From the NCBI RefSeq assembly GCF_030818255.1, contig NZ_JAUTAG010000001.1:1922001-1986000 (forward strand): 64,000 bases of DNA, read 5' to 3'. The notes below the pieces were generated by a model. That model had not been told where the DNA came from and ran no database searches. It saw only the letters and a program-made list of their open reading frames with translations. The stretch is from Microbacterium sp. SORGH_AS_0969. GTDB taxonomy: Bacteria; Actinomycetota; Actinomycetes; Actinomycetales; Microbacteriaceae. A program made the position numbers and the translations under genes. Of the stretch, positions 1 through 64,000 are shown piece by piece. The first letter of the stretch is position 1, and each line of letters opens with the position of its first letter.

Positions 1-586
1 CCGCCACGCGCTCGACCGCGGCATCGCCTTCTCGTCGGAGGACCGTCGCGCCGAGGGCATCGTCGGCGACCTCACGGTGGCCGAGAACATCATCCTCGGT
101 GTGCAGGCCCGCCGCGGCGCACTCCGTCGTGTCGGCGCCGCCGAGAAACAGGCGATCGTCGACGAGTACATCACCGCTCTCGGCGTTCGCCCGGCCAACC
201 CGAACGCCCTCATCCGCAACCTCTCCGGTGGCAACCAGCAGAAGGTGCTGCTCGCCCGCTGGCTCGCCACCGCACCGGAGCTGCTCATCCTCGACGAGCC
301 CACGCGCGGCATCGACGTCGGCGCCAAGGCCGACATCCAGCGCAAGGTCGCCGAGCTCGCCGAGAAGGGCCTGTCGGTCATCTTCATCTCGTCGGAGCTC
401 GAAGAGGTCCTGCGCCTCGCCCAGCGCGTGGCCGTGCTCCGCGACCGTCGTAAAATCGGCGAACTGGCCACCAAGGACGTCGATCTCGACGGCCTCGTGG
501 CGTACATCGCCGAAGGTCAGGCCGAGACGACCACGCCCGCAACCGCCCCCGAGACATCGCCGTCCGATCGGGAGAAGATCGCATGA
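1..586 (+). CDS. Sugar ABC transporter ATP-binding protein (C-terminal part)
   Basis: Partial gene; its 5' part lies before the window and the reading frame begins at base 2. It is the second nucleotide-binding domain of a two-domain RbsA/MglA/YtfR-type ATPase that powers import of a monosaccharide through the two permeases that follow. Visible are the signature LSGGNQQKVLLAR and the Walker B LLILDEPTRG, followed by the GIDVGAKADIQ stretch typical of this family. The stop overlaps the next start as ATGA, so it is translationally coupled to the permease. A short Thr/Pro/Ala-rich tail follows the domain. The substrate cannot be read from this fragment. Confidence 0.93.
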   Translation, partial: RHALDRGIAFSSEDRRAEGIVGDLTVAENIILGVQARRGALRRVGAAEKQAIVDEYITALGVRPANPNALIRNLSGGNQQKVLLARWLATAPELLILDEPTRGIDVGAKADIQRKVAELAEKGLSVIFISSELEEVLRLAQRVAVLRDRRKIGELATKDVDLDGLVAYIAEGQAETTTPATAPETSPSDREKIA

Positions 587-1626
587 AGAAGTTCCTCACG
601 CACCGCCTGGTCTGGCCGATCGCGGCGCTCATCGCGCTGATCGCCGTCAACACCATCTCGCGGCCCTCGTTCCTCAGCATCACGGTGCAGAACGGCCAGT
701 TGTACGGGTCGTTGATCGACATCCTGCGCAACAGCGCACCGCTCATGCTCGTCGCGCTCGGCATGACGCTGGTCATCGCCACGCGCGGCATCGACCTCTC
801 GGTCGGTGCGATCATGGCGGTCTCCGGTGCCGTCGCGCTCACGATCATCGAAGCGTCCCCCGAACCGGGGAACCTCGGCGTCGTGATGATCGCGATCGTC
901 GCCGCGGTCGGCACGGCCCTGCTGCTCGGGGTCTGGAACGGCTTCCTGGTCTCGGTGCTCGGCATCCAACCGATCATCGCCACGCTCGTGCTCATGCTCG
1001 CCGGCCGCGGGGTCGCCCTGCTCATCACCAAGGGCTTCATCACCACGATCAACAGCGATCCGTACCAGTTCATGGCGCAGGGATACGTGCTGGGCCTGCC
1101 CTTCGCCTTCTACGTCTCGATCGTCGCCGTGATCGTGGTCGGGGTCCTCGAGCGTCGTACTGCTCTCGGCATGCTCACCGAAGCGGTCGGTATCAACCCC
1201 GAGGCGAGCCGTCTCGCTGGCGTCCGCTCGCGCGGCATCATCTGGGGTGCCTACATCGCCAGCGGCACTCTCGCGGGTATCGCCGGCATCCTCTACAGCT
1301 CGAACATCATGGCGGCCGACGCGAACGCCGCGGGGCTCTATATCGAACTGGATGCCATCCTCGCGGTGGTCCTCGGCGGCACCTCGCTCGCGGGCGGAAA
1401 GTTCAGCATCGCCGGCACCGTCGTCGGCGTGTTCACGATCCAGACGCTCAAGAGCACCATCACCTTCCTGGGCGTCCCGCCCGCGGTCAGCCCCGTGTTC
1501 ATGGCCGCGGCCGTGCTCGTCGTGGTGCTGCTGCAGTCGCCGCGGTTCCGCTCGTTCTTCCACGCGGCCGGTCGTTCCGCCGCCCGCCCGCTCACCCGCC
1601 GTCCTGACGCAAAGGTGCTGTCCTGA
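583..1626 (+). CDS. Sugar ABC transporter permease (RbsC/YtfT type)
   Basis: A 347-aa integral membrane permease of the BPD_transp_2 family (ribose/galactose/galactofuranose importers). About eight to ten hydrophobic segments are visible, with the family signature ATRGIDLSVGAIMAVSG near residue 70 and the cytoplasmic LAGVRSRGI segment near residue 210 that contacts the ATPase. It starts with ATG in a 4-nt overlap with the upstream ATPase and ends overlapping the next permease by one base. The two permeases probably form a heterodimer, as in YtfT/YjfF. Substrate is inferred only as a pentose or hexose. Confidence 0.92.
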   Translation: MKKFLTHRLVWPIAALIALIAVNTISRPSFLSITVQNGQLYGSLIDILRNSAPLMLVALGMTLVIATRGIDLSVGAIMAVSGAVALTIIEASPEPGNLGVVMIAIVAAVGTALLLGVWNGFLVSVLGIQPIIATLVLMLAGRGVALLITKGFITTINSDPYQFMAQGYVLGLPFAFYVSIVAVIVVGVLERRTALGMLTEAVGINPEASRLAGVRSRGIIWGAYIASGTLAGIAGILYSSNIMAADANAAGLYIELDAILAVVLGGTSLAGGKFSIAGTVVGVFTIQTLKSTITFLGVPPAVSPVFMAAAVLVVVLLQSPRFRSFFHAAGRSAARPLTRRPDAKVLS

Positions 1627-2645
1627 TGACCACTCTCACCGCCCCGGAGCGCGGCGCCGCGTCGTCGACGAGCGCGTACCGGCGCTTCCTCAGCCGTCAC
1701 ATCTCGTGGGTCCCGGTGTTCGCCGCCGTGGCCATCCTGATCATCATGATCGCGGGCTCGATGGCCTACTTCCCGAACTTCCAGCTGCCGCGCATCATGT
1801 CGTCGATCCTGCTCGACAACGCGTACCTCCTCGTTCTGGCCGTGGGTATGACCTTCGTCATCCTCACCGGGGGGATCGACCTGTCGGTCGGCGCGGTCAT
1901 GGCGTTCACCGGCATCCTGTGCGCCAAGCTGCTCGGTGACGGGGTCCCCGTGGCCGTGGCCGTCCCCGCGATGGTGCTCATCGGTGCCGCGATCGGGCTG
2001 CTGATCGGTGTGCTCGTGCAGTTCTTCGACGTGCAACCGTTCATCGCCTCGTTGATCGGCATGTTCCTCGCCCGCGGCCTCGCGTTCGTGGTGAGCCTGG
2101 AGTCGATCAAGGTCGAGAACGACGGCATCCTGTGGCTGCAGTCCACGCGATTCTCGTTCGCGGGCTGGTACATCACCCCCACGGGCATCATCGCCCTCCT
2201 GACCGTCGCGATCGCGGCCTTCGTGCTCCGGTACACGCGCTTCGGCCGCACGGTGTACGCGGTCGGCGGCAACGAGCAGTCGGCACGACTCATGGGTCTC
2301 CCGGTCGTCCGGACGAAGCTGTCGGTCTACGTCATCAGCGGCGTGTGCGCGGGCCTCGCGGGCATCGTCCTGACGGCGTACTCCGGTGCCGGATACCCCC
2401 TCAACGGCGTGGGGACCGAGCTCGACACGATCGCCGCGGTCGTCATCGGGGGGACGCTCCTCACCGGCGGCAGCGGGTTCGTGATCGGCTCGATGATCGG
2501 CGTGTTCGTCTACGGCCTCATCCGCACGATCATCTCGTTCTCGGGCGCCGAGCAGTCCTGGACGCGCATCACCGTCGGTGCGCTCCTGCTGCTGTTCGTG
2601 GTGGTGCAGCGCATCATCGTGTCGCGCTCCGCGCTCAGCCGGTGA
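1626..2645 (+). CDS. Sugar ABC transporter permease (RbsC/YjfF type)
   Basis: A 339-aa permease paralogous to its upstream neighbour. It carries LTGGIDLSVGAVMAFTG near residue 80 and GGNEQSARLMGLPV near residue 215, both typical of BPD_transp_2 permeases. The ATG start overlaps the preceding stop. The pair of adjacent, non-identical permeases resembles the galactofuranose importer YtfT-YjfF more than the single-permease ribose system. This resemblance is from family knowledge and was not tested. The solute-binding protein is not in the window and probably lies upstream. Confidence 0.92.
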   Translation: MTTLTAPERGAASSTSAYRRFLSRHISWVPVFAAVAILIIMIAGSMAYFPNFQLPRIMSSILLDNAYLLVLAVGMTFVILTGGIDLSVGAVMAFTGILCAKLLGDGVPVAVAVPAMVLIGAAIGLLIGVLVQFFDVQPFIASLIGMFLARGLAFVVSLESIKVENDGILWLQSTRFSFAGWYITPTGIIALLTVAIAAFVLRYTRFGRTVYAVGGNEQSARLMGLPVVRTKLSVYVISGVCAGLAGIVLTAYSGAGYPLNGVGTELDTIAAVVIGGTLLTGGSGFVIGSMIGVFVYGLIRTIISFSGAEQSWTRITVGALLLLFVVVQRIIVSRSALSR

Positions 2646-2684
2646 TGCTCCCGTGCCGTGTTAGCGATCACCGCTTCACGCGGG

Positions 2685-2690
2685 CATGAT
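2685..2690 (+). promoter_or_regulatory. Candidate -10 element for a leaderless transcript
   Basis: CATGAT lies 7 nt before the ATG at 2698, the spacing expected when transcription starts at the start codon. No Shine-Dalgarno sequence is visible in front of 2698. Just upstream at about 2663-2675 is a small inverted repeat, AGCG-ATCAC-CGCT, that could be an operator, but the arms are only 4 bp. Confidence 0.35.
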
Positions 2691-2697
2691 TGACCCC

Positions 2698-4230
2698 ATG
2701 TCCACCGTCGCTCCGCCCCTCCTCGAGGTGCGCGGAGCGACGGTGCGTTTCGGTGTCGAATCGGCGCTGTCCGACGTGGACTTCCGCCTCCTCCCTGGCG
2801 AGGTGCACTCGCTCATGGGCGAGAACGGCGCCGGCAAGTCCACGCTGATCAAGGCGATCACCGGTGCCCTCCGTCTCGACTCCGGGCGGATCGAGCTCGA
2901 CGGCCGTGACGTGCGGTTCTCCTCTCCGGCCGACGCGCAGGCGGTCGGAATCTCCACCGTCTACCAAGAGATCGATCTGCTGCCGAACCTCACGGTGGCC
3001 GAGAACATCTCGCTCGGCCGTGAGCCCCGACGATGGGGCGTCATCGACCACCGTGCGATGCGCGAGCGGGCGGTCGAAGCGCTGACCTCGCTCGGCGTCG
3101 ACGTCGATCCGGCCTCCGTCCTGTCGTCGCACCCCCTGGCGGTACAGCAGCTCGTGGCGATCGCCCGCGCGGTCTCGACCGAGGTCAAGGTGCTCGTGCT
3201 CGACGAGCCGACGTCGAGCCTGGATGCCGACGAGGTCGCCGAACTGTTCCGCGTCATCCGCGACCTCAAGGCGCAGGGCATCGCGATCGTCTTCGTCTCG
3301 CACTTCCTCGATCAGGTGTACGAGATCTGCGACCGCGTCACCGTCCTTCGCGGAGGACGCCTGGTCGGCGAGTACGGGACCCGCGAGCTGCTGCGCATCG
3401 ATCTCGTCGAGAAGATGCTCGGCGCGACCGCCGACGTCCTCGCGCCGCTCGGCCAGCGCGAGGTCGAGACCACCGAGGGGCCCTCGGTGCTGAGCGCCCG
3501 GGGGCTGGCATCCGGGGTCCGTCTTCGTGAAGCCGACGTCGACATCGCCGAGGGAGAGGTGATCGGGGTCGCGGGTCTTCTCGGATCCGGCCGGAGCGAG
3601 CTCGCGCGCTCCCTCACCGGAGTCGACCGCCCCGACGGCGGGGAGCTGCTCATCGACGGTGAGCCCGTCCGCCTGTCTTCCCCGCGCGAGGCGATTCGCC
3701 GTCGCGTGGCCTACTCCTCCGAGAACCGTCGCACCGAGGGGGTCATCGGCGATCTCAGCGTCCTCGACAACATCACGTTGGCGCTGCAGGCGCAGCGCGG
3801 GATCTTCCATCGGCTGAGCACCGCACGGCGTCGCGAGCTGGCGATGAGCTGGGTCGAGGCGCTCCACATCCGACCCGCCGACATCGACCGACCGGTTCGA
3901 ACGCTGTCGGGCGGCAACCAGCAGAAGGTGCTCCTCGCGCGGCTGCTCGCGCTGTCGCCACGGCTCATCGTGCTCGACGAACCCACGCGCGGCATCGACG
4001 TGGGGGCCAAGGCGGAGATCCAGCGGCTCGTCGGCGAGCTGAGCGACAACGGCCTGTCGATCGTCTACATCTCGGCCGAGCTCGACGAGGTGCTGCGCGT
4101 CGCGCATCTGGTCGCGGTGATGCGCGACGGCGTGCTCGCGCAGATCGTGCCCGCCGCCGACCTCACCTCCGACGCGCTGCTCGCGCTCGTGGCCGGCCAC
4201 ACGAGCGGAGACGAGGGCAGCGGTGCCTGA
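2698..4230 (+). CDS. Sugar ABC transporter ATP-binding protein (two-domain)
   Basis: A full-length two-domain sugar importer ATPase of about 510 aa. The first domain has Walker A GENGAGKSTL near residue 40 and Walker B LVLDEPTSSLD; the second has a degenerate P-loop region (GLLGSGRSEL), the signature LSGGNQQKVLLAR and LIVLDEPTRGIDVGAK. The start was set at the second ATG (2698) because a -10-like CATGAT lies 7 nt upstream; an in-frame ATG at 2686 would add four residues. It is a paralogue of the ATPase at the window start and flanks the same permease pair, which is unusual. It overlaps the LacI gene by 8 nt. Confidence 0.92.
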   Translation: MSTVAPPLLEVRGATVRFGVESALSDVDFRLLPGEVHSLMGENGAGKSTLIKAITGALRLDSGRIELDGRDVRFSSPADAQAVGISTVYQEIDLLPNLTVAENISLGREPRRWGVIDHRAMRERAVEALTSLGVDVDPASVLSSHPLAVQQLVAIARAVSTEVKVLVLDEPTSSLDADEVAELFRVIRDLKAQGIAIVFVSHFLDQVYEICDRVTVLRGGRLVGEYGTRELLRIDLVEKMLGATADVLAPLGQREVETTEGPSVLSARGLASGVRLREADVDIAEGEVIGVAGLLGSGRSELARSLTGVDRPDGGELLIDGEPVRLSSPREAIRRRVAYSSENRRTEGVIGDLSVLDNITLALQAQRGIFHRLSTARRRELAMSWVEALHIRPADIDRPVRTLSGGNQQKVLLARLLALSPRLIVLDEPTRGIDVGAKAEIQRLVGELSDNGLSIVYISAELDEVLRVAHLVAVMRDGVLAQIVPAADLTSDALLALVAGHTSGDEGSGA

Positions 4231-5236
4231 CGACAAATCCTCACGGACCGCCAACATCTTCGATGTCGCGCGTCTCGCCGGTGTGTCGCATCAGACGGTC
4301 TCGCGCGTGCTCAACAACATGCCGAACGTGCGGCCGGCCACCCGAGCGCGCGTCGAACAGGCGATCGCCCAGCTGCGCTACAGCCCCTCGCCCGCCGCTC
4401 GCGCCCTGGTCACCCGCCGCACCCGCACGATCGGCCTCGTCACCCCGGGCACGGTCGACTACGGTCCCACGTCGATCGCGACGAACTTCAACTTCGCCGC
4501 GCGAGCGGCGCGCTACAACGTCGACGCGATCAGCTCCCCGCAGAGCGACGTGGCCCCCGTCCGCGCGGCCATCGACGGTCTGCTGAAGCAGCGGGTGGAT
4601 GCCATCGTCCTCGTCGTGGTCGACACCGAAGTGCTTGCGGCGGTCCAGGCGCTCGACATCGACGTCCCGATCGTCGCGGCGGCGGCCAGCGCTCGTCCCC
4701 ACCCGCGGCTCGTGGCGATCGATCAGTACCGCGGGGCGCGCAGCGCCGTCCGGCACCTGCTCGAGGCGGGGTACGACACCGTCCGCCACATCGCCGGTCC
4801 CGCCCGCAACCCCGACGCCGTCGAGCGCATCCGCGGGTGGCGCGAAGAGATCGCGGCCGCTCGCGCCCAGTCGACCCCGGCCGTGCACGGCGACTGGTCG
4901 GCGGCGAGCGGCTACCGCATCGCATCCGAGGCCGATCTGTCGCCGGGCGAGGGCATCTTCGTCGCCAACGACCACATGGCCATCGGCGTGCTCTCGGCGC
5001 TGCGCGAGCGCGGGCTGCGTGTGCCCGAGGACATCGGGGTGGTGGGCTTCGACGACGTTCCCGAGGCCGCGTACGTCTACCCGTCGCTCACCACCGTGCG
5101 CCAGGACTTCGCCGCTCTCGGCGAGATCCTCATGCAGAAGGTGCTGCTGCTCGTCGAAGAACCCGACACGGTGACCGAGAGCACGCCGCTGCCGACGCGC
5201 CTCGTCGTGCGGTCGTCGGCGCCGCTGGCGCGCTGA
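4223..5236 (+). CDS. LacI-family transcriptional regulator
   Basis: A 337-aa LacI/GalR regulator. The N-terminal helix-turn-helix reads FDVARLAGVSHQTVSRVLNN near residues 12-32, followed by the hinge and a periplasmic-binding-like sugar domain with the typical VGFDDVPEAAYVYPSLTTV near residue 275. The GTG start overlaps the end of the ATPase gene by 8 nt, so it is probably co-transcribed with the importer and likely controls it in response to the imported sugar. No convincing full-length operator was found in the window. Confidence 0.93.
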   Translation: MPDDKSSRTANIFDVARLAGVSHQTVSRVLNNMPNVRPATRARVEQAIAQLRYSPSPAARALVTRRTRTIGLVTPGTVDYGPTSIATNFNFAARAARYNVDAISSPQSDVAPVRAAIDGLLKQRVDAIVLVVVDTEVLAAVQALDIDVPIVAAAASARPHPRLVAIDQYRGARSAVRHLLEAGYDTVRHIAGPARNPDAVERIRGWREEIAAARAQSTPAVHGDWSAASGYRIASEADLSPGEGIFVANDHMAIGVLSALRERGLRVPEDIGVVGFDDVPEAAYVYPSLTTVRQDFAALGEILMQKVLLLVEEPDTVTESTPLPTRLVVRSSAPLAR

Positions 5237-5359
5237 GGTGCGCCGTTCGCTCGCGTGCTTGTTCGCGGGCGTCGAGCGTGTGCCGACCGCCCTTAGCGTC
5301 CCCGTCCCCGCCCCCGCCGCCGCCCCCGCGCCCCTCCCCGGTGCCGCCGCCCGCGCGGC

Positions 5360-5427
5360 GCATAAACGCGATCCACTCGCATAAACGCGGTGTGCACGTG
5401 TTTCTGTGCGCGAATAGCGTTTATGCG
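5360..5427. repeat. Dispersed palindromic repeat, family 1, copy A
   Basis: A roughly 68-bp imperfect palindrome whose outer arms are CATAAACGCGAT on the left and GCGTTTATGCG on the right, with inner arms related to AGAAACACGTG. Copies B (42090-42157) and C (61542-61610) share the same outer and inner arms. This copy lies between the convergent ends of the LacI gene and the citrate transporter gene. It is not coding on either strand. Confidence 0.85.
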
Positions 5428-5487
5428 TCCACCCGACGGCGCCAGCGACGCGGTCCCGGCCCGCCCCTCGCCCCGCCCGACACAGAA

Positions 5488-5517
5488 GGGCCGCGGATGC
5501 CGTGGCATCCAGGGCCC
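5488..5517. terminator. Hairpin between convergent genes
   Basis: GGGCC, then GGATGCC-GT-GGCATCC, then GGGCCC form a strong GC-rich hairpin just after the stop of the citrate transporter gene (minus strand) and downstream of the LacI gene. It is probably a bidirectional terminator. There is no clear U-tract, as is usual in this group. Confidence 0.6.
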
Positions 5518-5532
5518 TCCCGAGCGAAACGT

Positions 5533-7059
5533 TCAGCCCAACAGCGGCACCGCGCCCACCAGCACGCCGACGGCGAGCATCACGAGCGACACGATCGTCG
5601 CGCGCCACAGCACCTTCTTGTGGTGGTCGCCGAGGTTGACGCCCGCGAGCGAGACGAGCAGCAGGATCGCGGGGACCAGCGGGCTCTGCAGGTGCACGGG
5701 CTGGCCCGTGATGGACGCGCGGGCCATCTCGACCGGCGCGATCCCGTAGTTGGCGGCGCTCTCGGCGAGCACGGGCAGGATGCCGAAGTAGAACGCGTCG
5801 TTCGACATGAAGAACGTGAACGGGATCGACAGGACGCCGGTGATGACCGCGAGGAAGGGTCCCATCGACGACGGGATCACCTCGGTGATCCACGAAGCCA
5901 TCGCCGTCACCATGCCGGTGCCGTTCAGCACGCCCACGAGGACACCGGCGGCGAGCACCATCGACACGACCCCGACGATGCTGGGCGCGTGGGCGACGAT
6001 CTCGTCGGCCTGGCCGCGCAGCTTCGGGAAGTTCACGATGAGGGCGAGCGCCGCGCCGACCATGAACACGAACGCGAGCGGGAAGATGTCCATCACCAGA
6101 AGCACCATCACCGCGACAGTCAGCGCGAGGTTGAACCAGATGAGCTTCGGGCGGAGGGTGGCGCGGTGCGGGTCGAGCATCGTGTCGGCCATCGCGGTGT
6201 CGGCGGTGTCGACCAGCTGGGTCGCGGCGACGGCGTCGCGGCCCCCGCGGACGGTGACGATGTTGCCGGTGCGCAGCGACGCGACGGCGCCGGGCTTGGG
6301 CTCCGCTCCGCGGAACAGCTTCGGGGCGCCGAGACGACCGAAGACCCCGGGGGTGTCGAGCTTCGAGGTGTCGACGACGCCCGCGAGGCGCTTGCGCTCG
6401 GCGAGGCCCAAGAACCAGGCGAACGTGAGCGAGACGACCAGGCCCGCGAGCAGCGACGGGATCATCGGCACGAAGACGTCGGTCGGCTGGAGGCCCAGTG
6501 CGGTCGCCGCGCGGACGGTCGGACCGCCCCACGGGACGATGTTCATCGTGCCGTTCATCAGGCCCGCGACACAGGTGAGCACGACGGGGCTCATCCCCAG
6601 GCGCAGGTAGAGCGGCAGCATCGCCGAGGTCGTGATGATGAAGGTGGTCGAGCCGTCGCCGTCGAGCGAGACGGCGCCGGCGAGGATCGCCGTGCCGAGC
6701 ACGATCTTGGCCGGGTCGTCGCCCAGCACGCGCGTGATCACGCGGATCAGCGGGTCGAACAGGCCGACATCGATCATGATGCCGAAGTACATGATCGCGA
6801 ACATCAGCAGGGCCGCCGTGGGCGCCATCTTGCTGATCGCGTCGATCACCATGTCGCCGAGTCCGAGGCCGGCCCCCGCGATCAGGCCGAAGATCGTGGG
6901 CACCACGATGAGGGCGACCATGGGGGTCAGGCGCCGCGTCATGATCAGCGCCATGAACGACAGGACCATGAGGAAGCCGAGGGCGACGAGCACGCCGTCG
7001 GCGGGCGTGTAGGCCACCGCGTACTCTTCGGCTTCGGCCGCAAGGATCAGGGGGGTCAT
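5533..7059 (-). CDS. CitMHS-type citrate/metal transporter
   Basis: A 508-aa polytopic membrane protein with about 12 hydrophobic segments split by a long cytoplasmic loop (about residues 225-310). The conserved segments LDGDGSTTFIITTSAMLPLY near residue 135 and NIVPWGGPT near residue 175 are those of the CitMHS family, which imports citrate complexed with Mg or Ca in symport with protons. The ATG at 7059 was chosen because GAAGGAG lies about 7 nt upstream; longer readings run into the divergent promoter region. The divergent neighbours are a CitA/CitB-type sensor and regulator, which supports control by external citrate. Confidence 0.9.
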   Translation of the reverse strand: MTPLILAAEAEEYAVAYTPADGVLVALGFLMVLSFMALIMTRRLTPMVALIVVPTIFGLIAGAGLGLGDMVIDAISKMAPTAALLMFAIMYFGIMIDVGLFDPLIRVITRVLGDDPAKIVLGTAILAGAVSLDGDGSTTFIITTSAMLPLYLRLGMSPVVLTCVAGLMNGTMNIVPWGGPTVRAATALGLQPTDVFVPMIPSLLAGLVVSLTFAWFLGLAERKRLAGVVDTSKLDTPGVFGRLGAPKLFRGAEPKPGAVASLRTGNIVTVRGGRDAVAATQLVDTADTAMADTMLDPHRATLRPKLIWFNLALTVAVMVLLVMDIFPLAFVFMVGAALALIVNFPKLRGQADEIVAHAPSIVGVVSMVLAAGVLVGVLNGTGMVTAMASWITEVIPSSMGPFLAVITGVLSIPFTFFMSNDAFYFGILPVLAESAANYGIAPVEMARASITGQPVHLQSPLVPAILLLVSLAGVNLGDHHKKVLWRATIVSLVMLAVGVLVGAVPLLG

Positions 7060-7246
7060 CGCGACTCCTTCGTCGGGACGGGCGCGTCTCTCGCGCTCTC
7101 GATGCGGCGACCCTACGGATGCCGAGACCTCGACCGCGCGCTTGCTCGCATTGCGCGGGGTTATGCGCGTACCGTGTGTTCTGCGCATTTCGCGCACGCC
7201 GTCGCGGTCACCGCCGCGCGCGACGACGCCGAACCCGGAGGTCCCC

Positions 7247-8860
7247 ATGCGGTTCGCCACCCGGATGCTCGTCGTGCAGATCGCGACCCAGATCGCCGTC
7301 GTCGCGGTGTGCACCGCGGTGTTCGCCTGGCTCGGCGTGCAACAGCTCAAGGCCGAGGCCGACTCGTCGGCGCTCAACATCGCCCGCGCGGTCGCCGAGG
7401 CCCCCGAGGTACGTGACCTCGTCGCCCGGTACTCCGCCGACCCGGGGACTCCGGATGCCGCCTCCCTCCGCGACGGCACGCTCCAGCACTACGCCGCCGA
7501 CGTCACCCAGCGCACGCGCGGCCTGTTCGTCGTGATCACCGACGACCACGGCATCCGTCTGGCCCATCCCGATCCGGACCGCCTCGGACAGGTCGTCAGC
7601 ACGAGCTTCGCCGATGCCCTCGCCGGGCGCGAGGTCGTGACGTGGGAGACCGGCACGCTCGGGGAGTCCGCGCGGGCGAAGGTGCCCGTGTACGCGCCCG
7701 ACGGGGGCCCGCCGGTCGGTGAGGTGAGCGTCGGCTTCGAACGCGCGAGCGTCTTCGACGATCTGCCCGCGCTCGTCGGCGGGATCGCCGTGGCCGTGGC
7801 GCTCGCCGTCGCGATCGGGGCGCTCGTCGCGCTGCTCATGCGCCGCCGACTCGAGCGCCTCACCCTCGGCGTCCAGCCCGAGGAGCTCGTCGCCCTCGTG
7901 CAGACCCAGACCGCCGTTCTCGAGGGAGCCGACGAGGGCGTCCTCGCGATCGACGAGACGGGGGTCGTGCGGGTGTGCACCCTCACCGCCGAGCGCCTTC
8001 TCGGGATCACGGATGCCGTCGGCCGCCCCCTCTCCGACCTCGATCTCGCCCCGGCCGTCGCCGCGGCCCTGGCCGGTGACGGTGCGAGCACGGGGCTGCC
8101 GGTCGCAGGGCGGGTGGTGTTCATCGACGTACGCCCGGTGCGCCGCGGCGCTCGCGCGCTCGGCCGGGTCGCGGTGTTGCGCGACCGCACCGACGTGGCC
8201 GCGCTGTCGGGGAGGCTCGACAGCGTCCGCGCGATGGGAGACGCCCTGCGTGTGCAGCGGCACGAGAACGCCAACCGCCTGCACGCGGCGGTGGGCTTGC
8301 TCGACGCCGGCCGCGCCGACGAGGCTCGCGCGTTCCTCGCCGACCTCGTCGACCGCGGCTCGGTGGACTGGGCCGTCCCGGGGATCGACCTCGTCGGCGA
8401 CGCGATGCTCCAATCGTTCCTCGGCGCGAAAGCGCTCGCCGCGCGCGAACGGGGAGTGGTTCTGCGCGTCTCCGACGACACCTACCTCCGCGGCACCGTC
8501 GACGACGTGGAAGACGTCGTGGCCGTGCTGGGAAACCTCGTCGACAACGCCGTGACCGCCACGGCATCCGGCCCCGAACCTCGAGAGGTCGAGGTCGCCG
8601 TGCTCGGCGACGGTGACGCGATCGTGCTCACGGTGACCGACACCGGGGGCGGGATCGCCGACGTCGACGCCGCCTTCGCCCCGCGCGAGCGCGACGACGA
8701 CCCCTCGGCTGTCCACGGCCTCGGTATCGGTCTGCCGCTCTCGCGCGAGTTCGCGCGACGCCGGGGCGGCGACGTGTGGGTCGTCGATCCCGGTGGCGAC
8801 GGTCACGGCGCCGTCGTGGCAGCCCGTCTGCCCGGAGTCCTTCGAGGAGAGAACGAATGA
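7247..8860 (+). CDS. CitA/DcuS-type sensor histidine kinase
   Basis: A 537-aa membrane sensor kinase. A first transmembrane helix lies near residues 5-25, followed by an extracytoplasmic PAS-like ligand domain to about residue 165, a second helix near 170-195, a cytoplasmic PAS domain and a kinase domain. The phospho-acceptor histidine is in QRHENANRLH, near residue 339, as in the CitA/DcuS class. The ATPase part shows NLVDNAVTAT, DTGGGI and GLGIGLPLS. The start at 7247 follows CGGAGGT. It overlaps the response regulator by ATGA and is divergent from the citrate transporter gene. Confidence 0.93.
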   Translation: MRFATRMLVVQIATQIAVVAVCTAVFAWLGVQQLKAEADSSALNIARAVAEAPEVRDLVARYSADPGTPDAASLRDGTLQHYAADVTQRTRGLFVVITDDHGIRLAHPDPDRLGQVVSTSFADALAGREVVTWETGTLGESARAKVPVYAPDGGPPVGEVSVGFERASVFDDLPALVGGIAVAVALAVAIGALVALLMRRRLERLTLGVQPEELVALVQTQTAVLEGADEGVLAIDETGVVRVCTLTAERLLGITDAVGRPLSDLDLAPAVAAALAGDGASTGLPVAGRVVFIDVRPVRRGARALGRVAVLRDRTDVAALSGRLDSVRAMGDALRVQRHENANRLHAAVGLLDAGRADEARAFLADLVDRGSVDWAVPGIDLVGDAMLQSFLGAKALAARERGVVLRVSDDTYLRGTVDDVEDVVAVLGNLVDNAVTATASGPEPREVEVAVLGDGDAIVLTVTDTGGGIADVDAAFAPRERDDDPSAVHGLGIGLPLSREFARRRGGDVWVVDPGGDGHGAVVAARLPGVLRGENE

Positions 8861-9507
8861 CCGGTATCCGTGTCCTCGTCGTCGACGACGACTTCCGCGT
8901 CGCGGGACTGCACCGTGACGCGGTCGCCGCGCGCCCCGGCTTCGTCGCGCTCGAGCCCGCGCGCACGGTCGGCGAGGCCCGAGCCGCCCTCGCCGCGCAC
9001 CGCCCCGATCTGCTGGTCGCCGACGTGTACCTGCCCGATGGTGACGGCGTGGAGCTCGTCCGCTCGGCCGGGATCGACGCGTTCGTCCTCTCCGCGGCGA
9101 CGGATGCCGAGACCGTCCGGCGTGCTTTCACCGCCGGGGCGCTCGCTTACCTCGTGAAGCCCTTCGACACGCGCGTGCTCGCGGAGCGGCTCGACCGTTA
9201 CGCGCGATACCGCAACCTGCTGACCAGCTCGCGGCCCCTGTCGCAGGACGACATCGACCGCGCGGCATCCGTGATGCGCGGGGAGCGCGAGGGGCCGTCG
9301 CTCGCGCGCTCGGCCACCGAGCAGACGGTGCTCGCCGCTCTCGGCGCGGACGAGGCCTCGGCGACCGAGGTGGCCGAGCGCATCGGCGTCTCGCGCGCGA
9401 CCGCGCAACGCCACCTGACCGCTCTCGCCGAGCGGGGTCTCGTGCAGGTGAGTCTGCGCTACGGCTCGACGGGTCGCCCCGAGCACCGGTTCCGCGTCGG
9501 CGCCTGA
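8857..9507 (+). CDS. CitB/DpiA-type response regulator
   Basis: A 216-aa response regulator. The receiver domain has the acidic pair in VVDDDF near residue 10, the phosphorylated Asp in VADVYLPDGDG near residue 55 and the conserved Lys in YLVKPFD near residue 103. The C-terminal domain has a winged helix-turn-helix ATEVAERIGVSRATAQRHL near residue 170, as in CitB/DctR regulators of di- and tricarboxylate uptake. It overlaps the kinase stop by 4 nt. It probably activates the divergent citrate transporter gene. Confidence 0.93.
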   Translation: MTGIRVLVVDDDFRVAGLHRDAVAARPGFVALEPARTVGEARAALAAHRPDLLVADVYLPDGDGVELVRSAGIDAFVLSAATDAETVRRAFTAGALAYLVKPFDTRVLAERLDRYARYRNLLTSSRPLSQDDIDRAASVMRGEREGPSLARSATEQTVLAALGADEASATEVAERIGVSRATAQRHLTALAERGLVQVSLRYGSTGRPEHRFRVGA

Positions 9508-9593
9508 CCCGCGGAGCGAGGACGGTCACGGGTCGCGGTAGGCGGTGGCAGGGCTCGTCAAAGCCGCCTCCGGCAGGGGTGGCGTGAGGTGAC

Positions 9594-9699
9594 TGAGCTT
9601 GTCGAAGCCACCGGGGTGCGACGGCCCCGGTCCCTTCGACAGGCTCAGGGACCTGCCTTCGACATGCTCAGGGACCTGCCTTCGACATGCTCAGGGACC
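9594..9699. repeat. Palindromic/tandem repeat, family 3
   Basis: Three tandem copies, period 23 bp, of CCTTCGACA(G/T)GCTCAGGGACC begin at 9633, 9656 and 9679. An inverted relative, TGAGCTTGTCGAAG, lies at 9594-9607, so the stretch can fold back on itself. The first copy is itself palindromic (GGTCCCT at 9629 with AGGGACC ending at 9653). Relatives occur at 40295-40319 and 40347-40375. The array fills the gap between the response regulator stop and the convergent GH13 gene stop. Confidence 0.85.
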
Positions 9700-9708
9700 C
9701 CGAGGGGG

Positions 9709-10992
9709 TCACGCTTCCAGGACGACCCACCCGCGCGACGCGAGCTCGACGCGCCCGTCCATCGGCCACCCCTCGCCGGCCACGGGGGTCAGCCCGTCCG
9801 CGACCGGCAGCGACACCGGCTCGTCGCCGACGTTCAGCGCGACGACGACCGCGTCATCGCCGACCGCCGTCCGCAGGGCGAGAGCGGTATTGGCGACCTC
9901 GATCACGTCGGTATGCGCCCGCCACAGCCACGGCTTCCGGCGGCGCAGCGCGATGAGCGCGCGGTGGGCCTGCAGAATGCGCTCGTCGCCCTGCGCTTCC
10001 CCGGGGGTCGAGGGGAACGCGGGTCGCACCGCGTCGTCGCCCCCGACGCGTTCCTCTTTCACTCCCGTCCACCCGAACTCGTCGCCCGCGTACACCGACG
10101 GCGTCCCGGCGACCGTGAAGAGCACCGCGAGGGCATGCGGCACGAGGTCGCGACCCACGGCCGAGGCGATCCGCGTGACGTCGTGGTTCCCGACGAACGT
10201 CTGCGGCACGAAGGTCCGCAGCATCTCGTCGTGGCGCTCGATGGCGTGCCGCAGCTCGAAGAGGTTGCGGTCGGCGATGCCGTGCCAGATCCCCTGCCAC
10301 AGCTCGTACTGCGTGAGCGAGTCCATCGTCGACTCCCGCACGATCGCCGGAGCGTCGCCGTGGATCACCTCGCCCAGGAACCACCCTTCCGGGAAGCGCT
10401 CCCGCACGCGGGGGAGCACCTCGGCCCAGAACGACGACGGCACCGCGTACGCGGCATCCAATCTCCAGCCGTCGATGCCCCGCTCGAGCCAGTGGCACAT
10501 GACGTCGGCGACGAGGTCGACCACGGCGGGGGAGGAGTGATCCAGCGCGACGAGCGCGTCATGCCCCTCGAACACGTCGGCCTCGAACCGTCCGTCGATC
10601 CAACGCCCGCGGAACAGGCCCGGCCCGTTCTCGGTCAGGTCCCGGAAAGCCGCGTGACCGCGCCCCACATGGTTGAACACGCCGTCGAGCAGGATCCGGA
10701 TGCCACGCTCCCGAGCCGCCGCGACGAGTCGGTCGAAGTCCCGGTCATCGCCCAGTCGCGGGTCGATGCGGAAGTGGTCGACCGTGTCGTAGCCGTGCGT
10801 CTCGGAGGCGAACACCGGTCCCAGCAACAGGCCGTTCAGCCCCAGCTCGATGACGTGGTCGAGCCACGGCTCGAGGCGGTCGAGGCGGTGCACCGGCGCG
10901 GCATCCGGACCCTCGTTCTCGCGGATCGGGGCGTCGACGAAGCCCAGCGGATAGACGTGCCACCAGATCACGTGTTCGGGCCACGAGGGCAT
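9709..10992 (-). CDS. GH13 alpha-amylase-family glycosidase
   Basis: A 427-aa GH13 enzyme acting on alpha-glucosidic linkages. The (beta/alpha)8 barrel motifs are region I LDGVFNHVG near residue 100, the nucleophile Asp in WRLDAAY near 178, the acid/base Glu in LGEVIHG near 207 and the transition-state Asp in VGNHDVTR near 270. At 427 aa it is short for the family and appears to lack a large domain B. No signal peptide is visible, so it is probably cytoplasmic. The ATG at 10992 follows GAGAGGAG. It lies downstream of the ROK gene on the same strand and belongs to the alpha-glucoside module. Confidence 0.9.
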   Translation of the reverse strand: MPSWPEHVIWWHVYPLGFVDAPIRENEGPDAAPVHRLDRLEPWLDHVIELGLNGLLLGPVFASETHGYDTVDHFRIDPRLGDDRDFDRLVAAARERGIRILLDGVFNHVGRGHAAFRDLTENGPGLFRGRWIDGRFEADVFEGHDALVALDHSSPAVVDLVADVMCHWLERGIDGWRLDAAYAVPSSFWAEVLPRVRERFPEGWFLGEVIHGDAPAIVRESTMDSLTQYELWQGIWHGIADRNLFELRHAIERHDEMLRTFVPQTFVGNHDVTRIASAVGRDLVPHALAVLFTVAGTPSVYAGDEFGWTGVKEERVGGDDAVRPAFPSTPGEAQGDERILQAHRALIALRRRKPWLWRAHTDVIEVANTALALRTAVGDDAVVVALNVGDEPVSLPVADGLTPVAGEGWPMDGRVELASRGWVVLEA

Positions 10993-11067
10993 CCGGTCTC
11001 CTCTCGATCGGGGTCGAGGTTCTCGACGCTATCCGGGGGGTCCGACACGGCGAGGGGGGCTTGCCCC

Positions 11068-12294
11068 TCACGCCCGCGCCCGGTCCTCGGGCAGGGCGAA
11101 CGCCTCGAGATCGAGCGCGCGAGCGCGCGCCGACTCGACGGCGGCGGAGACGGCCCCGATCGACACGATGTCGGCCCCGAGCGTCGAGGCCACGATCCGC
11201 GGCGCCGGAAGGTGCAGCGAATCGGGGATCGCCTCGATCGCCGCGGCGATGATCGGTCCCGCACCGGCAGCGATCGCTCCGGACACCACCACGCGTTCCA
11301 CGTCGAAGAGGCTGCCGAAGATCGCCGCCACTCCGGCGAGCGCCGGGCCGACCGCGCGTGCCGCGGCGAGGGCTCCGATATCGCCCGCGGCGGCGAGGTC
11401 GAGCACGGTCTTGGCATCGAGGCGCTCGGGATCGATCCCACGTAGCGCGCTGTCGACCGGAAGGGTTCCGGATGCCAGAGCCGCCCGCGCCGCATCCACG
11501 CACCGCGGTGCGAGGCCCCACGCGCTGCCGACGCCCTCGACCTGATCGAAGGCGACGGTCTCGCCCGCCCCTCCGTGCGCGCCGCGGAGCAGATGACCGT
11601 CGACGCTGATCCCCGCGCCGAACCGCTCGCCGGCGAGCAGCGCGACGAAGTCGTCGCAGCCCACCGCCGCGCCGTGCGTCCCTTCAGCCACCGCGGCGAG
11701 GGTGGCGTCGTTCTCGACGCGTACGACGGGCGCCCACGCCGCGAAGGTGTCGACGAAGTCGGGGTTCATGCGCGCCCAGAAGCCGTCGTGGTGGACGGGG
11801 GACCGCCCCGCCCGGTCGACCGGCGCGGGCACGCCGACACACAGCGCGACGAGGTCGTCGCGCGAGCGCCGCGCGCGCGTGAGGGCCGCGTCGACCGTCG
11901 CCTCGGCGGCGCGGCGGCGTCGCTCGGGCGAATCGAGTTCGGGGTCGACGGTGAGCCGCGAGGTCGCGAGGGTCGTGCCGCGGAGGTCGGCGACGGTCGC
12001 GGTGAGGTGACCGCGTCCCGCGTCGACCCCGACCACGAGCCCTGCGCCGGGTTGGAAGGCGAAGCGGCGCGCGGGGCGCCCCTTCGAGTACTCGCCGACC
12101 GCGCGGGCGTTGGGCATCTCCGCGAGGAGCCCGCGTGCGGTCAATTCATCGAGCACGTCGATGGCCGTCGAGCGGGTCAGCCCGACCGCGGCGATCACGT
12201 CACTGGCGGTGAAGGCGTCCTCGTCCCAGACGCGGGTCAGCACCGCGTCGAGGTTGTGGCGGCGCAGCGACGGCGTCGTCGTCATGGCATCCAT
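11068..12294 (-). CDS. ROK-family transcriptional repressor
   Basis: A 408-aa ROK regulator. An N-terminal winged helix (ASDVIAAVGLTRSTAIDVLDEL, near residues 30-52) is followed by a sugar-kinase-like domain with VVGVDAGRGHLTATVADL and GAGISVDGHLLRGAHGGAGE. The Cys-rich zinc motif CxCGxxGC of Mlc/NagC is not present. Start is ATG 12294, with ATG 12285 as an alternative. It is divergent from the importer operon, and a palindromic candidate operator lies between them, so it most likely represses the alpha-glucoside genes. Confidence 0.9.
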   Translation of the reverse strand: MDAMTTTPSLRRHNLDAVLTRVWDEDAFTASDVIAAVGLTRSTAIDVLDELTARGLLAEMPNARAVGEYSKGRPARRFAFQPGAGLVVGVDAGRGHLTATVADLRGTTLATSRLTVDPELDSPERRRRAAEATVDAALTRARRSRDDLVALCVGVPAPVDRAGRSPVHHDGFWARMNPDFVDTFAAWAPVVRVENDATLAAVAEGTHGAAVGCDDFVALLAGERFGAGISVDGHLLRGAHGGAGETVAFDQVEGVGSAWGLAPRCVDAARAALASGTLPVDSALRGIDPERLDAKTVLDLAAAGDIGALAAARAVGPALAGVAAIFGSLFDVERVVVSGAIAAGAGPIIAAAIEAIPDSLHLPAPRIVASTLGADIVSIGAVSAAVESARARALDLEAFALPEDRARA

Positions 12295-12350
12295 CGGCTC
12301 TCTTGACCCCCCTGAGTTCTCCTGCAATACTGCCTGCACGACATTGATTT

Positions 12351-12370
12351 GGCGAGTAGATTTACTCACC
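12351..12370. promoter_or_regulatory. Candidate ROK operator
   Basis: GGCGAGTAGATTTACTCACC is a near-perfect 20-bp palindrome: 8-nt half sites matching at 7 of 8 positions around an AT-rich GATT centre. It lies midway in the 114-nt region between the ROK gene and the divergent binding-protein gene, where an operator for both would be expected. Confidence 0.55.
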
Positions 12371-12408
12371 GACACAACATATTCGCAGTGCAGCGGAGGA
12401 GGCAGCTG

Positions 12409-13722
12409 GTGTCGACGAAGACGAGGGCCGGGCGACGATGGGTCGCCGCGACCGCGGTGGGGGTGCTCGGGGCGGCGATGCTCGCGGGCTGCTCCGCCGA
12501 CGGTCGCGAGACGATCCGCTTCACCTTCAGCAAGCGCGAGGCGCTGTCGTTCATGAACGACGTCGTTGCCGAGTACAACGCCTCGCAAGACCGGGTGCGC
12601 GTCGAGATGGACAGCTCCGGCGTCGACGTCGTGTCGGCCAGCTTCGTCCGCGGCAACCCGCCCGACATCATGCTCGCGAACTACAACTACGAGACCGCCC
12701 GCTTCGTCCAGCGGTGCGCGCTGAGCGACCTCTCGGGCACGACGGCCGCGAGCACGGTGCGCGACGACCTGCAGCCCCTCATGGACCAGTACGGCTCGTG
12801 CGAAGGGCGCACCAGCGCGCTGCCCTACTCGGTCATGGCGGCCTCGGTCATCTACAACAAGCAGATCTTCGACCAGTACGGACTCGAGGTTCCGACCACG
12901 TGGGACGAGCTGCTCCAGGTCTCCGAGACGCTGAAGGCCAATGGCGTGACGCCCTTCTACGGCACCTTCAAAGACGACTGGACCGTCGGACAGGGCTGGT
13001 ACGACTACTCCGTCGGCGGATCGCTCGACGTCATCGACTTCTTCGACGCGCTCGCCGCCGAGGGCGACGAGGTCGGGCCGCAGTCGGCGGTGTCGTTCGC
13101 GAAGGACTTCAGCGAGCCGATGGACCGCATGCTCGAGCTCGCCCGGAATTACACGAACCCGGATGCCGAGAGTCGGGCCTACGGCGACGGCAACCTCGCG
13201 TTCGCCCAGGGGCAGGCGGCCATGTACCTGCAGGGCCCGTGGGCGCTCGGTGAGATCGCCAAGACCTCGCCCGACCTGCCCGTCGGCACCTTCCCGCTGC
13301 CCATGACCGATGACCCGGCAGACCTGAAGGTCCGCGTCAACATGGACCTCGCGGCCATCATCCCCGAAGCGTCCCGGCACAAGGATGCCGCGCGCGACTT
13401 CCTCGAGTACCTGTACCAGCCCGGGGTGATCGAGACGTACAACGAGTCGCAGCTCGGGTTCGCGCCGACGAAGGACGCCCCCTCGCCGAGCGACCCCCGG
13501 GTCGCGGGAATGGTTCCGTACTACGACGAGGGCCGCATCTACCAGGGCGCCTCGGTGCTCGTGCCCAAGACCATTCCGGTCTTCAACTACGCGCAGGCGA
13601 TGCTGTTCGGTGCCTCCCCGCAGGCCACCCTGAACACCCTCGACCAGGACTGGTCGCGGCTCGCGTTCCGCCAGCCGCCGGCTTCGACGAACGACGCATC
13701 CGGCGAGGAGGCCGCGCGATGA
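12409..13722 (+). CDS. Sugar ABC transporter solute-binding lipoprotein
   Basis: A 437-aa extracellular binding protein. The signal peptide (VSTKTRAGRRW followed by a hydrophobic stretch) ends in the lipobox LAGC with the lipidated Cys at residue 28. The rest is a type 1 solute-binding fold of the MalE-like family (SBP_bac_1), with TWDELLQVSETLKANGVTPFYG and an aromatic-rich ligand region. The GTG start follows GGAGGAGG at 12396. It begins the importer operon and overlaps the permease gene by ATGA. Alpha-glucosides are the inferred ligands because GH13 enzymes flank it. Confidence 0.92.
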   Translation: MSTKTRAGRRWVAATAVGVLGAAMLAGCSADGRETIRFTFSKREALSFMNDVVAEYNASQDRVRVEMDSSGVDVVSASFVRGNPPDIMLANYNYETARFVQRCALSDLSGTTAASTVRDDLQPLMDQYGSCEGRTSALPYSVMAASVIYNKQIFDQYGLEVPTTWDELLQVSETLKANGVTPFYGTFKDDWTVGQGWYDYSVGGSLDVIDFFDALAAEGDEVGPQSAVSFAKDFSEPMDRMLELARNYTNPDAESRAYGDGNLAFAQGQAAMYLQGPWALGEIAKTSPDLPVGTFPLPMTDDPADLKVRVNMDLAAIIPEASRHKDAARDFLEYLYQPGVIETYNESQLGFAPTKDAPSPSDPRVAGMVPYYDEGRIYQGASVLVPKTIPVFNYAQAMLFGASPQATLNTLDQDWSRLAFRQPPASTNDASGEEAAR

Positions 13723-14633
13723 GCACCACCACCACGATCGTGACCGGCGGGAAGGCGACCGCGCGTCGCAGCACCCGCCGGGTCGAGCCGATCTACTACT
13801 TCTTCCTGTTGCCGACGCTCGTGCTGTTCACGCTGGCGATCACGGTGCCCGGGATCATCGGCATCTTCTTCAGCTTCACCGACTCAATCGGTCTGGGGGA
13901 GTGGAACTTCACCGGCCTGACGAACTACATCGCCATCTTCAGCGACCCGGCGATCCTGCAGAGCTACCTCTTCACCTTCGGGTTCTCGGTCGCCACGGTC
14001 ATCGTCGTCAACGTCGCGGCGTTCCTTCTCGCGGTGGGCCTCACCGCGCAGATCCGCTTCAAGAAGGCGCTGCGCACGGTCTTCGTCATCCCGATGGTGA
14101 TCTCGGGCATCATCATCGCCTACGTCTTCAACTTCCTCTTCAGCAACTCCGTCCCGCAGGCCGGAGCCTCGCTCGGCATCCCGTGGCTCGAGACGAGCCT
14201 GCTCGCCAACCCCGATCTGGCGTGGGTCGCGATCGTCATCGTCACCGCGTGGCAGGCGATCCCCGGCACGCTGCTGATCTACATCGCGGGGCTGCTGTCG
14301 GTGCCCGGCGACGTCTACGAGGCCGCCGGCCTCGACGGGGCGAGCAAGACCCAGCAGCTCCTTCGCATCACGCTGCCGCTCGTGGCCGGATACGTCGTCA
14401 TCAACGTCATCCTGGGCTTCAAAGGCTTCCTCAATGCCTACGACATCATCGTCGGTCTCACCGGCGGAGGCCCGGGTACCGCGACGCGCAGTGTCGCGAT
14501 GTCGATCATCCTCGGCTTCAACGGAGGCGATTACGCCTACCAGATGGCCAACGCGGCGCTCTTCTTCGTCGTGGCCGTCGTCATCTCGCTCCTCCAGCTC
14601 TCCCTGACCCGGGGAAGGAACACCCTGTCATGA
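13719..14633 (+). CDS. Sugar ABC transporter permease (MalF type)
   Basis: A 304-aa permease with six predicted membrane helices. The EAA loop reads AAGLDGASKTQQLLRITLPLV near residue 205, the docking site for the ATPase. It is coupled by 4-nt overlaps to both neighbours. No ATPase gene is present in this operon; in many actinobacteria such importers share a MsiK-type ATPase encoded elsewhere, which is the likely situation here. Confidence 0.93.
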   Translation: MSTTTTIVTGGKATARRSTRRVEPIYYFFLLPTLVLFTLAITVPGIIGIFFSFTDSIGLGEWNFTGLTNYIAIFSDPAILQSYLFTFGFSVATVIVVNVAAFLLAVGLTAQIRFKKALRTVFVIPMVISGIIIAYVFNFLFSNSVPQAGASLGIPWLETSLLANPDLAWVAIVIVTAWQAIPGTLLIYIAGLLSVPGDVYEAAGLDGASKTQQLLRITLPLVAGYVVINVILGFKGFLNAYDIIVGLTGGGPGTATRSVAMSIILGFNGGDYAYQMANAALFFVVAVVISLLQLSLTRGRNTLS

Positions 14634-15547
14634 CCGCTCTCAACCAGCCCGCGCTCGCGTTCGAGCAGGCCGAGATCACCGTCCCCGCGAAGCAGCGGTC
14701 CCGTCCCCGCATCCGCCGTGTCGGCGCCGAGCGCATCAACTGGTCGGCGACGACCATCCTCGTGCTCTGCTCGCTGACCGTGCTGCTGCCGCTGTACGTG
14801 ACCATCTCGATGGCGCTGAAGAGCGGGACGCAGGTCGTCGACGGAAACGCCTTCTCGTTCCCCTCGCCGATCAGCTTCGACGGCTTCGTACAGGCGTGGA
14901 CACTGACGAAGTTCCCCGTCGGTCTCGCCGTTTCCCTCCTGGTCACCGCCGGCACGGTCGCGGCGACGATCATCCTCGCGGCCTTCGCCTCGTACGCGAT
15001 CGCCCGCAACTGGGATCGCAAGCTCTTCCGGTACTCGTTCTTCTACCTGCTCGCGGCGATGTTCATCCCGTTCCCGGTCGTCGCGCTCCCGCAGATCCAG
15101 CTCACCGGCCGGGTCGGTCTCGACAACCCGGTCGGCGTGATCATCCTCGCCACGATGTTCCAGCTGAGCTTCAGCGTGCTGCTGTTCACGGCGTTCCTGC
15201 GCTCGATCCCGCTGGAGCTCGAGGAGAGCGCGCGCATCGACGGCGCGACGACGTGGCAGACGTTCTGGCGGCTGATCTTCCCGCTGCTCGCCCCGATGAG
15301 CGCCACCGTCGGCATCTTCGCGTTCCTGTACGCGTGGAACGACTTCATGATGCCCTCGCTCATCATCAGCGATCCGGCCTTGCAGACGCTGCCCGTGCGC
15401 CAGAACCTGTTCCAGACGCAGTTCAGCAACAACTACAACGTCGCCTTCGCCTCCTACCTCATGGCCATGGCCCCCGCGATCGTCGCCTATCTCTTCACCC
15501 AGCGATGGGTGATGGCCGGCGTCACGCAGGGCGCCGTCAAGGGCTGA
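14630..15547 (+). CDS. Sugar ABC transporter permease (MalG type)
   Basis: A 305-aa permease, partner of the preceding MalF-like protein. After a roughly 40-aa cytoplasmic N-terminus there are six hydrophobic helices, and the EAA loop reads SARIDGATTWQTFWRLIFPLL near residue 205. The ATG at 14630 overlaps the upstream stop. The gene is followed after 31 nt by the alpha-glucosidase gene on the same strand, probably in one operon. Confidence 0.93.
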   Translation: MTALNQPALAFEQAEITVPAKQRSRPRIRRVGAERINWSATTILVLCSLTVLLPLYVTISMALKSGTQVVDGNAFSFPSPISFDGFVQAWTLTKFPVGLAVSLLVTAGTVAATIILAAFASYAIARNWDRKLFRYSFFYLLAAMFIPFPVVALPQIQLTGRVGLDNPVGVIILATMFQLSFSVLLFTAFLRSIPLELEESARIDGATTWQTFWRLIFPLLAPMSATVGIFAFLYAWNDFMMPSLIISDPALQTLPVRQNLFQTQFSNNYNVAFASYLMAMAPAIVAYLFTQRWVMAGVTQGAVKG

Positions 15548-15578
15548 TCGTCCCTCCACCCCGAAAGGAACCCCGCAC

Positions 15579-17261
15579 GTGACTACCACCGCCCCCTCGG
15601 TGCAGACCCGCGACCTCTCCGACGCCCCCGACTGGTGGCGCCAGGCCGTGGTGTACCAGGTGTACCCGCGCAGCTTCGCCGACACCGACGGCGACGGCCT
15701 CGGCGACATCAAGGGCATCACCTCGCGCGTCCCGTACCTCGCGGAACTGGGGGTGGATGCCGTCTGGCTGAGCCCCTTCTACCCCTCGGCGCTCGCCGAC
15801 GGAGGGTACGACGTCGCCGACTACCGCGACGTCGACCCGAAGCTCGGCACCCTGGCCGACATGGACGAGCTCATCGAGCGGCTCCACGCCCATGGCATCC
15901 GTGTCGTCGTCGACATCGTGCCGAACCACACCTCGAACGACCACGCCTGGTTCCAGGAGGCGCTGGCCGCAGGCCGCGGGTCGGCCGCGCGCGAGCGGTA
16001 CATCTTCCGCGAGGGCACCGGGATCGACGGCTCCGAGCCGCCCACCGACTGGCTCTCGGTGTTCGGCGGTTCGGCGTGGGAGCGCGTCGAAGACGGCCAG
16101 TGGTACTTCCACAACTTCGACGTGTCGCAGCCCGACCTGAACTGGTCCAACCCCGAAGTGCGCGCCGACTTCGTGAAGACCCTGCGCTTCTGGAGCGACC
16201 GCGGCGTCGACGGCTTCCGCATCGACGTCGCGCACATGCTGACGAAGGACCTCAGCGAGCCGCTGCCCTCGCGGGCCGAGCTCGAGGCGCTGCCCTTCGA
16301 CGGCAAGCACCCCCTGATCGACCGTGACGACGTGCACGAGGTCTACGCCGAGTGGCGTGCGGTGTTCAACGAGTACGACCCGCCGCGCACCGCCGTCGCC
16401 GAGGCGTGGGTCCACCCCTCCCGCGTGCCGCTGTACGCGAGCATCGAGAGCTTGGGTCAGGCTTTCAACTTCGATCTGCTCGAGGCCGATTTCGATGCGG
16501 GGCAGTTCCGCCGCATCGTCGCCGACAACCTCGCGCTCGCCGCGCAGTCGGGTTCGTCGACGACGTGGGTGTTGTCTAACCACGACGTCGTCCGTCACGC
16601 CACCCGGTACGGGCTCCCGGATGCCGAGCGCGGAGCCGACGGTCGCCCCACGCTCAAGCACGGCAACGAATGGCTGCTCTCGGGCGGCCAGTCGCCCGCC
16701 CTCGACGCCGCGCGCGGCGAGCGCCGGGCCCGCGCCGCCGCGACGTTCGTGCTGGGCCTCCCGGGATCCGCGTACCTGTACCAGGGCGAGGAACTGGGGC
16801 TGCACGAGGTGGCCGACATCCCCGACGCCGACCGGCAGGATCCGACGTTCTTCCGCAGCCCAGGGATCGACCAGGGTCGGGACGGATGCCGCGTGCCCCT
16901 GCCGTGGACCGCGGACGGCCCCGCGTTCGGCTTCGGCTCGACCGGTGCGCACCTCCCGCAGCCGGAGTGGTTCGGTACCTACGCGGTCGATCTGCAGGAT
17001 GGCGACCCCGCCTCGACGCTGTCGCTCTACCGCCGCGCGCTCGACCTGCGCCACGAGCTGCAGACCGACGAGCAGTTGGAGTGGATCGACACGGGCCGCG
17101 ATGACGTGGTGGCCTTCGAGCGTCCGAACGGCTGGACCGTCGTGACGAACTTCGGCACCGAGCCGGCCGCGCTCCCCGCGGGCGAGGTGCTTCTGTCGAG
17201 CACCGCGCTCGAGGGCGACACGCTCCCCGCCGAGACGACGGTCTGGCTCCGCCGCGCCTGA
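15579..17261 (+). CDS. Alpha-glucosidase / oligo-1,6-glucosidase (GH13)
   Basis: A 560-aa GH13 enzyme that releases glucose from imported alpha-glucosides in the cytoplasm. Region I is VVDIVPNHTS near residue 110, the nucleophile Asp is in GFRIDVAHM near 215, the acid/base Glu in VAEAWV near 276, and the transition-state Asp in LSNHDVVR near 334. YQGEELGLHEV is typical of the GH13 oligosaccharide hydrolases. The GTG start at 15579 follows GAAAGGAA. It is the last gene of the importer operon. Exact linkage preference (alpha-1,4 or 1,6) is not clear from sequence alone. Confidence 0.92.
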   Translation: MTTTAPSVQTRDLSDAPDWWRQAVVYQVYPRSFADTDGDGLGDIKGITSRVPYLAELGVDAVWLSPFYPSALADGGYDVADYRDVDPKLGTLADMDELIERLHAHGIRVVVDIVPNHTSNDHAWFQEALAAGRGSAARERYIFREGTGIDGSEPPTDWLSVFGGSAWERVEDGQWYFHNFDVSQPDLNWSNPEVRADFVKTLRFWSDRGVDGFRIDVAHMLTKDLSEPLPSRAELEALPFDGKHPLIDRDDVHEVYAEWRAVFNEYDPPRTAVAEAWVHPSRVPLYASIESLGQAFNFDLLEADFDAGQFRRIVADNLALAAQSGSSTTWVLSNHDVVRHATRYGLPDAERGADGRPTLKHGNEWLLSGGQSPALDAARGERRARAAATFVLGLPGSAYLYQGEELGLHEVADIPDADRQDPTFFRSPGIDQGRDGCRVPLPWTADGPAFGFGSTGAHLPQPEWFGTYAVDLQDGDPASTLSLYRRALDLRHELQTDEQLEWIDTGRDDVVAFERPNGWTVVTNFGTEPAALPAGEVLLSSTALEGDTLPAETTVWLRRA

Positions 17262-17275
17262 CCCACCGCCCGCGG

Positions 17276-17307
17276 GAGCCCCGCACCCCTTTCCGGGCGC
17301 GGGGCTC
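17276..17307 (+). terminator. Hairpin terminator after alpha-glucosidase gene
   Basis: GAGCCCCGC (17276-17284) and GCGGGGCTC (17299-17307) form a perfect 9-bp stem just after the alpha-glucosidase stop, followed by TCTC. It is probably the end of the alpha-glucoside operon. Confidence 0.65.
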
Positions 17308-17328
17308 TCTCGCGCGCCACTCTCGTCG

Positions 17329-17383
17329 ACTGTCCAAGACACGCCGTAACTCCCCGCGCGGTTACGGCGTTTCTCGGACACTC
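17329..17383. repeat. Dispersed palindromic repeat, family 2, copy A
   Basis: A roughly 55-bp palindrome: left arm TGTCCAAGACACGCCGTAAC and right arm GTTACGGCG followed by TTTCTCGGACACTC. A second copy is at 42551-42606. It lies between convergent genes, and in the restored frame the stop codon of the glycosyltransferase gene falls inside its right end. Confidence 0.85.
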
Positions 17384-18202
17384 AACCGCGATCCGTGCGC
17401 ACCCACGCCTCACCCCGGCGCTCGATCGCGCCGGCCGCGGCAAACGCGTCGAGCCACCCGCCCATCGGCCACTCGCCCCACCGCTCATGGAACCTTGCGC
17501 GCCGTTGCGCAGGATGTCGTCGAGGTGCTGCCACGGGGGAGAGGACACCGGATGCCACTGGTGGAACGCATCCGCCCCACCGATCCAGCGCATCTCGACG
17601 CCTCGCTCGCGCGCCGTCCACGCGAGGTCGGTGTCCTCGGCGCCGTACCCCTCGTAGCCGGGGTGGAACCCGCCGATCCGCCGCCAGGTCGCGGGCGTCA
17701 CCGCGAACGACAGTGACCAGAACAGGTCGTACTCGGCGGCGGTCGCGGTGCGCGCCTGACCGAGAGGAAGCGCCGGTCGCGCGCGGTGCGGGCGCCGGAG
17801 AAACGGCAGGTCGGAGGCGCTTCCCGGGCGCTGGACGCTCGCGAGATAGGTCACCGGGCCCGCCAGGAGAGCGGCTGGATCCGTCCGCGCCGCCGCCCGG
17901 TACGCGGGCAGCAGCTCCGGACCCGGCAGGCAGTCCACGTCGAGGAAGACGAGCAGCTCGGCCCCTGCGTCGCTCGCCCGCTCGGCGGCACGATTCCGCC
18001 CCTCGCCGACCCTGATTCCCCGGGGTCCGGGCGGCACGTGCAGCGTGTGGGTCCCGACATCCCGGATGCCATCCGGCAACGTCTCGTCGAGCCAGGCCTC
18101 CACCCGCACGATGTCGTTCGACACCTCGGCGAGCACTCGCCGTTGACGCTCGAGATGCTCGCGCCTGGCTGCGGAGGCGACCGTGATCACGGCGGTCCTC
18201 AC
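17382..18202 (-). pseudogene. GT2 glycosyltransferase, frameshifted near its 3' end
   Basis: A GT-A fold family 2 glycosyltransferase, last gene of a four-gene minus-strand operon. The GTG start at 18202 overlaps the upstream stop. The nucleotide-sugar-binding DxD is in VFLDVDCLPG near residue 90, and WSLSFAVTPATWRRIGGFHPGYEGYGAEDTDLAWTAR marks the acceptor side (quoted in part: ED near residue 190). Around 17495-17510 the frame breaks after DDILRNGA; the expected continuation RFHERWGEWPMGGWL is read in another frame and ends at 17382. One missing base (or two extra) explains this. Sequencing error or real decay cannot be told apart here. Confidence 0.75.
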
Positions 18203-19203
18203 GGCAGCATCCCCTCGATCGCCGCAGCCATCCGCGTCGCGGCCCCCGAGACCTGCCAGCGCGTCCAATCGGGGTCGTCGTCTCCGGCTCGCTCGATGAC
18301 CGAGGCCAGTTCAGCGGCCGAAGCGGCGGAGTCCGCCGTTCGCGCGAGTCCCGACCTCTCGAGAGCGTCCGCGGTGGCCCGCTGTTCGTCGAAAGGTCGG
18401 TCCTGGGCGATCACCACGGCTCGAGCCCCGGATGCCGCGAGGTCCGCGACACTGTTCTGCCCGGCCGCGCTCACGACCACCGTGCTCCGACAGAGCAGCG
18501 GCCACGGATCGTCGACACGGGCGTGGTCGTCGTGTCCTATGGAGCGGACATCCCATCCGCCGGCCGAGAGTCGGGTGGTGAGCTCGGTGTGGACGGCGGG
18601 GTCGAGGATGTGTCCGAGCAGAAGAACCGCCCGTGGCTCGCGGGCGTTCTCGCGTGTGCGTGCGTCGAACCGCGAGATCCCCCCGGTCCAGACGACGCGA
18701 TCGGCATGCGCCGTGAGGCCGGGGGTCGACACCGCGCCGTGCGGCCACGGCGCCACGATGCGATCCGCCAGTCGGTAGGCGAGGGCATGCGGAGCGTCGG
18801 TCCGCGCGCCCGGCTGGGTCACCGCGACGGTGCGCAGGCCCAGGAGGCGAGCGAGAGCGACGACCTCGGCACTCACGTCGACGACGAAGGCCCCGAGGTG
18901 TCGCTCGGCGGCGACGCGGGCGATCGTCGCAAGTCGGGCGCGATGTCCGGGATGATCGTGCGGGGCCCAGTGCAGCGCCCCTCGTGCCGTCGGATCCGCG
19001 CTGCGCGGGTCGAGGACGGTACCGTCCGCGGTCTCGACGGCATCGGCATCCGGGGGTAACTCCACCCATTCGACCGCGGGGTCGAGTCCGGCGGGCCGCG
19101 TCGACGACGAGAACGCCACGACGGGAACCCGCAGGTGGGGCTGTACGGCGAGGAATCGAGCGATGTGCCCGAAGCCGTGGTGGTGGACGTACCAGCCGAT
19201 CAC
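18199..19203 (-). CDS. Glycosyltransferase of the GT-B, GT28-like type
   Basis: A 334-aa protein resembling the MurG/GT28-like family. The N-terminus IGWYVHHHGFGHIARFLAV matches the acceptor-side glycine/histidine loop of these enzymes, and the C-terminal half has VVVSAAGQNSVADLAASG, the usual nucleotide-sugar region, followed by RPFDEQRATADAL. The GTG start at 19203 overlaps the upstream stop and the gene overlaps the next by GTGA. It is one of four coupled transferases; donor and acceptor are unknown. Confidence 0.75.
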   Translation of the reverse strand: MIGWYVHHHGFGHIARFLAVQPHLRVPVVAFSSSTRPAGLDPAVEWVELPPDADAVETADGTVLDPRSADPTARGALHWAPHDHPGHRARLATIARVAAERHLGAFVVDVSAEVVALARLLGLRTVAVTQPGARTDAPHALAYRLADRIVAPWPHGAVSTPGLTAHADRVVWTGGISRFDARTRENAREPRAVLLLGHILDPAVHTELTTRLSAGGWDVRSIGHDDHARVDDPWPLLCRSTVVVSAAGQNSVADLAASGARAVVIAQDRPFDEQRATADALERSGLARTADSAASAAELASVIERAGDDDPDWTRWQVSGAATRMAAAIEGMLP

Positions 19204-20336
19204 CACGACACCGCCGGCGCGCGTCGCGCGGCGACGGGCTGAGCGGTGTGCGACAGCACGCGCTCCACTTCCCGGTAGCGCTGCGCGAGAGAGTGCTGCC
19301 GCACCGCGGCCCGCCGCGTCCACACCCGGGTCAGGGGCTCGCGCGCGCCCCGGGCGGCGAGCTCGGCCGCGGCCTTCCCGAGCGCGACGACGTCGCCGGG
19401 TGTGACGGTCGCCGATCCCGGCATCCCCGCGAGCACCTCCGACACCCCGCCGATGTCGAACGCGGCGACGGGGGTGCCGGTGGCCAGCGCTTCGGCGATC
19501 ACCAACCCGAACGGCTCTTCCCACATCGGCGTCACGAGGGCGACCGCCGACGACCCGACCAGGCGGCACAGATCGGGCTGGCGCAGCGGCCCGACGTAGC
19601 GCGCGTGCGGTCCGAGCCGGGGCACGACCTCCTGCTCGAAATAGTCGACGTCGCCGATCCGCCCGGCCAGCACGAGGTGCGCCCCGACGGCGCGCGCCGC
19701 TTCGATCGCCAGGTGAGGAGCCTTTTCCGGCACCACGCGACCCGACCACACCCACGAGGGTCCACCGTCTCCGCGCGTCCACTGTTCGGTGTCGATGCCG
19801 TTCGGGAAGACGAACGCGTCGACCCCCTCCACCGACCACGCGCGTGCGGTCGCCTGGCTGACGGCGACGAAGCGGTGAGCGCTGTCACGCACCTGCCCGG
19901 CCGCTTCGAGCAGCGGTTCGAGGGGAGGGGTGTGCAGGGTCGTGACGACCGGGATCTCGGCCTCTCGGCTCCACCGGATCGGCGCCGGATGAAGGCTGTG
20001 GTTGTCGACGACGTCGTAGAGGTGGCGGTCGGCGATCAGTCGATCGCGCGCGGCCTCGAAGGCTGCGTCGACGGCCCCGGCGTATCCCAGGGGATAGTCC
20101 GTGTCCGACGACTCCTCGGGGCGCGTCCACGCGGGCGTCGGCAAACGGAACTCGGGCACGTCGCCGAGGTAGTCCGATCCGTCCGCCGCGCACAGCGTGA
20201 CGTCGTGGCCGCGCGCTTGCAACCACCGCACCCGGTCCCAGACGCACGCCTCCAGCCCTCCTGCGTGGGGCTGGCGCAGCGGATAGCGCGACGGCGCGAC
20301 GACGAGGACGCGCAGCGGACGCGACGCGCGGCTCAT
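19200..20336 (-). CDS. GT4 glycosyltransferase
   Basis: A 378-aa GT-B family 4 transferase. The N-terminal domain has the glycine-rich acceptor loop PHAGGLEACVWDRV near residue 25; the C-terminal domain has VWSGRVVPEKAPHLAIEAA near residue 190 and the E-x7-E motif EEPFGLVIAEALATGTPVAA near residue 280. It begins with ATG in a 4-nt overlap with the upstream gene and overlaps the following gene in the same way, which indicates a strictly coupled operon. Sugar specificity is not recognisable. Confidence 0.88.
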   Translation of the reverse strand: MSRASRPLRVLVVAPSRYPLRQPHAGGLEACVWDRVRWLQARGHDVTLCAADGSDYLGDVPEFRLPTPAWTRPEESSDTDYPLGYAGAVDAAFEAARDRLIADRHLYDVVDNHSLHPAPIRWSREAEIPVVTTLHTPPLEPLLEAAGQVRDSAHRFVAVSQATARAWSVEGVDAFVFPNGIDTEQWTRGDGGPSWVWSGRVVPEKAPHLAIEAARAVGAHLVLAGRIGDVDYFEQEVVPRLGPHARYVGPLRQPDLCRLVGSSAVALVTPMWEEPFGLVIAEALATGTPVAAFDIGGVSEVLAGMPGSATVTPGDVVALGKAAAELAARGAREPLTRVWTRRAAVRQHSLAQRYREVERVLSHTAQPVAARRAPAVSW

Positions 20337-21487
20337 GCGGCGTCCGTCGTCTGGAGAGCCCGGCGGTAGATCTCGAGGTGTGCGGCGCGTATCCGGTCAC
20401 GCTCGGCGGATCGCTCGCGACGTCGCCGAGCGACCTCCTCGGCGCGCCGCTGCGATCCGGATGTCGACCACGCCGGTGCCGTGGCATCCGTGATCGCCCG
20501 CGCGAGCGAGACCGGTTCCCCCACGGTGAACGCGTGGAAGTCGTCCGGGTGTTGCGCCGAGATGTGACCGACGCGCGTGCCGATCACCGGTACCGCGAGG
20601 TCGAAGCACAGCTCCGCCCACCCCGATTGCGTGCCGTGCCGGTACGGCAGCAGACATGCGTCGAGGTCGGCGAGCCAGCTCGCCAGCGCGTCGTCGTCGA
20701 GACGGTCGCCGCGTTCCCACACCACGCCGTCGGCTTCCGAGGCGAGTCGATCGATGGATGCCGCCGCCTCCGCGTCGCGGACGCGCTCGTTCATCCGCAC
20801 GACTGCCTCGACGCGCGCGCCCTCGGCGCGGAGGTCGGCGATCGCGCGCACCAGAGTCGCCACGGTGCCCACCCCGTCGATGTTCGGTCGCAGGTCGCGC
20901 AGGTGCACGCCCACCCGGGTCGTCGCGTGTGGCGTACCGATGGGCGGGTCGTCCGTGCCGAGGAGCGTCGGGTGCGGGACGACGGTCGTCGACCGGCCGT
21001 ACACGCGGCGCACCTCGGCGTCGGCGGATTCGGTCAAGGTGATCAGCTGGTCCGCCGCGGCCGTCAGGACGGCGAGCGACGCGCGATGGGCGTCCTGCGA
21101 TGCGAGCTGAGGGTTCTCCAGGTCGTGGACGGTGTACACGAGCGGACGCCGGACCCACCGCAGCGCGGCTACGGTCTCTGCGAGGTCGTCCGGGCTGTAC
21201 GACTCGATCCCGAAGTGCAGGTGCACGAGGTCGAACTCCGCCGCGTGTGCTTCCAGCCAGGCCGGGAGCAGGACCTGCGGCGGCCACCACTGGCCCTCGG
21301 GCGAACCGGGGACCGCGGGGTCGCTGAGCAGGGTCACCGCGTGGCGGTCCGTGACGGCGTCCACGTACGGATGCGACGACGGCACGGCGGCCACCCGGAT
21401 CGGGGGGATGGTGGGGGCGTCGATTCTTTTTCCTCCTCGTGCAGCGGCTTCGTCGGTGCGCGTACCGCATCGACGGAGACATCGCAA
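20333..21487 (-). CDS. GT4-like glycosyltransferase
   Basis: A GT-B transferase of up to 384 aa, first gene of the minus-strand glycan operon. It has FDLVHLHFGIESYSPDDL and LVYTVHDLENPQL in the N-terminal half and a degenerate donor region with DACLLPYRHGTQSGWAELCFD in the C-terminal half. The start is uncertain: the ATG at 21487 has no ribosome-binding site, whereas a strong GAGGAGG sits 7 nt before an in-frame ATC at 21424, where conservation would be expected to begin. The 5' end faces the divergent WcbI-like gene. Confidence 0.8.
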   Translation of the reverse strand: MRCLRRCGTRTDEAAARGGKRIDAPTIPPIRVAAVPSSHPYVDAVTDRHAVTLLSDPAVPGSPEGQWWPPQVLLPAWLEAHAAEFDLVHLHFGIESYSPDDLAETVAALRWVRRPLVYTVHDLENPQLASQDAHRASLAVLTAAADQLITLTESADAEVRRVYGRSTTVVPHPTLLGTDDPPIGTPHATTRVGVHLRDLRPNIDGVGTVATLVRAIADLRAEGARVEAVVRMNERVRDAEAAASIDRLASEADGVVWERGDRLDDDALASWLADLDACLLPYRHGTQSGWAELCFDLAVPVIGTRVGHISAQHPDDFHAFTVGEPVSLARAITDATAPAWSTSGSQRRAEEVARRRRERSAERDRIRAAHLEIYRRALQTTDAA

Positions 21488-21525
21488 TGCAACGGGGCGG
21501 TTGGGACGACGACGGCACCGACGGA

Positions 21526-21531
21526 TACGTT
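21526..21531 (+). promoter_or_regulatory. Candidate -10 element, leaderless start of the WcbI-like gene
   Basis: TACGTT lies 6 nt before the ATG at 21538, and no Shine-Dalgarno sequence precedes that ATG. TTGGGA at 21501-21506 could serve as a weak -35 with a 19-nt spacer. Confidence 0.4.
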
Positions 21532-21537
21532 CACAGC

Positions 21538-22476
21538 ATGAGCGGCGACGAGGGTGGCAAGACGAGCCTTGCGGACCACGGCGGGACGGTGATAGCGCGC
21601 CGTCGCCACTACGCGGAGTTCTTCGGCGAGGCCCCGCTTCCCGCCCGCTTCGGCGTGGTCGTCGGCAACTGCCAGGCCGAGTCCCTGCGTCTCGTGATCG
21701 CCTCCGACGCGCTCCCCACCATCCGGGTTCCGGCCGTGCACGAGCTCACCAAAACCGACGCCGTGCGCCTGCATGACGTGCTCGCGCGGGCCTCGTTCCT
21801 CGTCGCACAGCCGGTCCGTGACGATTACCGGGGCCTCCCGCTCGGCACCGCGCAGCTGCGGGCGTCCCTCCCGAGCGGTGCCCGCGTGGTCCTCGTCCCC
21901 TCGATCCGTTACGCCGGTCTGCACCCGTTCCAGGTCGTGCTGCGCCTCCCCGGTTTCGAGCCCGATCCGCCGCTGGTCGCCTACCACGACGTGCGCCTGC
22001 TGGCCGAGGCCGCGGGCCTTCCGGTCGCCCGCGAGCTGCCGGCGGAGTCCGTACGCGAAGTCGCTGCGGACTCGATCGCCGAGCTGCGACGGCGTGAGGC
22101 GCTCGGCCTCGACGTCGCGGCATCCGACCTGTTCACCCCCGTCGTCGCCGACCTCGCCCGCACGGTCAACCACCCCGGCAACGCCGTCTTCCTCCCTCTC
22201 GGCGAGCGGGTGGTCGCGGCCCTCGGCGCGCCCGGACGAGCGGTCGATCCCGGGCGTCCGATCCTCGCCGGGGTGCGCGCCCCGCTCGAGGAGTGGGTGG
22301 TTGATGCCTGGAACCTGGATGCCGAGCCCCAGCCCGACTGGACCGTCGGGGGCGAGATCCTCCCCACCGCGACCGTGTCCGAGGCCCACCGCGCCTGGTA
22401 TGCCGAGCGGCCGGAGTTCGTCGCCGCTGCCGTCACGCGCATCGCCCCGCTCCTGCACCGCTGGCGGGCGGCGTGA
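21538..22476 (+). CDS. WcbI-like polysaccharide biosynthesis protein
   Basis: A 312-aa protein with the motif FGVVVGNCQAESLRLV near residue 40, characteristic of the WcbI family found in capsule loci (putative acyl- or acetyl-transfer onto polysaccharide). VVLVPSIRYAGLHPFQ is a further family-like segment. The function is inferred from family and context and has little biochemical backing. The start was placed at ATG 21538 because of the -10-like TACGTT 6 nt upstream; a longer reading from 21439 would overlap the divergent gene. It is the first of three coupled genes. Confidence 0.72.
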   Translation: MSGDEGGKTSLADHGGTVIARRRHYAEFFGEAPLPARFGVVVGNCQAESLRLVIASDALPTIRVPAVHELTKTDAVRLHDVLARASFLVAQPVRDDYRGLPLGTAQLRASLPSGARVVLVPSIRYAGLHPFQVVLRLPGFEPDPPLVAYHDVRLLAEAAGLPVARELPAESVREVAADSIAELRRREALGLDVAASDLFTPVVADLARTVNHPGNAVFLPLGERVVAALGAPGRAVDPGRPILAGVRAPLEEWVVDAWNLDAEPQPDWTVGGEILPTATVSEAHRAWYAERPEFVAAAVTRIAPLLHRWRAA

Positions 22477-23444
22477 CGGCCCCGGTCCTCCTCGTCCACC
22501 CCGGCCCTCACGGGGTCGCGGTGTACGGGCGTGACCTCGCCGACGCGCTGACGGATCTCGGGGCCGATCCTCGGGTGATCGACCCGGCGGAGATTTCATC
22601 CCTCACCCCGGGAACCCCTGTTCACGCGCAGATCACCGACCGGCTGTGGGGAACGTCGCCCGAGGACGCGACCGAGCACGTCCTGGCGCTGGCCGCCCGT
22701 CATCCGCTGACCGTGACCCTGCACGACGTTCCGCAAGCCTCGGATGGGGAGCGCAACCGGCCCCGCAGGCGAGCGTTCTACGCGGCGGTCGCCCGAGCGG
22801 CACGGGCGATTGCGGTCAACAGCGAGCATGAGCGCGCGTTGCTCGATGAAGAGGGCGTGTGGAGCGGGCCCGTCGCCGTGGTGCCGCTTCCCGTCACCGC
22901 GCACACGCTGTCGACCCGTCCCCGACTCGACGACGCCGTGGGGGTTCTGGGGTACTTCTACCCGGGCAAGGGACACGACGAAGCGCTCGCCGCGACCGTC
23001 GCGGCGGGACTGCCCCGGCTTCGCGTACTCGGGCGAGCATCGGACGGTCACGCCGACGAACTCGACGCCTTCGTCCGGCGCGCCCGCGATCTCGGGGTGA
23101 CGACCGAGGTCACGGGCTGGCTCGACGACGCCGAGATGGCGGTGCAGGCACGCACGGTCGCTGTTCCGGTGATCGCCCATCGGCACGTCTCGGCGTCCGG
23201 GTCGCTGGCGTCGTGGATCGGCTGGGGCCGTCGACCCGTCGCGGTTCGGAACCGCTACGTCGACGAGATGTCTGCGCTGCGTCCGGGCACACTGCGCTCC
23301 GTCGAACCGGAGGCCCTGCCGGCTGCGATTCGTGAGGCTTTCGACGACCCGTCCTCGACCTGGCACGGCGTCGACCCCATCCCGTTCGATGGGGCCGAAG
23401 CCGCCCGCACGTACCTCCGGTGGTGGGCCGAGGTGCTCTCATGA
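22473..23444 (+). CDS. Glycosyltransferase-like protein (GT-B, GT4-like)
   Basis: A 323-aa GT-B-type protein. It starts VLLVHPGPHGVAVYGRDLADAL, with the glycine loop of the acceptor domain, includes PLTVTLHDVPQ and AIAVNSEHERALL, and has the C-terminal segment GVLGYFYPGKGHDEALAA typical of the GT4 donor domain. The canonical E-x7-E is not obvious, so activity is less certain than for its neighbours. GTG start 22473 overlaps the WcbI-like stop and the gene ends in an ATGA overlap with the next. Confidence 0.75.
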   Translation: MTAPVLLVHPGPHGVAVYGRDLADALTDLGADPRVIDPAEISSLTPGTPVHAQITDRLWGTSPEDATEHVLALAARHPLTVTLHDVPQASDGERNRPRRRAFYAAVARAARAIAVNSEHERALLDEEGVWSGPVAVVPLPVTAHTLSTRPRLDDAVGVLGYFYPGKGHDEALAATVAAGLPRLRVLGRASDGHADELDAFVRRARDLGVTTEVTGWLDDAEMAVQARTVAVPVIAHRHVSASGSLASWIGWGRRPVAVRNRYVDEMSALRPGTLRSVEPEALPAAIREAFDDPSSTWHGVDPIPFDGAEAARTYLRWWAEVLS

Positions 23445-24745
23445 GCGCACCCGGGTGGGTGGTCGGCAACCGGTGGGACGACGTCGCGGACGCACCGTCA
23501 CGCCTCGCGCGGGTGAGCGTCATCGTGACGCACTACGACCAGCAGGCCGAGCTCGACCGGACGCTCCTCGCGCTGTCGCGTCAGGACTATCCCGCGCATC
23601 TCGTCGAGATCGTCGTCGCCGACGACGGCTCTCCCTCCGCGCCGATCGTGCCTCCGGGCGTCCGGGTCGTGAGCCAGCCGGACCTCGGGTTCCGGGCCGC
23701 CGCCGCGCGGAACAGGGGAGTCACCGCGAGTACGGGCGAGATCCTGTGCTTTCTCGACGCCGACACGGCGCCCGAGCCGGGGTACGTCCGAGCGATGACG
23801 CGCCTGCCCGGGCTCCTGCCCGAGGCGGTCACGGTGGGGCGACGCCGGCACGCCGCCCTCGCGGGGACCGACCCCTCTGCGCCGATCGCCGAGATCGCTC
23901 CGACCGTCGAGCTGCCCGAGCCGCAGTGGCTTCTCGACGCATACGCCCGCACCGAGAACCTCCGGCTCTCCGACGACCGCAGCTACCGGTACATCATCGG
24001 TGCCGTGATGGCCTGCTCACGCGCGATGTTCGACGACGTCGGAGGATTCGACGAGAGCTTCTCGTCATACGGCGGCGAGGACTGGGAATGGGCCCACCGC
24101 GCGTGGCAGGCCGGCGCCGTCTTCGCGCACATTCCGGATGCCGTCGCCTGGCATGACGGACCTGAGTGGGCCGAACGACCGGGCGTCGATCGCGCCCGCG
24201 AGGGCAATGCGCAGACACTCACGCTCGCCGACCTGATCCCCGTCGACGGATCCTCCGGTCGCGGCCTGCTGCCCAGAACCCCCGACCTCGCCATCCACCT
24301 GGACGGAGAGTTCGCGCCGGCGGCGACCTTCCTGTGCGTCGACTCGGTCCTCGAAGCGTTCCCTCGTGCAACGGTGATCCTGGATGCCACCCCCACCGTG
24401 CCAGTCCTGACGACCGACCCGCGGCTCGTGGTGGGGAACATCCCCGACGCTCGCGTGGTGCTCCGGCTGACGCAGCCCGTCGTCGTTCTCGACGCCGACG
24501 AACTGCGCGAGCGGCTCGCGAGGCTCGGACAGGGAGACGAGGGGCGTCTCATCGTCCGGTCTGCGGACGGGACGGCCATCGGCGAGGCGACCTCGCGTCG
24601 GGCGCGGCGCCGTGAGGAGCGATGGCACGGAGCCGTCGGGTTCACGACGGGCACCGTCGTGACGAACGGAGTACTTCCCGTGCGCGACGAGCCGCACCTC
24701 GAGTCGTGGGTCGGCCGATGGGGCGGTGTCGAGCGCTGGACCTGA
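23441..24745 (+). CDS. GT2 glycosyltransferase with C-terminal extension
   Basis: A 434-aa protein. Residues about 20-270 are a GT-A family 2 transferase: VSVIVTHYDQQAELDRTL, VVADDGSPS, AARNRGV, the DxD in CFLDADTAPEPG near residue 108, and a glycosyltransferase C-terminal ED motif in YGGEDWEWAHRAW. The last 160 residues have no recognised domain and read as an added module (LAIHLDGEFAPAATFLCVD). It ends the plus-strand glycan operon, 544 nt before the 16S rRNA gene. Sugar specificity is unknown. Confidence 0.85.
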   Translation: MSAPGWVVGNRWDDVADAPSRLARVSVIVTHYDQQAELDRTLLALSRQDYPAHLVEIVVADDGSPSAPIVPPGVRVVSQPDLGFRAAAARNRGVTASTGEILCFLDADTAPEPGYVRAMTRLPGLLPEAVTVGRRRHAALAGTDPSAPIAEIAPTVELPEPQWLLDAYARTENLRLSDDRSYRYIIGAVMACSRAMFDDVGGFDESFSSYGGEDWEWAHRAWQAGAVFAHIPDAVAWHDGPEWAERPGVDRAREGNAQTLTLADLIPVDGSSGRGLLPRTPDLAIHLDGEFAPAATFLCVDSVLEAFPRATVILDATPTVPVLTTDPRLVVGNIPDARVVLRLTQPVVVLDADELRERLARLGQGDEGRLIVRSADGTAIGEATSRRARRREERWHGAVGFTTGTVVTNGVLPVRDEPHLESWVGRWGGVERWT

Positions 24746-24800
24746 GATCCGCGTCTTTCCGCGGTTTCGGGGGTGCGACACGCCCGGGCGGTGGTGTGGA

Positions 24801-24830
24801 TTGGACGAGTGCGCGGGATCCGCGTAACTT
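24801..24830 (+). promoter_or_regulatory. Candidate rRNA promoter P1
   Basis: TTGGAC (24801-24806) and TAACTT (24825-24830) are separated by 18 nt, close to the sigma-A consensus, in the leader upstream of the 16S gene. Confidence 0.55.
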
Positions 24831-24915
24831 ATTACTTGTTCGCCCCACAGGGGAGAGCGGAGCGGCCGAAAGGCCCCGCGTCCTCTCAAGCGGTGAACCA
24901 CCCCCAACGCGGCAC

Positions 24916-24944
24916 TTGAGAGTTTCGATTCTCTGGTCTACAGT
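24916..24944 (+). promoter_or_regulatory. Candidate rRNA promoter P2
   Basis: TTGAGA (24916-24921) and TACAGT (24939-24944) with a 17-nt spacer form a strong sigma-A-like promoter upstream of the 16S gene. Confidence 0.6.
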
Positions 24945-25289
24945 TGGGATCCTGCCACTCGGCGCCTGTCATCGACACAAGCTCTTCCTCTGGAAGTCTG
25001 TTTCGTCGTGTTGACTGCCGTATGTGGCACATATAGAAGTGAACTGCCTCACGGGTAGGTCGAGAGATCGTTTCTGTGGGTGCGTCCGTTCCTTGAGAAC
25101 TCAACAGCGTGCACTTGTCAAATGCCAATTTATTCCTCGTCGGTCCGTTTTTCGGATTGCGAGAAATTCCTTTGGATCAAAGTCCAACCCTTTGGGGTTG
25201 GCATCTGGATAGTCAGTTTTGACTTCCTGTTTGGTCAGATTGAACTCGCTTGTCCCGACCTTATTCCGGTTGGGTGGGCATTTTTCTTT

Positions 25290-30341
<5,052 letters not shown>

Positions 30342-30360
30342 CACACCGTTTTTGGTGCTT

Positions 30361-30389
30361 GCGTCCACTGAGTGGTTCTCGATGTACGG
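30361..30389 (+). other. Right arm of the 23S precursor processing stem
   Basis: This segment, GCGTCCACTGAGTGG onward, is the reverse complement partner of 27115-27143 and closes the 23S precursor stem before the 5S gene. Confidence 0.75.
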
Positions 30390-30442
30390 TCGGGAACACA
30401 ACAATGAAAGTAATCGTTGTTGGTTTTTGAAACATCAATAGT

Positions 30443-30561
30443 GTTTCGGCGGCCATAGCGAGAGGGAAACGCCCGGTCACATTCCGAACCCGGAAGCTAA
30501 GCCTCTCAGCGCCGATGGTACTGCAGGGGGGACCCTGTGGGAGAGTAGGACACCGCCGGAC
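30443..30561 (+). rRNA. rrf: 5S ribosomal RNA
   Basis: About 119 nt with the expected terminal stem (GTTTCGGCGG pairing with CCGCCGGAC), CCCGGTCACATTCCGAACCC and GGGAGAGTAGGACACC. It follows the 23S gene by about 100 nt. Confidence 0.96.
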
Positions 30562-30570
30562 TTCTTCTAA

Positions 30571-30604
30571 CGAAATGGCCACCCAAAGCTGGGTGGCCAT
30601 TTCG
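30571..30604 (+). terminator. rRNA operon terminator
   Basis: CGAAATGGCCACCCA (30571-30585), loop AAGC, and TGGGTGGCCATTTCG (30590-30604) form a perfect 15-bp stem just after 5S rRNA, followed by CATTTA. It separates the rRNA operon from the next gene. Confidence 0.85.
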
Positions 30605-30639
30605 CATTTACGGGTAGTTTTTTCCCGAGGAGGACTGTC

Positions 30640-32307
30640 ATGTCGACCGACGACGCGAACGATCGCAAGGGCAACGGAGGGCGCTCGGGCGACCGTGCAT
30701 CCGGTGGTGGACGGTCCTCGGGCGGAGCTCCGCGAGGGGATCGCCCCGCTCGGCGTGATGGGGATCGCCCTATCCGCCGCGACGGCGATGGACGTTCGCC
30801 GCGGGACGGCGGCCGCCCCTCCCGTCGTGACGGGCAGGGTGCTGGTCGCCCCGCACGCGAGGGCGATCGTCCGTTCCGTCGCGACAATGATGCGCGGCCG
30901 CCGCGGGATGGAGAGCGCCCGTTCCGTCGTGACGGGCAGGGTGCTGGCCGACCGCCGCGCGACGGTGAGCGCCCGTACCGTCGCGAGGGCGATCGTCCAT
31001 TCCGTCGCGACAACGACGCGCGGCCGCCGCGGGATGGAGAGCGCCCGTTCCGTCGTGACGGCCAGGGTGCTGGCCGACCGCCGCGCGACGGTGAGCGCCC
31101 GTACCGTCGCGAGGGCGATCGTCCGTTCCGTCGCGACAACGACGCGCGCTCGCCGCGGGATGGTGAGCGGCCGTTCCGTCGTGATGGGCAGGGTGCCGGC
31201 CGTCCGACGCGCGACGGCGACCGGTCGTTCCGCCGGGATGGTGACGCGCGTCCGCAGCGTTCCTTCGATGGCCGCCCTCAGCGCGACGGGGAACGGTCCT
31301 TCGGTCGCGACTCTCGCGGTGCGGGTCGACCGGCCCGTGACACGGACCGTCCGTTCCGCCGTGACGGTGACTCGTCCGGTCGACCGCGGCGCGAGGGTGA
31401 GGGGCGCAGCTTCGGCGGCGGTGACCGCGGTCCGACCGGCGATCGTCGTCCCGGCGCCGGCGCGCCCCGACGCTTCGATCGTGAGGACTTTCGCGCGACG
31501 CGACCGCCCCAAGATCGCCGTGAGCGCGGACCGGAGATCCCCGAAGAGGTCACTGCATGGGACCTGCCGGGTGCAGCGCGCAACGAGCTCAAGACTCTGA
31601 GCAAAGACAACGCCGAGAACGTCGCCCGACACCTCGCCATGGCCGCCCGGCTCATCGACGAAGACCCCGACCTGGCGCACCAGCACGCCCTGGCGGCGTC
31701 ACGCAGCGCCGGCCGCGTCGGAGTCGTTCGCGAGACGGTTGCCATCACGGCTTACGCGGTCGGTGACTTCGCCCTGGCGCTGCGCGAACTGCGCACCCAC
31801 CGACGGATCACCGGCTCGGACGAGCAGCTGCCCCTGATCGTCGACAGCGAGCGCGGCGTCGGTCGCCCGGATCGTGCGCTCGAGGAAGGTCGGGCGGTCG
31901 ATCGGATGACCCTCTCGGTTCCGGTGCGCGTGCAGCTCGCCATCGCGATGTCGGGTGCCCGCCTCGATCTCGGGCAGACGGACCGCGCCCTCCAGGAGCT
32001 CGACATCCCCGAGGCAGACCCGGACCGCGCCTTCGAATGGAGCCCCGCACTGTTCTCCGCGCGCGCCGCAGTTCTGGAAGAACTCGGCCGTCACGACGAA
32101 GCAGCCGAATGGGAGCGCCGCGCGCAGATCGCGTCGGACGCGCTCGACGCCGCCTCCGGTGTCGCTGATCGCGAGGTCATCGTCGTCGAGGAGATCGACC
32201 TCATCGACGATGAAGGTGGCGTGGATGTGGCATCCGGAGTCATTCCCGTCGCTGACGTCGACTCGGACGACGACACGGACGACGACGCTTCCGAGGAGAC
32301 GCCGTGA
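30640..32307 (+). CDS. Repeat-rich Arg/Gly/Asp protein with helical C-terminal half
   Basis: A 555-aa protein of unknown function. Residues about 1-300 are low complexity, built of RRDG, RPFRRD and GRPPRDGE units, including a 42-aa unit repeated three times (126-bp DNA period, 30856-31233). Such Arg/Gly/Asp tracts often bind RNA, but this is inference. Residues about 305-500 form a helical, TPR-like region (NVARHLAMAARLIDEDPDLAHQHALAASRSAG), and the tail is very acidic. ATG 30640 follows AGGAGGA. It ends in a GTGA overlap with the phosphatase gene and heads the housekeeping operon after the rRNA genes. Confidence 0.88.
   Translation: MSTDDANDRKGNGGRSGDRASGGGRSSGGAPRGDRPARRDGDRPIRRDGDGRSPRDGGRPSRRDGQGAGRPAREGDRPFRRDNDARPPRDGERPFRRDGQGAGRPPRDGERPYRREGDRPFRRDNDARPPRDGERPFRRDGQGAGRPPRDGERPYRREGDRPFRRDNDARSPRDGERPFRRDGQGAGRPTRDGDRSFRRDGDARPQRSFDGRPQRDGERSFGRDSRGAGRPARDTDRPFRRDGDSSGRPRREGEGRSFGGGDRGPTGDRRPGAGAPRRFDREDFRATRPPQDRRERGPEIPEEVTAWDLPGAARNELKTLSKDNAENVARHLAMAARLIDEDPDLAHQHALAASRSAGRVGVVRETVAITAYAVGDFALALRELRTHRRITGSDEQLPLIVDSERGVGRPDRALEEGRAVDRMTLSVPVRVQLAIAMSGARLDLGQTDRALQELDIPEADPDRAFEWSPALFSARAAVLEELGRHDEAAEWERRAQIASDALDAASGVADREVIVVEEIDLIDDEGGVDVASGVIPVADVDSDDDTDDDASEETP
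30856..31233 (+). repeat. 126-bp tandem repeat, about three copies, within the coding region
   Basis: Copies begin at CGCGAGGGCGATCG at 30856, 30982 and 31108, exactly 126 bp apart, and encode a 42-aa unit. The third copy has diverged most. Other frames stay open across the tract because of its skewed composition. Confidence 0.9.
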
Positions 32308-33341
32308 TCTTCGGGCGGAGCAAGCAGGAACAGACTCCGCTCGACGGAGTCGACGTGGTGCTGGCCGACCTGGACGGCGTGGTGTACGCCGGTCCGGGCG
32401 CGCTCCCGCACGCGGTCGACAGTCTGAACCGTGCCCAGGAGGAGGGGCGTCGTCTCGGGTACATCACGAACAACGCGTCCCGTACCGATGCCACCGTCGC
32501 CGCTCATCTGTCGTCGCTGGGGCTGCGGGTCGCGGCGGGCGATGTCGTCACGAGCCCTCAGGCGGCGATGCGACTCATGCGCGACCTCGTTCCGGCCGGC
32601 TCCACGCTCCTCGTGATCGGCGGAGAAGGTCTTGTCGTCGAGGTCGAGAAGGCCGGCTTCGTCGTGACGCGCAGCGCCGAGGACGCACCCGCTGCGGTGG
32701 TGCAAGGATTCGCGCCCGAGGTGGGCTGGGCGCAGCTGGCGGAAGCCGCCTACGCGCTCGCCACCCCCGTCGAAGAGGGCGGCATCCCGTGGGTCGCGAC
32801 GAACACCGACTGGACGATTCCGCAGGCCCGGGGGATCGCGCCGGGAAACGGCACCCTCGTCTCGGCGGTCCACACCGCCGTGGGACGTCTCGCCACGATC
32901 GCAGGGAAGCCCGAGCGTCCCATCTTCGACGAGGCGGTGACCCGCACCGGCGCGAGGAATCCGCTGTTCATCGGCGATCGCCTCGACACCGACATCCAGG
33001 GTGCGCGAGCCGCCGAGATGGCGTCGCTCCTCGTCCTGACCGGGATCGATCGTCCGAAACAGGTGCTCGCGGCTCCGCCCTCGCAGCGTCCAGACTTCAT
33101 CGTCTCCGACCTGCGCCAGCTGTTCGAGCCGTACCCTGCGACGATCGTCAAGGGTGAGCGGACTCGCGTCGGCGACGCTGTCGTCGAGATCGACGGCGTC
33201 GATCTCCGGATCGTGTCCGAGGGCTCGCGCCAGATCGATCTCCTGAGGGCGGGAGCGGCCGCGATCTGGAACTCCGGCCGTGCGATCTTCGGGTTCCGCG
33301 TTCCGGAGCAGCTCTACGCGGACCCGTTCCGCGTGCGCTGA
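32304..33341 (+). CDS. HAD-superfamily IIA phosphatase (NagD-like)
   Basis: A 345-aa HAD hydrolase of the NagD/p-nitrophenylphosphatase group. Motif I is VVLADLDGVVYAGP (nucleophile DLD) near residue 22, motif II is GYITNNASR near 50, and motif IV is FIGDRLDTDIQGA near 222. A C-terminal extension of about 80 aa follows the core domain. The GTG start overlaps the upstream stop. It sits directly ahead of the tlyA-nadK-recN genes; the physiological phosphate substrate is unknown. Confidence 0.9.
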   Translation: MIFGRSKQEQTPLDGVDVVLADLDGVVYAGPGALPHAVDSLNRAQEEGRRLGYITNNASRTDATVAAHLSSLGLRVAAGDVVTSPQAAMRLMRDLVPAGSTLLVIGGEGLVVEVEKAGFVVTRSAEDAPAAVVQGFAPEVGWAQLAEAAYALATPVEEGGIPWVATNTDWTIPQARGIAPGNGTLVSAVHTAVGRLATIAGKPERPIFDEAVTRTGARNPLFIGDRLDTDIQGARAAEMASLLVLTGIDRPKQVLAAPPSQRPDFIVSDLRQLFEPYPATIVKGERTRVGDAVVEIDGVDLRIVSEGSRQIDLLRAGAAAIWNSGRAIFGFRVPEQLYADPFRVR

Positions 33342-33347
33342 CGCCGG

Positions 33348-33353
33348 TACCAT
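33348..33353 (+). promoter_or_regulatory. Candidate -10 element, leaderless start
   Basis: TACCAT lies 7 nt before the ATG at 33361, and no ribosome-binding site is visible, so a leaderless transcript beginning at the small-protein gene is likely. Confidence 0.45.
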
Positions 33354-33360
33354 GGCATCC

Positions 33361-33531
33361 ATGTCGGAGAGCCGAGAGCACGACGCCGACCTCGAGCTGA
33401 TCAGCCGACTGCGCATCATCGAGGAGCAGCCGCTGGACACCCGGGCGGACGCGTACGCGGCGCTGCACGACGAGTTGGCGCGAAGGTTGGAGTCCGGCCC
33501 TCGCGACGCGCCGCCGGCCGCACGCGCATGA
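33361..33531 (+). CDS. Small conserved protein ahead of tlyA
   Basis: A 56-aa acidic protein (MSESREHDADLELI start) that is likely a helical hairpin: DLELISRLRIIEEQPLDTRADAYAALHDELARRLE without a recognised catalytic motif (quoted for its heptad-like pattern). It overlaps tlyA by ATGA, so it is translated with it. Similar short ORFs are common before tlyA in actinobacteria; the function is not known to me. Confidence 0.8.
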   Translation: MSESREHDADLELISRLRIIEEQPLDTRADAYAALHDELARRLESGPRDAPPAARA

Positions 33532-34325
33532 CGCGCCTGGATGCCGAACTCGCGGCCCGTGGTCTGGCGCGATCGCGCTCGCACGCCACGCAGTTGATCT
33601 CCGCGGGCGAGGTCAGCGTCGACGGGAGGGCGGTCGTCAAGTCCTCCGCCGCGGTGGACGAGAACAGCGTGATCGAGGTGGCGAGCCCCGACCATTACGT
33701 CAGCCGGGGTGCCCACAAGCTGATCGCCGCCCTCGACGCTTTCGAGATCGAGGTCCCGGGCCGCGTCGCCCTGGATCTCGGGGCGTCGACGGGCGGGTTC
33801 ACCCAGGTGCTCCGTGAGCGCGGAGCGCGTCCGGTTCTCGCCGTTGACGTCGGACACGGCCAGTTGTCCACAGCCCTCGCGGCCGACCCCGACGTGGTGT
33901 CGGTCGAGGGGTATAACGTGCGGTTCATGACCGCCGCCTCCCTCGCACAAGCCACGGGTGTCGCCGAACGCCCGACGCTCGTGACGGGCGACCTTTCCTT
34001 CATCTCCCTGCACCACGTGCTGCCCGCGGTGGTCGACACCGCCGCGGCGGACGCCGATGTCGTCCTGCTGGTCAAGCCGCAGTTCGAGGTCGGGCGCACC
34101 GCGGTCAAGGGCGGGCTCGTCACCGATCCGGCCCTGCGATCCGACGCCGTGCACAGTGTGCTCTGGGCCGCCTGGGACGCCGGGCTCAAGACGAACGGCC
34201 TGATCTCGTCGCCTCTCGTCGGAACCCACGGCAACCAGGAGTACGTCGTGTGGTTCTCGGCCGCTCACGGCACCGACCCCTCAGAATGGGAGAGCACCGT
34301 GACCCGACTGACCGGAAGCCGATGA
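33528..34325 (+). CDS. tlyA: TlyA-type rRNA 2'-O-methyltransferase
   Basis: A 265-aa protein with an N-terminal S4 RNA-binding domain (RLDAELAARGLARSRSHATQ, residues 1-60) and a SAM-dependent FtsJ-like methyltransferase domain with VALDLGASTGGFTQVL near residue 85 and LVTGDLSFISLHHVLP near 147. TlyA methylates ribose 2'-OH groups in 16S and 23S rRNA and affects capreomycin sensitivity. The start overlaps the small gene and the stop overlaps nadK, both as ATGA. Confidence 0.92.
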   Translation: MTRLDAELAARGLARSRSHATQLISAGEVSVDGRAVVKSSAAVDENSVIEVASPDHYVSRGAHKLIAALDAFEIEVPGRVALDLGASTGGFTQVLRERGARPVLAVDVGHGQLSTALAADPDVVSVEGYNVRFMTAASLAQATGVAERPTLVTGDLSFISLHHVLPAVVDTAAADADVVLLVKPQFEVGRTAVKGGLVTDPALRSDAVHSVLWAAWDAGLKTNGLISSPLVGTHGNQEYVVWFSAAHGTDPSEWESTVTRLTGSR

Positions 34326-35242
34326 CCCCCAGCGATCGCCGAATCCTCCTCGTCGTCCACGCGCGCCGCGACGACACCGTCCAGGCCGCCCAGCGCATCA
34401 TTTCCGCGGTGCTTGCGGCGGGGGCTGTGCCCGTGGTCTCGGCCGAAGACCGGCCCGAGCTCGCGGAACGCCTGTCGCTCGAGGGCGTTGCGACTCTCGG
34501 GACCGACGTGGGCATCGACGACGTCGAGCTCGCCATCGTGCTCGGCGGAGACGGGACGATCCTTCGCGCGGCCGAGATGGTGCGGGGGAGTACGGCTCCC
34601 ATTCTCGGCATCAACATGGGCCACGTCGGCTTCCTCGCCGAGATCGAGCGCGACGACATGGACGACGCGGTGCGTCGCGTGATCGCTCGGGACTACACGG
34701 TCGAGGAGCGCCTCGCCCTGGCGGTCAAGATCCAGGATGCCGATGACCGCGTCATCTACGAGACCTGGGCCCTGAACGAGGCGACCGTCGAGAAGGCCAG
34801 CCGCGAGCGCATGCTCGAAGTGGTCATGGCCGTCGACGGGCGCCCCCTCTCGTCGTTCGGCTGCGATGGGGTGGTCATCGCGACTCCGACCGGGTCGACC
34901 GCATACAACTTCTCCGCCGGGGGTCCGGTCGTCTGGCCGACCGTCGAGGCGATCGCGGTGGTTCCGCTGTCCGCGCACGCGCTCTTCGCCCGACCCCTGG
35001 TCGTCGGCCCGGACGCGAGCGTCGCGGTCGAGGTCCTCGAACGCACGAGCGGAAGCGGCATCCTGTGGTGCGACGGGCGCCGTTCGCACGAGCTGCCCCC
35101 GGGTGCTCGGGTCGTCGTACGCCGCTCGTCGCGGCCGGTTCGTCTCGCGCGCCTGCATCCTGCGGCGTTCACCGAACGACTCGTGCGCAAGTTCCGTCTC
35201 CCCGTCACGGGATGGCGCGGCGCGTCGGGAGGTGCCTCGTGA
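34322..35242 (+). CDS. nadK: NAD kinase
   Basis: A 306-aa NAD kinase that makes NADP from NAD and ATP or polyphosphate. The GGDGT motif is in VLGGDGTILRA near residue 73, and the second conserved motif is ALNEATVEK near 152; GVVIATPTGSTAYNFSAGGP near 184 is the family signature. ATG 34322 overlaps the tlyA stop, and the stop overlaps the recN GTG start, so all three are translationally coupled. Confidence 0.95.
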   Translation: MTPSDRRILLVVHARRDDTVQAAQRIISAVLAAGAVPVVSAEDRPELAERLSLEGVATLGTDVGIDDVELAIVLGGDGTILRAAEMVRGSTAPILGINMGHVGFLAEIERDDMDDAVRRVIARDYTVEERLALAVKIQDADDRVIYETWALNEATVEKASRERMLEVVMAVDGRPLSSFGCDGVVIATPTGSTAYNFSAGGPVVWPTVEAIAVVPLSAHALFARPLVVGPDASVAVEVLERTSGSGILWCDGRRSHELPPGARVVVRRSSRPVRLARLHPAAFTERLVRKFRLPVTGWRGASGGAS

Positions 35243-36936
35243 TCGAGGAGATGCGACTTCGCGACCTCGGCGTCATCGCCGACGCGACGCTGCCGATCGG
35301 GCGCGGCTTCACGGCGATCACGGGCGAGACGGGCGCCGGTAAGACCATGGTCGTCACCGGGCTGGGTCTTCTCCTGGGCCAACGCGCCGACTCCGGCGCC
35401 GTGCGCAAGGGCGCGGCGCAGGCAGCGGTCGAGGGCGTCTGGATCGTCCCCGAGGACGGTCCGGTCGCTGCTCGCGTGCGCGAAGCCGGCGGCGACGTCG
35501 AGCCCGTGGGCGAAGGATCCGCCGAGCTGTACCTCGGCCGCACGGTCTCGAGCGAAGGACGAGGACGCGCCACTGTCGGCGGTCGCACCGCTCCGGCGGG
35601 CGTGCTCGCTGACCTGGCGGACGAACTCGTCGTCGTGCACGGACAGTCGGACCAGCTGCGGCTGAAGTCGTCGTCGGCGCAGCGCGAGGCTCTCGATCGT
35701 TTCGGGGGCGAGACGATCACCGTCGCGCGCTCCGCCTATCGCGCGGCGTGGGATACCTGGCGGACTCTCGATGCCGAGCTGACCACGCTCACGACCGACC
35801 GCGACGCGCGCGCGCGGGAGGCCGAGGAGCTCCGCGCCGCGATCGCTGAGATCGAGGCAGCCGCGCCCCTTCCGGGCGAGGAGGAGGAGCTCGCCCGCCG
35901 CGCCGAGCGCCTCGCGAACGCGGAGGAGCTGCGGATCGCGGCGGTCACCGCGCATGCCGCGCTCTCGAACGAAGACGGCGCGCCCGACGTGATCACTCTG
36001 CTCGCCGAAGCGCGTCGCGCCCTCGACAGGATCGCCGGGAGCGACGACGCGCTCGCCGCGATCGGGGAGCAGGTCGCCGACCTCGGGTACCGCGCCACCG
36101 ACGCGTCCGTCGCGCTGTCGGGTTATCTCGCCGATCTCGACGAGTCCGGGCCGCACGAACTCGCCGCCGTCGACGAGCGGCGCGCGGTGCTCGCCGGGCT
36201 GACGCGAACACACGGATCGGTGGAGGCCGCCATCGCGCTGCTCGAGACGGGCTCAGCCCGTCTGGTGGAGCTGGACGATGACGGTGACCGCCTGCAACGC
36301 CTCGAGACGCAGCGCGACGCGGCGGCGGCCGAACTCGACGCGGCCGCCGAGAGACTCACCGCGGCGCGGCGCGATGCGGCGGCGCGACTGGGCGCGGCGG
36401 TCACCGAGGAGTTGCACGCCCTGGCCCTGCCCGACGCGCGTCTGACCGTCGACGTCGCCCCCGCGACCCCCGCGGGTCACGGGCGCGACGAGGTGTCGAT
36501 CCTGCTCGCGCCGCACCCCGGTGCCGATCCGCGTCCGGTGTCACGCGGTGCATCAGGGGGTGAGCTCAGTCGCGTCATGCTCGCGATCGAGGTCGTGATC
36601 GCCGGGGTCGATCCGGTGCCCACGTTCGTGTTCGACGAGGTCGACGCCGGGATCGGCGGCGCGGCGGCGATCGAGGTCGGGCGCCGTCTCGCGCGTCTCG
36701 CCGAGTCGTCGCAGGTCATCGCCGTCACGCACCTCGCGCAGGTGGCCGCGTTCGCGGGCAACCACCTCACGGTCGTCAAGGGTCACGACGGCGCGGTGAC
36801 GGCATCCAGTGTCCGTCGGCTCGAGGGGGCGGAGCGGGAGGCCGAGATGGCACGCCTGCTCTCGGGGCTGAGCGACTCGGATGCCGCGCTGACGCACGCC
36901 CGAGAACTGCTCGAGACCGGGCGCACCGTCGACTGA
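35239..36936 (+). CDS. recN: DNA repair ATPase RecN
   Basis: A 565-aa SMC-like protein in double-strand break repair. The N-terminal Walker A is TGETGAGKTMVV near residue 30, a central coiled coil spans about residues 150-370, and the C-terminal part has the signature SGGELSRVMLAIE and Walker B TFVFDEVDAGIGG near residue 465. GTG 35239 overlaps the nadK stop. Length is normal for the family. Confidence 0.95.
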   Translation: MIEEMRLRDLGVIADATLPIGRGFTAITGETGAGKTMVVTGLGLLLGQRADSGAVRKGAAQAAVEGVWIVPEDGPVAARVREAGGDVEPVGEGSAELYLGRTVSSEGRGRATVGGRTAPAGVLADLADELVVVHGQSDQLRLKSSSAQREALDRFGGETITVARSAYRAAWDTWRTLDAELTTLTTDRDARAREAEELRAAIAEIEAAAPLPGEEEELARRAERLANAEELRIAAVTAHAALSNEDGAPDVITLLAEARRALDRIAGSDDALAAIGEQVADLGYRATDASVALSGYLADLDESGPHELAAVDERRAVLAGLTRTHGSVEAAIALLETGSARLVELDDDGDRLQRLETQRDAAAAELDAAAERLTAARRDAAARLGAAVTEELHALALPDARLTVDVAPATPAGHGRDEVSILLAPHPGADPRPVSRGASGGELSRVMLAIEVVIAGVDPVPTFVFDEVDAGIGGAAAIEVGRRLARLAESSQVIAVTHLAQVAAFAGNHLTVVKGHDGAVTASSVRRLEGAEREAEMARLLSGLSDSDAALTHARELLETGRTVD

Positions 36937-38769
<1,833 letters not shown>

Positions 38770-38770
38770 C

Positions 38771-39349
38771 GTGGAAGAGCTGCGCGACGAGCGGGTCGAC
38801 CTCGAGGTCGTCTCGACCGACCTCGTCTACGAGGGTGCGGTGTGGAACGTGCGCAGCGACACCGTGCGGTACGGCGACGGGCAGATGACCCGGCAGTACG
38901 TCGAGCACCCGGGCGCGGCGGCGGTCGTGGCGATCGACGACGACGGGCGTGTCGTGCTCATCCAGCAGTACCGACACCCCATCAAGGAGCGCGACTGGGA
39001 GATCCCGGCCGGTCTCCTCGACGTCGCGGGCGAGCCGCCGATCGAGACGGCGAAGCGTGAGCTGACCGAAGAGGTCGACCTCGAGGCCGACCGGTGGCAG
39101 CACCTCATCTCGATGCACACGACCCCCGGCGGAAACGACGAGGTCGTGCACGTCTTCCTCGCCCGCGGGCTCCGATCGGTCGAGACCGATTACGAGCGCG
39201 AGCACGAGGAGTCCGACATGCGCGTCGAGCGGGTGGCTCTCGCCGATGTGATCGACGGTGTGCTGGCGGGGCGCTTGCGCAACGGCATCCTGGCCACCGG
39301 CGCGCTCGCCGCCGCCGAGGTCCTTCGCCGCGAGGCCGCCGCGAGCTGA
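38771..39349 (+). CDS. Nudix hydrolase (ADP-ribose pyrophosphatase-like)
   Basis: A 192-aa Nudix protein. The Nudix box reads AGLLDVAGEPPIETAKRELTEEVDL near residues 75-100, with the REL-T-EE core intact and one extra residue before the first Glu. The preceding IQQYRHP segment is typical of ADP-ribose pyrophosphatases. GTG 38771 follows GAGGAGG at the end of pyrG, and xerD begins right after its stop. It probably hydrolyses ADP-ribose or a related nucleotide sugar. Confidence 0.9.
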   Translation: MEELRDERVDLEVVSTDLVYEGAVWNVRSDTVRYGDGQMTRQYVEHPGAAAVVAIDDDGRVVLIQQYRHPIKERDWEIPAGLLDVAGEPPIETAKRELTEEVDLEADRWQHLISMHTTPGGNDEVVHVFLARGLRSVETDYEREHEESDMRVERVALADVIDGVLAGRLRNGILATGALAAAEVLRREAAAS

Positions 39350-39350
39350 C

Positions 39351-40281
39351 GTGGAGCTCGAGCGCGCGGTCGAGACCTACCTCAGGCACGTTGCGCTCGA
39401 GCGCGGGCTCTCGGACCACACCGTGTCCGCCTACCGGCGCGACCTCGCCGTGTACGTCGAGTGGCTGCGCGCGCGTGGCGTCGATCAGATCGAGGCGGTG
39501 ACGACCGCGCTCGTCACGGAGTTCGTGGCTGAGCGCGCATCGGCGGAACCACCGCCCGCGGCATCGTCGCTCGCGCGACTGCAGTCGTCTGTTCGGGGGC
39601 TGCACCGCTTCCTGGTGCGCGAAGGACGTGTCGACGACGACCCGAGCGGTCGGGTGCGACCGCCGAAGACGCCGCGACGGCTACCCAAGGCGCTGACGAT
39701 CAGCCAGGTGGAGGATCTCCTGGATGCCGCGGGACCGGGGCCGGGGTCTGCCGACGCGTCTGCTGCCGATCCCGCCGCGGTCCGAGATCGGGCGCTGTTG
39801 GAACTGCTCTACGCGACGGGAGCTCGCGTGTCGGAGATCGTGCACCTCGACGTGGACGACACCGCGCACGGCGATCTGCTGCGGGTGCGCGGCAAGGGCG
39901 ACAAGGAGCGCGTGGTGCCGGTGGGCTCGTACGCGCGCGCGGCGATCGAGGCCTACCTGACGCGGGTGCGCCCAGCGCTCGCGGCGAAGGGTCGGGCCAA
40001 CACCCCGGTTGTTCCTGGGCGTCCGGGGGGCGCCGCTGTCGCGGCAGAGCGCGTGGCTCATCATCCAGGCCGCGGCCGAGCGGGCGGGGTTGACCGCCCA
40101 CGTCTCGCCGCACACGCTGCGGCACTCGTTCGCGACGCACCTGCTGCAGGGCGGTGCGGACGTGCGCGTGGTGCAGGAGCTGCTGGGGCACGCCTCCGTG
40201 GCGACGACGCAGATCTACACGCACGTCACCGCCGACGCTCTTCGCGATGTGTACGCCACCGCGCATCCGCGGGCGCGGTGA
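39351..40281 (+). pseudogene. xerD: Tyrosine recombinase XerD, frameshifted
   Basis: A XerD-type recombinase for chromosome dimer resolution, read in two frames. The first part (39351 to about 40007) has the SAM-like N-terminal domain and the first catalytic Arg in YATGARVSEIVHLD near residue 160. The second part, in another frame, has the HxxR in [14 protein letters not shown], the LGHAS His and the nucleophile Tyr in TTQIYTHV. At 40005-40010 removing one G from CCCCGGTTG restores [15 protein letters not shown]. The 931-nt length fits one extra base. Because xerD is usually kept, a sequencing error is plausible. Confidence 0.85.
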
Positions 40282-40294
40282 GCGAGCGGTGTCC

Positions 40295-40375
40295 GGTCCC
40301 TTCGACGGGCTCAGGGACCTCTGCGCTGTGGGGAGTGTGCCGGTGGCCGGTCCCCGAGACGGGCTCGGGGACCGG
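40295..40375. repeat. Palindromic repeats, family 3, two units
   Basis: GGTCCCTTCGAC followed by GGGCTCAGGGACC (40295-40319) and CCGGTCCCCGAGAC followed by GGGCTCGGGGACCGG (40347-40375) are relatives of the 23-bp units at 9629-9699. They lie between xerD and the ABC-F gene; each can form a hairpin. Confidence 0.8.
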
Positions 40376-40422
40376 CGTGCGGTGGGGAGGTCGGGCGGGC
40401 GGTGCCCTGAGAGACTAGGGGC

Positions 40423-42063
40423 ATGACCGCCACCCTCGTCGCGCAGAACCTCATCGGGGGCCACGGGCACCGCACGCTCTTCGAGGGCGTCGACCTCACG
40501 GTCGCGCCGGGCGACGTCATCGGCGTCGTGGGGGCGAACGGCGCGGGCAAGTCGACTCTGCTGCGTCTGCTCGCGGGCGTCGACGAGCCTCAGGGCGGGT
40601 CGATCAGCCTCGCGCCGGCCGACGCCTTCGTCGGCTGGCTTCCCCAGGAGCATGAGCGCGTCGCCGGCGAGACCGTCGCGCAGTACATCGCGCGGCGGAC
40701 GGGATGCGCCGAGGCGACGCGCGAGATGGATGCCACGGCCGCGGCCCTCGGCGATCCCACCGTCGTGGGTGCCGACGACGCCTACGCGACGGCTCTCGAA
40801 CGGTGGCTGGCGAGCGGTGCCGCCGACCTCGACGAGCGGATGCCGCAGGTGCTGGCCGACCTCGGACTCGACGTGGGACCGGATGCCGAGATGACGGGCC
40901 TCTCGGGAGGTCAGGCGGCTCGCGTGGGCCTGGCTGCGCTGCTGCTGTCGCGCTTCGACATCGCCCTGCTCGACGAGCCGACGAACGACCTCGACCTCGA
41001 CGGCCTCGAACGACTCGAGACGTTCGTGCGGGGTCTGCGCGGGGGAGTGGTGCTGGTCAGCCACGACCGCGAGTTCCTCGCCCGTTCGGTGACACGGGTG
41101 CTCGAACTCGACCTCGCCCAGAACTCGCACCGGGTCTACGGCGGCGGTTACGACGCGTATCTCGAAGAGCGCGCGACGCTGCGTCGCCAGGCCCGCGAGA
41201 AGTACGAGGAGTACGCCGACACCAAGGCCGACCTCGTCGCGCGCGCCAGGACCCAGCGGGAATGGTCGAGCCAGGGCGTGCGCAACGCGATGAAGAAGTC
41301 GCCCGACAACGACAAGATCCGCCGCAAGGCCGCGACCGAGTCGAGTGAGAAGCAGGCGCAGAAGGTCCGCCAGATGGAGAGCCGGATCGCGCGACTCGAG
41401 GAGGTCGAGGAACCGCGCAAAGAGTGGCAGCTCGAGTTCACGATCGGTTCGGCTCCGCGCTCGAGCTCCGTGGTGTCGACGCTGTCCGGGGCGGTCTTCC
41501 GGCAGGGTGACTTCACTCTCGGTCCCGTCTCTCTGCAGGTGAACGCCGGTGAGAGGATCGGCATCACCGGACCCAACGGTGCCGGGAAATCGACGCTGCT
41601 GCGTGGCATCCTGGGCCGTCAGACGCCGGACGACGGAACCGCGAGTCTGGGGGCGAGCGTCGAGATCGGCGAGATCGATCAAGCGCGATCGCTGTTGGTC
41701 GGAGCGCGGCCGCTCGCCGAGACGTTCGAGGGGTTCGTGCCCGAGATGAACTCCGGCGAGGTGCGGACACTGCTGGCGAAGTTCGGGCTGAAAGCCGACC
41801 ACGTCATGCGTCCGGTCGACGGACTGTCGCCGGGTGAGCGTACGCGCGCGGGCCTCGCCCTGCTGCAGGCACGGGGCGTCAACGTGCTCGTGCTCGACGA
41901 ACCGACGAACCATCTCGACCTGCCCGCGATCGAGCAGCTCGAGCAGGCCCTGGAGTCGTACACGGGCACGCTGCTCTTGGTCACGCACGACCGGCGGATG
42001 CTCTCGGCGGTTGAGACGGACCGCCGCTGGCGGGTCGAGGCCGGCGCGGTCACCGAGCTGTAG
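40423..42063 (+). CDS. ABC-F family ATP-binding protein
   Basis: A 546-aa cytosolic protein with two ABC ATPase domains and no membrane segment. Walker A motifs are GANGAGKSTLL near residue 40 and GPNGAGKSTLL near 383; signatures LSGGQAARVGLA and LSPGERTRAGLA; Walker B LLDEPTNDLDLD and LDEPTNHLDLP. The charged linker with KKSPDNDKIRRKAATESSEK is typical of ABC-F proteins, which act on the ribosome in translation or antibiotic protection. Which subgroup it belongs to is not clear. Confidence 0.92.
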   Translation: MTATLVAQNLIGGHGHRTLFEGVDLTVAPGDVIGVVGANGAGKSTLLRLLAGVDEPQGGSISLAPADAFVGWLPQEHERVAGETVAQYIARRTGCAEATREMDATAAALGDPTVVGADDAYATALERWLASGAADLDERMPQVLADLGLDVGPDAEMTGLSGGQAARVGLAALLLSRFDIALLDEPTNDLDLDGLERLETFVRGLRGGVVLVSHDREFLARSVTRVLELDLAQNSHRVYGGGYDAYLEERATLRRQAREKYEEYADTKADLVARARTQREWSSQGVRNAMKKSPDNDKIRRKAATESSEKQAQKVRQMESRIARLEEVEEPRKEWQLEFTIGSAPRSSSVVSTLSGAVFRQGDFTLGPVSLQVNAGERIGITGPNGAGKSTLLRGILGRQTPDDGTASLGASVEIGEIDQARSLLVGARPLAETFEGFVPEMNSGEVRTLLAKFGLKADHVMRPVDGLSPGERTRAGLALLQARGVNVLVLDEPTNHLDLPAIEQLEQALESYTGTLLLVTHDRRMLSAVETDRRWRVEAGAVTEL

Positions 42064-42089
42064 GCGGACTCCGCCGCGCGCCAGGACGC

Positions 42090-42157
42090 ACATAAACGCG
42101 ATCCGCTCGCAGAAACACGTGCAGAACGCGTTTATGTGCGCGAATCGCGTTTATGCG
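42090..42157. repeat. Dispersed palindromic repeat, family 1, copy B
   Basis: Outer arms CATAAACGCGATCC and GAATCGCGTTTATG, inner AGAAACACGTG; same length and layout as copy A (5360-5427) and copy C (61542-61610). It lies between the convergent ends of the ABC-F gene and the LysR-HTH gene. Confidence 0.87.
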
Positions 42158-42170
42158 TGGTGCGACGGGA

Positions 42171-42524
42171 TCAGCGGCCCTGGCGCTTCTTGTAGGGCTT
42201 GGGTTGGCCCTTCACGATGGGGGCGCGGCCCTTGCCCTTCGACGCCTTCGCCTTGCCGCCGCCCGGAGCCTTCTGCCGCGGCGCGGGGGGCGGGGCGTCG
42301 GCGATGCGGGCGTACGCCTCGTCGAGGAGCAGGACGCCGGCGGGGAGCAGGCGCGTCGGCGGGGTCCGCTGCACGAGCGGCTGCCCCACCTCTTCTTCGA
42401 GCTTGTCGAGCGTCGTGTACAGGGAGGGGAGGGGGATGCCGAGCTTCTCGGCCGCGCGCGGAAAGTGCAGCTCCTCGGCGAGGACGGCGAACCGGCGGAG
42501 ATGCTCGAGCTTCATGGCATCCAT
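42171..42524 (-). CDS. LysR-type DNA-binding domain with a lysine-rich tail
   Basis: A 117-aa protein. Residues about 4-75 are a LysR winged helix (MKLEHLRRFAVLAEELHFPR, then AEKLGIPLPSLYTTLDKLEEEVGQPLVQR), but the effector-binding domain of about 200 aa is missing. In its place is a basic tail rich in Lys, Gly and Pro (KAKASKGKGRAPIVKGQPKP). Start is ATG 42524 or 42515. The frame is clean to its own stop, so it does not look like simple decay. It may act as a small DNA-binding protein; the target is unknown. Confidence 0.75.
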   Translation of the reverse strand: MDAMKLEHLRRFAVLAEELHFPRAAEKLGIPLPSLYTTLDKLEEEVGQPLVQRTPPTRLLPAGVLLLDEAYARIADAPPPAPRQKAPGGGKAKASKGKGRAPIVKGQPKPYKKRQGR

Positions 42525-42550
42525 TCTCCCGTGTCACGCGACGAGACGTT

Positions 42551-42606
42551 GAGTGTCCAGGACACGCCGCTTCGCGCGGCGCGGATGCGGCGTTTCTTGG
42601 ACACTC
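42551..42606. repeat. Dispersed palindromic repeat, family 2, copy B
   Basis: GAGTGTCCAGGACACGCCGC on the left and GCGGCGTTTCTTGGACACTC on the right, around a GC-rich centre. It matches copy A at 17329-17383 in both arms. It lies between the start of the LysR-HTH gene and the end of the GMC oxidoreductase gene. Confidence 0.87.
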
Positions 42607-42643
42607 GATAGGGAGAGGCGGCGGGGAGAGACGACGGTCGGGA

Positions 42644-44194
42644 TCAGGCGACGGATGCCAGGAGGCGGTCGGCGGTGCGCAGGGAAAGCGCCATGATCGT
42701 CAGTGCCGGGTTGGCGGCGATCGCGGACGGGAACACCGAGTTGTCGCTGATCCACAGATTGGGGATCTCGTGGGAGCGGCCGTCGGCATCCACCACGCCG
42801 TCGGCGGGGTCCAGCGACATGCGGCAGGTGCCGATCGTGTGGGCCGTCCGGGCGAGCACGAGCGTTTCGCGCGCGCCCGCGGCCTCCATCACCCGCAGCA
42901 TGAACGCCGTCGCGTGCGCGTCGAGCGCCTTCTCGTTCGCCCCGGCGGTGAAACTCACCCGAGCGCGGGGGATCCCGAACTCGTCGGTCTCAGACGCGAG
43001 CTCGAGACGATTGTCGTCGGACGGCAGGCACTCGGCGTTGATACCGATCCCCGCCATGAATCGCGACTGCTCGAGCCGCTGCATGAGCTCGGGGCCCCAC
43101 AGTCCGCCACCGCGCACGAGCGTGGTCGAGAAGGTCAGGGGCATCACGCCGAGGCTCTGCACGAGGTAGCCGCCGGCGAAGTCGGCGTCGGCCGGCCGCA
43201 TCATGTCTTCGCTGATGAGCGACGACGGGTACCCGCGGTGTCCGCGCACCGGCTCGTCGAAACGACCCCACACCTGCGTCGCCCCGTGCGCGAGGAAGTT
43301 GCGGCCGACCTGACCGTTGTCGTTCGCGAGGCCGGTGTGCAGCAGCAGACGCGGCGTCTCGACCCCGCCACCCGCGAGCACGAGCGTGCGACAGCGCTGA
43401 CGCACGTCCACGCCGCCCTGGCGGTAGACGACGGCGGCGACGAGGCCCCGCGCGTCGACCTCGATCGCGTGCACCATCGCCTCGGCGCGGATCTCGGCGC
43501 CGGCGGCGACCGCCGCGGGCAGGTACGTGTTGGCGGTGGAGGCCTTGGCATCCGTCCGGCACCCCTGGTGGCACTCGCCGCAGTTGACGCACGCTCCGCG
43601 CTCGCCGTGGTGATCCTGCAGTCGCGCACGGGTGAGGACCGCGGCGGGCGCGTCCGCCCAGGTGACCCCGAGGGCATCGCATCCCTTGGCCACGAGGTTC
43701 GCGGGAGCGTTGCGCTTCGCGGGAGCGTAGGCGTAGCGGCGCGACGGGTCCCAGGGGTACGGGGACGGGCCCGACACCCCGATGTCGCCCTCGACGCGTT
43801 CGACGTACGACAGCAACTCGTCGGGGTCGATCGGCCAGTCGCGGCCCTCACCGGTCTCGGTGCGCAGAGCCAGATCGCGACGGTCGGGACGCGGGGTGAA
43901 GGCACCCCAGTGCAGCATCGAGCCGCCGACACCGCGTCCGCTGTTGTTGGGACCGAATGCGGTCGGGTCGTCACCGTCGCTGAGGCGCTCCGACATCCAG
44001 TTGATCTCGACCGCCTCGCTCTCGTCGGGCGTCAGGTCGTCGAGGGCGAAGTGGCGTCCGGCCTCGATCGCGACGACGCGGAGGCCCTTCTTCGCCAGCT
44101 CGGCGGTCAGCGGAGCGCCGCCCGCACCGGTGCCGACGACCACGACGTCGACGGTCTCGTCGGTGCCGAACGTGCGCATCTGCTCGAGCTTCAT
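42644..44194 (-). CDS. GMC-family FAD-dependent oxidoreductase
   Basis: A 516-aa glucose-methanol-choline oxidoreductase, related to the large subunit of gluconate 2-dehydrogenase. The FAD-binding motif is VVVGTGAGGAPLTAEL near residue 18. A Cys cluster, CVNCGECHQGC, near residue 195 follows a C-x2-C-x2-C-x3-C pattern that may hold an Fe-S centre. The catalytic-region TIGTCRMSLDPADGVVD lies near residue 455. It overlaps the upstream fusion gene by ATGA, so the two proteins probably form one enzyme. The substrate is unknown; a sugar or alcohol is likely. Confidence 0.88.
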   Translation of the reverse strand: MKLEQMRTFGTDETVDVVVVGTGAGGAPLTAELAKKGLRVVAIEAGRHFALDDLTPDESEAVEINWMSERLSDGDDPTAFGPNNSGRGVGGSMLHWGAFTPRPDRRDLALRTETGEGRDWPIDPDELLSYVERVEGDIGVSGPSPYPWDPSRRYAYAPAKRNAPANLVAKGCDALGVTWADAPAAVLTRARLQDHHGERGACVNCGECHQGCRTDAKASTANTYLPAAVAAGAEIRAEAMVHAIEVDARGLVAAVVYRQGGVDVRQRCRTLVLAGGGVETPRLLLHTGLANDNGQVGRNFLAHGATQVWGRFDEPVRGHRGYPSSLISEDMMRPADADFAGGYLVQSLGVMPLTFSTTLVRGGGLWGPELMQRLEQSRFMAGIGINAECLPSDDNRLELASETDEFGIPRARVSFTAGANEKALDAHATAFMLRVMEAAGARETLVLARTAHTIGTCRMSLDPADGVVDADGRSHEIPNLWISDNSVFPSAIAANPALTIMALSLRTADRLLASVA

Positions 44195-45552
44195 GCCGCG
44201 TCTCCCTCGGCTACGGTGCCGCCGACGCCGACGGGCTCCCAGTCTTCGCGGCGCCCCAGCCGCAGTTCCACGTACCCGCGGATCGGGCTGCCGCCGGTCG
44301 CGAAACCGTCGTAGCCGATGAGCGCCATGCTCGCGGGGTGGGCGAGCCACTGACGGACGAGGTCGTTGCGGACGTCCTCGAGCCACAGCTTCAGCCGACC
44401 CGCGTTCAGGGGGCCGTCGGCATCCGTCGTCCCCTCGATCGCCGCGCGAAGGACATCCGCGCGCTCCGTCGGATCGGTCGGCCAGACGCGGGCGAGCGTG
44501 TCGAGGCCGGCGCGGTAGGCGTCCGGGTCGGGTGGGAGCTCGGCGTTGCGCCAGCCGTCGCCTTCGCCGCGCGCGAGCTGCGTATCGACGCGCGCCGCGA
44601 TGTCGATCGCGGGCCCGTCCTGCGGGACGACGAGGTCGGCGATCTCGCGCAGCAGGGTGAGTTGGGCGAGATCGAGAACGACGGGGGCGTATCCGCGGTC
44701 GTCGGGAACCGCACGGCGGTTCAGGATGCCGCGCACCCGGGCATCCACGCGGTCGCCGGCGATCAGGGCGGCCCAGTCGTCCGGCACCACGGGCCCGAGC
44801 AGGACCTCGTCGGCGACGAACTCCGCGATCGCTTCGGCGGCTTCGGCGGCGCGCTCGAGCGGGATCATGTGGCCGGTGTCGCTCAGAGCCACGAACCGTG
44901 CCCGGGGATACACGGATGCCAGCAGCTCGGGCTGAGCGGCCGCGCCGAGGTCGGCGTCGTCGGCGCCAGCGAGCACCAGGGCCGGAAGGTCGAGGGTCCC
45001 GACTTCGGCGGAGGCGTCGACCCGGCTCCCGGTCTCGAGCCACGCGCGCCAGGCGGCGGGGGAGGTGCGCCGGAGGTCGGTCAGGGCGCGTTCGTGTGCC
45101 TGAGGTTCGAGCGACTCGGCGGTGTTCTGATCGATGAACGTCTCGGCATCCTGGTCCGACAGGGAGCCGTCGACCACCCACGACAGCATGCGTTCGCGTC
45201 GCTCCTCGTCCATCGGCTCCGGGCGCGGCGGAGAGGGCGCCATCAGCACCATCCCGGCGAGACCTGTCAGGGGCGCGTCGCCGCGGAGGACCCGGGATGC
45301 CACGAGCGCGGCGACCTTCCCGCCCATGCTGTGCCCGCCGAGCATCCAGCGTCCCCGAGCATGGCGGGCGAGGTGATGCACCACGTGCTCGACGGTCGCG
45401 TCGAGCGAGGAGTCGGGAGCCGATGCGAGCGTGCCGAAGCCGGGGAGATCGACGCCGCGCACATCGACGGTGCCGTCGAGGAGATCGCGCAGGTGCGAGA
45501 ACTCGTCGGCGCTGGAACCCAACGCGTGCAGCAGGAAAAGGGTGACGGGCAT
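44191..45552 (-). CDS. Alpha/beta hydrolase fused to a gluconate-dehydrogenase subunit 3-like domain
   Basis: A 453-aa two-part protein. Residues about 1-265 are an alpha/beta hydrolase with nucleophile Ser in LGGHSMGGK near 72, an acidic residue in LAGADDAD near 205 and His in SDTGHMIP near 238. Residues about 290-453 resemble subunit 3 of membrane GMC dehydrogenases (REIADLVVPQ, LDTLARVWPTD, IGYDGFATGGSPIRGYVEL). The ATG at 45552 was preferred because GAAGG precedes it. It is translationally coupled to the GMC oxidoreductase. The fusion of a hydrolase to this subunit is unusual. Confidence 0.8.
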   Translation of the reverse strand: MPVTLFLLHALGSSADEFSHLRDLLDGTVDVRGVDLPGFGTLASAPDSSLDATVEHVVHHLARHARGRWMLGGHSMGGKVAALVASRVLRGDAPLTGLAGMVLMAPSPPRPEPMDEERRERMLSWVVDGSLSDQDAETFIDQNTAESLEPQAHERALTDLRRTSPAAWRAWLETGSRVDASAEVGTLDLPALVLAGADDADLGAAAQPELLASVYPRARFVALSDTGHMIPLERAAEAAEAIAEFVADEVLLGPVVPDDWAALIAGDRVDARVRGILNRRAVPDDRGYAPVVLDLAQLTLLREIADLVVPQDGPAIDIAARVDTQLARGEGDGWRNAELPPDPDAYRAGLDTLARVWPTDPTERADVLRAAIEGTTDADGPLNAGRLKLWLEDVRNDLVRQWLAHPASMALIGYDGFATGGSPIRGYVELRLGRREDWEPVGVGGTVAEGDAA

Positions 45553-45710
45553 GCCTTCACGCTCCCGCACGCCCCGGTCGGGAACGGGCCGCTTGCCAAT
45601 TCGGACGATATGCGCAAGTGCGGTCGCACGCCCCGGGCCGAGCCCCCGGGAAACGCGCGAGACGAGGGTCTCGCACGCGGAGACGGAGGGGTTCGGCCCG
45701 GGCGTGAAGA

Positions 45711-46613
45711 TCAGGGCGTGACCATGCCTCCGTTGACGTTCAGCGTCTCGCCCGACACGTAGCTCGACTCGGCCGAGGCGAGGAAGACGAACGCGGGAGC
45801 GATCTCGGCGGGCTGACCGGCGCGCTGGTAGGTGCTCTCGTCGTCGAAGTGCTCCATCTGGTCGTCCGAGACGCCCTGGCTCACCTGCAGGGCCGACCAC
45901 GTCGGTCCCGGAGCCACGACGTTGACCCGGATGCCACGCGGTGCGAGCTGCTGCGCCAACCCCTTCGACAGGTTGTTGATGGCCGCCTTCGTCGCCGCGT
46001 AGTCGAGGCGGTCGGGGGCGGGCACGTACGCCTCGAGCGAGGCGGTGTTGATGATGGTCCCGCCCTCGGGCAAGTGCGCGAGGGCCGCCTTGGTGATCCA
46101 GAAGGGCGCGAACACGTTGGTTCGGAACGTGAGCTCGAACTGCTCGTCCGACAGCTCGTCGACCCTCTCGACCATGACCTGCTTTCCGGCGTTGTTGACG
46201 ACGATGTCGAGGCCGCCGAGCGCCTCTGCAGCACGGTCGACGAGCTCGCGGCACGCGTCGGGATCGGTGATGTCGGTGGCGATCGCGACGCCGGTGCGTC
46301 CGGCATCCCGAATCTGCTCGAGGATGTGGTCGGCGTCCCGCTGCTCGTCCGGAAGGTGCACGATCGCGACGTCGGCGCCCTCGCGCGCGAACGCGATCGC
46401 GACCGCTCCACCGATGCCGGAGTCGCCTCCCGTGATGAGTGCTTTTCGTCCCTCGAGGCGGCCGAGACCGCGGTACGTCTTCTCCCCGAGGTCGGGGATC
46501 GGAGTCATGTCGGCCTGCACACCCGGTTCGGGCTGATGCTGGATCGGGGGCTCGACACGCGCGTAGCGGGTGACGGGGTTGTCGAAGGTGAACTGATCGC
46601 GATCGGTGGTCAT
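45711..46613 (-). CDS. Short-chain dehydrogenase (YghA/GSP39-like)
   Basis: A 300-aa SDR oxidoreductase. An N-terminal extension of about 50 aa, as in stress-related YghA/GSP39 proteins, precedes the Rossmann motif ITGGDSGIGGAVAIAF near residue 60. VVNNAGKQ near 137, the catalytic Ser in INTASLEAY near 190 and YAATK near 205 are present. TACCGT lies 6 nt before the ATG, suggesting a leaderless transcript. It is on the same strand as the fusion gene but 158 nt away. The substrate is unknown. Confidence 0.88.
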   Translation of the reverse strand: MTTDRDQFTFDNPVTRYARVEPPIQHQPEPGVQADMTPIPDLGEKTYRGLGRLEGRKALITGGDSGIGGAVAIAFAREGADVAIVHLPDEQRDADHILEQIRDAGRTGVAIATDITDPDACRELVDRAAEALGGLDIVVNNAGKQVMVERVDELSDEQFELTFRTNVFAPFWITKAALAHLPEGGTIINTASLEAYVPAPDRLDYAATKAAINNLSKGLAQQLAPRGIRVNVVAPGPTWSALQVSQGVSDDQMEHFDDESTYQRAGQPAEIAPAFVFLASAESSYVSGETLNVNGGMVTP

Positions 46614-46619
46614 GTCTCG

Positions 46620-46625
46620 ACGGTA
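46620..46625 (-). promoter_or_regulatory. Candidate -10 element, leaderless SDR transcript
   Basis: On the minus strand TACCGT is followed by 6 nt and then the ATG of the SDR gene; there is no ribosome-binding site. Confidence 0.45.
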
Positions 46626-46692
46626 GGCAGGATGCGCGCCGTGACGCGCGGCCTTGACGGCGGGACGGATGCCGCCCGCGCGGCGCGCCGAC

Positions 46693-47826
46693 TCACCCGC
46701 TGACGAAGTCTCGGATGCGCTCCTCGAACACGTCGGAGGAGAAGCGCGCGGTCGTCGCGGGACCGTCGAAGGCGGGAAGAGCGAGCGCTCGGCGCGCCGC
46801 GTCGGCGAGATCGGCGGGGTCCACGCTCGCCGCCGTCACTCCGGACACGCCGTCGGTGTACGTCTCCACCTGTCCGCCGAGCGGCCCGGTGACCACGGGC
46901 GTTCCCAGGGCCTGGGCCTCCACGGGAATGATGCCGAAATCCTCGATCGCGGGGAAGACCAGCGTCGACGCGTCGCGGTACAGCGCCCGCAGGAGCGCGT
47001 CCGACGGCGAGATCACGAGGGTCACGGGGACGCGTGAGCGGGCGGCGCGCTGGCGCAGGGAGTTCTCGTCCGGCCCGCGGCCGGCCAGGACCGCCGCGAT
47101 GCCGAGGCGGTCTGCCGTGTCGATGACGAGATCGAGGCGCTTGTAGGAGGTGAACCGAGAGGCTCCGAGGATGAAAGGGCGGGGGAGACTCGCCAGCTGG
47201 CGCCGTTCGGCGGCAGTGAGATCCGGTTCCCACCGCGGGACGTCGGCGATCGTCGCCACGTCGACCGGCGGGTGGATGACGACGGACTCCCGCCCCCAGC
47301 ACGCCGCCACGCGGTCGCGGACGAACGCGCTGTTCGCCGCGATGGCGAGGGGCTCGCGAGCCCGTCGTCGGTCCACGGCCTGGAACAACGGCGCCACCGC
47401 GCGGACGGCCGGCCCTTGGCCACGCGGGTCGAACTCGGGCGTCCACACGTATCGCGCGGGGGTGTGCACGTACACGTACTTCGCGACATCGCCTGCTCCG
47501 CGCTGCCGGGCGTGATGCGCGAAGAGGTGGGAGCTGACGAGCATCCAGTCGATGTCGCGAGGGCGCAGGGTTCTCCAGGTGGGAAGGCAGAACGGTGCGG
47601 CGAGAGCTTTGCTCCGCCGCAGTGGCGTCCGCGCGAGCCACGTCTCCGCGACTCTCCGATCCGCCAGGCGATCAGGCGCATCCGTCCACAGGCACTGCAC
47701 GTCGGCCGCGGGAAACGCGCGTGCCATGGCCTCGAGGACGTTCTCGGAGCCGCCGGCGGGGGCGATCCACTCGTGTACGAGGAGACCGCGGCGGCCGTCG
47801 TCGCTCGCGCGCGTCCCGGCGCTCAT
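46693..47826 (-). CDS. GT4 glycosyltransferase
   Basis: A 377-aa GT-B family 4 transferase in the second glycan locus. The N-terminal glycine-rich loop is HEWIAPAGGSENVLEAMARA near residue 20, FILGASRFTSYKRLDLVID near residue 205 contains the donor-site Arg/Lys, and the E-x7-E motif is EDFGIIPVEAQALGTPVV near 285. ATG 47826 overlaps the stop of the upstream transferase by 4 nt. YVHTPARYVW is typical of the mannosyltransferase-like subgroup, but specificity is not proven. Confidence 0.9.
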   Translation of the reverse strand: MSAGTRASDDGRRGLLVHEWIAPAGGSENVLEAMARAFPAADVQCLWTDAPDRLADRRVAETWLARTPLRRSKALAAPFCLPTWRTLRPRDIDWMLVSSHLFAHHARQRGAGDVAKYVYVHTPARYVWTPEFDPRGQGPAVRAVAPLFQAVDRRRAREPLAIAANSAFVRDRVAACWGRESVVIHPPVDVATIADVPRWEPDLTAAERRQLASLPRPFILGASRFTSYKRLDLVIDTADRLGIAAVLAGRGPDENSLRQRAARSRVPVTLVISPSDALLRALYRDASTLVFPAIEDFGIIPVEAQALGTPVVTGPLGGQVETYTDGVSGVTAASVDPADLADAARRALALPAFDGPATTARFSSDVFEERIRDFVSG

Positions 47827-48893
47827 CGGGCCGTCTCCCCTCGTCGCACCTCGTCGACGATGCGAGCGACGGACTGCGCCGATGCGGTCCACGAGAACCG
47901 CTTCTCGTTCGCCCATCCGGCACGCACCAGCTCGGCGCGGAGCTCGGGGTCGCCGTCGAGGCGTTCGATGCCCCGGCGGATGTCGTCGACGTCGTGGGGA
48001 TCCACCCAGACCGCACCGTCGCCGAGGACCTCGGGCATCGAGGCCGCGCGAGCAGCGAGTACCGGTGTGCCCAGTCTCTGCGCCTCGAGCGGGGGGAGCC
48101 CGAACCCCTCATAGAGGGAGGGGAACGCGAAGCCGACCGCGCCCCGGTACAGCTCTTGCAGGTGCTGGTCGTCGACGCGCCCGACGAAACGGACGCGTTC
48201 GTGCACGACGGTCTCGCCGGCGCGGAACGCCCGCGCCTGACGGCCCACGATCAGCAGGCGTCGGATGTGCGAGAGACGCGCTCCCACGAAGGCGTCGACG
48301 AGAGCGTCGAAGTTCTTGTGACGATTGGGTGAGGACACCGCCAGGAGGTAGGGCTCTCCCTCGTCGTGTCGGGGTCCCGTCGGATCGAAATCCTCCGACA
48401 CGGCTGCGGGAACGACCCGGATCTTCGCGGGGTCGATCCGCAGGCCTCCGGCGAGCTCGCGGGCGGAGAAGTCGCTGACGGTGATCACTCGCTCGCTTTG
48501 CGCGAGCAAGCGAGGGATGACGATGCCGTAGAGCGTCCGGAAGGAGCGGGCGAAGCTCTCGGGATGCCGTAACCAGGCGATGTCGTGGTGCGTGACGATC
48601 TGCGGGCGGTATCTCGCCGGCCCCGTGTTGGCGAGACTGAGCAGGAGGGGTGACCCCGACCTGCGGAGATGACGCGGGAGGTCGAACTGCTCCCACGGAT
48701 GTCCCCCGCGGCCGCCGACCTGCCGGACCTCGACTCCCAGATCCGCGTCGATCAGCGCGCCGGGCGGAGCGAGGACGACGAGGGGCACGAGGTGACCGAG
48801 TTCGCGCACGACCTCTCTGGCGTACCGCTGCACACCCGTGGGGACATGGGTGAGGAAGCGCCCGTTGACCACGAGCGGCGATTCGGATGGCAT
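47823..48893 (-). CDS. GT4 glycosyltransferase
   Basis: A 356-aa GT-B family 4 transferase. Motifs are THVPTGVQRYAREVVREL near residue 15, VSSPNRHKNFDALVDAF near 190 and the E-x7-E in YEGFGLPPLEAQRLGTPVLA near 270. The start was set at ATG 48893, preceded by CGAAGGT; a longer reading runs across the divergent promoter region. It is the first gene of the two-gene minus-strand operon, opposite to the transferase gene at 49137. Confidence 0.9.
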   Translation of the reverse strand: MPSESPLVVNGRFLTHVPTGVQRYAREVVRELGHLVPLVVLAPPGALIDADLGVEVRQVGGRGGHPWEQFDLPRHLRRSGSPLLLSLANTGPARYRPQIVTHHDIAWLRHPESFARSFRTLYGIVIPRLLAQSERVITVSDFSARELAGGLRIDPAKIRVVPAAVSEDFDPTGPRHDEGEPYLLAVSSPNRHKNFDALVDAFVGARLSHIRRLLIVGRQARAFRAGETVVHERVRFVGRVDDQHLQELYRGAVGFAFPSLYEGFGLPPLEAQRLGTPVLAARAASMPEVLGDGAVWVDPHDVDDIRRGIERLDGDPELRAELVRAGWANEKRFSWTASAQSVARIVDEVRRGETAR

Positions 48894-48990
48894 GAGCGAC
48901 CTTCGGAGGAGCAGGGGGGGAGCATGACGTGTCTTCCGATGCTGCGGTTCGTCGCTTCGTCGTTTCGCCGCGGGGGCGTGAGGACTCAGC

Positions 48991-49012
48991 GGGTGAAGGA
49001 AAACCTTCACCC
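48991..49012. promoter_or_regulatory. Perfect inverted repeat in a divergent promoter region
   Basis: GGGTGAAGG (48991-48999), spacer AAAA, CCTTCACCC (49004-49012): a perfect 9-bp inverted repeat in the 243-nt region between two divergent glycosyltransferase genes. It could be an operator; a terminator is unlikely at this position. Confidence 0.5.
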
Positions 49013-49136
49013 CTCTCATCACCTGGAGCGCGCGCTGCATCGTCCCCGGTCGCTGCGTCGCTCCGCGGTGCGCGCCCGACCGGGGCCCGCGGACCATGGT
49101 CGGACGGTCGCCGAAGAGGCGCCGGGGGAGACGGTC

Positions 49137-50285
49137 ATGGCACACATCGTTCTGGACGCGCGCGGCTACTTCAGCACCACGGGCCGATACATCCGCAAGC
49201 TCGTGGACGGTCTGGCGCGACGGGACGACGACTCGAACCGGTACACCCTCATCCTTCCCGCCGACAGACTGGACGAGTGGTCGGCACCGTCCGCGCGTTT
49301 CTCGGCCGTCGGAACGCAGGTGCGGTTCTTCTCCCTCGCGGAACAGACCTCGCTCGCGCGAGAGATCAGAGCGCTACAGCCCGACTTGGTGCATTTCTGT
49401 CTCCAGCAGCAACCGGTGCTGCTCGGCATCCCTCGCGTGACGACCTTCCACGACATGACGCTGCTGAAGATCCGAAACGCGAAGAAGAACGCGGCCATCT
49501 CGCTGGTCCGGCGCGTCGCCGGAGCGCTGATCTTCGCGATCGCCGCGCACCGGGGAAGGGCGAATCTCGTCGTCAGCCGGTACAGCGGCGAGGACCTGCG
49601 GCGATTCACCGGGGTGCGCCGTGATCGCATCGTGCTGACCTACCCGGCCGCCGACCACATCGAGGAGACGCCGGAGCCCGTCGAGCTCCCCTTCGAGCGC
49701 TTCGTGCTCTTCGTCGGCAATCAGGTGCCGTACAAGAACCTCGAGCGGCTGTTCGACGCGGTGGAGAGACTCCGCGAAGAACGCCCCGGCCTCGGACTCG
49801 TCGTCGCGGGCCGCATCGACGACGACGGCGAACGCATCCTCGGTCGTCGGCCCGAGCTCGCCGAGCGAGCCCACTTCGCCGGTTACGTCTCGGAGGGCCA
49901 GCTGCGATGGCTCTACGAACACGCGAGCGTCTTCGCGTTTCCGTCGTTCTTCGAGGGCTTCGGGCTGCCGGGACTGGAAGCGATGCGGCACGGGTGCCCC
50001 GTCGCCAGCAGCTCGGCCACGTGTCTGCCGGAGGTCTACGGTGACGCCGCGGTCTACTTCGACCCGACGGACGCCGACGCGATGGCTGACACTCTGCGCC
50101 GCGTGATCGATGACCCCGTCCAGCGTGCCGCGCTGATCGAACGCGGACACCGTCGCGCCGACGGCTACTCGTGGCGGCGGATGACGGACGAGACCCTCGG
50201 CGTGTACCGGCGAGCGCTCGAAGGGACTCGACGTCGTCAGCGCCCCGTCGCCGCGGACTCGGGTGTCGCGCCCGGCAGGGGATAG
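49137..50285 (+). CDS. GT4 glycosyltransferase
   Basis: A 382-aa GT-B family 4 transferase. It has LDARGYFSTTGRYIRKLVDGL near residue 10, FVLFVGNQVPYKNLERLFDAV near 200 and the E-x7-E FFEGFGLPGLEAMRHGCPVAS near 275 (key Glu residues in EGFGLPGLE). The ATG at 49137 follows GGGGGAG. Its 3' end overlaps the convergent GT2 gene by 49 nt. Confidence 0.9.
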   Translation: MAHIVLDARGYFSTTGRYIRKLVDGLARRDDDSNRYTLILPADRLDEWSAPSARFSAVGTQVRFFSLAEQTSLAREIRALQPDLVHFCLQQQPVLLGIPRVTTFHDMTLLKIRNAKKNAAISLVRRVAGALIFAIAAHRGRANLVVSRYSGEDLRRFTGVRRDRIVLTYPAADHIEETPEPVELPFERFVLFVGNQVPYKNLERLFDAVERLREERPGLGLVVAGRIDDDGERILGRRPELAERAHFAGYVSEGQLRWLYEHASVFAFPSFFEGFGLPGLEAMRHGCPVASSSATCLPEVYGDAAVYFDPTDADAMADTLRRVIDDPVQRAALIERGHRRADGYSWRRMTDETLGVYRRALEGTRRRQRPVAADSGVAPGRG

Positions 50286-51325
50286 CTCGGGCCGAGGCGA
50301 CCACGCAGGCCTTCGGCATAGGCGCCCGCGACCGCGAAGAACGCGGGCAGGCGACGAGCGATCAGCGCAGCGGCGAAGAGCATGCCCGTGCGTGCGACGA
50401 CGTTCGCCGCGAGTCGTGCGCGCGCTCGCGCCGAACGGGCCTGGGAGACGCTGAGGTAAGCGGCATTGCGGTTCTGGTAGCGGATCCGCCAGAGATGTTC
50501 GGGGGCGGTGTGCAGAACACGTGGCACCCGCATCGCTCCTCGAACGGGCTGAGAGCTTCGATGCCAGTCGACGGTGTCGGTGATCTCGATGTCCAGGCAG
50601 AGCAGGATCGGTATGCCGGCGGCCCGCATGAGCGCTGAGAAGGCGTTGTCGTCGCCGTACAGCACGAGATCCGCAGGCGGGAGCAGGCCGAGCGCGGCGA
50701 CGGGGGCGGGGAGGAACAGGCCACCCCACATCGCGTTGGGAAGGGGGACGACCCGATGGGGCCCGTCCACGGTTTCGACGGTCGTGATCGGGTCGTTCTT
50801 CGCTCGTGCGCGGCGGCGATCTCGGAAGAGGTCGGTCGTCAGGAACGCGCCGGGGCGGAGCTCGGCGAAGAGGTCATCGCTCGGCACGCCGTCGCGCAGG
50901 TCGACGTGCACCGGATTGACCGCCCGCAGACACGCGAGCGCGCAGACGCGGCTCCCGCGAGCGGTGGCTGAAGCGACGGCGTCCAGTCGGGCCAGGGCAC
51001 CCCGCGGGAGGGGATTGTCGTCGTCGAGCAGCAGAACGGCCGTCCCGCGTCGGTAGGCGGCGGACAGGCCCGCGGCGAAGGCGGGTGCCGAGCCGCGATT
51101 GGACGGAAACTCGATCATCTCGACCCGTCCGGCGTCCTCCGCGGCGCGGGCGCGCAACCGGCGCCGCGTCGATTCTCCGGCGCCATTGCAGACGACGACC
51201 AGATCGGCTCGCGGGTCGGCCAAGACGGACGCCACCGTCGCCGAGAGACCGGTGTCCCACCGATCGGCATACGTGACGGTGACGACGGTGACCCGTTCGT
51301 GCGGGCGGGGGCGATAGGTGTGCAT
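50237..51325 (-). CDS. GT2 glycosyltransferase
   Basis: A 362-aa GT-A family 2 transferase resembling GlfT- or rhamnosyltransferase-type enzymes. VTVVTVTYADRWDTGL near residue 15, VVCNGAGE near 50, and the metal-binding acidic run LLLDDDNPLPRGAL near 100 are present, followed by LYGDDNAFSALM near 215. A C-terminal hydrophobic segment (LLFAAALIARRLPAFFAVAGAY-like) may touch the membrane. The start is ATG 51325; a longer option is 51358. The 3' end overlaps the convergent GT4 gene by 49 nt. Confidence 0.85.
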   Translation of the reverse strand: MHTYRPRPHERVTVVTVTYADRWDTGLSATVASVLADPRADLVVVCNGAGESTRRRLRARAAEDAGRVEMIEFPSNRGSAPAFAAGLSAAYRRGTAVLLLDDDNPLPRGALARLDAVASATARGSRVCALACLRAVNPVHVDLRDGVPSDDLFAELRPGAFLTTDLFRDRRRARAKNDPITTVETVDGPHRVVPLPNAMWGGLFLPAPVAALGLLPPADLVLYGDDNAFSALMRAAGIPILLCLDIEITDTVDWHRSSQPVRGAMRVPRVLHTAPEHLWRIRYQNRNAAYLSVSQARSARARARLAANVVARTGMLFAAALIARRLPAFFAVAGAYAEGLRGRLGPSYPLPGATPESAATGR

Positions 51326-51427
51326 TCGACCGTTGTAGAGCGCGCGGGTCGCGATCATCTCGCCGTGTCGATCGCGGGACAATGACCGTCTCGTCCCTGA
51401 CAGGCCGGACGGGGCGGCTGACGCCCC

Positions 51428-51452
51428 GGTGATCTGCCGGCACCAGATCACC
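51428..51452. promoter_or_regulatory. Perfect inverted repeat in a divergent promoter region
   Basis: GGTGATCTG (51428-51436) and CAGATCACC (51444-51452) with a 7-nt spacer lie between the divergent GT2 gene and the flippase gene. A candidate operator for the glycan locus. Confidence 0.45.
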
Positions 51453-51574
51453 CTTCACCTCACCCGCCGGTGTTCCACAGTCCGCCCCATCGGACGGCGG
51501 CGCTCTCGGTCGCCGCGAGGGCGGGGACCTCGCGAGGATCGGCCGGTGAAATCCCATCGCCTGAGGTCGACGGC

Positions 51575-52798
51575 ATGAGGTTGTTGGTCGCACGCATCGT
51601 CGGATTCGGATCGCTTCCCCTGCTGGCCTCCCTTGCGCCGTTGCTCCTTCTCGGAATCGTGACGAGGTCGTGCACGGTCCAGGAATGGGCAGCCCTCGGC
51701 ATCGGTCAGGCGGTGGGGTCGTTCGCCACCGCCGCCACCCTGTTCGGATGGCAAGTCGTCGGCCCGCCCGCGATCGCGCTGGCCGCCGACGACGCGCAGC
51801 GCCGCCAGGTGTACCTGACGAGCTGGTGGGTGCGCATCGTCGTGTTCGCGACCGTGACGCCGCCGGCAGCCGCCGTCGCCGCCGCGGTGACGATGCCGCT
51901 CGCGACCCCGGCGGCGACGGTCCTGGCGGCGGTGATGTGCGTCGCGGCATCCCTGTCCGGGATGTCGATGACGTGGTACGCCATCGGCCTCGGCCGCGCT
52001 CGTATGATCACGGTCTTCGAGGTGATTCCACGGCTCTGCGCGCTCGCCGTCGGTGCCGGTCTCGTCTGGGCGACCGCCGAAGCCCTGTGGTACCCGTGCG
52101 CGGCGATCGTGGGCGTCGCCGTCACGCAGACGATGTTCCACCGCCGCGTGTTCGGGTGGTTCGCTCCGCCCTGGCCGGGCCGGGCCGCGGTGTGGGCGGC
52201 CGGTCGTCGAAGCGCCCCCGGTGCCGGGGTCACGATGATCGCGGGCGTGCGTTCCGCCGCGCCCACCGCGCTCGCTCCCTCGATCGGGACGGCAGCTGCC
52301 GTCGCTGACCTGTCGTCGGCCGACAGGCTGTACCGCTACGCGCTCTTCAGCGCCTCTGCTCTCGGGGACGCGCTGCAGAACTGGGTGCTCGAGTCAGGCC
52401 GCCGCCGTCGGCAAGCCGCTGCCCTTGCGCTGCATCTGACACTGGGGACGGTGGGTGCCGTCGGCCTCGTCCTGCTCGGCCCGTGGGCATCGGGTGTCTT
52501 GTTCGGTGAACGTCTCGCCGGGTCGCGGGAGACGTTCATCGGATTCGCTCTGGCGTTCTTCTTCGTGTGCGTCGGCACGCCACTCGTGCGCAACGTCCTG
52601 GTGCCGCTCGGGCGGACGCGACGCGTCGTCGTCTGCGACCTCGTCGGGCTCGCCTGTGGTGCCATCGTCGGAGCCCCCCTCGTCGCCGGGCTGCAGGTGC
52701 CGGGTATCCCCATGGCACTCGCCGTCGTCGAAGGGGTGGCCGTGCTCGGTTACGCGATCTCCGTCGTGGCTGCGAGACGGTCGGTGTCATCGGACTGA
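51575..52798 (+). CDS. Polysaccharide flippase-like membrane protein
   Basis: A 407-aa polytopic membrane protein with about 12 hydrophobic helices and the general pattern of Wzx/MATE-like oligosaccharide exporters. No short diagnostic motif is present; the call rests on topology, length and the neighbouring transferases and polymerase. The ATG at 51575 follows GAGGT. It would move lipid-linked oligosaccharides to the outer face of the membrane. The 3' end overlaps the convergent Wzy-like gene by 49 nt. Confidence 0.7.
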   Translation: MRLLVARIVGFGSLPLLASLAPLLLLGIVTRSCTVQEWAALGIGQAVGSFATAATLFGWQVVGPPAIALAADDAQRRQVYLTSWWVRIVVFATVTPPAAAVAAAVTMPLATPAATVLAAVMCVAASLSGMSMTWYAIGLGRARMITVFEVIPRLCALAVGAGLVWATAEALWYPCAAIVGVAVTQTMFHRRVFGWFAPPWPGRAAVWAAGRRSAPGAGVTMIAGVRSAAPTALAPSIGTAAAVADLSSADRLYRYALFSASALGDALQNWVLESGRRRRQAAALALHLTLGTVGAVGLVLLGPWASGVLFGERLAGSRETFIGFALAFFFVCVGTPLVRNVLVPLGRTRRVVVCDLVGLACGAIVGAPLVAGLQVPGIPMALAVVEGVAVLGYAISVVAARRSVSSD

Positions 52799-54063
52799 AC
52801 GTCGCGGGGTCGAGACCGTCTGATCGTTCCGAACGGTCGGGGAAGAAGACTGCCGAACGCGAGCAGGACGAGGGGGAGGTGCCACACCTGCTCGTCGAAC
52901 GAACCGCCCATCACCGCGATGAAGGTCGCCACGGCGATGGCGAGGGCTCCTCCGCGCAGCGACCAGCCGAGGACCGCGCAGAACAGGATCACCGCGACAA
53001 GGCCTGACAGCGCGAAGAGCGAGATGTACGCGTTGTCGAAGAACACCAGAGAGCTCGCGCCCCTGACCACGCCGGATCGGAAGAGCTCCTGCGTGGCACC
53101 GGCACCGGAGCCGAACCAACGGGTCGCATCGTCGCGCGCCCACAGCGCGTTCCACGAATTGAGCACGAGATTGCGGTGGATGAAGGAGACGGAGCTCTCG
53201 AAGCGCTCGTCGAGGGCCAGCAACCGGGGGAGATCGACCACGAGTGCCGCGATCGCCAGCACCCCCGACAGCGCGAGGAGCGGCAGCAGCCGACGCCAGC
53301 GCACATTCGCCAGCATGTACGCGGCGAGGGCGGCGAGGAGGGCGACGATCGCGCTGCGTGTGCCGGAGAGGATCAGCGCGGCGACGCACACGAGGATTCC
53401 CCCGCTGTCACGCCAGCGCCGCGTCTGCAGGGCGGTGTGCAGAAGCACGAGGAGGGCGACGCACGCGAAGACGGCGAACGGGATCGGGTGTCCGAAGGTG
53501 CTCTGGGACCGGCCGGTGAGCCAGCCGGCCAGGACGTTCTGGCGGTCGTCGATCGTCTCGAGGGACTTCTCACGGAGCTCCCAGAAGGCCCCGACGGTGC
53601 CGGTCTGCTCGAGGACTGCGTACGCGGAGTGAACGAGGACCAGGACGAGGAAGACGTTCGCGATCACCGGCAGGTCATGGGTCGTCAATCGAGGGACCAC
53701 CATGGCGAGAGCAGCGACCGACACCAGCATCCCGACCTGCAGGAGGGTGGCGCGCGGGGTGAACTCCCCGACGATCCGCGCGATGAGCCAGGCGAGGAAG
53801 AATGCGAACAGGATCGAGCCCCACGGGGAGACGCGTGGTGCGGAGGCGGGATGACGTACGAGCGCGATCACGCACGCGATGACGATCGTGCTCAGCGTCG
53901 CGAACACCGCGAGGTCATCGAGGATCGACGTGACCGGCACGAGCGTGGCCAGCACGAGGGTGCCACTGACCGCTCGGCCCGCGGCGGCTCGGGGCTCGGC
54001 GCGAAGAGTCGCCCACAGCGTGCAGAGGCAGACGACGAGGGTGAGCGAGAGGGACGGCGTCAT
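52750..54063 (-). CDS. Wzy/O-antigen ligase-like membrane protein
   Basis: A 437-aa membrane protein with about 11 hydrophobic helices and one large extracellular loop near residues 270-340 containing RNLVLNSWNALWARDDATRW, the usual place of the catalytic loop in the Wzy_C (O-antigen polymerase/ligase) superfamily. GTRSAIVALLAALAAYML near residue 235 fits that family. ATG 54063 overlaps the stop of the upstream PqqD-nucleotidyltransferase gene. It probably polymerises or ligates the glycan built by the nearby transferases. Confidence 0.75.
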   Translation of the reverse strand: MTPSLSLTLVVCLCTLWATLRAEPRAAAGRAVSGTLVLATLVPVTSILDDLAVFATLSTIVIACVIALVRHPASAPRVSPWGSILFAFFLAWLIARIVGEFTPRATLLQVGMLVSVAALAMVVPRLTTHDLPVIANVFLVLVLVHSAYAVLEQTGTVGAFWELREKSLETIDDRQNVLAGWLTGRSQSTFGHPIPFAVFACVALLVLLHTALQTRRWRDSGGILVCVAALILSGTRSAIVALLAALAAYMLANVRWRRLLPLLALSGVLAIAALVVDLPRLLALDERFESSVSFIHRNLVLNSWNALWARDDATRWFGSGAGATQELFRSGVVRGASSLVFFDNAYISLFALSGLVAVILFCAVLGWSLRGGALAIAVATFIAVMGGSFDEQVWHLPLVLLAFGSLLPRPFGTIRRSRPRDVQSDDTDRLAATTEIA

Positions 54064-55244
54064 ATCGGGGGCTCCGTTCTGCGGTTGCGGCGGCGTGTGC
54101 CGTTCCACCACTGCCGGAGGCCGCGCACGAGGCGGCGTCTGCGGGCACGGGCGGGATCATCCAGGGGTTCGCCGGCCGCGCGGGCGGACGCGAGGGCCAC
54201 GTCATCCGGGGGCCACAGGACGCGCAGCGCGGTGCGCAGGCGCGCGGCGCGCGGGATCATGCGAAGGGCGGTGAGGTAGGCCCGAGCGCGATCGGGGCGT
54301 GACCTCCAGGTCCAGTCGCGGGGAAGGGATGTCCCCTCTTCGTCGCGGAGCGCGGCTGGCTCGATGCGCACGATCTCATCGCGGAGCACGGGCACGGCGC
54401 CGAGGGCGTGCGCGCGCCTGGTGGACCCCGGGGCCGCTCGCAGCAGCGCCCGGGCGACCGCGGCGGCCTCGTCGGAACGTCCGGAGTCTCCGATGCCCGG
54501 GCGCACGGCGTTCACCGCGGCGAGCACCGCGTGATCGTCGATCGCGGGCACGAGAACATCGACGCCCGCCAGACGCAGCGTCGTCGCGCGCTCGGAGACA
54601 AGGGCGAACGCGGCCGCATCGTCGAGGGCGAGGCCCGGGAGACGGCGGTGGACGTCGATCTCGCAGCCCCAGACTCGGGGGCTCATCGTCATGCTGTGCG
54701 GCACCGCGCTGCCATGCCACGGATCGGGAAGGCGTTCCCAGCCCCAGCTCTCAAGCGCCGTCGCCAGTGCGGTCCAGCGCGACGGCTCGCACCAGACGTC
54801 GACGTCGCCCGAGTGCTCACGTTCCCGCAGGCCCTGCAGGTGGAGCGGGGGCCCTTTCACGAACACGCACGGGACGGCGATGTCGGCCGCCACGCGCGCG
54901 GTCAGCGCGTAGACCAACTCGTGGAGGGGTGAAGACAGCACCGGTTCCGACAGGAACGTCACCCGGGCGGGATGAGTCTCCGCGAATGCGGCGAGACCAT
55001 GCTCGGCGAGGGCCTCGACGATGGCCAGTTCGTCGGCGCCCATCGAGGTGGGGGAGAGGGGGGATTCGTCGATGAGCCGCCGCCACAGGGCAGCTCCGGC
55101 CCCGACGAGGCACATCGCCTCACCGGGAACAGTCGGGGCGACGAGGATCCCGGCGGTATCACCGAAATCGGTGAGTCCCCGGACGTCGAGGGCGCCGTAG
55201 GCGATCGGCATCCATCCCTCGACGGGTGAACGGTCAGAGGGCAT
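54060..55244 (-). CDS. PqqD-like domain fused to a nucleotidyltransferase-fold protein
   Basis: A 394-aa protein with two parts. Residues about 25-90 look like a PqqD-type winged helix, the RiPP leader-binding fold (VPGEAMCLVGAGAALWRRLID). Residues about 115-330 match the uncharacterised nucleotidyltransferase family often annotated NTP_transf_5, with VFVKGPPLHLQ near 145, the metal motif SGDVDVW near 160 and EIDVHRRLPG near 207. ATG 55244 was chosen over longer readings. It is coupled to the Wzy-like gene and follows a small ORF at 55357-55593. Proteins of this type occur in RiPP and exopolysaccharide loci. Confidence 0.72.
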   Translation of the reverse strand: MPSDRSPVEGWMPIAYGALDVRGLTDFGDTAGILVAPTVPGEAMCLVGAGAALWRRLIDESPLSPTSMGADELAIVEALAEHGLAAFAETHPARVTFLSEPVLSSPLHELVYALTARVAADIAVPCVFVKGPPLHLQGLREREHSGDVDVWCEPSRWTALATALESWGWERLPDPWHGSAVPHSMTMSPRVWGCEIDVHRRLPGLALDDAAAFALVSERATTLRLAGVDVLVPAIDDHAVLAAVNAVRPGIGDSGRSDEAAAVARALLRAAPGSTRRAHALGAVPVLRDEIVRIEPAALRDEEGTSLPRDWTWRSRPDRARAYLTALRMIPRAARLRTALRVLWPPDDVALASARAAGEPLDDPARARRRRLVRGLRQWWNGTRRRNRRTEPPI

Positions 55245-55356
55245 GCGAGGCTCCCGGGACGTGGCAGGCGACCTCACAGTGTGGCCCGGACCGCTCGCAC
55301 CCGATCTCGGGTTCGCGACAGTCAGCGTCTGAGGGAAGCCCTCTTCGCGCGCCGCA

Positions 55357-55593
55357 TCATCTGGTGGTGCCGCGCTTCTCACCTGCGAAGTGATCGGGAC
55401 CGCGGCAGTTGTGGGGCCAGTCGAAGCCCGGCAGGCCCGAGAGGTCGGGCACAGGCGGTGTGCGAACGGGAGCGGGCGCGGCGTCCCCCAATGCCGCCGC
55501 GCCCGCCGACGAGAACAGGGGCGGCCCGGCGTCGATCCGACGCGCACGAGCGACGGAGGAGTCGGGGGCCTCACACCATGTCTCTCGCTTCAT
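55357..55593 (-). CDS. Small ORF upstream of the PqqD-nucleotidyltransferase gene, possible RiPP precursor
   Basis: A 78-aa ORF (MKRETWCEAPDSS start) on the same strand as the PqqD-containing gene, 112 nt before it. Codon third positions are strongly G or C along the frame, supporting real coding. The C-terminal part LSGLPGFDWPHNC then RGPDHFAGEKRGTTR is rich in Gly, Pro, Trp, His and Cys. A GTG at 55632 would add 13 residues. No known precursor family is recognised, and no ribosome-binding site is obvious, so this stays tentative. Confidence 0.5.
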   Translation of the reverse strand: MKRETWCEAPDSSVARARRIDAGPPLFSSAGAAALGDAAPAPVRTPPVPDLSGLPGFDWPHNCRGPDHFAGEKRGTTR

Positions 55594-55608
55594 CCAAGCA
55601 CAGCGGTT

Positions 55609-55639
55609 CGTAAATAGCACTGTTTGATTCACGTAAATA
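55609..55639. promoter_or_regulatory. Two direct repeats CGTAAATA, candidate operator
   Basis: CGTAAATA occurs at 55609-55616 and 55632-55639, about two helical turns apart (23 nt), in an unusually AT-rich stretch just before the XRE regulator gene. On the minus strand the same sites read TATTTACG and could be -10-like elements for the small ORF. Confidence 0.45.
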
Positions 55640-55659
55640 CGATCAGGGGGGCGGTCGTC

Positions 55660-55665
55660 TACGAT
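55660..55665 (+). promoter_or_regulatory. Candidate -10 element, leaderless XRE gene
   Basis: TACGAT lies 6 nt before GTG 55672, the inferred start of the regulator gene, without a ribosome-binding site. Confidence 0.5.
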
Positions 55666-55671
55666 CGAAGG

Positions 55672-56316
55672 GTGGGTCGGGGTGCTGTCGGACCACCTTC
55701 TCGGTACTCCCGGCGAGTGGTGGCGAATGTGGATCGCCTGCGGAGGGCGAAAGGGCTCACCGTCGGTGAGCTCATCAGCCGCGCCGGGATGACGAAGAGC
55801 TACTACCAGTCACGTGCGGGTTTCTCGCTGCCGTACAACACCAACGACATCGAAGCGCTCGCCGCCGTGCTCGAGGTGACGCCCGAACAGCTCGCGAGCC
55901 CCGACTCGGCCCCTCGCATCGAGATGCGCGTACCCGCCGCTCCCGTCGCCCAGCGTGTGCGTCGCCTGGTCGCCGGTCACGCCGCATCGGAGTCGGATCT
56001 GCTCGATCATCTCGAAGCCGTCGATCCCCGTGCCGCCGACGGCGCGCGGACCCTGCTCACCGCCACGACGAACACGGTGGTCCTCGACGAAGAGGTGCTT
56101 CGACTCATCACACAGTGGGCCGACGTCCCCGTGGAATACCTCACCGATCACACCGACGAAGCCTTGACCGATCGGACCGAGGCCGAACTCGAACTGCGCG
56201 ACGCGATGCGGGAGGCGGGCGCAGAGAGGATCCAGTTCCGCGCGCTCGGACAGATGTCTCCCGACGCGCTCCGCGCGATCGCACGATCTCTCCGGGGCAG
56301 GCCGCCGGCGTCATGA
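55672..56316 (+). CDS. XRE-family helix-turn-helix regulator
   Basis: A 214-aa protein. Residues about 18-75 are an XRE-type helix-turn-helix (VDRLRRAKGLTVGELISRAG, then MTKSYYQSRAG, then LAAVLEVTPEQLASPD). The C-terminal 130 residues are acidic and helical with no recognised domain and may be a sensing or oligomerisation part. GTG 55672 is preferred because TACGAT lies 6 nt upstream. It is followed after 22 nt by the ImmA/IrrE-type peptidase gene, the classic repressor-peptidase pair. Confidence 0.85.
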   Translation: MGRGAVGPPSRYSRRVVANVDRLRRAKGLTVGELISRAGMTKSYYQSRAGFSLPYNTNDIEALAAVLEVTPEQLASPDSAPRIEMRVPAAPVAQRVRRLVAGHAASESDLLDHLEAVDPRAADGARTLLTATTNTVVLDEEVLRLITQWADVPVEYLTDHTDEALTDRTEAELELRDAMREAGAERIQFRALGQMSPDALRAIARSLRGRPPAS

Positions 56317-56338
56317 TCCACCGGACGGGGAGGCGGCG

Positions 56339-56800
56339 GTGACGGCGACCGACGACATGCTCGCGCGGGTGCGGACGCGTGGCGATCGCGCGCTCGCCCG
56401 CACGACGCTGGCTCCGGGGGCGACCTTCGACGAGGTCGTCCGCGCGGTCGAGCAGGCGGTCGGCATCCGGCTCCGGGTCATCGCCGAGACCGACACCGCA
56501 TCGTGGGGCACGCTGACCGGCTACCTCGTCTCGTTCCCCGATCGTCGCGAGGGGACCATCCACGTCCGGGCGGCCGACGCGCCCGTCTATCGCGAGTTCG
56601 CGGCCTCGCACGAGTTGGGCCACCTTCTCGACGACGCGCACTGCTGCGGCGCGGTGCACGAACGCTCGTCTGTCGCCCCGCACGCCAATCCCGATCTCGA
56701 CACGGTGCAGGTCGAGGCCGAGCTCGTGGCCGAACACGTCGCCCACGCCATCGCGCGTCTCATATACGCCAGCCCGAGGGTGGCGGAGCTCGCATGGTGA
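56339..56800 (+). CDS. ImmA/IrrE-type metallopeptidase
   Basis: A 153-aa protein with the zinc motif HELGH in FAASHELGHLLDDAHC near residue 85 and a downstream acidic helix VEAELVAEHVAHAIARL that can supply the third ligand. ImmA/IrrE peptidases cleave a partner XRE repressor upon a signal, as in ImmR/ImmA and DdrO/IrrE. The GTG at 56339 follows GGGGAGG. It overlaps the membrane protein gene by 7 nt. Cleavage of the upstream regulator is inferred from context. Confidence 0.85.
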   Translation: MTATDDMLARVRTRGDRALARTTLAPGATFDEVVRAVEQAVGIRLRVIAETDTASWGTLTGYLVSFPDRREGTIHVRAADAPVYREFAASHELGHLLDDAHCCGAVHERSSVAPHANPDLDTVQVEAELVAEHVAHAIARLIYASPRVAELAW

Positions 56801-57720
56801 CCATGCTCCTCATCGACGCGGCGCTCGTCGGACTCGCGCTCGTCGTGATTCTGCGGGCGCGCGTCGCATGGCGGCAACCGCGCGCGCGGATCGCCTGGCT
56901 CGCGGCCCTCCTGGGCGTCATCGCTCTCCTCACCCAGGGCACCGTCATCCCTCTCGCGACGCTGGACAGTCCGCTCGGCGGAACCAACGTGCTCAAGCTC
57001 GTGCAGAACGTCCTGACGATGGTCGCGCTGTGGCTCGGCATCCAGGCCGGCACGGCTCCTGCGAGCGCGCGGATCAGGACCCTCCGGTGGGGCTTCCCGC
57101 TGACCCTGGCAGCGCTGTTCGCCGTGGTCTTCTTCGTGGCGATGCCGGAGCGTGGTCCCTCATCGTTCCTGTTCCTCGAGACGGCGGCGCACACGTCGAC
57201 CGGTGCGTGGGCCTACGGCATCCTGCACATGTCGGGAATCGCCCTGGTCGGGGTCCTGCTCTACCGATCGGCGCGCACTTCGCTCCCCGTCGCGCGCCGG
57301 CTGTTCCGCGTGGGCGCCGCGGGCATCGTGCTCGGCTGTCTCAGCGAGGTCGTCGACATCACCCTCACGCGGTTCTTCGTCCCGAACGCCGTCGTCAGCG
57401 CCCTCTTCGACCCGCTGTTCTATCTCGGCGTGGTGTCGTTCGTGATCGGGATCTTCATGGCATCCCGGACCGTCGCAGAGATCCGTCGTCGGGGGCAGAG
57501 CCTGCTCGCACGCGCCGAGCGGCTCGCTCGGGATCGTGCGGCGAGCGTGCCGGTCGGACCCGCGGCGTTCGGGGAACTCGACACCCGACTCCACGCCCTG
57601 CGCGTCGCCATTGAAGACGACGCGATCGCCACCTCGACCCCTCTGCGGGACGAGGAGCGCGCTCTGCTGGACGCCATCGACACCCACCTCACCCGCCCCA
57701 CCTCAGGAGACCGCGCATGA
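56794..57720 (+). CDS. Seven-helix membrane protein (MAB_1171c/DUF6545-like)
   Basis: A 308-aa protein with about seven hydrophobic helices in residues 1-225 and a charged cytoplasmic tail of about 80 aa ending in an acidic, helical segment. The pattern resembles the MAB_1171c-type putative transporters that accompany XRE and ImmA-like genes in actinobacteria; the match is by architecture and gene order only. It overlaps both neighbours (7 nt and ATGA), so all are translated together. It could be the sensor that controls the peptidase. Confidence 0.7.
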   Translation: MVTMLLIDAALVGLALVVILRARVAWRQPRARIAWLAALLGVIALLTQGTVIPLATLDSPLGGTNVLKLVQNVLTMVALWLGIQAGTAPASARIRTLRWGFPLTLAALFAVVFFVAMPERGPSSFLFLETAAHTSTGAWAYGILHMSGIALVGVLLYRSARTSLPVARRLFRVGAAGIVLGCLSEVVDITLTRFFVPNAVVSALFDPLFYLGVVSFVIGIFMASRTVAEIRRRGQSLLARAERLARDRAASVPVGPAAFGELDTRLHALRVAIEDDAIATSTPLRDEERALLDAIDTHLTRPTSGDRA

Positions 57721-58850
57721 CTCGCCGCCTCATCGTCGGAACCGGCATCGCCGCGGCGGCCGTCGGCGCTGTGCATCTCGCGCTCGGCGGTTACGTCGCC
57801 CGGCGCCTGATCGCACCGCGCGCAGCCAAGCCCTTCGTCCCCGTCGAGATCGACGGCGACACGGTCTCGGTGCCCGCGACCGCCGAGAGTCGGCAACCGG
57901 GCACGTACGGCGTCTGGCTCGACGACGGCGCGCACCTCACGGTCGGCGAGATCGTGCGGGACGACGGAGCGCGCATCGTCCGATCCCTCGTCGCGCGTCC
58001 GGACGGCCTGGCCGACGGCCCCGCGCGAGGGGCGTGGACGTCGCAGAGCATCGGGGCCCCCGAGGAGGTGGGCCCGACGCAGCACGTCGCGATCCCCCTC
58101 CGGCGCGGCGGGGATGCCCGAGCGTGGGTCATCGGGGATCCGGATGCCGCGCGCTGGACCATCCACGTGCACGGCCTGCGGTCGAGCCGGTCCGGCGCGC
58201 TGCGCTCGGCCCCCGCCGCTCACGACGCCGGGTGGACCTCGCTCGTCGTGTCGTACGCGGGTGACGAGGAAGCGGCTCCCGCCGAGGCGCTGCCCTCGTC
58301 GCTCGGGATGCGGGAATGGCGCGACGTCGACGACGCGATCAGCTACGCCGTCGAGCACGGCGCGCGCGAGATCGTGCTCGTGGCGTGGTCGATGGGGGCG
58401 ACGATCGCGATGCTCGCGCTCGAGGAGTCGCGTCATCGCGCGGCGATCACCGGTCTCGTGCTCGTCGCCCCTGCCCTGGATTGGAACCGGATCGTTGCCC
58501 GCGCGGTGCGGGGCGTGCACCTCCCCGGTTCCGTCGGCGCCACCGCCCTGCGGGTGCTCGAAAGCCGGCTCGGATCGCGGGTACTCGGACTCATCGAGGC
58601 GGTCGACGCCCGCGCGCTGAACTGGGTCGACGGCCCGCGTCCCGCGCCGGCTCTGCCGACCCTCATCGTGCACAGTCTGCGTGACCCGGTGGTGCCGGTG
58701 ACCGGTTCGACGGCTTACACGGCGCGGCATCCCGAGGCCTCGCTCGTGGCGTTCGACGCGACGGGGCACTGCAACGAGGCGAACCAGGATCCCGAGCGGT
58801 TCCGCGGGGCGATCACCGGGTTCTTGCGCGGGCTCCCGCGCGCCGATTAG
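57717..58850 (+). CDS. Membrane-anchored alpha/beta hydrolase
   Basis: A 377-aa protein with an N-terminal hydrophobic anchor (residues about 5-28) and an alpha/beta hydrolase domain. The nucleophile Ser is in VLVAWSMGATIAM near residue 225, the Asp in VHSLRDPVVPV near 323 and the His in ATGHCNEAN near 350. The first 120 residues of the mature protein form an unrecognised domain. It overlaps the membrane protein gene by ATGA, ending a four-gene operon. Its stop overlaps that of the convergent alditol oxidase gene. The substrate is unknown; a lipid or peptide is possible. Confidence 0.85.
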   Translation: MTRRLIVGTGIAAAAVGAVHLALGGYVARRLIAPRAAKPFVPVEIDGDTVSVPATAESRQPGTYGVWLDDGAHLTVGEIVRDDGARIVRSLVARPDGLADGPARGAWTSQSIGAPEEVGPTQHVAIPLRRGGDARAWVIGDPDAARWTIHVHGLRSSRSGALRSAPAAHDAGWTSLVVSYAGDEEAAPAEALPSSLGMREWRDVDDAISYAVEHGAREIVLVAWSMGATIAMLALEESRHRAAITGLVLVAPALDWNRIVARAVRGVHLPGSVGATALRVLESRLGSRVLGLIEAVDARALNWVDGPRPAPALPTLIVHSLRDPVVPVTGSTAYTARHPEASLVAFDATGHCNEANQDPERFRGAITGFLRGLPRAD

Positions 58851-60094
58851 AGCCCCAGCGTCCGCCGCAGGAAGTCGTTGCGGAAGACGCCGCGCGGGTC
58901 CGCCTCCCTCGCCGTCGCGAGGAAGTCGTCAGCGCGGGGGAGCGTGGCGCGGACGGCGTCTCCGGGCATGGTGAAGGCTTTGCCCCAGTGCGGCCGGACG
59001 TCGAACGGCGCGAGCGCCGCCTCGATGCGGGGCAGCACGCCGAGGACGCCTTCGGTGTCGTTGCGCCAGGTGAAGTGGATTGCGAGCACGTCGCGCTGAT
59101 ACGCGGGGCTCAGCCACAGTTCGTCGGCGGCGACGGTGCGCAGCTCGGTGACGAGGAGGTGCGCGTCGAATGCGGGCGCGATCGCCCGCACGGCGGCAAG
59201 GGCTTCGCGCGCGGACGAGAACGGGACGAAGTACTCGGACTGGATCTCGTCGCCGTCGCTGGGGAGGGCGTCGGCGCGGAAGTGCGGGAGCCGCGTGTGC
59301 CACGGGCCGGCGGTCCCGCGCGGGGTGGTGTTGTCGACGGTGCGGATCCGTCCGAGCTGGATGTCGTCTCCGACGGGTCGACCGCCCAGCTCTTCGACCC
59401 GGTCGGGTGCGCCGTCGTCGCTCTTCGCCCAGACGAGATCGTGGGCGGGGTCTCCCCACGTCGTGAAGACGCTGACGCTGCGCGAGCCGCCGAACACGCG
59501 CTCGGGGTCTGCCACGATGTCGTCCCACGCCACGCCGGTGTACGCCTGCTGCGTCACCCGGTAGGTCGGCTCGGTCTGCAGTTCGACCGCGGTGACGACA
59601 CCGAGGGCGCCGATGCTGAGGGCGGCCGTGGGGAACCACGCATGCGTCTGGTCGATCCGGTGCGTTCGGCCCTCGGCATCCATGATCTCGACCGCCCGCA
59701 CGGCGCTCGACAGGTTGCCGTTGTGGGTACCGGAACCGTGCGTTCCCGTGGCGGTGGCGCCGGCGACGGAGATGTGGGGGAGCGAACCGAGGTTGTGCAG
59801 GGCGCGGCCCTCGGCCTCGATCACGGGCGCGAGCTGCGCGAACGTCACGAGACCCTCGACGCGCACGCGGTCGCCGGTCACCTGGACGCGGGTGGGCATG
59901 CGCTCGAGCGACACCAGCGCCGCGTCGGAGTCGGCCACGTCGTTGAACGTGTGCCGCGTCGCCTGGACGCGGAGGGTGCGGGCGGATGCCACGACCTCGG
60001 CGAGCTCGTCGAGGTCGGCGGGCAGCAGCACTTCGGTGGCGCGGTAGCGGTGGTTTCCCGACCACGTGGCTCCGGCGGGGCGTGTCTCGGTCAT
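58847..60094 (-). CDS. Alditol (xylitol) oxidase, FAD-dependent
   Basis: A 415-aa VAO-type flavoprotein that oxidises sugar alcohols with oxygen, forming hydrogen peroxide. The FAD-binding part has VQATRHTFNDVAD near residue 44, with His48 at the position that carries covalently bound FAD in AldO, and VAGATATGTHGSGTHNG near 105. The C-terminal ALO-like domain has HFTWRNDTEGVLGV near 330. ATG 60094 follows GAGGAGAA. It lies downstream of the ROK gene, 232 nt away on the same strand. Similar in length to Streptomyces AldO. Confidence 0.87.
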   Translation of the reverse strand: MTETRPAGATWSGNHRYRATEVLLPADLDELAEVVASARTLRVQATRHTFNDVADSDAALVSLERMPTRVQVTGDRVRVEGLVTFAQLAPVIEAEGRALHNLGSLPHISVAGATATGTHGSGTHNGNLSSAVRAVEIMDAEGRTHRIDQTHAWFPTAALSIGALGVVTAVELQTEPTYRVTQQAYTGVAWDDIVADPERVFGGSRSVSVFTTWGDPAHDLVWAKSDDGAPDRVEELGGRPVGDDIQLGRIRTVDNTTPRGTAGPWHTRLPHFRADALPSDGDEIQSEYFVPFSSAREALAAVRAIAPAFDAHLLVTELRTVAADELWLSPAYQRDVLAIHFTWRNDTEGVLGVLPRIEAALAPFDVRPHWGKAFTMPGDAVRATLPRADDFLATAREADPRGVFRNDFLRRTLGL

Positions 60095-60190
60095 GGTTCT
60101 CCTCGCGTCGACGTGTCCATCCTGCCCTGGGTCGCCGACGTCGGGGCCGGCGCGGCGCGCGCGGGGCGGAAAGGAGGGGCGGGGACGAGC

Positions 60191-60219
60191 GGAGGACGTG
60201 TCGGCCGGGGGCGTCCTCC
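60191..60219 (-). terminator. Weak hairpin downstream of the ROK gene
   Basis: GGAGGACG (60191-60198) and CGTCCTCC (60212-60219) form an 8-bp stem with a 13-nt loop in the gap after the ROK gene stop. Probably a terminator, but without a U-tract. Confidence 0.35.
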
Positions 60220-60326
60220 CTTCGTCCCTGGTCCTCCCCGCGTCACGTGGTTGCGGCCCGAACGGGAGGAGATGCGCGGGGGTCGGTACGCCCTCCCGAC
60301 CCGGGATGTCCTCCCGGTGGGAGCGC

Positions 60327-61484
60327 TCAGCGCCCCGGGAAGAGCTCGGCCTCGAAGACCGCCTCAGCCGCGCCTACGAGCAACCGGTCCTCGCCCAGCT
60401 CTGCGACCGCGAGACGCAGGCCCTCGGCGCACGCGGGCACCGTCTGCGCGCGCACCGCTGCGTCGAGCCCGTCGAGATCGCGCGCCGCGAGCACGGCCAG
60501 GAAGCCGCCGAGCACGATCACCGCCGGGTTCAGCACGTTCGCGGCGTTGGCGAGAGCTGTCGCGAGGATCCGCCGCTGCCGATCGACTTCGGCGGCCGAA
60601 ACGGGGTCGGATGCGGATTCCAGGGCGTCGGACAGGGCCGCGTCGTCACCGCCTTCGAGCCCCACGGCGGCGAGCAGCCGCGAGCGGCTCACCTCGTCTT
60701 CGAGCACCCCGTCGGCGGCCCGACGGTCGGCGGCATCCACGATCCCGGGGCGGTTCTGCCCGAACTCGCCCGCGTATCCGCCCGCGCCGCCGAGCGAGGT
60801 GCCGTCGACGATCACGGCACCGCCGATGCCGCTCGCGCCGCCGTTGAGGTACACGACGTCGTGGGCGCCGCGCGCGGCGCCGAAGAGGTGCTCGGCGACA
60901 GCGCCGAGCGCGGCGTCGTTGCCCACCCGGGCCGGCAATCCCGTCGCTTGTTCGATGAGCGTGCCGATCGCGGCATCCGTCCACTCCAGGTGCGGGGCCG
61001 TGCGCACGAGGCCGTCCGAGGCACGCACGGGACCGGGGACCGCGACTCCGACACCGACCGTGCGGCGATCGCGGAGCGGTCCGTCGGCCCAGGCGGCGAG
61101 GCGCTCGCCGACGATCTCGGCGGTGCGCTCGGGGGTCAGCAGCCGCCTCTGTGGGAGGCGTTCGCGGGCGATCAGCGTGCCATCGAGCGCGATGGCGCCG
61201 ATGTCGAGCGCGTCGACCTCGGGGTTCACCGCCACCGCGACGACACGCGGATCGGGGGCCACCGTGGGCGACGGGCGGCCGACCCGGCCGATCGGATCGG
61301 GGGCGCGCTCGACGACGAGGCCATCGCTCACGAGCTCGCCGACGAGATCGGCGATCGTCGAGCGGTTCAGGCCCGTTGCCTCGGTCAGGGCCGCGCGGGA
61401 GCGGGGGCCCTCGCGGTGCACGGTGCGCAGCACCAGCGCGAGATTGGCGCGGCGCATGCCGTCGCCTCTGCTCGCGGTGACCAT
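60327..61484 (-). CDS. ROK-family transcriptional regulator
   Basis: A 385-aa ROK regulator. The N-terminal winged helix is GPRSRAALTEATGLNRSTIADLVGEL near residues 25-50, followed by the sugar-kinase-like domain with VPGPVRASDG, VGNDAALGAVAEH and GIGGAVIVDGTSLGGAGGYAGE. As in the first ROK protein of this window, the zinc-binding Cys motif is missing. Start is ATG 61484. It probably controls a sugar or polyol operon, perhaps with the downstream alditol oxidase gene. Confidence 0.9.
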   Translation of the reverse strand: MVTASRGDGMRRANLALVLRTVHREGPRSRAALTEATGLNRSTIADLVGELVSDGLVVERAPDPIGRVGRPSPTVAPDPRVVAVAVNPEVDALDIGAIALDGTLIARERLPQRRLLTPERTAEIVGERLAAWADGPLRDRRTVGVGVAVPGPVRASDGLVRTAPHLEWTDAAIGTLIEQATGLPARVGNDAALGAVAEHLFGAARGAHDVVYLNGGASGIGGAVIVDGTSLGGAGGYAGEFGQNRPGIVDAADRRAADGVLEDEVSRSRLLAAVGLEGGDDAALSDALESASDPVSAAEVDRQRRILATALANAANVLNPAVIVLGGFLAVLAARDLDGLDAAVRAQTVPACAEGLRLAVAELGEDRLLVGAAEAVFEAELFPGR

Positions 61485-61541
61485 TCGTCCACTGTGCCAT
61501 GAGGCGCGTCGACGCGTCGGCATCCGGGACCTCCGTTCGTG

Positions 61542-61610
61542 GCCATAAACGCCATCCGCGCACAGAAACGCGAGTACAGCGTGTTTCTGTGCCCGGATCG
61601 CGTTTATGCC
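61542..61610. repeat. Dispersed palindromic repeat, family 1, copy C
   Basis: Outer arms GCCATAAACGCCATCC and GGATCGCGTTTATGCC, inner arms ACAGAAACGCG and GTGTTTCTGT. It matches copies A and B. It lies downstream of the LacI gene end and upstream of the ROK gene start, both on the minus strand. Confidence 0.87.
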
Positions 61611-61665
61611 GACGACGCGGACGCGGAGGTGCGCGGGCCGCCCACCGGACCCGCCGCGCGTCGGA

Positions 61666-62661
61666 TCAGCCCACTCCGCCGCGGTCGACGAGGCGCGTCG
61701 GCACGAGCTGGGTGTGCGACCCGGTGGCCGGTTCGGCCCCTCGGGAGAGCAGGGTCTGCGCCGCACGCGTGCCGAGGTCGGCGATGTCGTAGTCGACGAT
61801 GCGGATGCGTCGGGGCAGCAGCCGGGAGAGCTCGAAATCGTCGAATCCCGCGATGGCGACGTCGGCTCCGCGCGGCAGGATCGACTCCAGCGCGCCGATC
61901 GTGGCGCGGTTGTTGGCGCAGAACACCGCGGTGGGCGGGTCGTCGGCGGCGAGGAGGCGCTCCATCGCGTCGCGTGCGGCGGTCGGCGTGTGCAGGTTCT
62001 CGACCACGAGCGCGGGATCGGGCGTATGACCCGCGGCCGCGAAGGCGTCGCGCACCCCCTCCCAGCGCTCGGCCATCGTGTAGATCCCGAGCGAGTCCTG
62101 CAGCACGGCGATGCGCCGATGCCCCTCGGCGAGCAGCTCCGCGACGGCGGACCGGGCTCCGCCGCGGTTGTCGAGCAGGATCGCGTCCGCGGGGATGCCG
62201 CTACCTGGGCGGTCGAGGAAGACCACCGGGGTGCCCAACTCGACCTCCCGCGCGAGGTAGGAGTGGTCGGCGGCGGTGGGCACCACGATCAGCCCGCCGA
62301 CCTGGCGCTGGCACATGTCGAGGGCGAGGGCGCGTTCGATGTCGGCGTCTTCTTCGCTGGATGCCATGACCACGTGCATGCGCTGGCGTGCCGCGATCGA
62401 CGACACGGCGGCGGCGACCGCCATGTAGAAGGTGTTCGACAGGTCGGCGGCGATGAAGCCGATCGTGTCGCGGCTGCCCGACCGCAGGTTCGCGGCCAGG
62501 GCGTTGCGGTGGTAGCCGAGGCGGGTGACGGCGGCGTTCACGCGCTCGGTCAGCGCGGGGTCGACGTGGGGCTCGCCGTTGACCACGCGCGAGACCGTCT
62601 TCAGGCTCACGCCGGCCTCGGCGGCGACGTCGATCATCGTGGGGCGGCCGGATTTGCGCAT
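61666..62661 (-). CDS. LacI-family transcriptional regulator
   Basis: A 331-aa LacI/GalR regulator. The helix-turn-helix is MIDVAAEAGVSLKTVSRVVN near residues 9-29, followed by the hinge, and the ligand domain has TIGFIAADLSNTFYMAVAAA near 65 and VAIAGFDDFELSRLLPRRI near 275. ATG 62661 follows GAGGAGA. It is located between the oxidoreductase and ROK genes, all on the minus strand. It likely controls sugar catabolic genes upstream of it. Confidence 0.92.
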   Translation of the reverse strand: MRKSGRPTMIDVAAEAGVSLKTVSRVVNGEPHVDPALTERVNAAVTRLGYHRNALAANLRSGSRDTIGFIAADLSNTFYMAVAAAVSSIAARQRMHVVMASSEEDADIERALALDMCQRQVGGLIVVPTAADHSYLAREVELGTPVVFLDRPGSGIPADAILLDNRGGARSAVAELLAEGHRRIAVLQDSLGIYTMAERWEGVRDAFAAAGHTPDPALVVENLHTPTAARDAMERLLAADDPPTAVFCANNRATIGALESILPRGADVAIAGFDDFELSRLLPRRIRIVDYDIADLGTRAAQTLLSRGAEPATGSHTQLVPTRLVDRGGVG

Positions 62662-62749
62662 GCGTCTCCTCGGGGTGCCGTCGGGCGGCGTCCTCCGAGC
62701 TTAGGGAGCCGCGGGGCGGCATCCGGCGCTCGCCGCTCCGGGCGCGGAA

Positions 62750-62783
62750 CCCGGGCGCGCCGCGAGCAGGCGGCGCGCCCGGG
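62750..62783 (-). terminator. Strong hairpin terminator after the Gfo/Idh/MocA gene
   Basis: CCCGGGCGCGCCGC (62750-62763) and GCGGCGCGCCCGGG (62770-62783) form a perfect 14-bp stem with a 6-nt loop, starting 9 nt after the stop of the oxidoreductase gene. It separates this gene from the LacI gene. Confidence 0.75.
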
Positions 62784-62791
62784 CGGGTGGA

Positions 62792-63946
62792 TCAGTGCTC
62801 GGGCGCGACGAACGTCCCGGTCTCGTGCGAGGCGATGGCCGCGGCGAACAAGCGGTGGGTGAGCGCCGCCTCCTCGGGGCGGACGCAGCCGAAGCCGTCG
62901 CCCAGCTCACCCACGTACTCGGCGAGGAAGGCCGCCCACATCTGCAGGATGGCATCCGAGAATCCGGACTCGAAGTTCGGACCCGTCACCGTCGGCCACA
63001 CCGACTGGCTGCCCGCGTCGACCTTCTGCCAGCTCTGCTCGCGGCCGACGCCCGGCACGTCGATGAAGGCGAACACCTCGACCTGCTTGGGGTTCTTCGT
63101 GCTGAAGCGCACGCCGCCGTCCATGCCGATGGCCTCGAACTCCCACGTGTTCTTCTGCCCCGGCGCGATGCGCTTGGTCTCGGTCGTGAGGGGGAACGGG
63201 GCGCCGTCGTGCCGGGCCCACGAGTGGATCACGGCGTTGTCCCACGTGTCGCACGGCTGCGGCGTGCCGTCGGGGCCCGGGCGCTCGGTGACGATGTCCT
63301 GCAGGATGCCGACGACCTTCTCGGGCGTCCAGCCCAGGCGCAGCGGCACGTGCCAGGTGTGCATGCCGAGGTCGTTGAGCACCCCGGCCTCACCGCAGAA
63401 CTGCTTCTGCCGCTTCCAGTTCAGCGGCTTGTTCACGTCGATGTCGCTGGCGTGAAGGAAGGTGCACTTCGCCTCGACGATGCGGCCGAGGGCACCCGAA
63501 CGCACGTAGTCGACGGCCCACTGCGCGCCGGGGAAGAACGGCATCTCGCTCGAGACGCGGACGAACGACTCGGGCGTCTCGTCGATGGCGGCGACGACCG
63601 CGTCGGCGGCGGCGCGGTCGATGCCGAAGGGCTTCTCGGCGAGCAGGGCCTTGCCGGCGCGGACGGTGTCGACGTAGAGCCGCTCGTGCAGATCGTGGCG
63701 CACGGCGATGTAGACGACGTCGACGCGCGGGTCGGCGAGGAGCTCGTGATGGTCGGTCGTGGTCAGCTGCACCGTGTCGATGCGCTCGAAGAACTCGAGA
63801 GCGGCGGGGTTGATGTCGCAGACGGCCACGAGCTCGGGCTCGGCGGGGTGGTCGATCAGCGCGGGCCAGCGGCGCAGGGCCGCGGCGATCTCGCGGCCCA
63901 TGAGGCCGCCGCCGATGATGCCGATTCCGACCTTCTTGCCGGTCAT
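62792..63946 (-). CDS. Gfo/Idh/MocA-family oxidoreductase
   Basis: A 384-aa NAD(P)-dependent sugar or inositol dehydrogenase-like protein. The Rossmann motif is IGIIGGGLMGREIAAAL near residue 7, and the family EKP motif is LLAEKPFGID near residue 102, followed by a substrate domain with NDLGMHTWHVPLRL near 215 in place of the usual GxHxxD region. ATG 63946 overlaps the upstream gene end by ATGA. The substrate is not evident; it is probably part of a sugar or inositol catabolic operon that extends beyond the window. Confidence 0.9.
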   Translation of the reverse strand: MTGKKVGIGIIGGGLMGREIAAALRRWPALIDHPAEPELVAVCDINPAALEFFERIDTVQLTTTDHHELLADPRVDVVYIAVRHDLHERLYVDTVRAGKALLAEKPFGIDRAAADAVVAAIDETPESFVRVSSEMPFFPGAQWAVDYVRSGALGRIVEAKCTFLHASDIDVNKPLNWKRQKQFCGEAGVLNDLGMHTWHVPLRLGWTPEKVVGILQDIVTERPGPDGTPQPCDTWDNAVIHSWARHDGAPFPLTTETKRIAPGQKNTWEFEAIGMDGGVRFSTKNPKQVEVFAFIDVPGVGREQSWQKVDAGSQSVWPTVTGPNFESGFSDAILQMWAAFLAEYVGELGDGFGCVRPEEAALTHRLFAAAIASHETGTFVAPEH

Positions 63947-64000
63947 GCGGCACCACCGATCAGGGTCAGGGCCTCGTCGACAGAGGCATCGTCGTGCACG
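63943..64000 (-). CDS. 3' end of an unidentified gene
   Basis: Only the last 18 codons are inside the window (HDDASVDEALTLIGGAA then stop). The stop overlaps the ATG of the oxidoreductase gene, so the two are translationally coupled. The product cannot be identified from this fragment. Confidence 0.7.
   Translation of the reverse strand, partial: VHDDASVDEALTLIGGAA

What the first reader, a model, noticed from the sequence alone, without database searches (positions are those of the whole stretch)
5360..61610. Family 1: a 68-bp dispersed palindrome in three copies, always after a gene's 3' end
Copies at 5360-5427, 42090-42157 and 61542-61610 share outer arms CATAAACGC...GCGTTTATG and inner arms related to AGAAACACG. 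Each folds as one long imperfect hairpin. All sit between genes: two between convergent genes, one after the LacI gene. Equal length and conserved arms with changed centres suggest a REP-like, mobilised or functional RNA/DNA element rather than chance. It could stop transcription from both sides, bind a nucleoid protein or be spread by a RAYT-type transposase. I do not know of a described family with this sequence.
Basis: seen in the sequence. Interest (0 to 1): 0.72.

Follow-up and report, generated by a model that had tools for sequence, protein, structure and literature searches.

The report
Dispersed palindromes with resident nuclease gene
Short mirror-image DNA sequences scattered after gene ends in a soil bacterium belong to a family that brackets one particular nuclease-like gene, and similar gene-and-palindrome pairings recur in related bacteria, which suggests an undescribed kind of self-spreading DNA repeat.

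Summary
The element is a rigid 65-bp near-palindrome of four 9-bp boxes (CATAAACGC-10-CAKAAACRC-9-GYGTTTMTG-10-GCGTTTATG). The window's own genome holds 74 copies at 49 sites; 0 of 74 lie in called genes and 45 of 49 sites adjoin a gene 3' end.

It is not a RAYT system: no Y1 transposase was found. Instead copies bracket one gene between nusG and rplK, whose protein models as an AbiEi-like part plus a Vsr-like/EDxHD nuclease domain. Orthologues occur in 32 of 39 element-bearing and 0 of 327 element-free Microbacterium genomes; 28 of 30 loci have elements on both sides. Homologues elsewhere have their own bracketing palindromes in 63 of 92 loci versus 10 of 736 controls, as far as another class (21 copies).

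Copies at one fixed site resemble the gene-flanking copies of their own genome more than their orthologues, and score worse where the gene is lost.

Best reading: a REPIN-RAYT-like partnership with an unrelated nuclease. The association is shown; binding, cutting and copying are inferred.

The parts
5361..5425 (.). Element copy 1, 65-bp near-palindrome between convergent genes
   Evidence: arms 5361-5389 and 5397-5425
42091..42155 (.). Element copy 2, 65-bp near-palindrome in a 108-bp convergent gap; an element with at most 5 of 26 mismatches sits in the same gap in 26 of 30 other element-bearing Microbacterium genomes examined
   Evidence: arms 42091-42119 and 42127-42155
61544..61608 (.). 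Element copy 3, 65-bp near-palindrome after the LacI-type gene
   Evidence: arms 61544-61572 and 61580-61608

Best explanation
The element is the DNA target of a resident protein with an AbiEi-like N-terminal half and a Vsr-like/EDxHD nuclease half. Its gene (own genome C1:2339087-2340034, minus strand, between nusG and rplK, outside the window) is bracketed by copies of the element. Most likely a protein dimer binds the 65-bp two-fold site, each subunit touching two boxes 19 bp apart. By nicking or cutting at such sites and triggering repair from another copy it keeps the scattered copies alike and, rarely, seeds new ones; copies survive where they do no harm, after gene ends. The gene itself seems to stay put and pass down vertically, as RAYT genes are said to do. 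Shown: architecture, dispersal, placement, bracketing, co-occurrence, concerted change, fewer and weaker copies where the gene is missing. Inferred: binding, cleavage, copying, vertical descent (from constant location; no tree was made).
Against: No binding, cleavage or movement was measured. No target-site duplication, so no insertion mechanism is shown. 7 element-bearing genomes lack the orthologue (two under 90% complete), and 13 of 20 genomes without a protein match at 1e-40 still have palindrome hits. 29 of 92 homologue loci show no qualifying shared palindrome. At the fixed site own-genome similarity ranks poorly in 5 of 24 genomes, and one genome with the gene (G016) has no element there. 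Self-complementarity at that site is not clearly lower in gene-lacking genomes (p 0.057). One site kept across many species suggests slow turnover rather than active movement. Kinship was not corrected for in any of these tests.
Confidence: 0.62

Rival explanations
1. The elements are working sites for the protein, not its cargo: the AbiEi-like part binds them for regulation, chromosome organisation or to hold a defence nuclease on the chromosome, and selection keeps each site matched to the protein.
For: The window's second site is kept in the same gap in 26 of 30 element-bearing relatives examined; boxes change in step with the gene-flanking copies; rigid geometry, and arms that do not covary as a hairpin inside the genome, fit double-stranded DNA recognition; that site scores worse where the gene is lost or disrupted.
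Against: Copy number runs from 1 to 73 among the 39 element-bearing genomes; local arrays with 147-251 bp steps look like spread; residues of the nuclease half are invariant over 76 proteins, as expected if catalysis matters.
Confidence: 0.25
2. They are long two-way transcription terminators or RNA hairpins spread by selection at convergent gene ends.
For: 45 of 49 sites adjoin a gene 3' end; strong predicted hairpins.
Against: Pairing not protected by compensatory change in the own genome; only one weak terminator-like match within copy 2 (copies 1 and 3 not scanned); does not explain bracketing of one gene or species-specific boxes.
Confidence: 0.06
3. REP/REPIN elements moved by a RAYT (Y1 transposase).
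For: Extragenic palindromes beside a single resident gene, the same logic as REPIN-RAYT (PMC3116915, passages).
Against: No Y1_Tnp match in the own genome; the bracketed gene has a different predicted fold.
Confidence: 0.02
4. MITEs of a DDE transposon, the 29-bp arms being its terminal inverted repeats.
For: Two inverted arms around a short centre, multiple copies.
Against: No excess of target-site duplication for 2-9 bp; listed hits are all 65 bp. A parent transposon was not searched for.
Confidence: 0.03

Closest known systems
REP/REPIN elements with RAYT (TnpA_REP, Y1 transposase)
   Same: Extragenic palindromes in many copies, local clusters, a resident gene flanked by the repeats, species-specific variants, repeats fewer where the gene is missing; RAYTs are described as single-copy and vertically inherited (PMC3116915 and PMC8049555, passages).
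   Different: Partner is an AbiEi/Vsr-like protein and no Y1 transposase was found; 65-bp four-box two-fold site; seen here in Microbacterium and relatives.
EDxHD homing endonuclease I-Bth0305I and Vsr-like nucleases
   Different: Gene sits between genes with target-like copies on both sides and scattered elsewhere, not inside an intron; N-terminal half is AbiEi-like; activity untested.
AbiEi antitoxin of the AbiE (type IV) toxin-antitoxin system
   Different: Extra nuclease half; neighbours in family 1 are nusG and rplK, not a toxin gene.

Membership tests
REP/REPIN-RAYT | Extragenic imperfect palindromes in many copies | tested here: met
   74 copies, 0 in called genes
REP/REPIN-RAYT | Y1 (HUH) transposase partner in the genome | tested here: not met
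   PF01797: 0 matches in own genome; 5 of 14 control genomes ring
REP/REPIN-RAYT | Repeats flank the partner gene | tested here: met
   met for the nuclease-like gene, 28 of 30 loci; not for a RAYT
REP/REPIN-RAYT | Hairpin pairing preserved by compensatory change | tested here: inconclusive
   35 copies of the own genome: 82.2% cells paired versus 83.2% shuffled, covariation 0.056 versus 0.068, so not seen; between 36 palindromes of other families arms do covary, 0.376 versus 0.180 shuffled
EDxHD/Vsr-like homing endonuclease | Catalytic-domain fold | tested here: met
EDxHD/Vsr-like homing endonuclease | Site-specific DNA cleavage | not testable with these tools
   only conservation: E193, E197, D228, E239, D241, K245 invariant in 76 proteins
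EDxHD/Vsr-like homing endonuclease | Gene within an intron or intein, or interrupting its own target | tested here: not met
   gene lies between nusG and rplK with whole elements beside it
AbiE toxin-antitoxin | Adjacent AbiEii toxin gene | tested here: not met
   in the own genome the gene lies alone between nusG and rplK; nusG and/or rplK flank it in 30 of 30 family-1 loci, both in 27; other families not checked
MITE | Target-site duplication | tested here: not met
   no excess of direct flanking repeats, 74 elements
Intrinsic terminator | Stem followed by T-run | tested here: inconclusive
   one weak 5-pair match inside copy 2 in a 4-kb scan; copies 1 and 3 not scanned

The most novel reading that the evidence does not exclude
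A phylum-wide class of selfish or domesticated repeats: each AbiEi/Vsr-like nuclease gene of Actinomycetota is a 'palindrome keeper' that cuts its own family of long palindromes and lets repair copy them, so that each gene runs its own population inside the genome. Many proteins now annotated as orphan AbiEi antitoxins would be the enzymes of this class.
Probability: 0.42. Interest if true: 0.93.

Novelty: categorically new. Interest (0 to 1): 0.86.

Why it matters
REPIN-RAYT is the best-known bacterial palindrome population tied to a resident enzyme (as far as I know), and what keeps it alive is an open question. An independent system with a different enzyme would give a second test case. It gives a testable role to a protein family now named as orphan antitoxins or left hypothetical, and a nuclease family whose long targets differ from species to species would be a natural experiment in protein-DNA coevolution.

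Tried and rejected
RAYT partner: rejected, no PF01797 match. RNA hairpin under selection: not seen within the genome, although arms covary between families, as would also be expected if both half-sites follow one protein. MITE with target-site duplication: not supported. Phage origin: the box pattern has 0 hits in the viral collection. Rfam: only rRNA in the window. A clean empty site: one genome (G016) has a 27-bp gap without element at the tested site, but deletion and never-inserted cannot be told apart. Literature: searches list no paper that I could see to link such palindromes to such a gene; only listings were seen except for passages of three papers, and the library lacks most subscription journals and preprints. 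My first gene caller was crude and put 25 of 244 elements (many genomes) 'inside' ORFs; it was replaced by a codon model for the own genome. One script ended in an error after printing part of its results and was redone. PDB by sequence: no useful match.

Rows dropped: L284 (wrong gene coordinates, contig end), L242 (short flank), L333 and L334 (duplicates of L290 and L295) and L260 (family 1). L299's match is a 304-bp duplication that is not a palindrome and may count falsely among the 63. From, G016 (no element in the gap, gene present). The 30 loci are the best-scoring of 44 genomes searched (loci capped at 30) and all come from element-bearing genomes.

Full report
THE OBSERVATION. The three copies are real. 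A pattern for one arm finds both arms of each copy and nothing else in the window, with a mean of 0.00 in shuffles. The conserved core is 65 bp. In the whole genome in which the window lies (one contig, 3,939,785 bp; window = 1922001-1986000) the arm pattern has 73 + 67 hits and none for the reversed control. A sequence model built from 35 copies gives 148 strand hits, that is 74 elements.

ANATOMY. The 35 copies align without gaps over 65 columns: box CATAAACGC, 10 bp, box CAKAAACRC, 9 bp, then the same two boxes reversed. A search that allowed 64-66 bp shows only 65-bp hits in its (capped) list. The arms are not kept complementary inside this genome: 82.2% of cells paired versus 83.2% when 3' letters are shuffled, covariation 0.056 versus 0.068. 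So the sequence of each half-site, rather than base pairing between the arms, seems to be what is kept. That points to double-stranded DNA bound by a two-fold symmetric protein (inference).

PLACEMENT. With a codon-model gene caller of my own (ORFs of 60 aa or more) the 74 elements fall in 49 sites: 24 convergent, 21 co-directional, 4 divergent, 0 elements in genes; in the window as a whole 7 of 46 neighbouring gene pairs are convergent. In co-directional sites 22 of 29 elements are nearer the upstream gene's 3' end. Thirty-three elements stand alone and 41 are in arrays of 2-4 with steps of 147-251 bp. There is no sign of target-site duplication.

DISTRIBUTION. A 26-position pattern (up to 3 mismatches) hits 39 of 366 Microbacterium genomes, with 0 hits for the reversed control in every one. 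An exact two-box pattern hit 7 of 35 genomes of the genus and 0 of 23 genomes of other genera in a sample of 58. Of 120 matching stretches in the named genome collection (scan stopped at its limit) 80 are listed; their titles are Microbacterium, a Microbacteriaceae MAG or an Actinomycetota MAG. The viral collection has none. The 10-bp linkers and box edges differ by species.

THE PARTNER GENE. An array of elements in one fetched contig (L119) surrounds an ORF, and related ORFs lie beside elements in four other contigs. A profile of these five proteins run over the same 366 genomes gives a group of 32 genomes at 444 bits or more, then a gap to 372. All 32 are among the 39 element-bearing genomes; none is among the 327 others. 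In 30 fetched loci of this group elements lie on both sides in 28; one locus begins near a contig end (L216) and one (L239, whose gene has an in-frame stop) has one side only; shuffled loci gave 0 hits. The gene lies by nusG and/or rplK in 30 of 30 loci (both seen in 27). In the own genome it is C1:2339087-2340034, with elements at 2338762, 2338954 and 2340112. The seven element-bearing genomes without it are G092, G128, G176, G271, G023, G374 and G376; G271 and G023 are under 90% complete.

GENERALITY. Twenty loci of more distant paralogues, from genomes without CATAAACGC elements, were fetched: in 16 of 20 the listing shows 65-bp palindromes of the same box plan but other words (GAGAAACCA, GAGACACCA and others) on both sides, in L240, L255 and L259 on one side. 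L250 has a 56-bp version in which the inner boxes abut, read by eye. A covariance model of 36 such palindromes finds hits in 27 of 27 chosen paralogue-bearing genomes (4-108 strand hits each; some, beside the genes, by construction), but also in 13 of 20 genomes without a protein match at 1e-40; 7 of 20 had none. Homologues occur in 126 of 248 genomes drawn from the order at 1e-20 and 26 of 246 from the phylum at 1e-15. Requiring a shared, self-complementary repeat in both 600-bp flanks, 63 of 92 homologue loci outside family 1 qualify (16 of 19 genus paralogues, 15 of 28 and 15 of 20 in the order, 17 of 25 in the phylum set), against 10 of 736 mismatched flank pairs (at least 7 of these between Microbacterium loci with similar palindromes) and 1 of 67 other own-genome genes near elements. 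In a genome of another class (G656) the palindrome beside the gene has 42 strand hits, 21 places. The own genome's second homologue (C1:2946831-2947775) has its own palindrome, 6 places.

CONCERTED CHANGE AND DECAY. The gap holding window copy 2 was examined in 30 other element-bearing genomes. Elements with up to 5 mismatches are there in 26; three (G092, G128, G294) score 6, 11 and 6 and G016 has a 27-bp gap with no room. In 24 genomes (own included) with both this site and gene-flanking copies, the variable half-site letters at the site agree with the gene-flanking copies of the same genome at 0.616, with those of other genomes at 0.438, and with the orthologous site copies at 0.452; no permutation of 10000 reaches the observed sum. 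The own genome ranks first in 9 and in the top five in 19 of 24; in 5 it ranks poorly. Mismatches at this site are higher in the 5 genomes where the gene is absent or disrupted than in 25 with it (p 0.0005), but loss of self-complementarity is not significant (p 0.057). Copy numbers are lower in the 7 genomes lacking the gene (median 5 versus 23.5 in 32, p 0.0009; 8 versus 24 in genomes at least 90% complete, p 0.005). None of these tests corrects for kinship, and the mismatch score is measured against a consensus drawn mainly from gene-bearing genomes.

INTERPRETATION. What is shown is a tight, recurring partnership between families of long palindromes and AbiEi/Vsr-like genes, with matched change. 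What is inferred is that the protein binds the palindrome as a dimer, cuts or nicks it, and so drives its copying or conversion. A site-function reading, with selection keeping sites matched, is the main rival. The logic is that of REPIN-RAYT (resident single-copy gene described as vertically inherited, repeats fewer where the gene is missing: PMC3116915 and PMC8049555, passages), but the defining Y1 transposase was sought and not found, so it works like that system and is not a member of it. I rate it categorically new because the enzyme and the target plan differ from it; a stricter reader could call it a new variant of the REP-like kind.

Noticed in passing
window 42541-42607 and 17324-17383: A second dispersed palindrome family (GAGTGTCC...GGACACTC type), with another copy in the own genome (L357:3219-3279) and copies in relatives' loci (L378, L400, L405, L124, L093, L150, L162, L168). 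Its partner gene was not sought.
   Followed up: partly
own genome C1:2352444-2353328 (L291): A third homologue of the nuclease-like gene with an in-frame TGA, apparently decayed.
   Followed up: no
own genome, 74 elements: Uneven spread along the chromosome: 250-kb bins hold 8-12 copies at 0-0.5, 1.5-2.0 and 2.25-2.5 Mb, but 0-1 at 0.5-0.75, 1.0-1.5 and 2.5-2.75 Mb. Unexplained; the origin was not located.
   Followed up: no
L250: about 2393-2448 and 3597-3652: A 56-bp version in which the two inner boxes abut, about one helical turn shorter than the 65-bp form (read by eye).
   Followed up: no
elements in the own genome (alignment A1): The two arms often differ in the 10-bp linker (one arm ATCC-type, the other GTTT/ATTC-type), which gives many copies a polarity; in the arrays printed, copies share it (by eye).
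   Followed up: no
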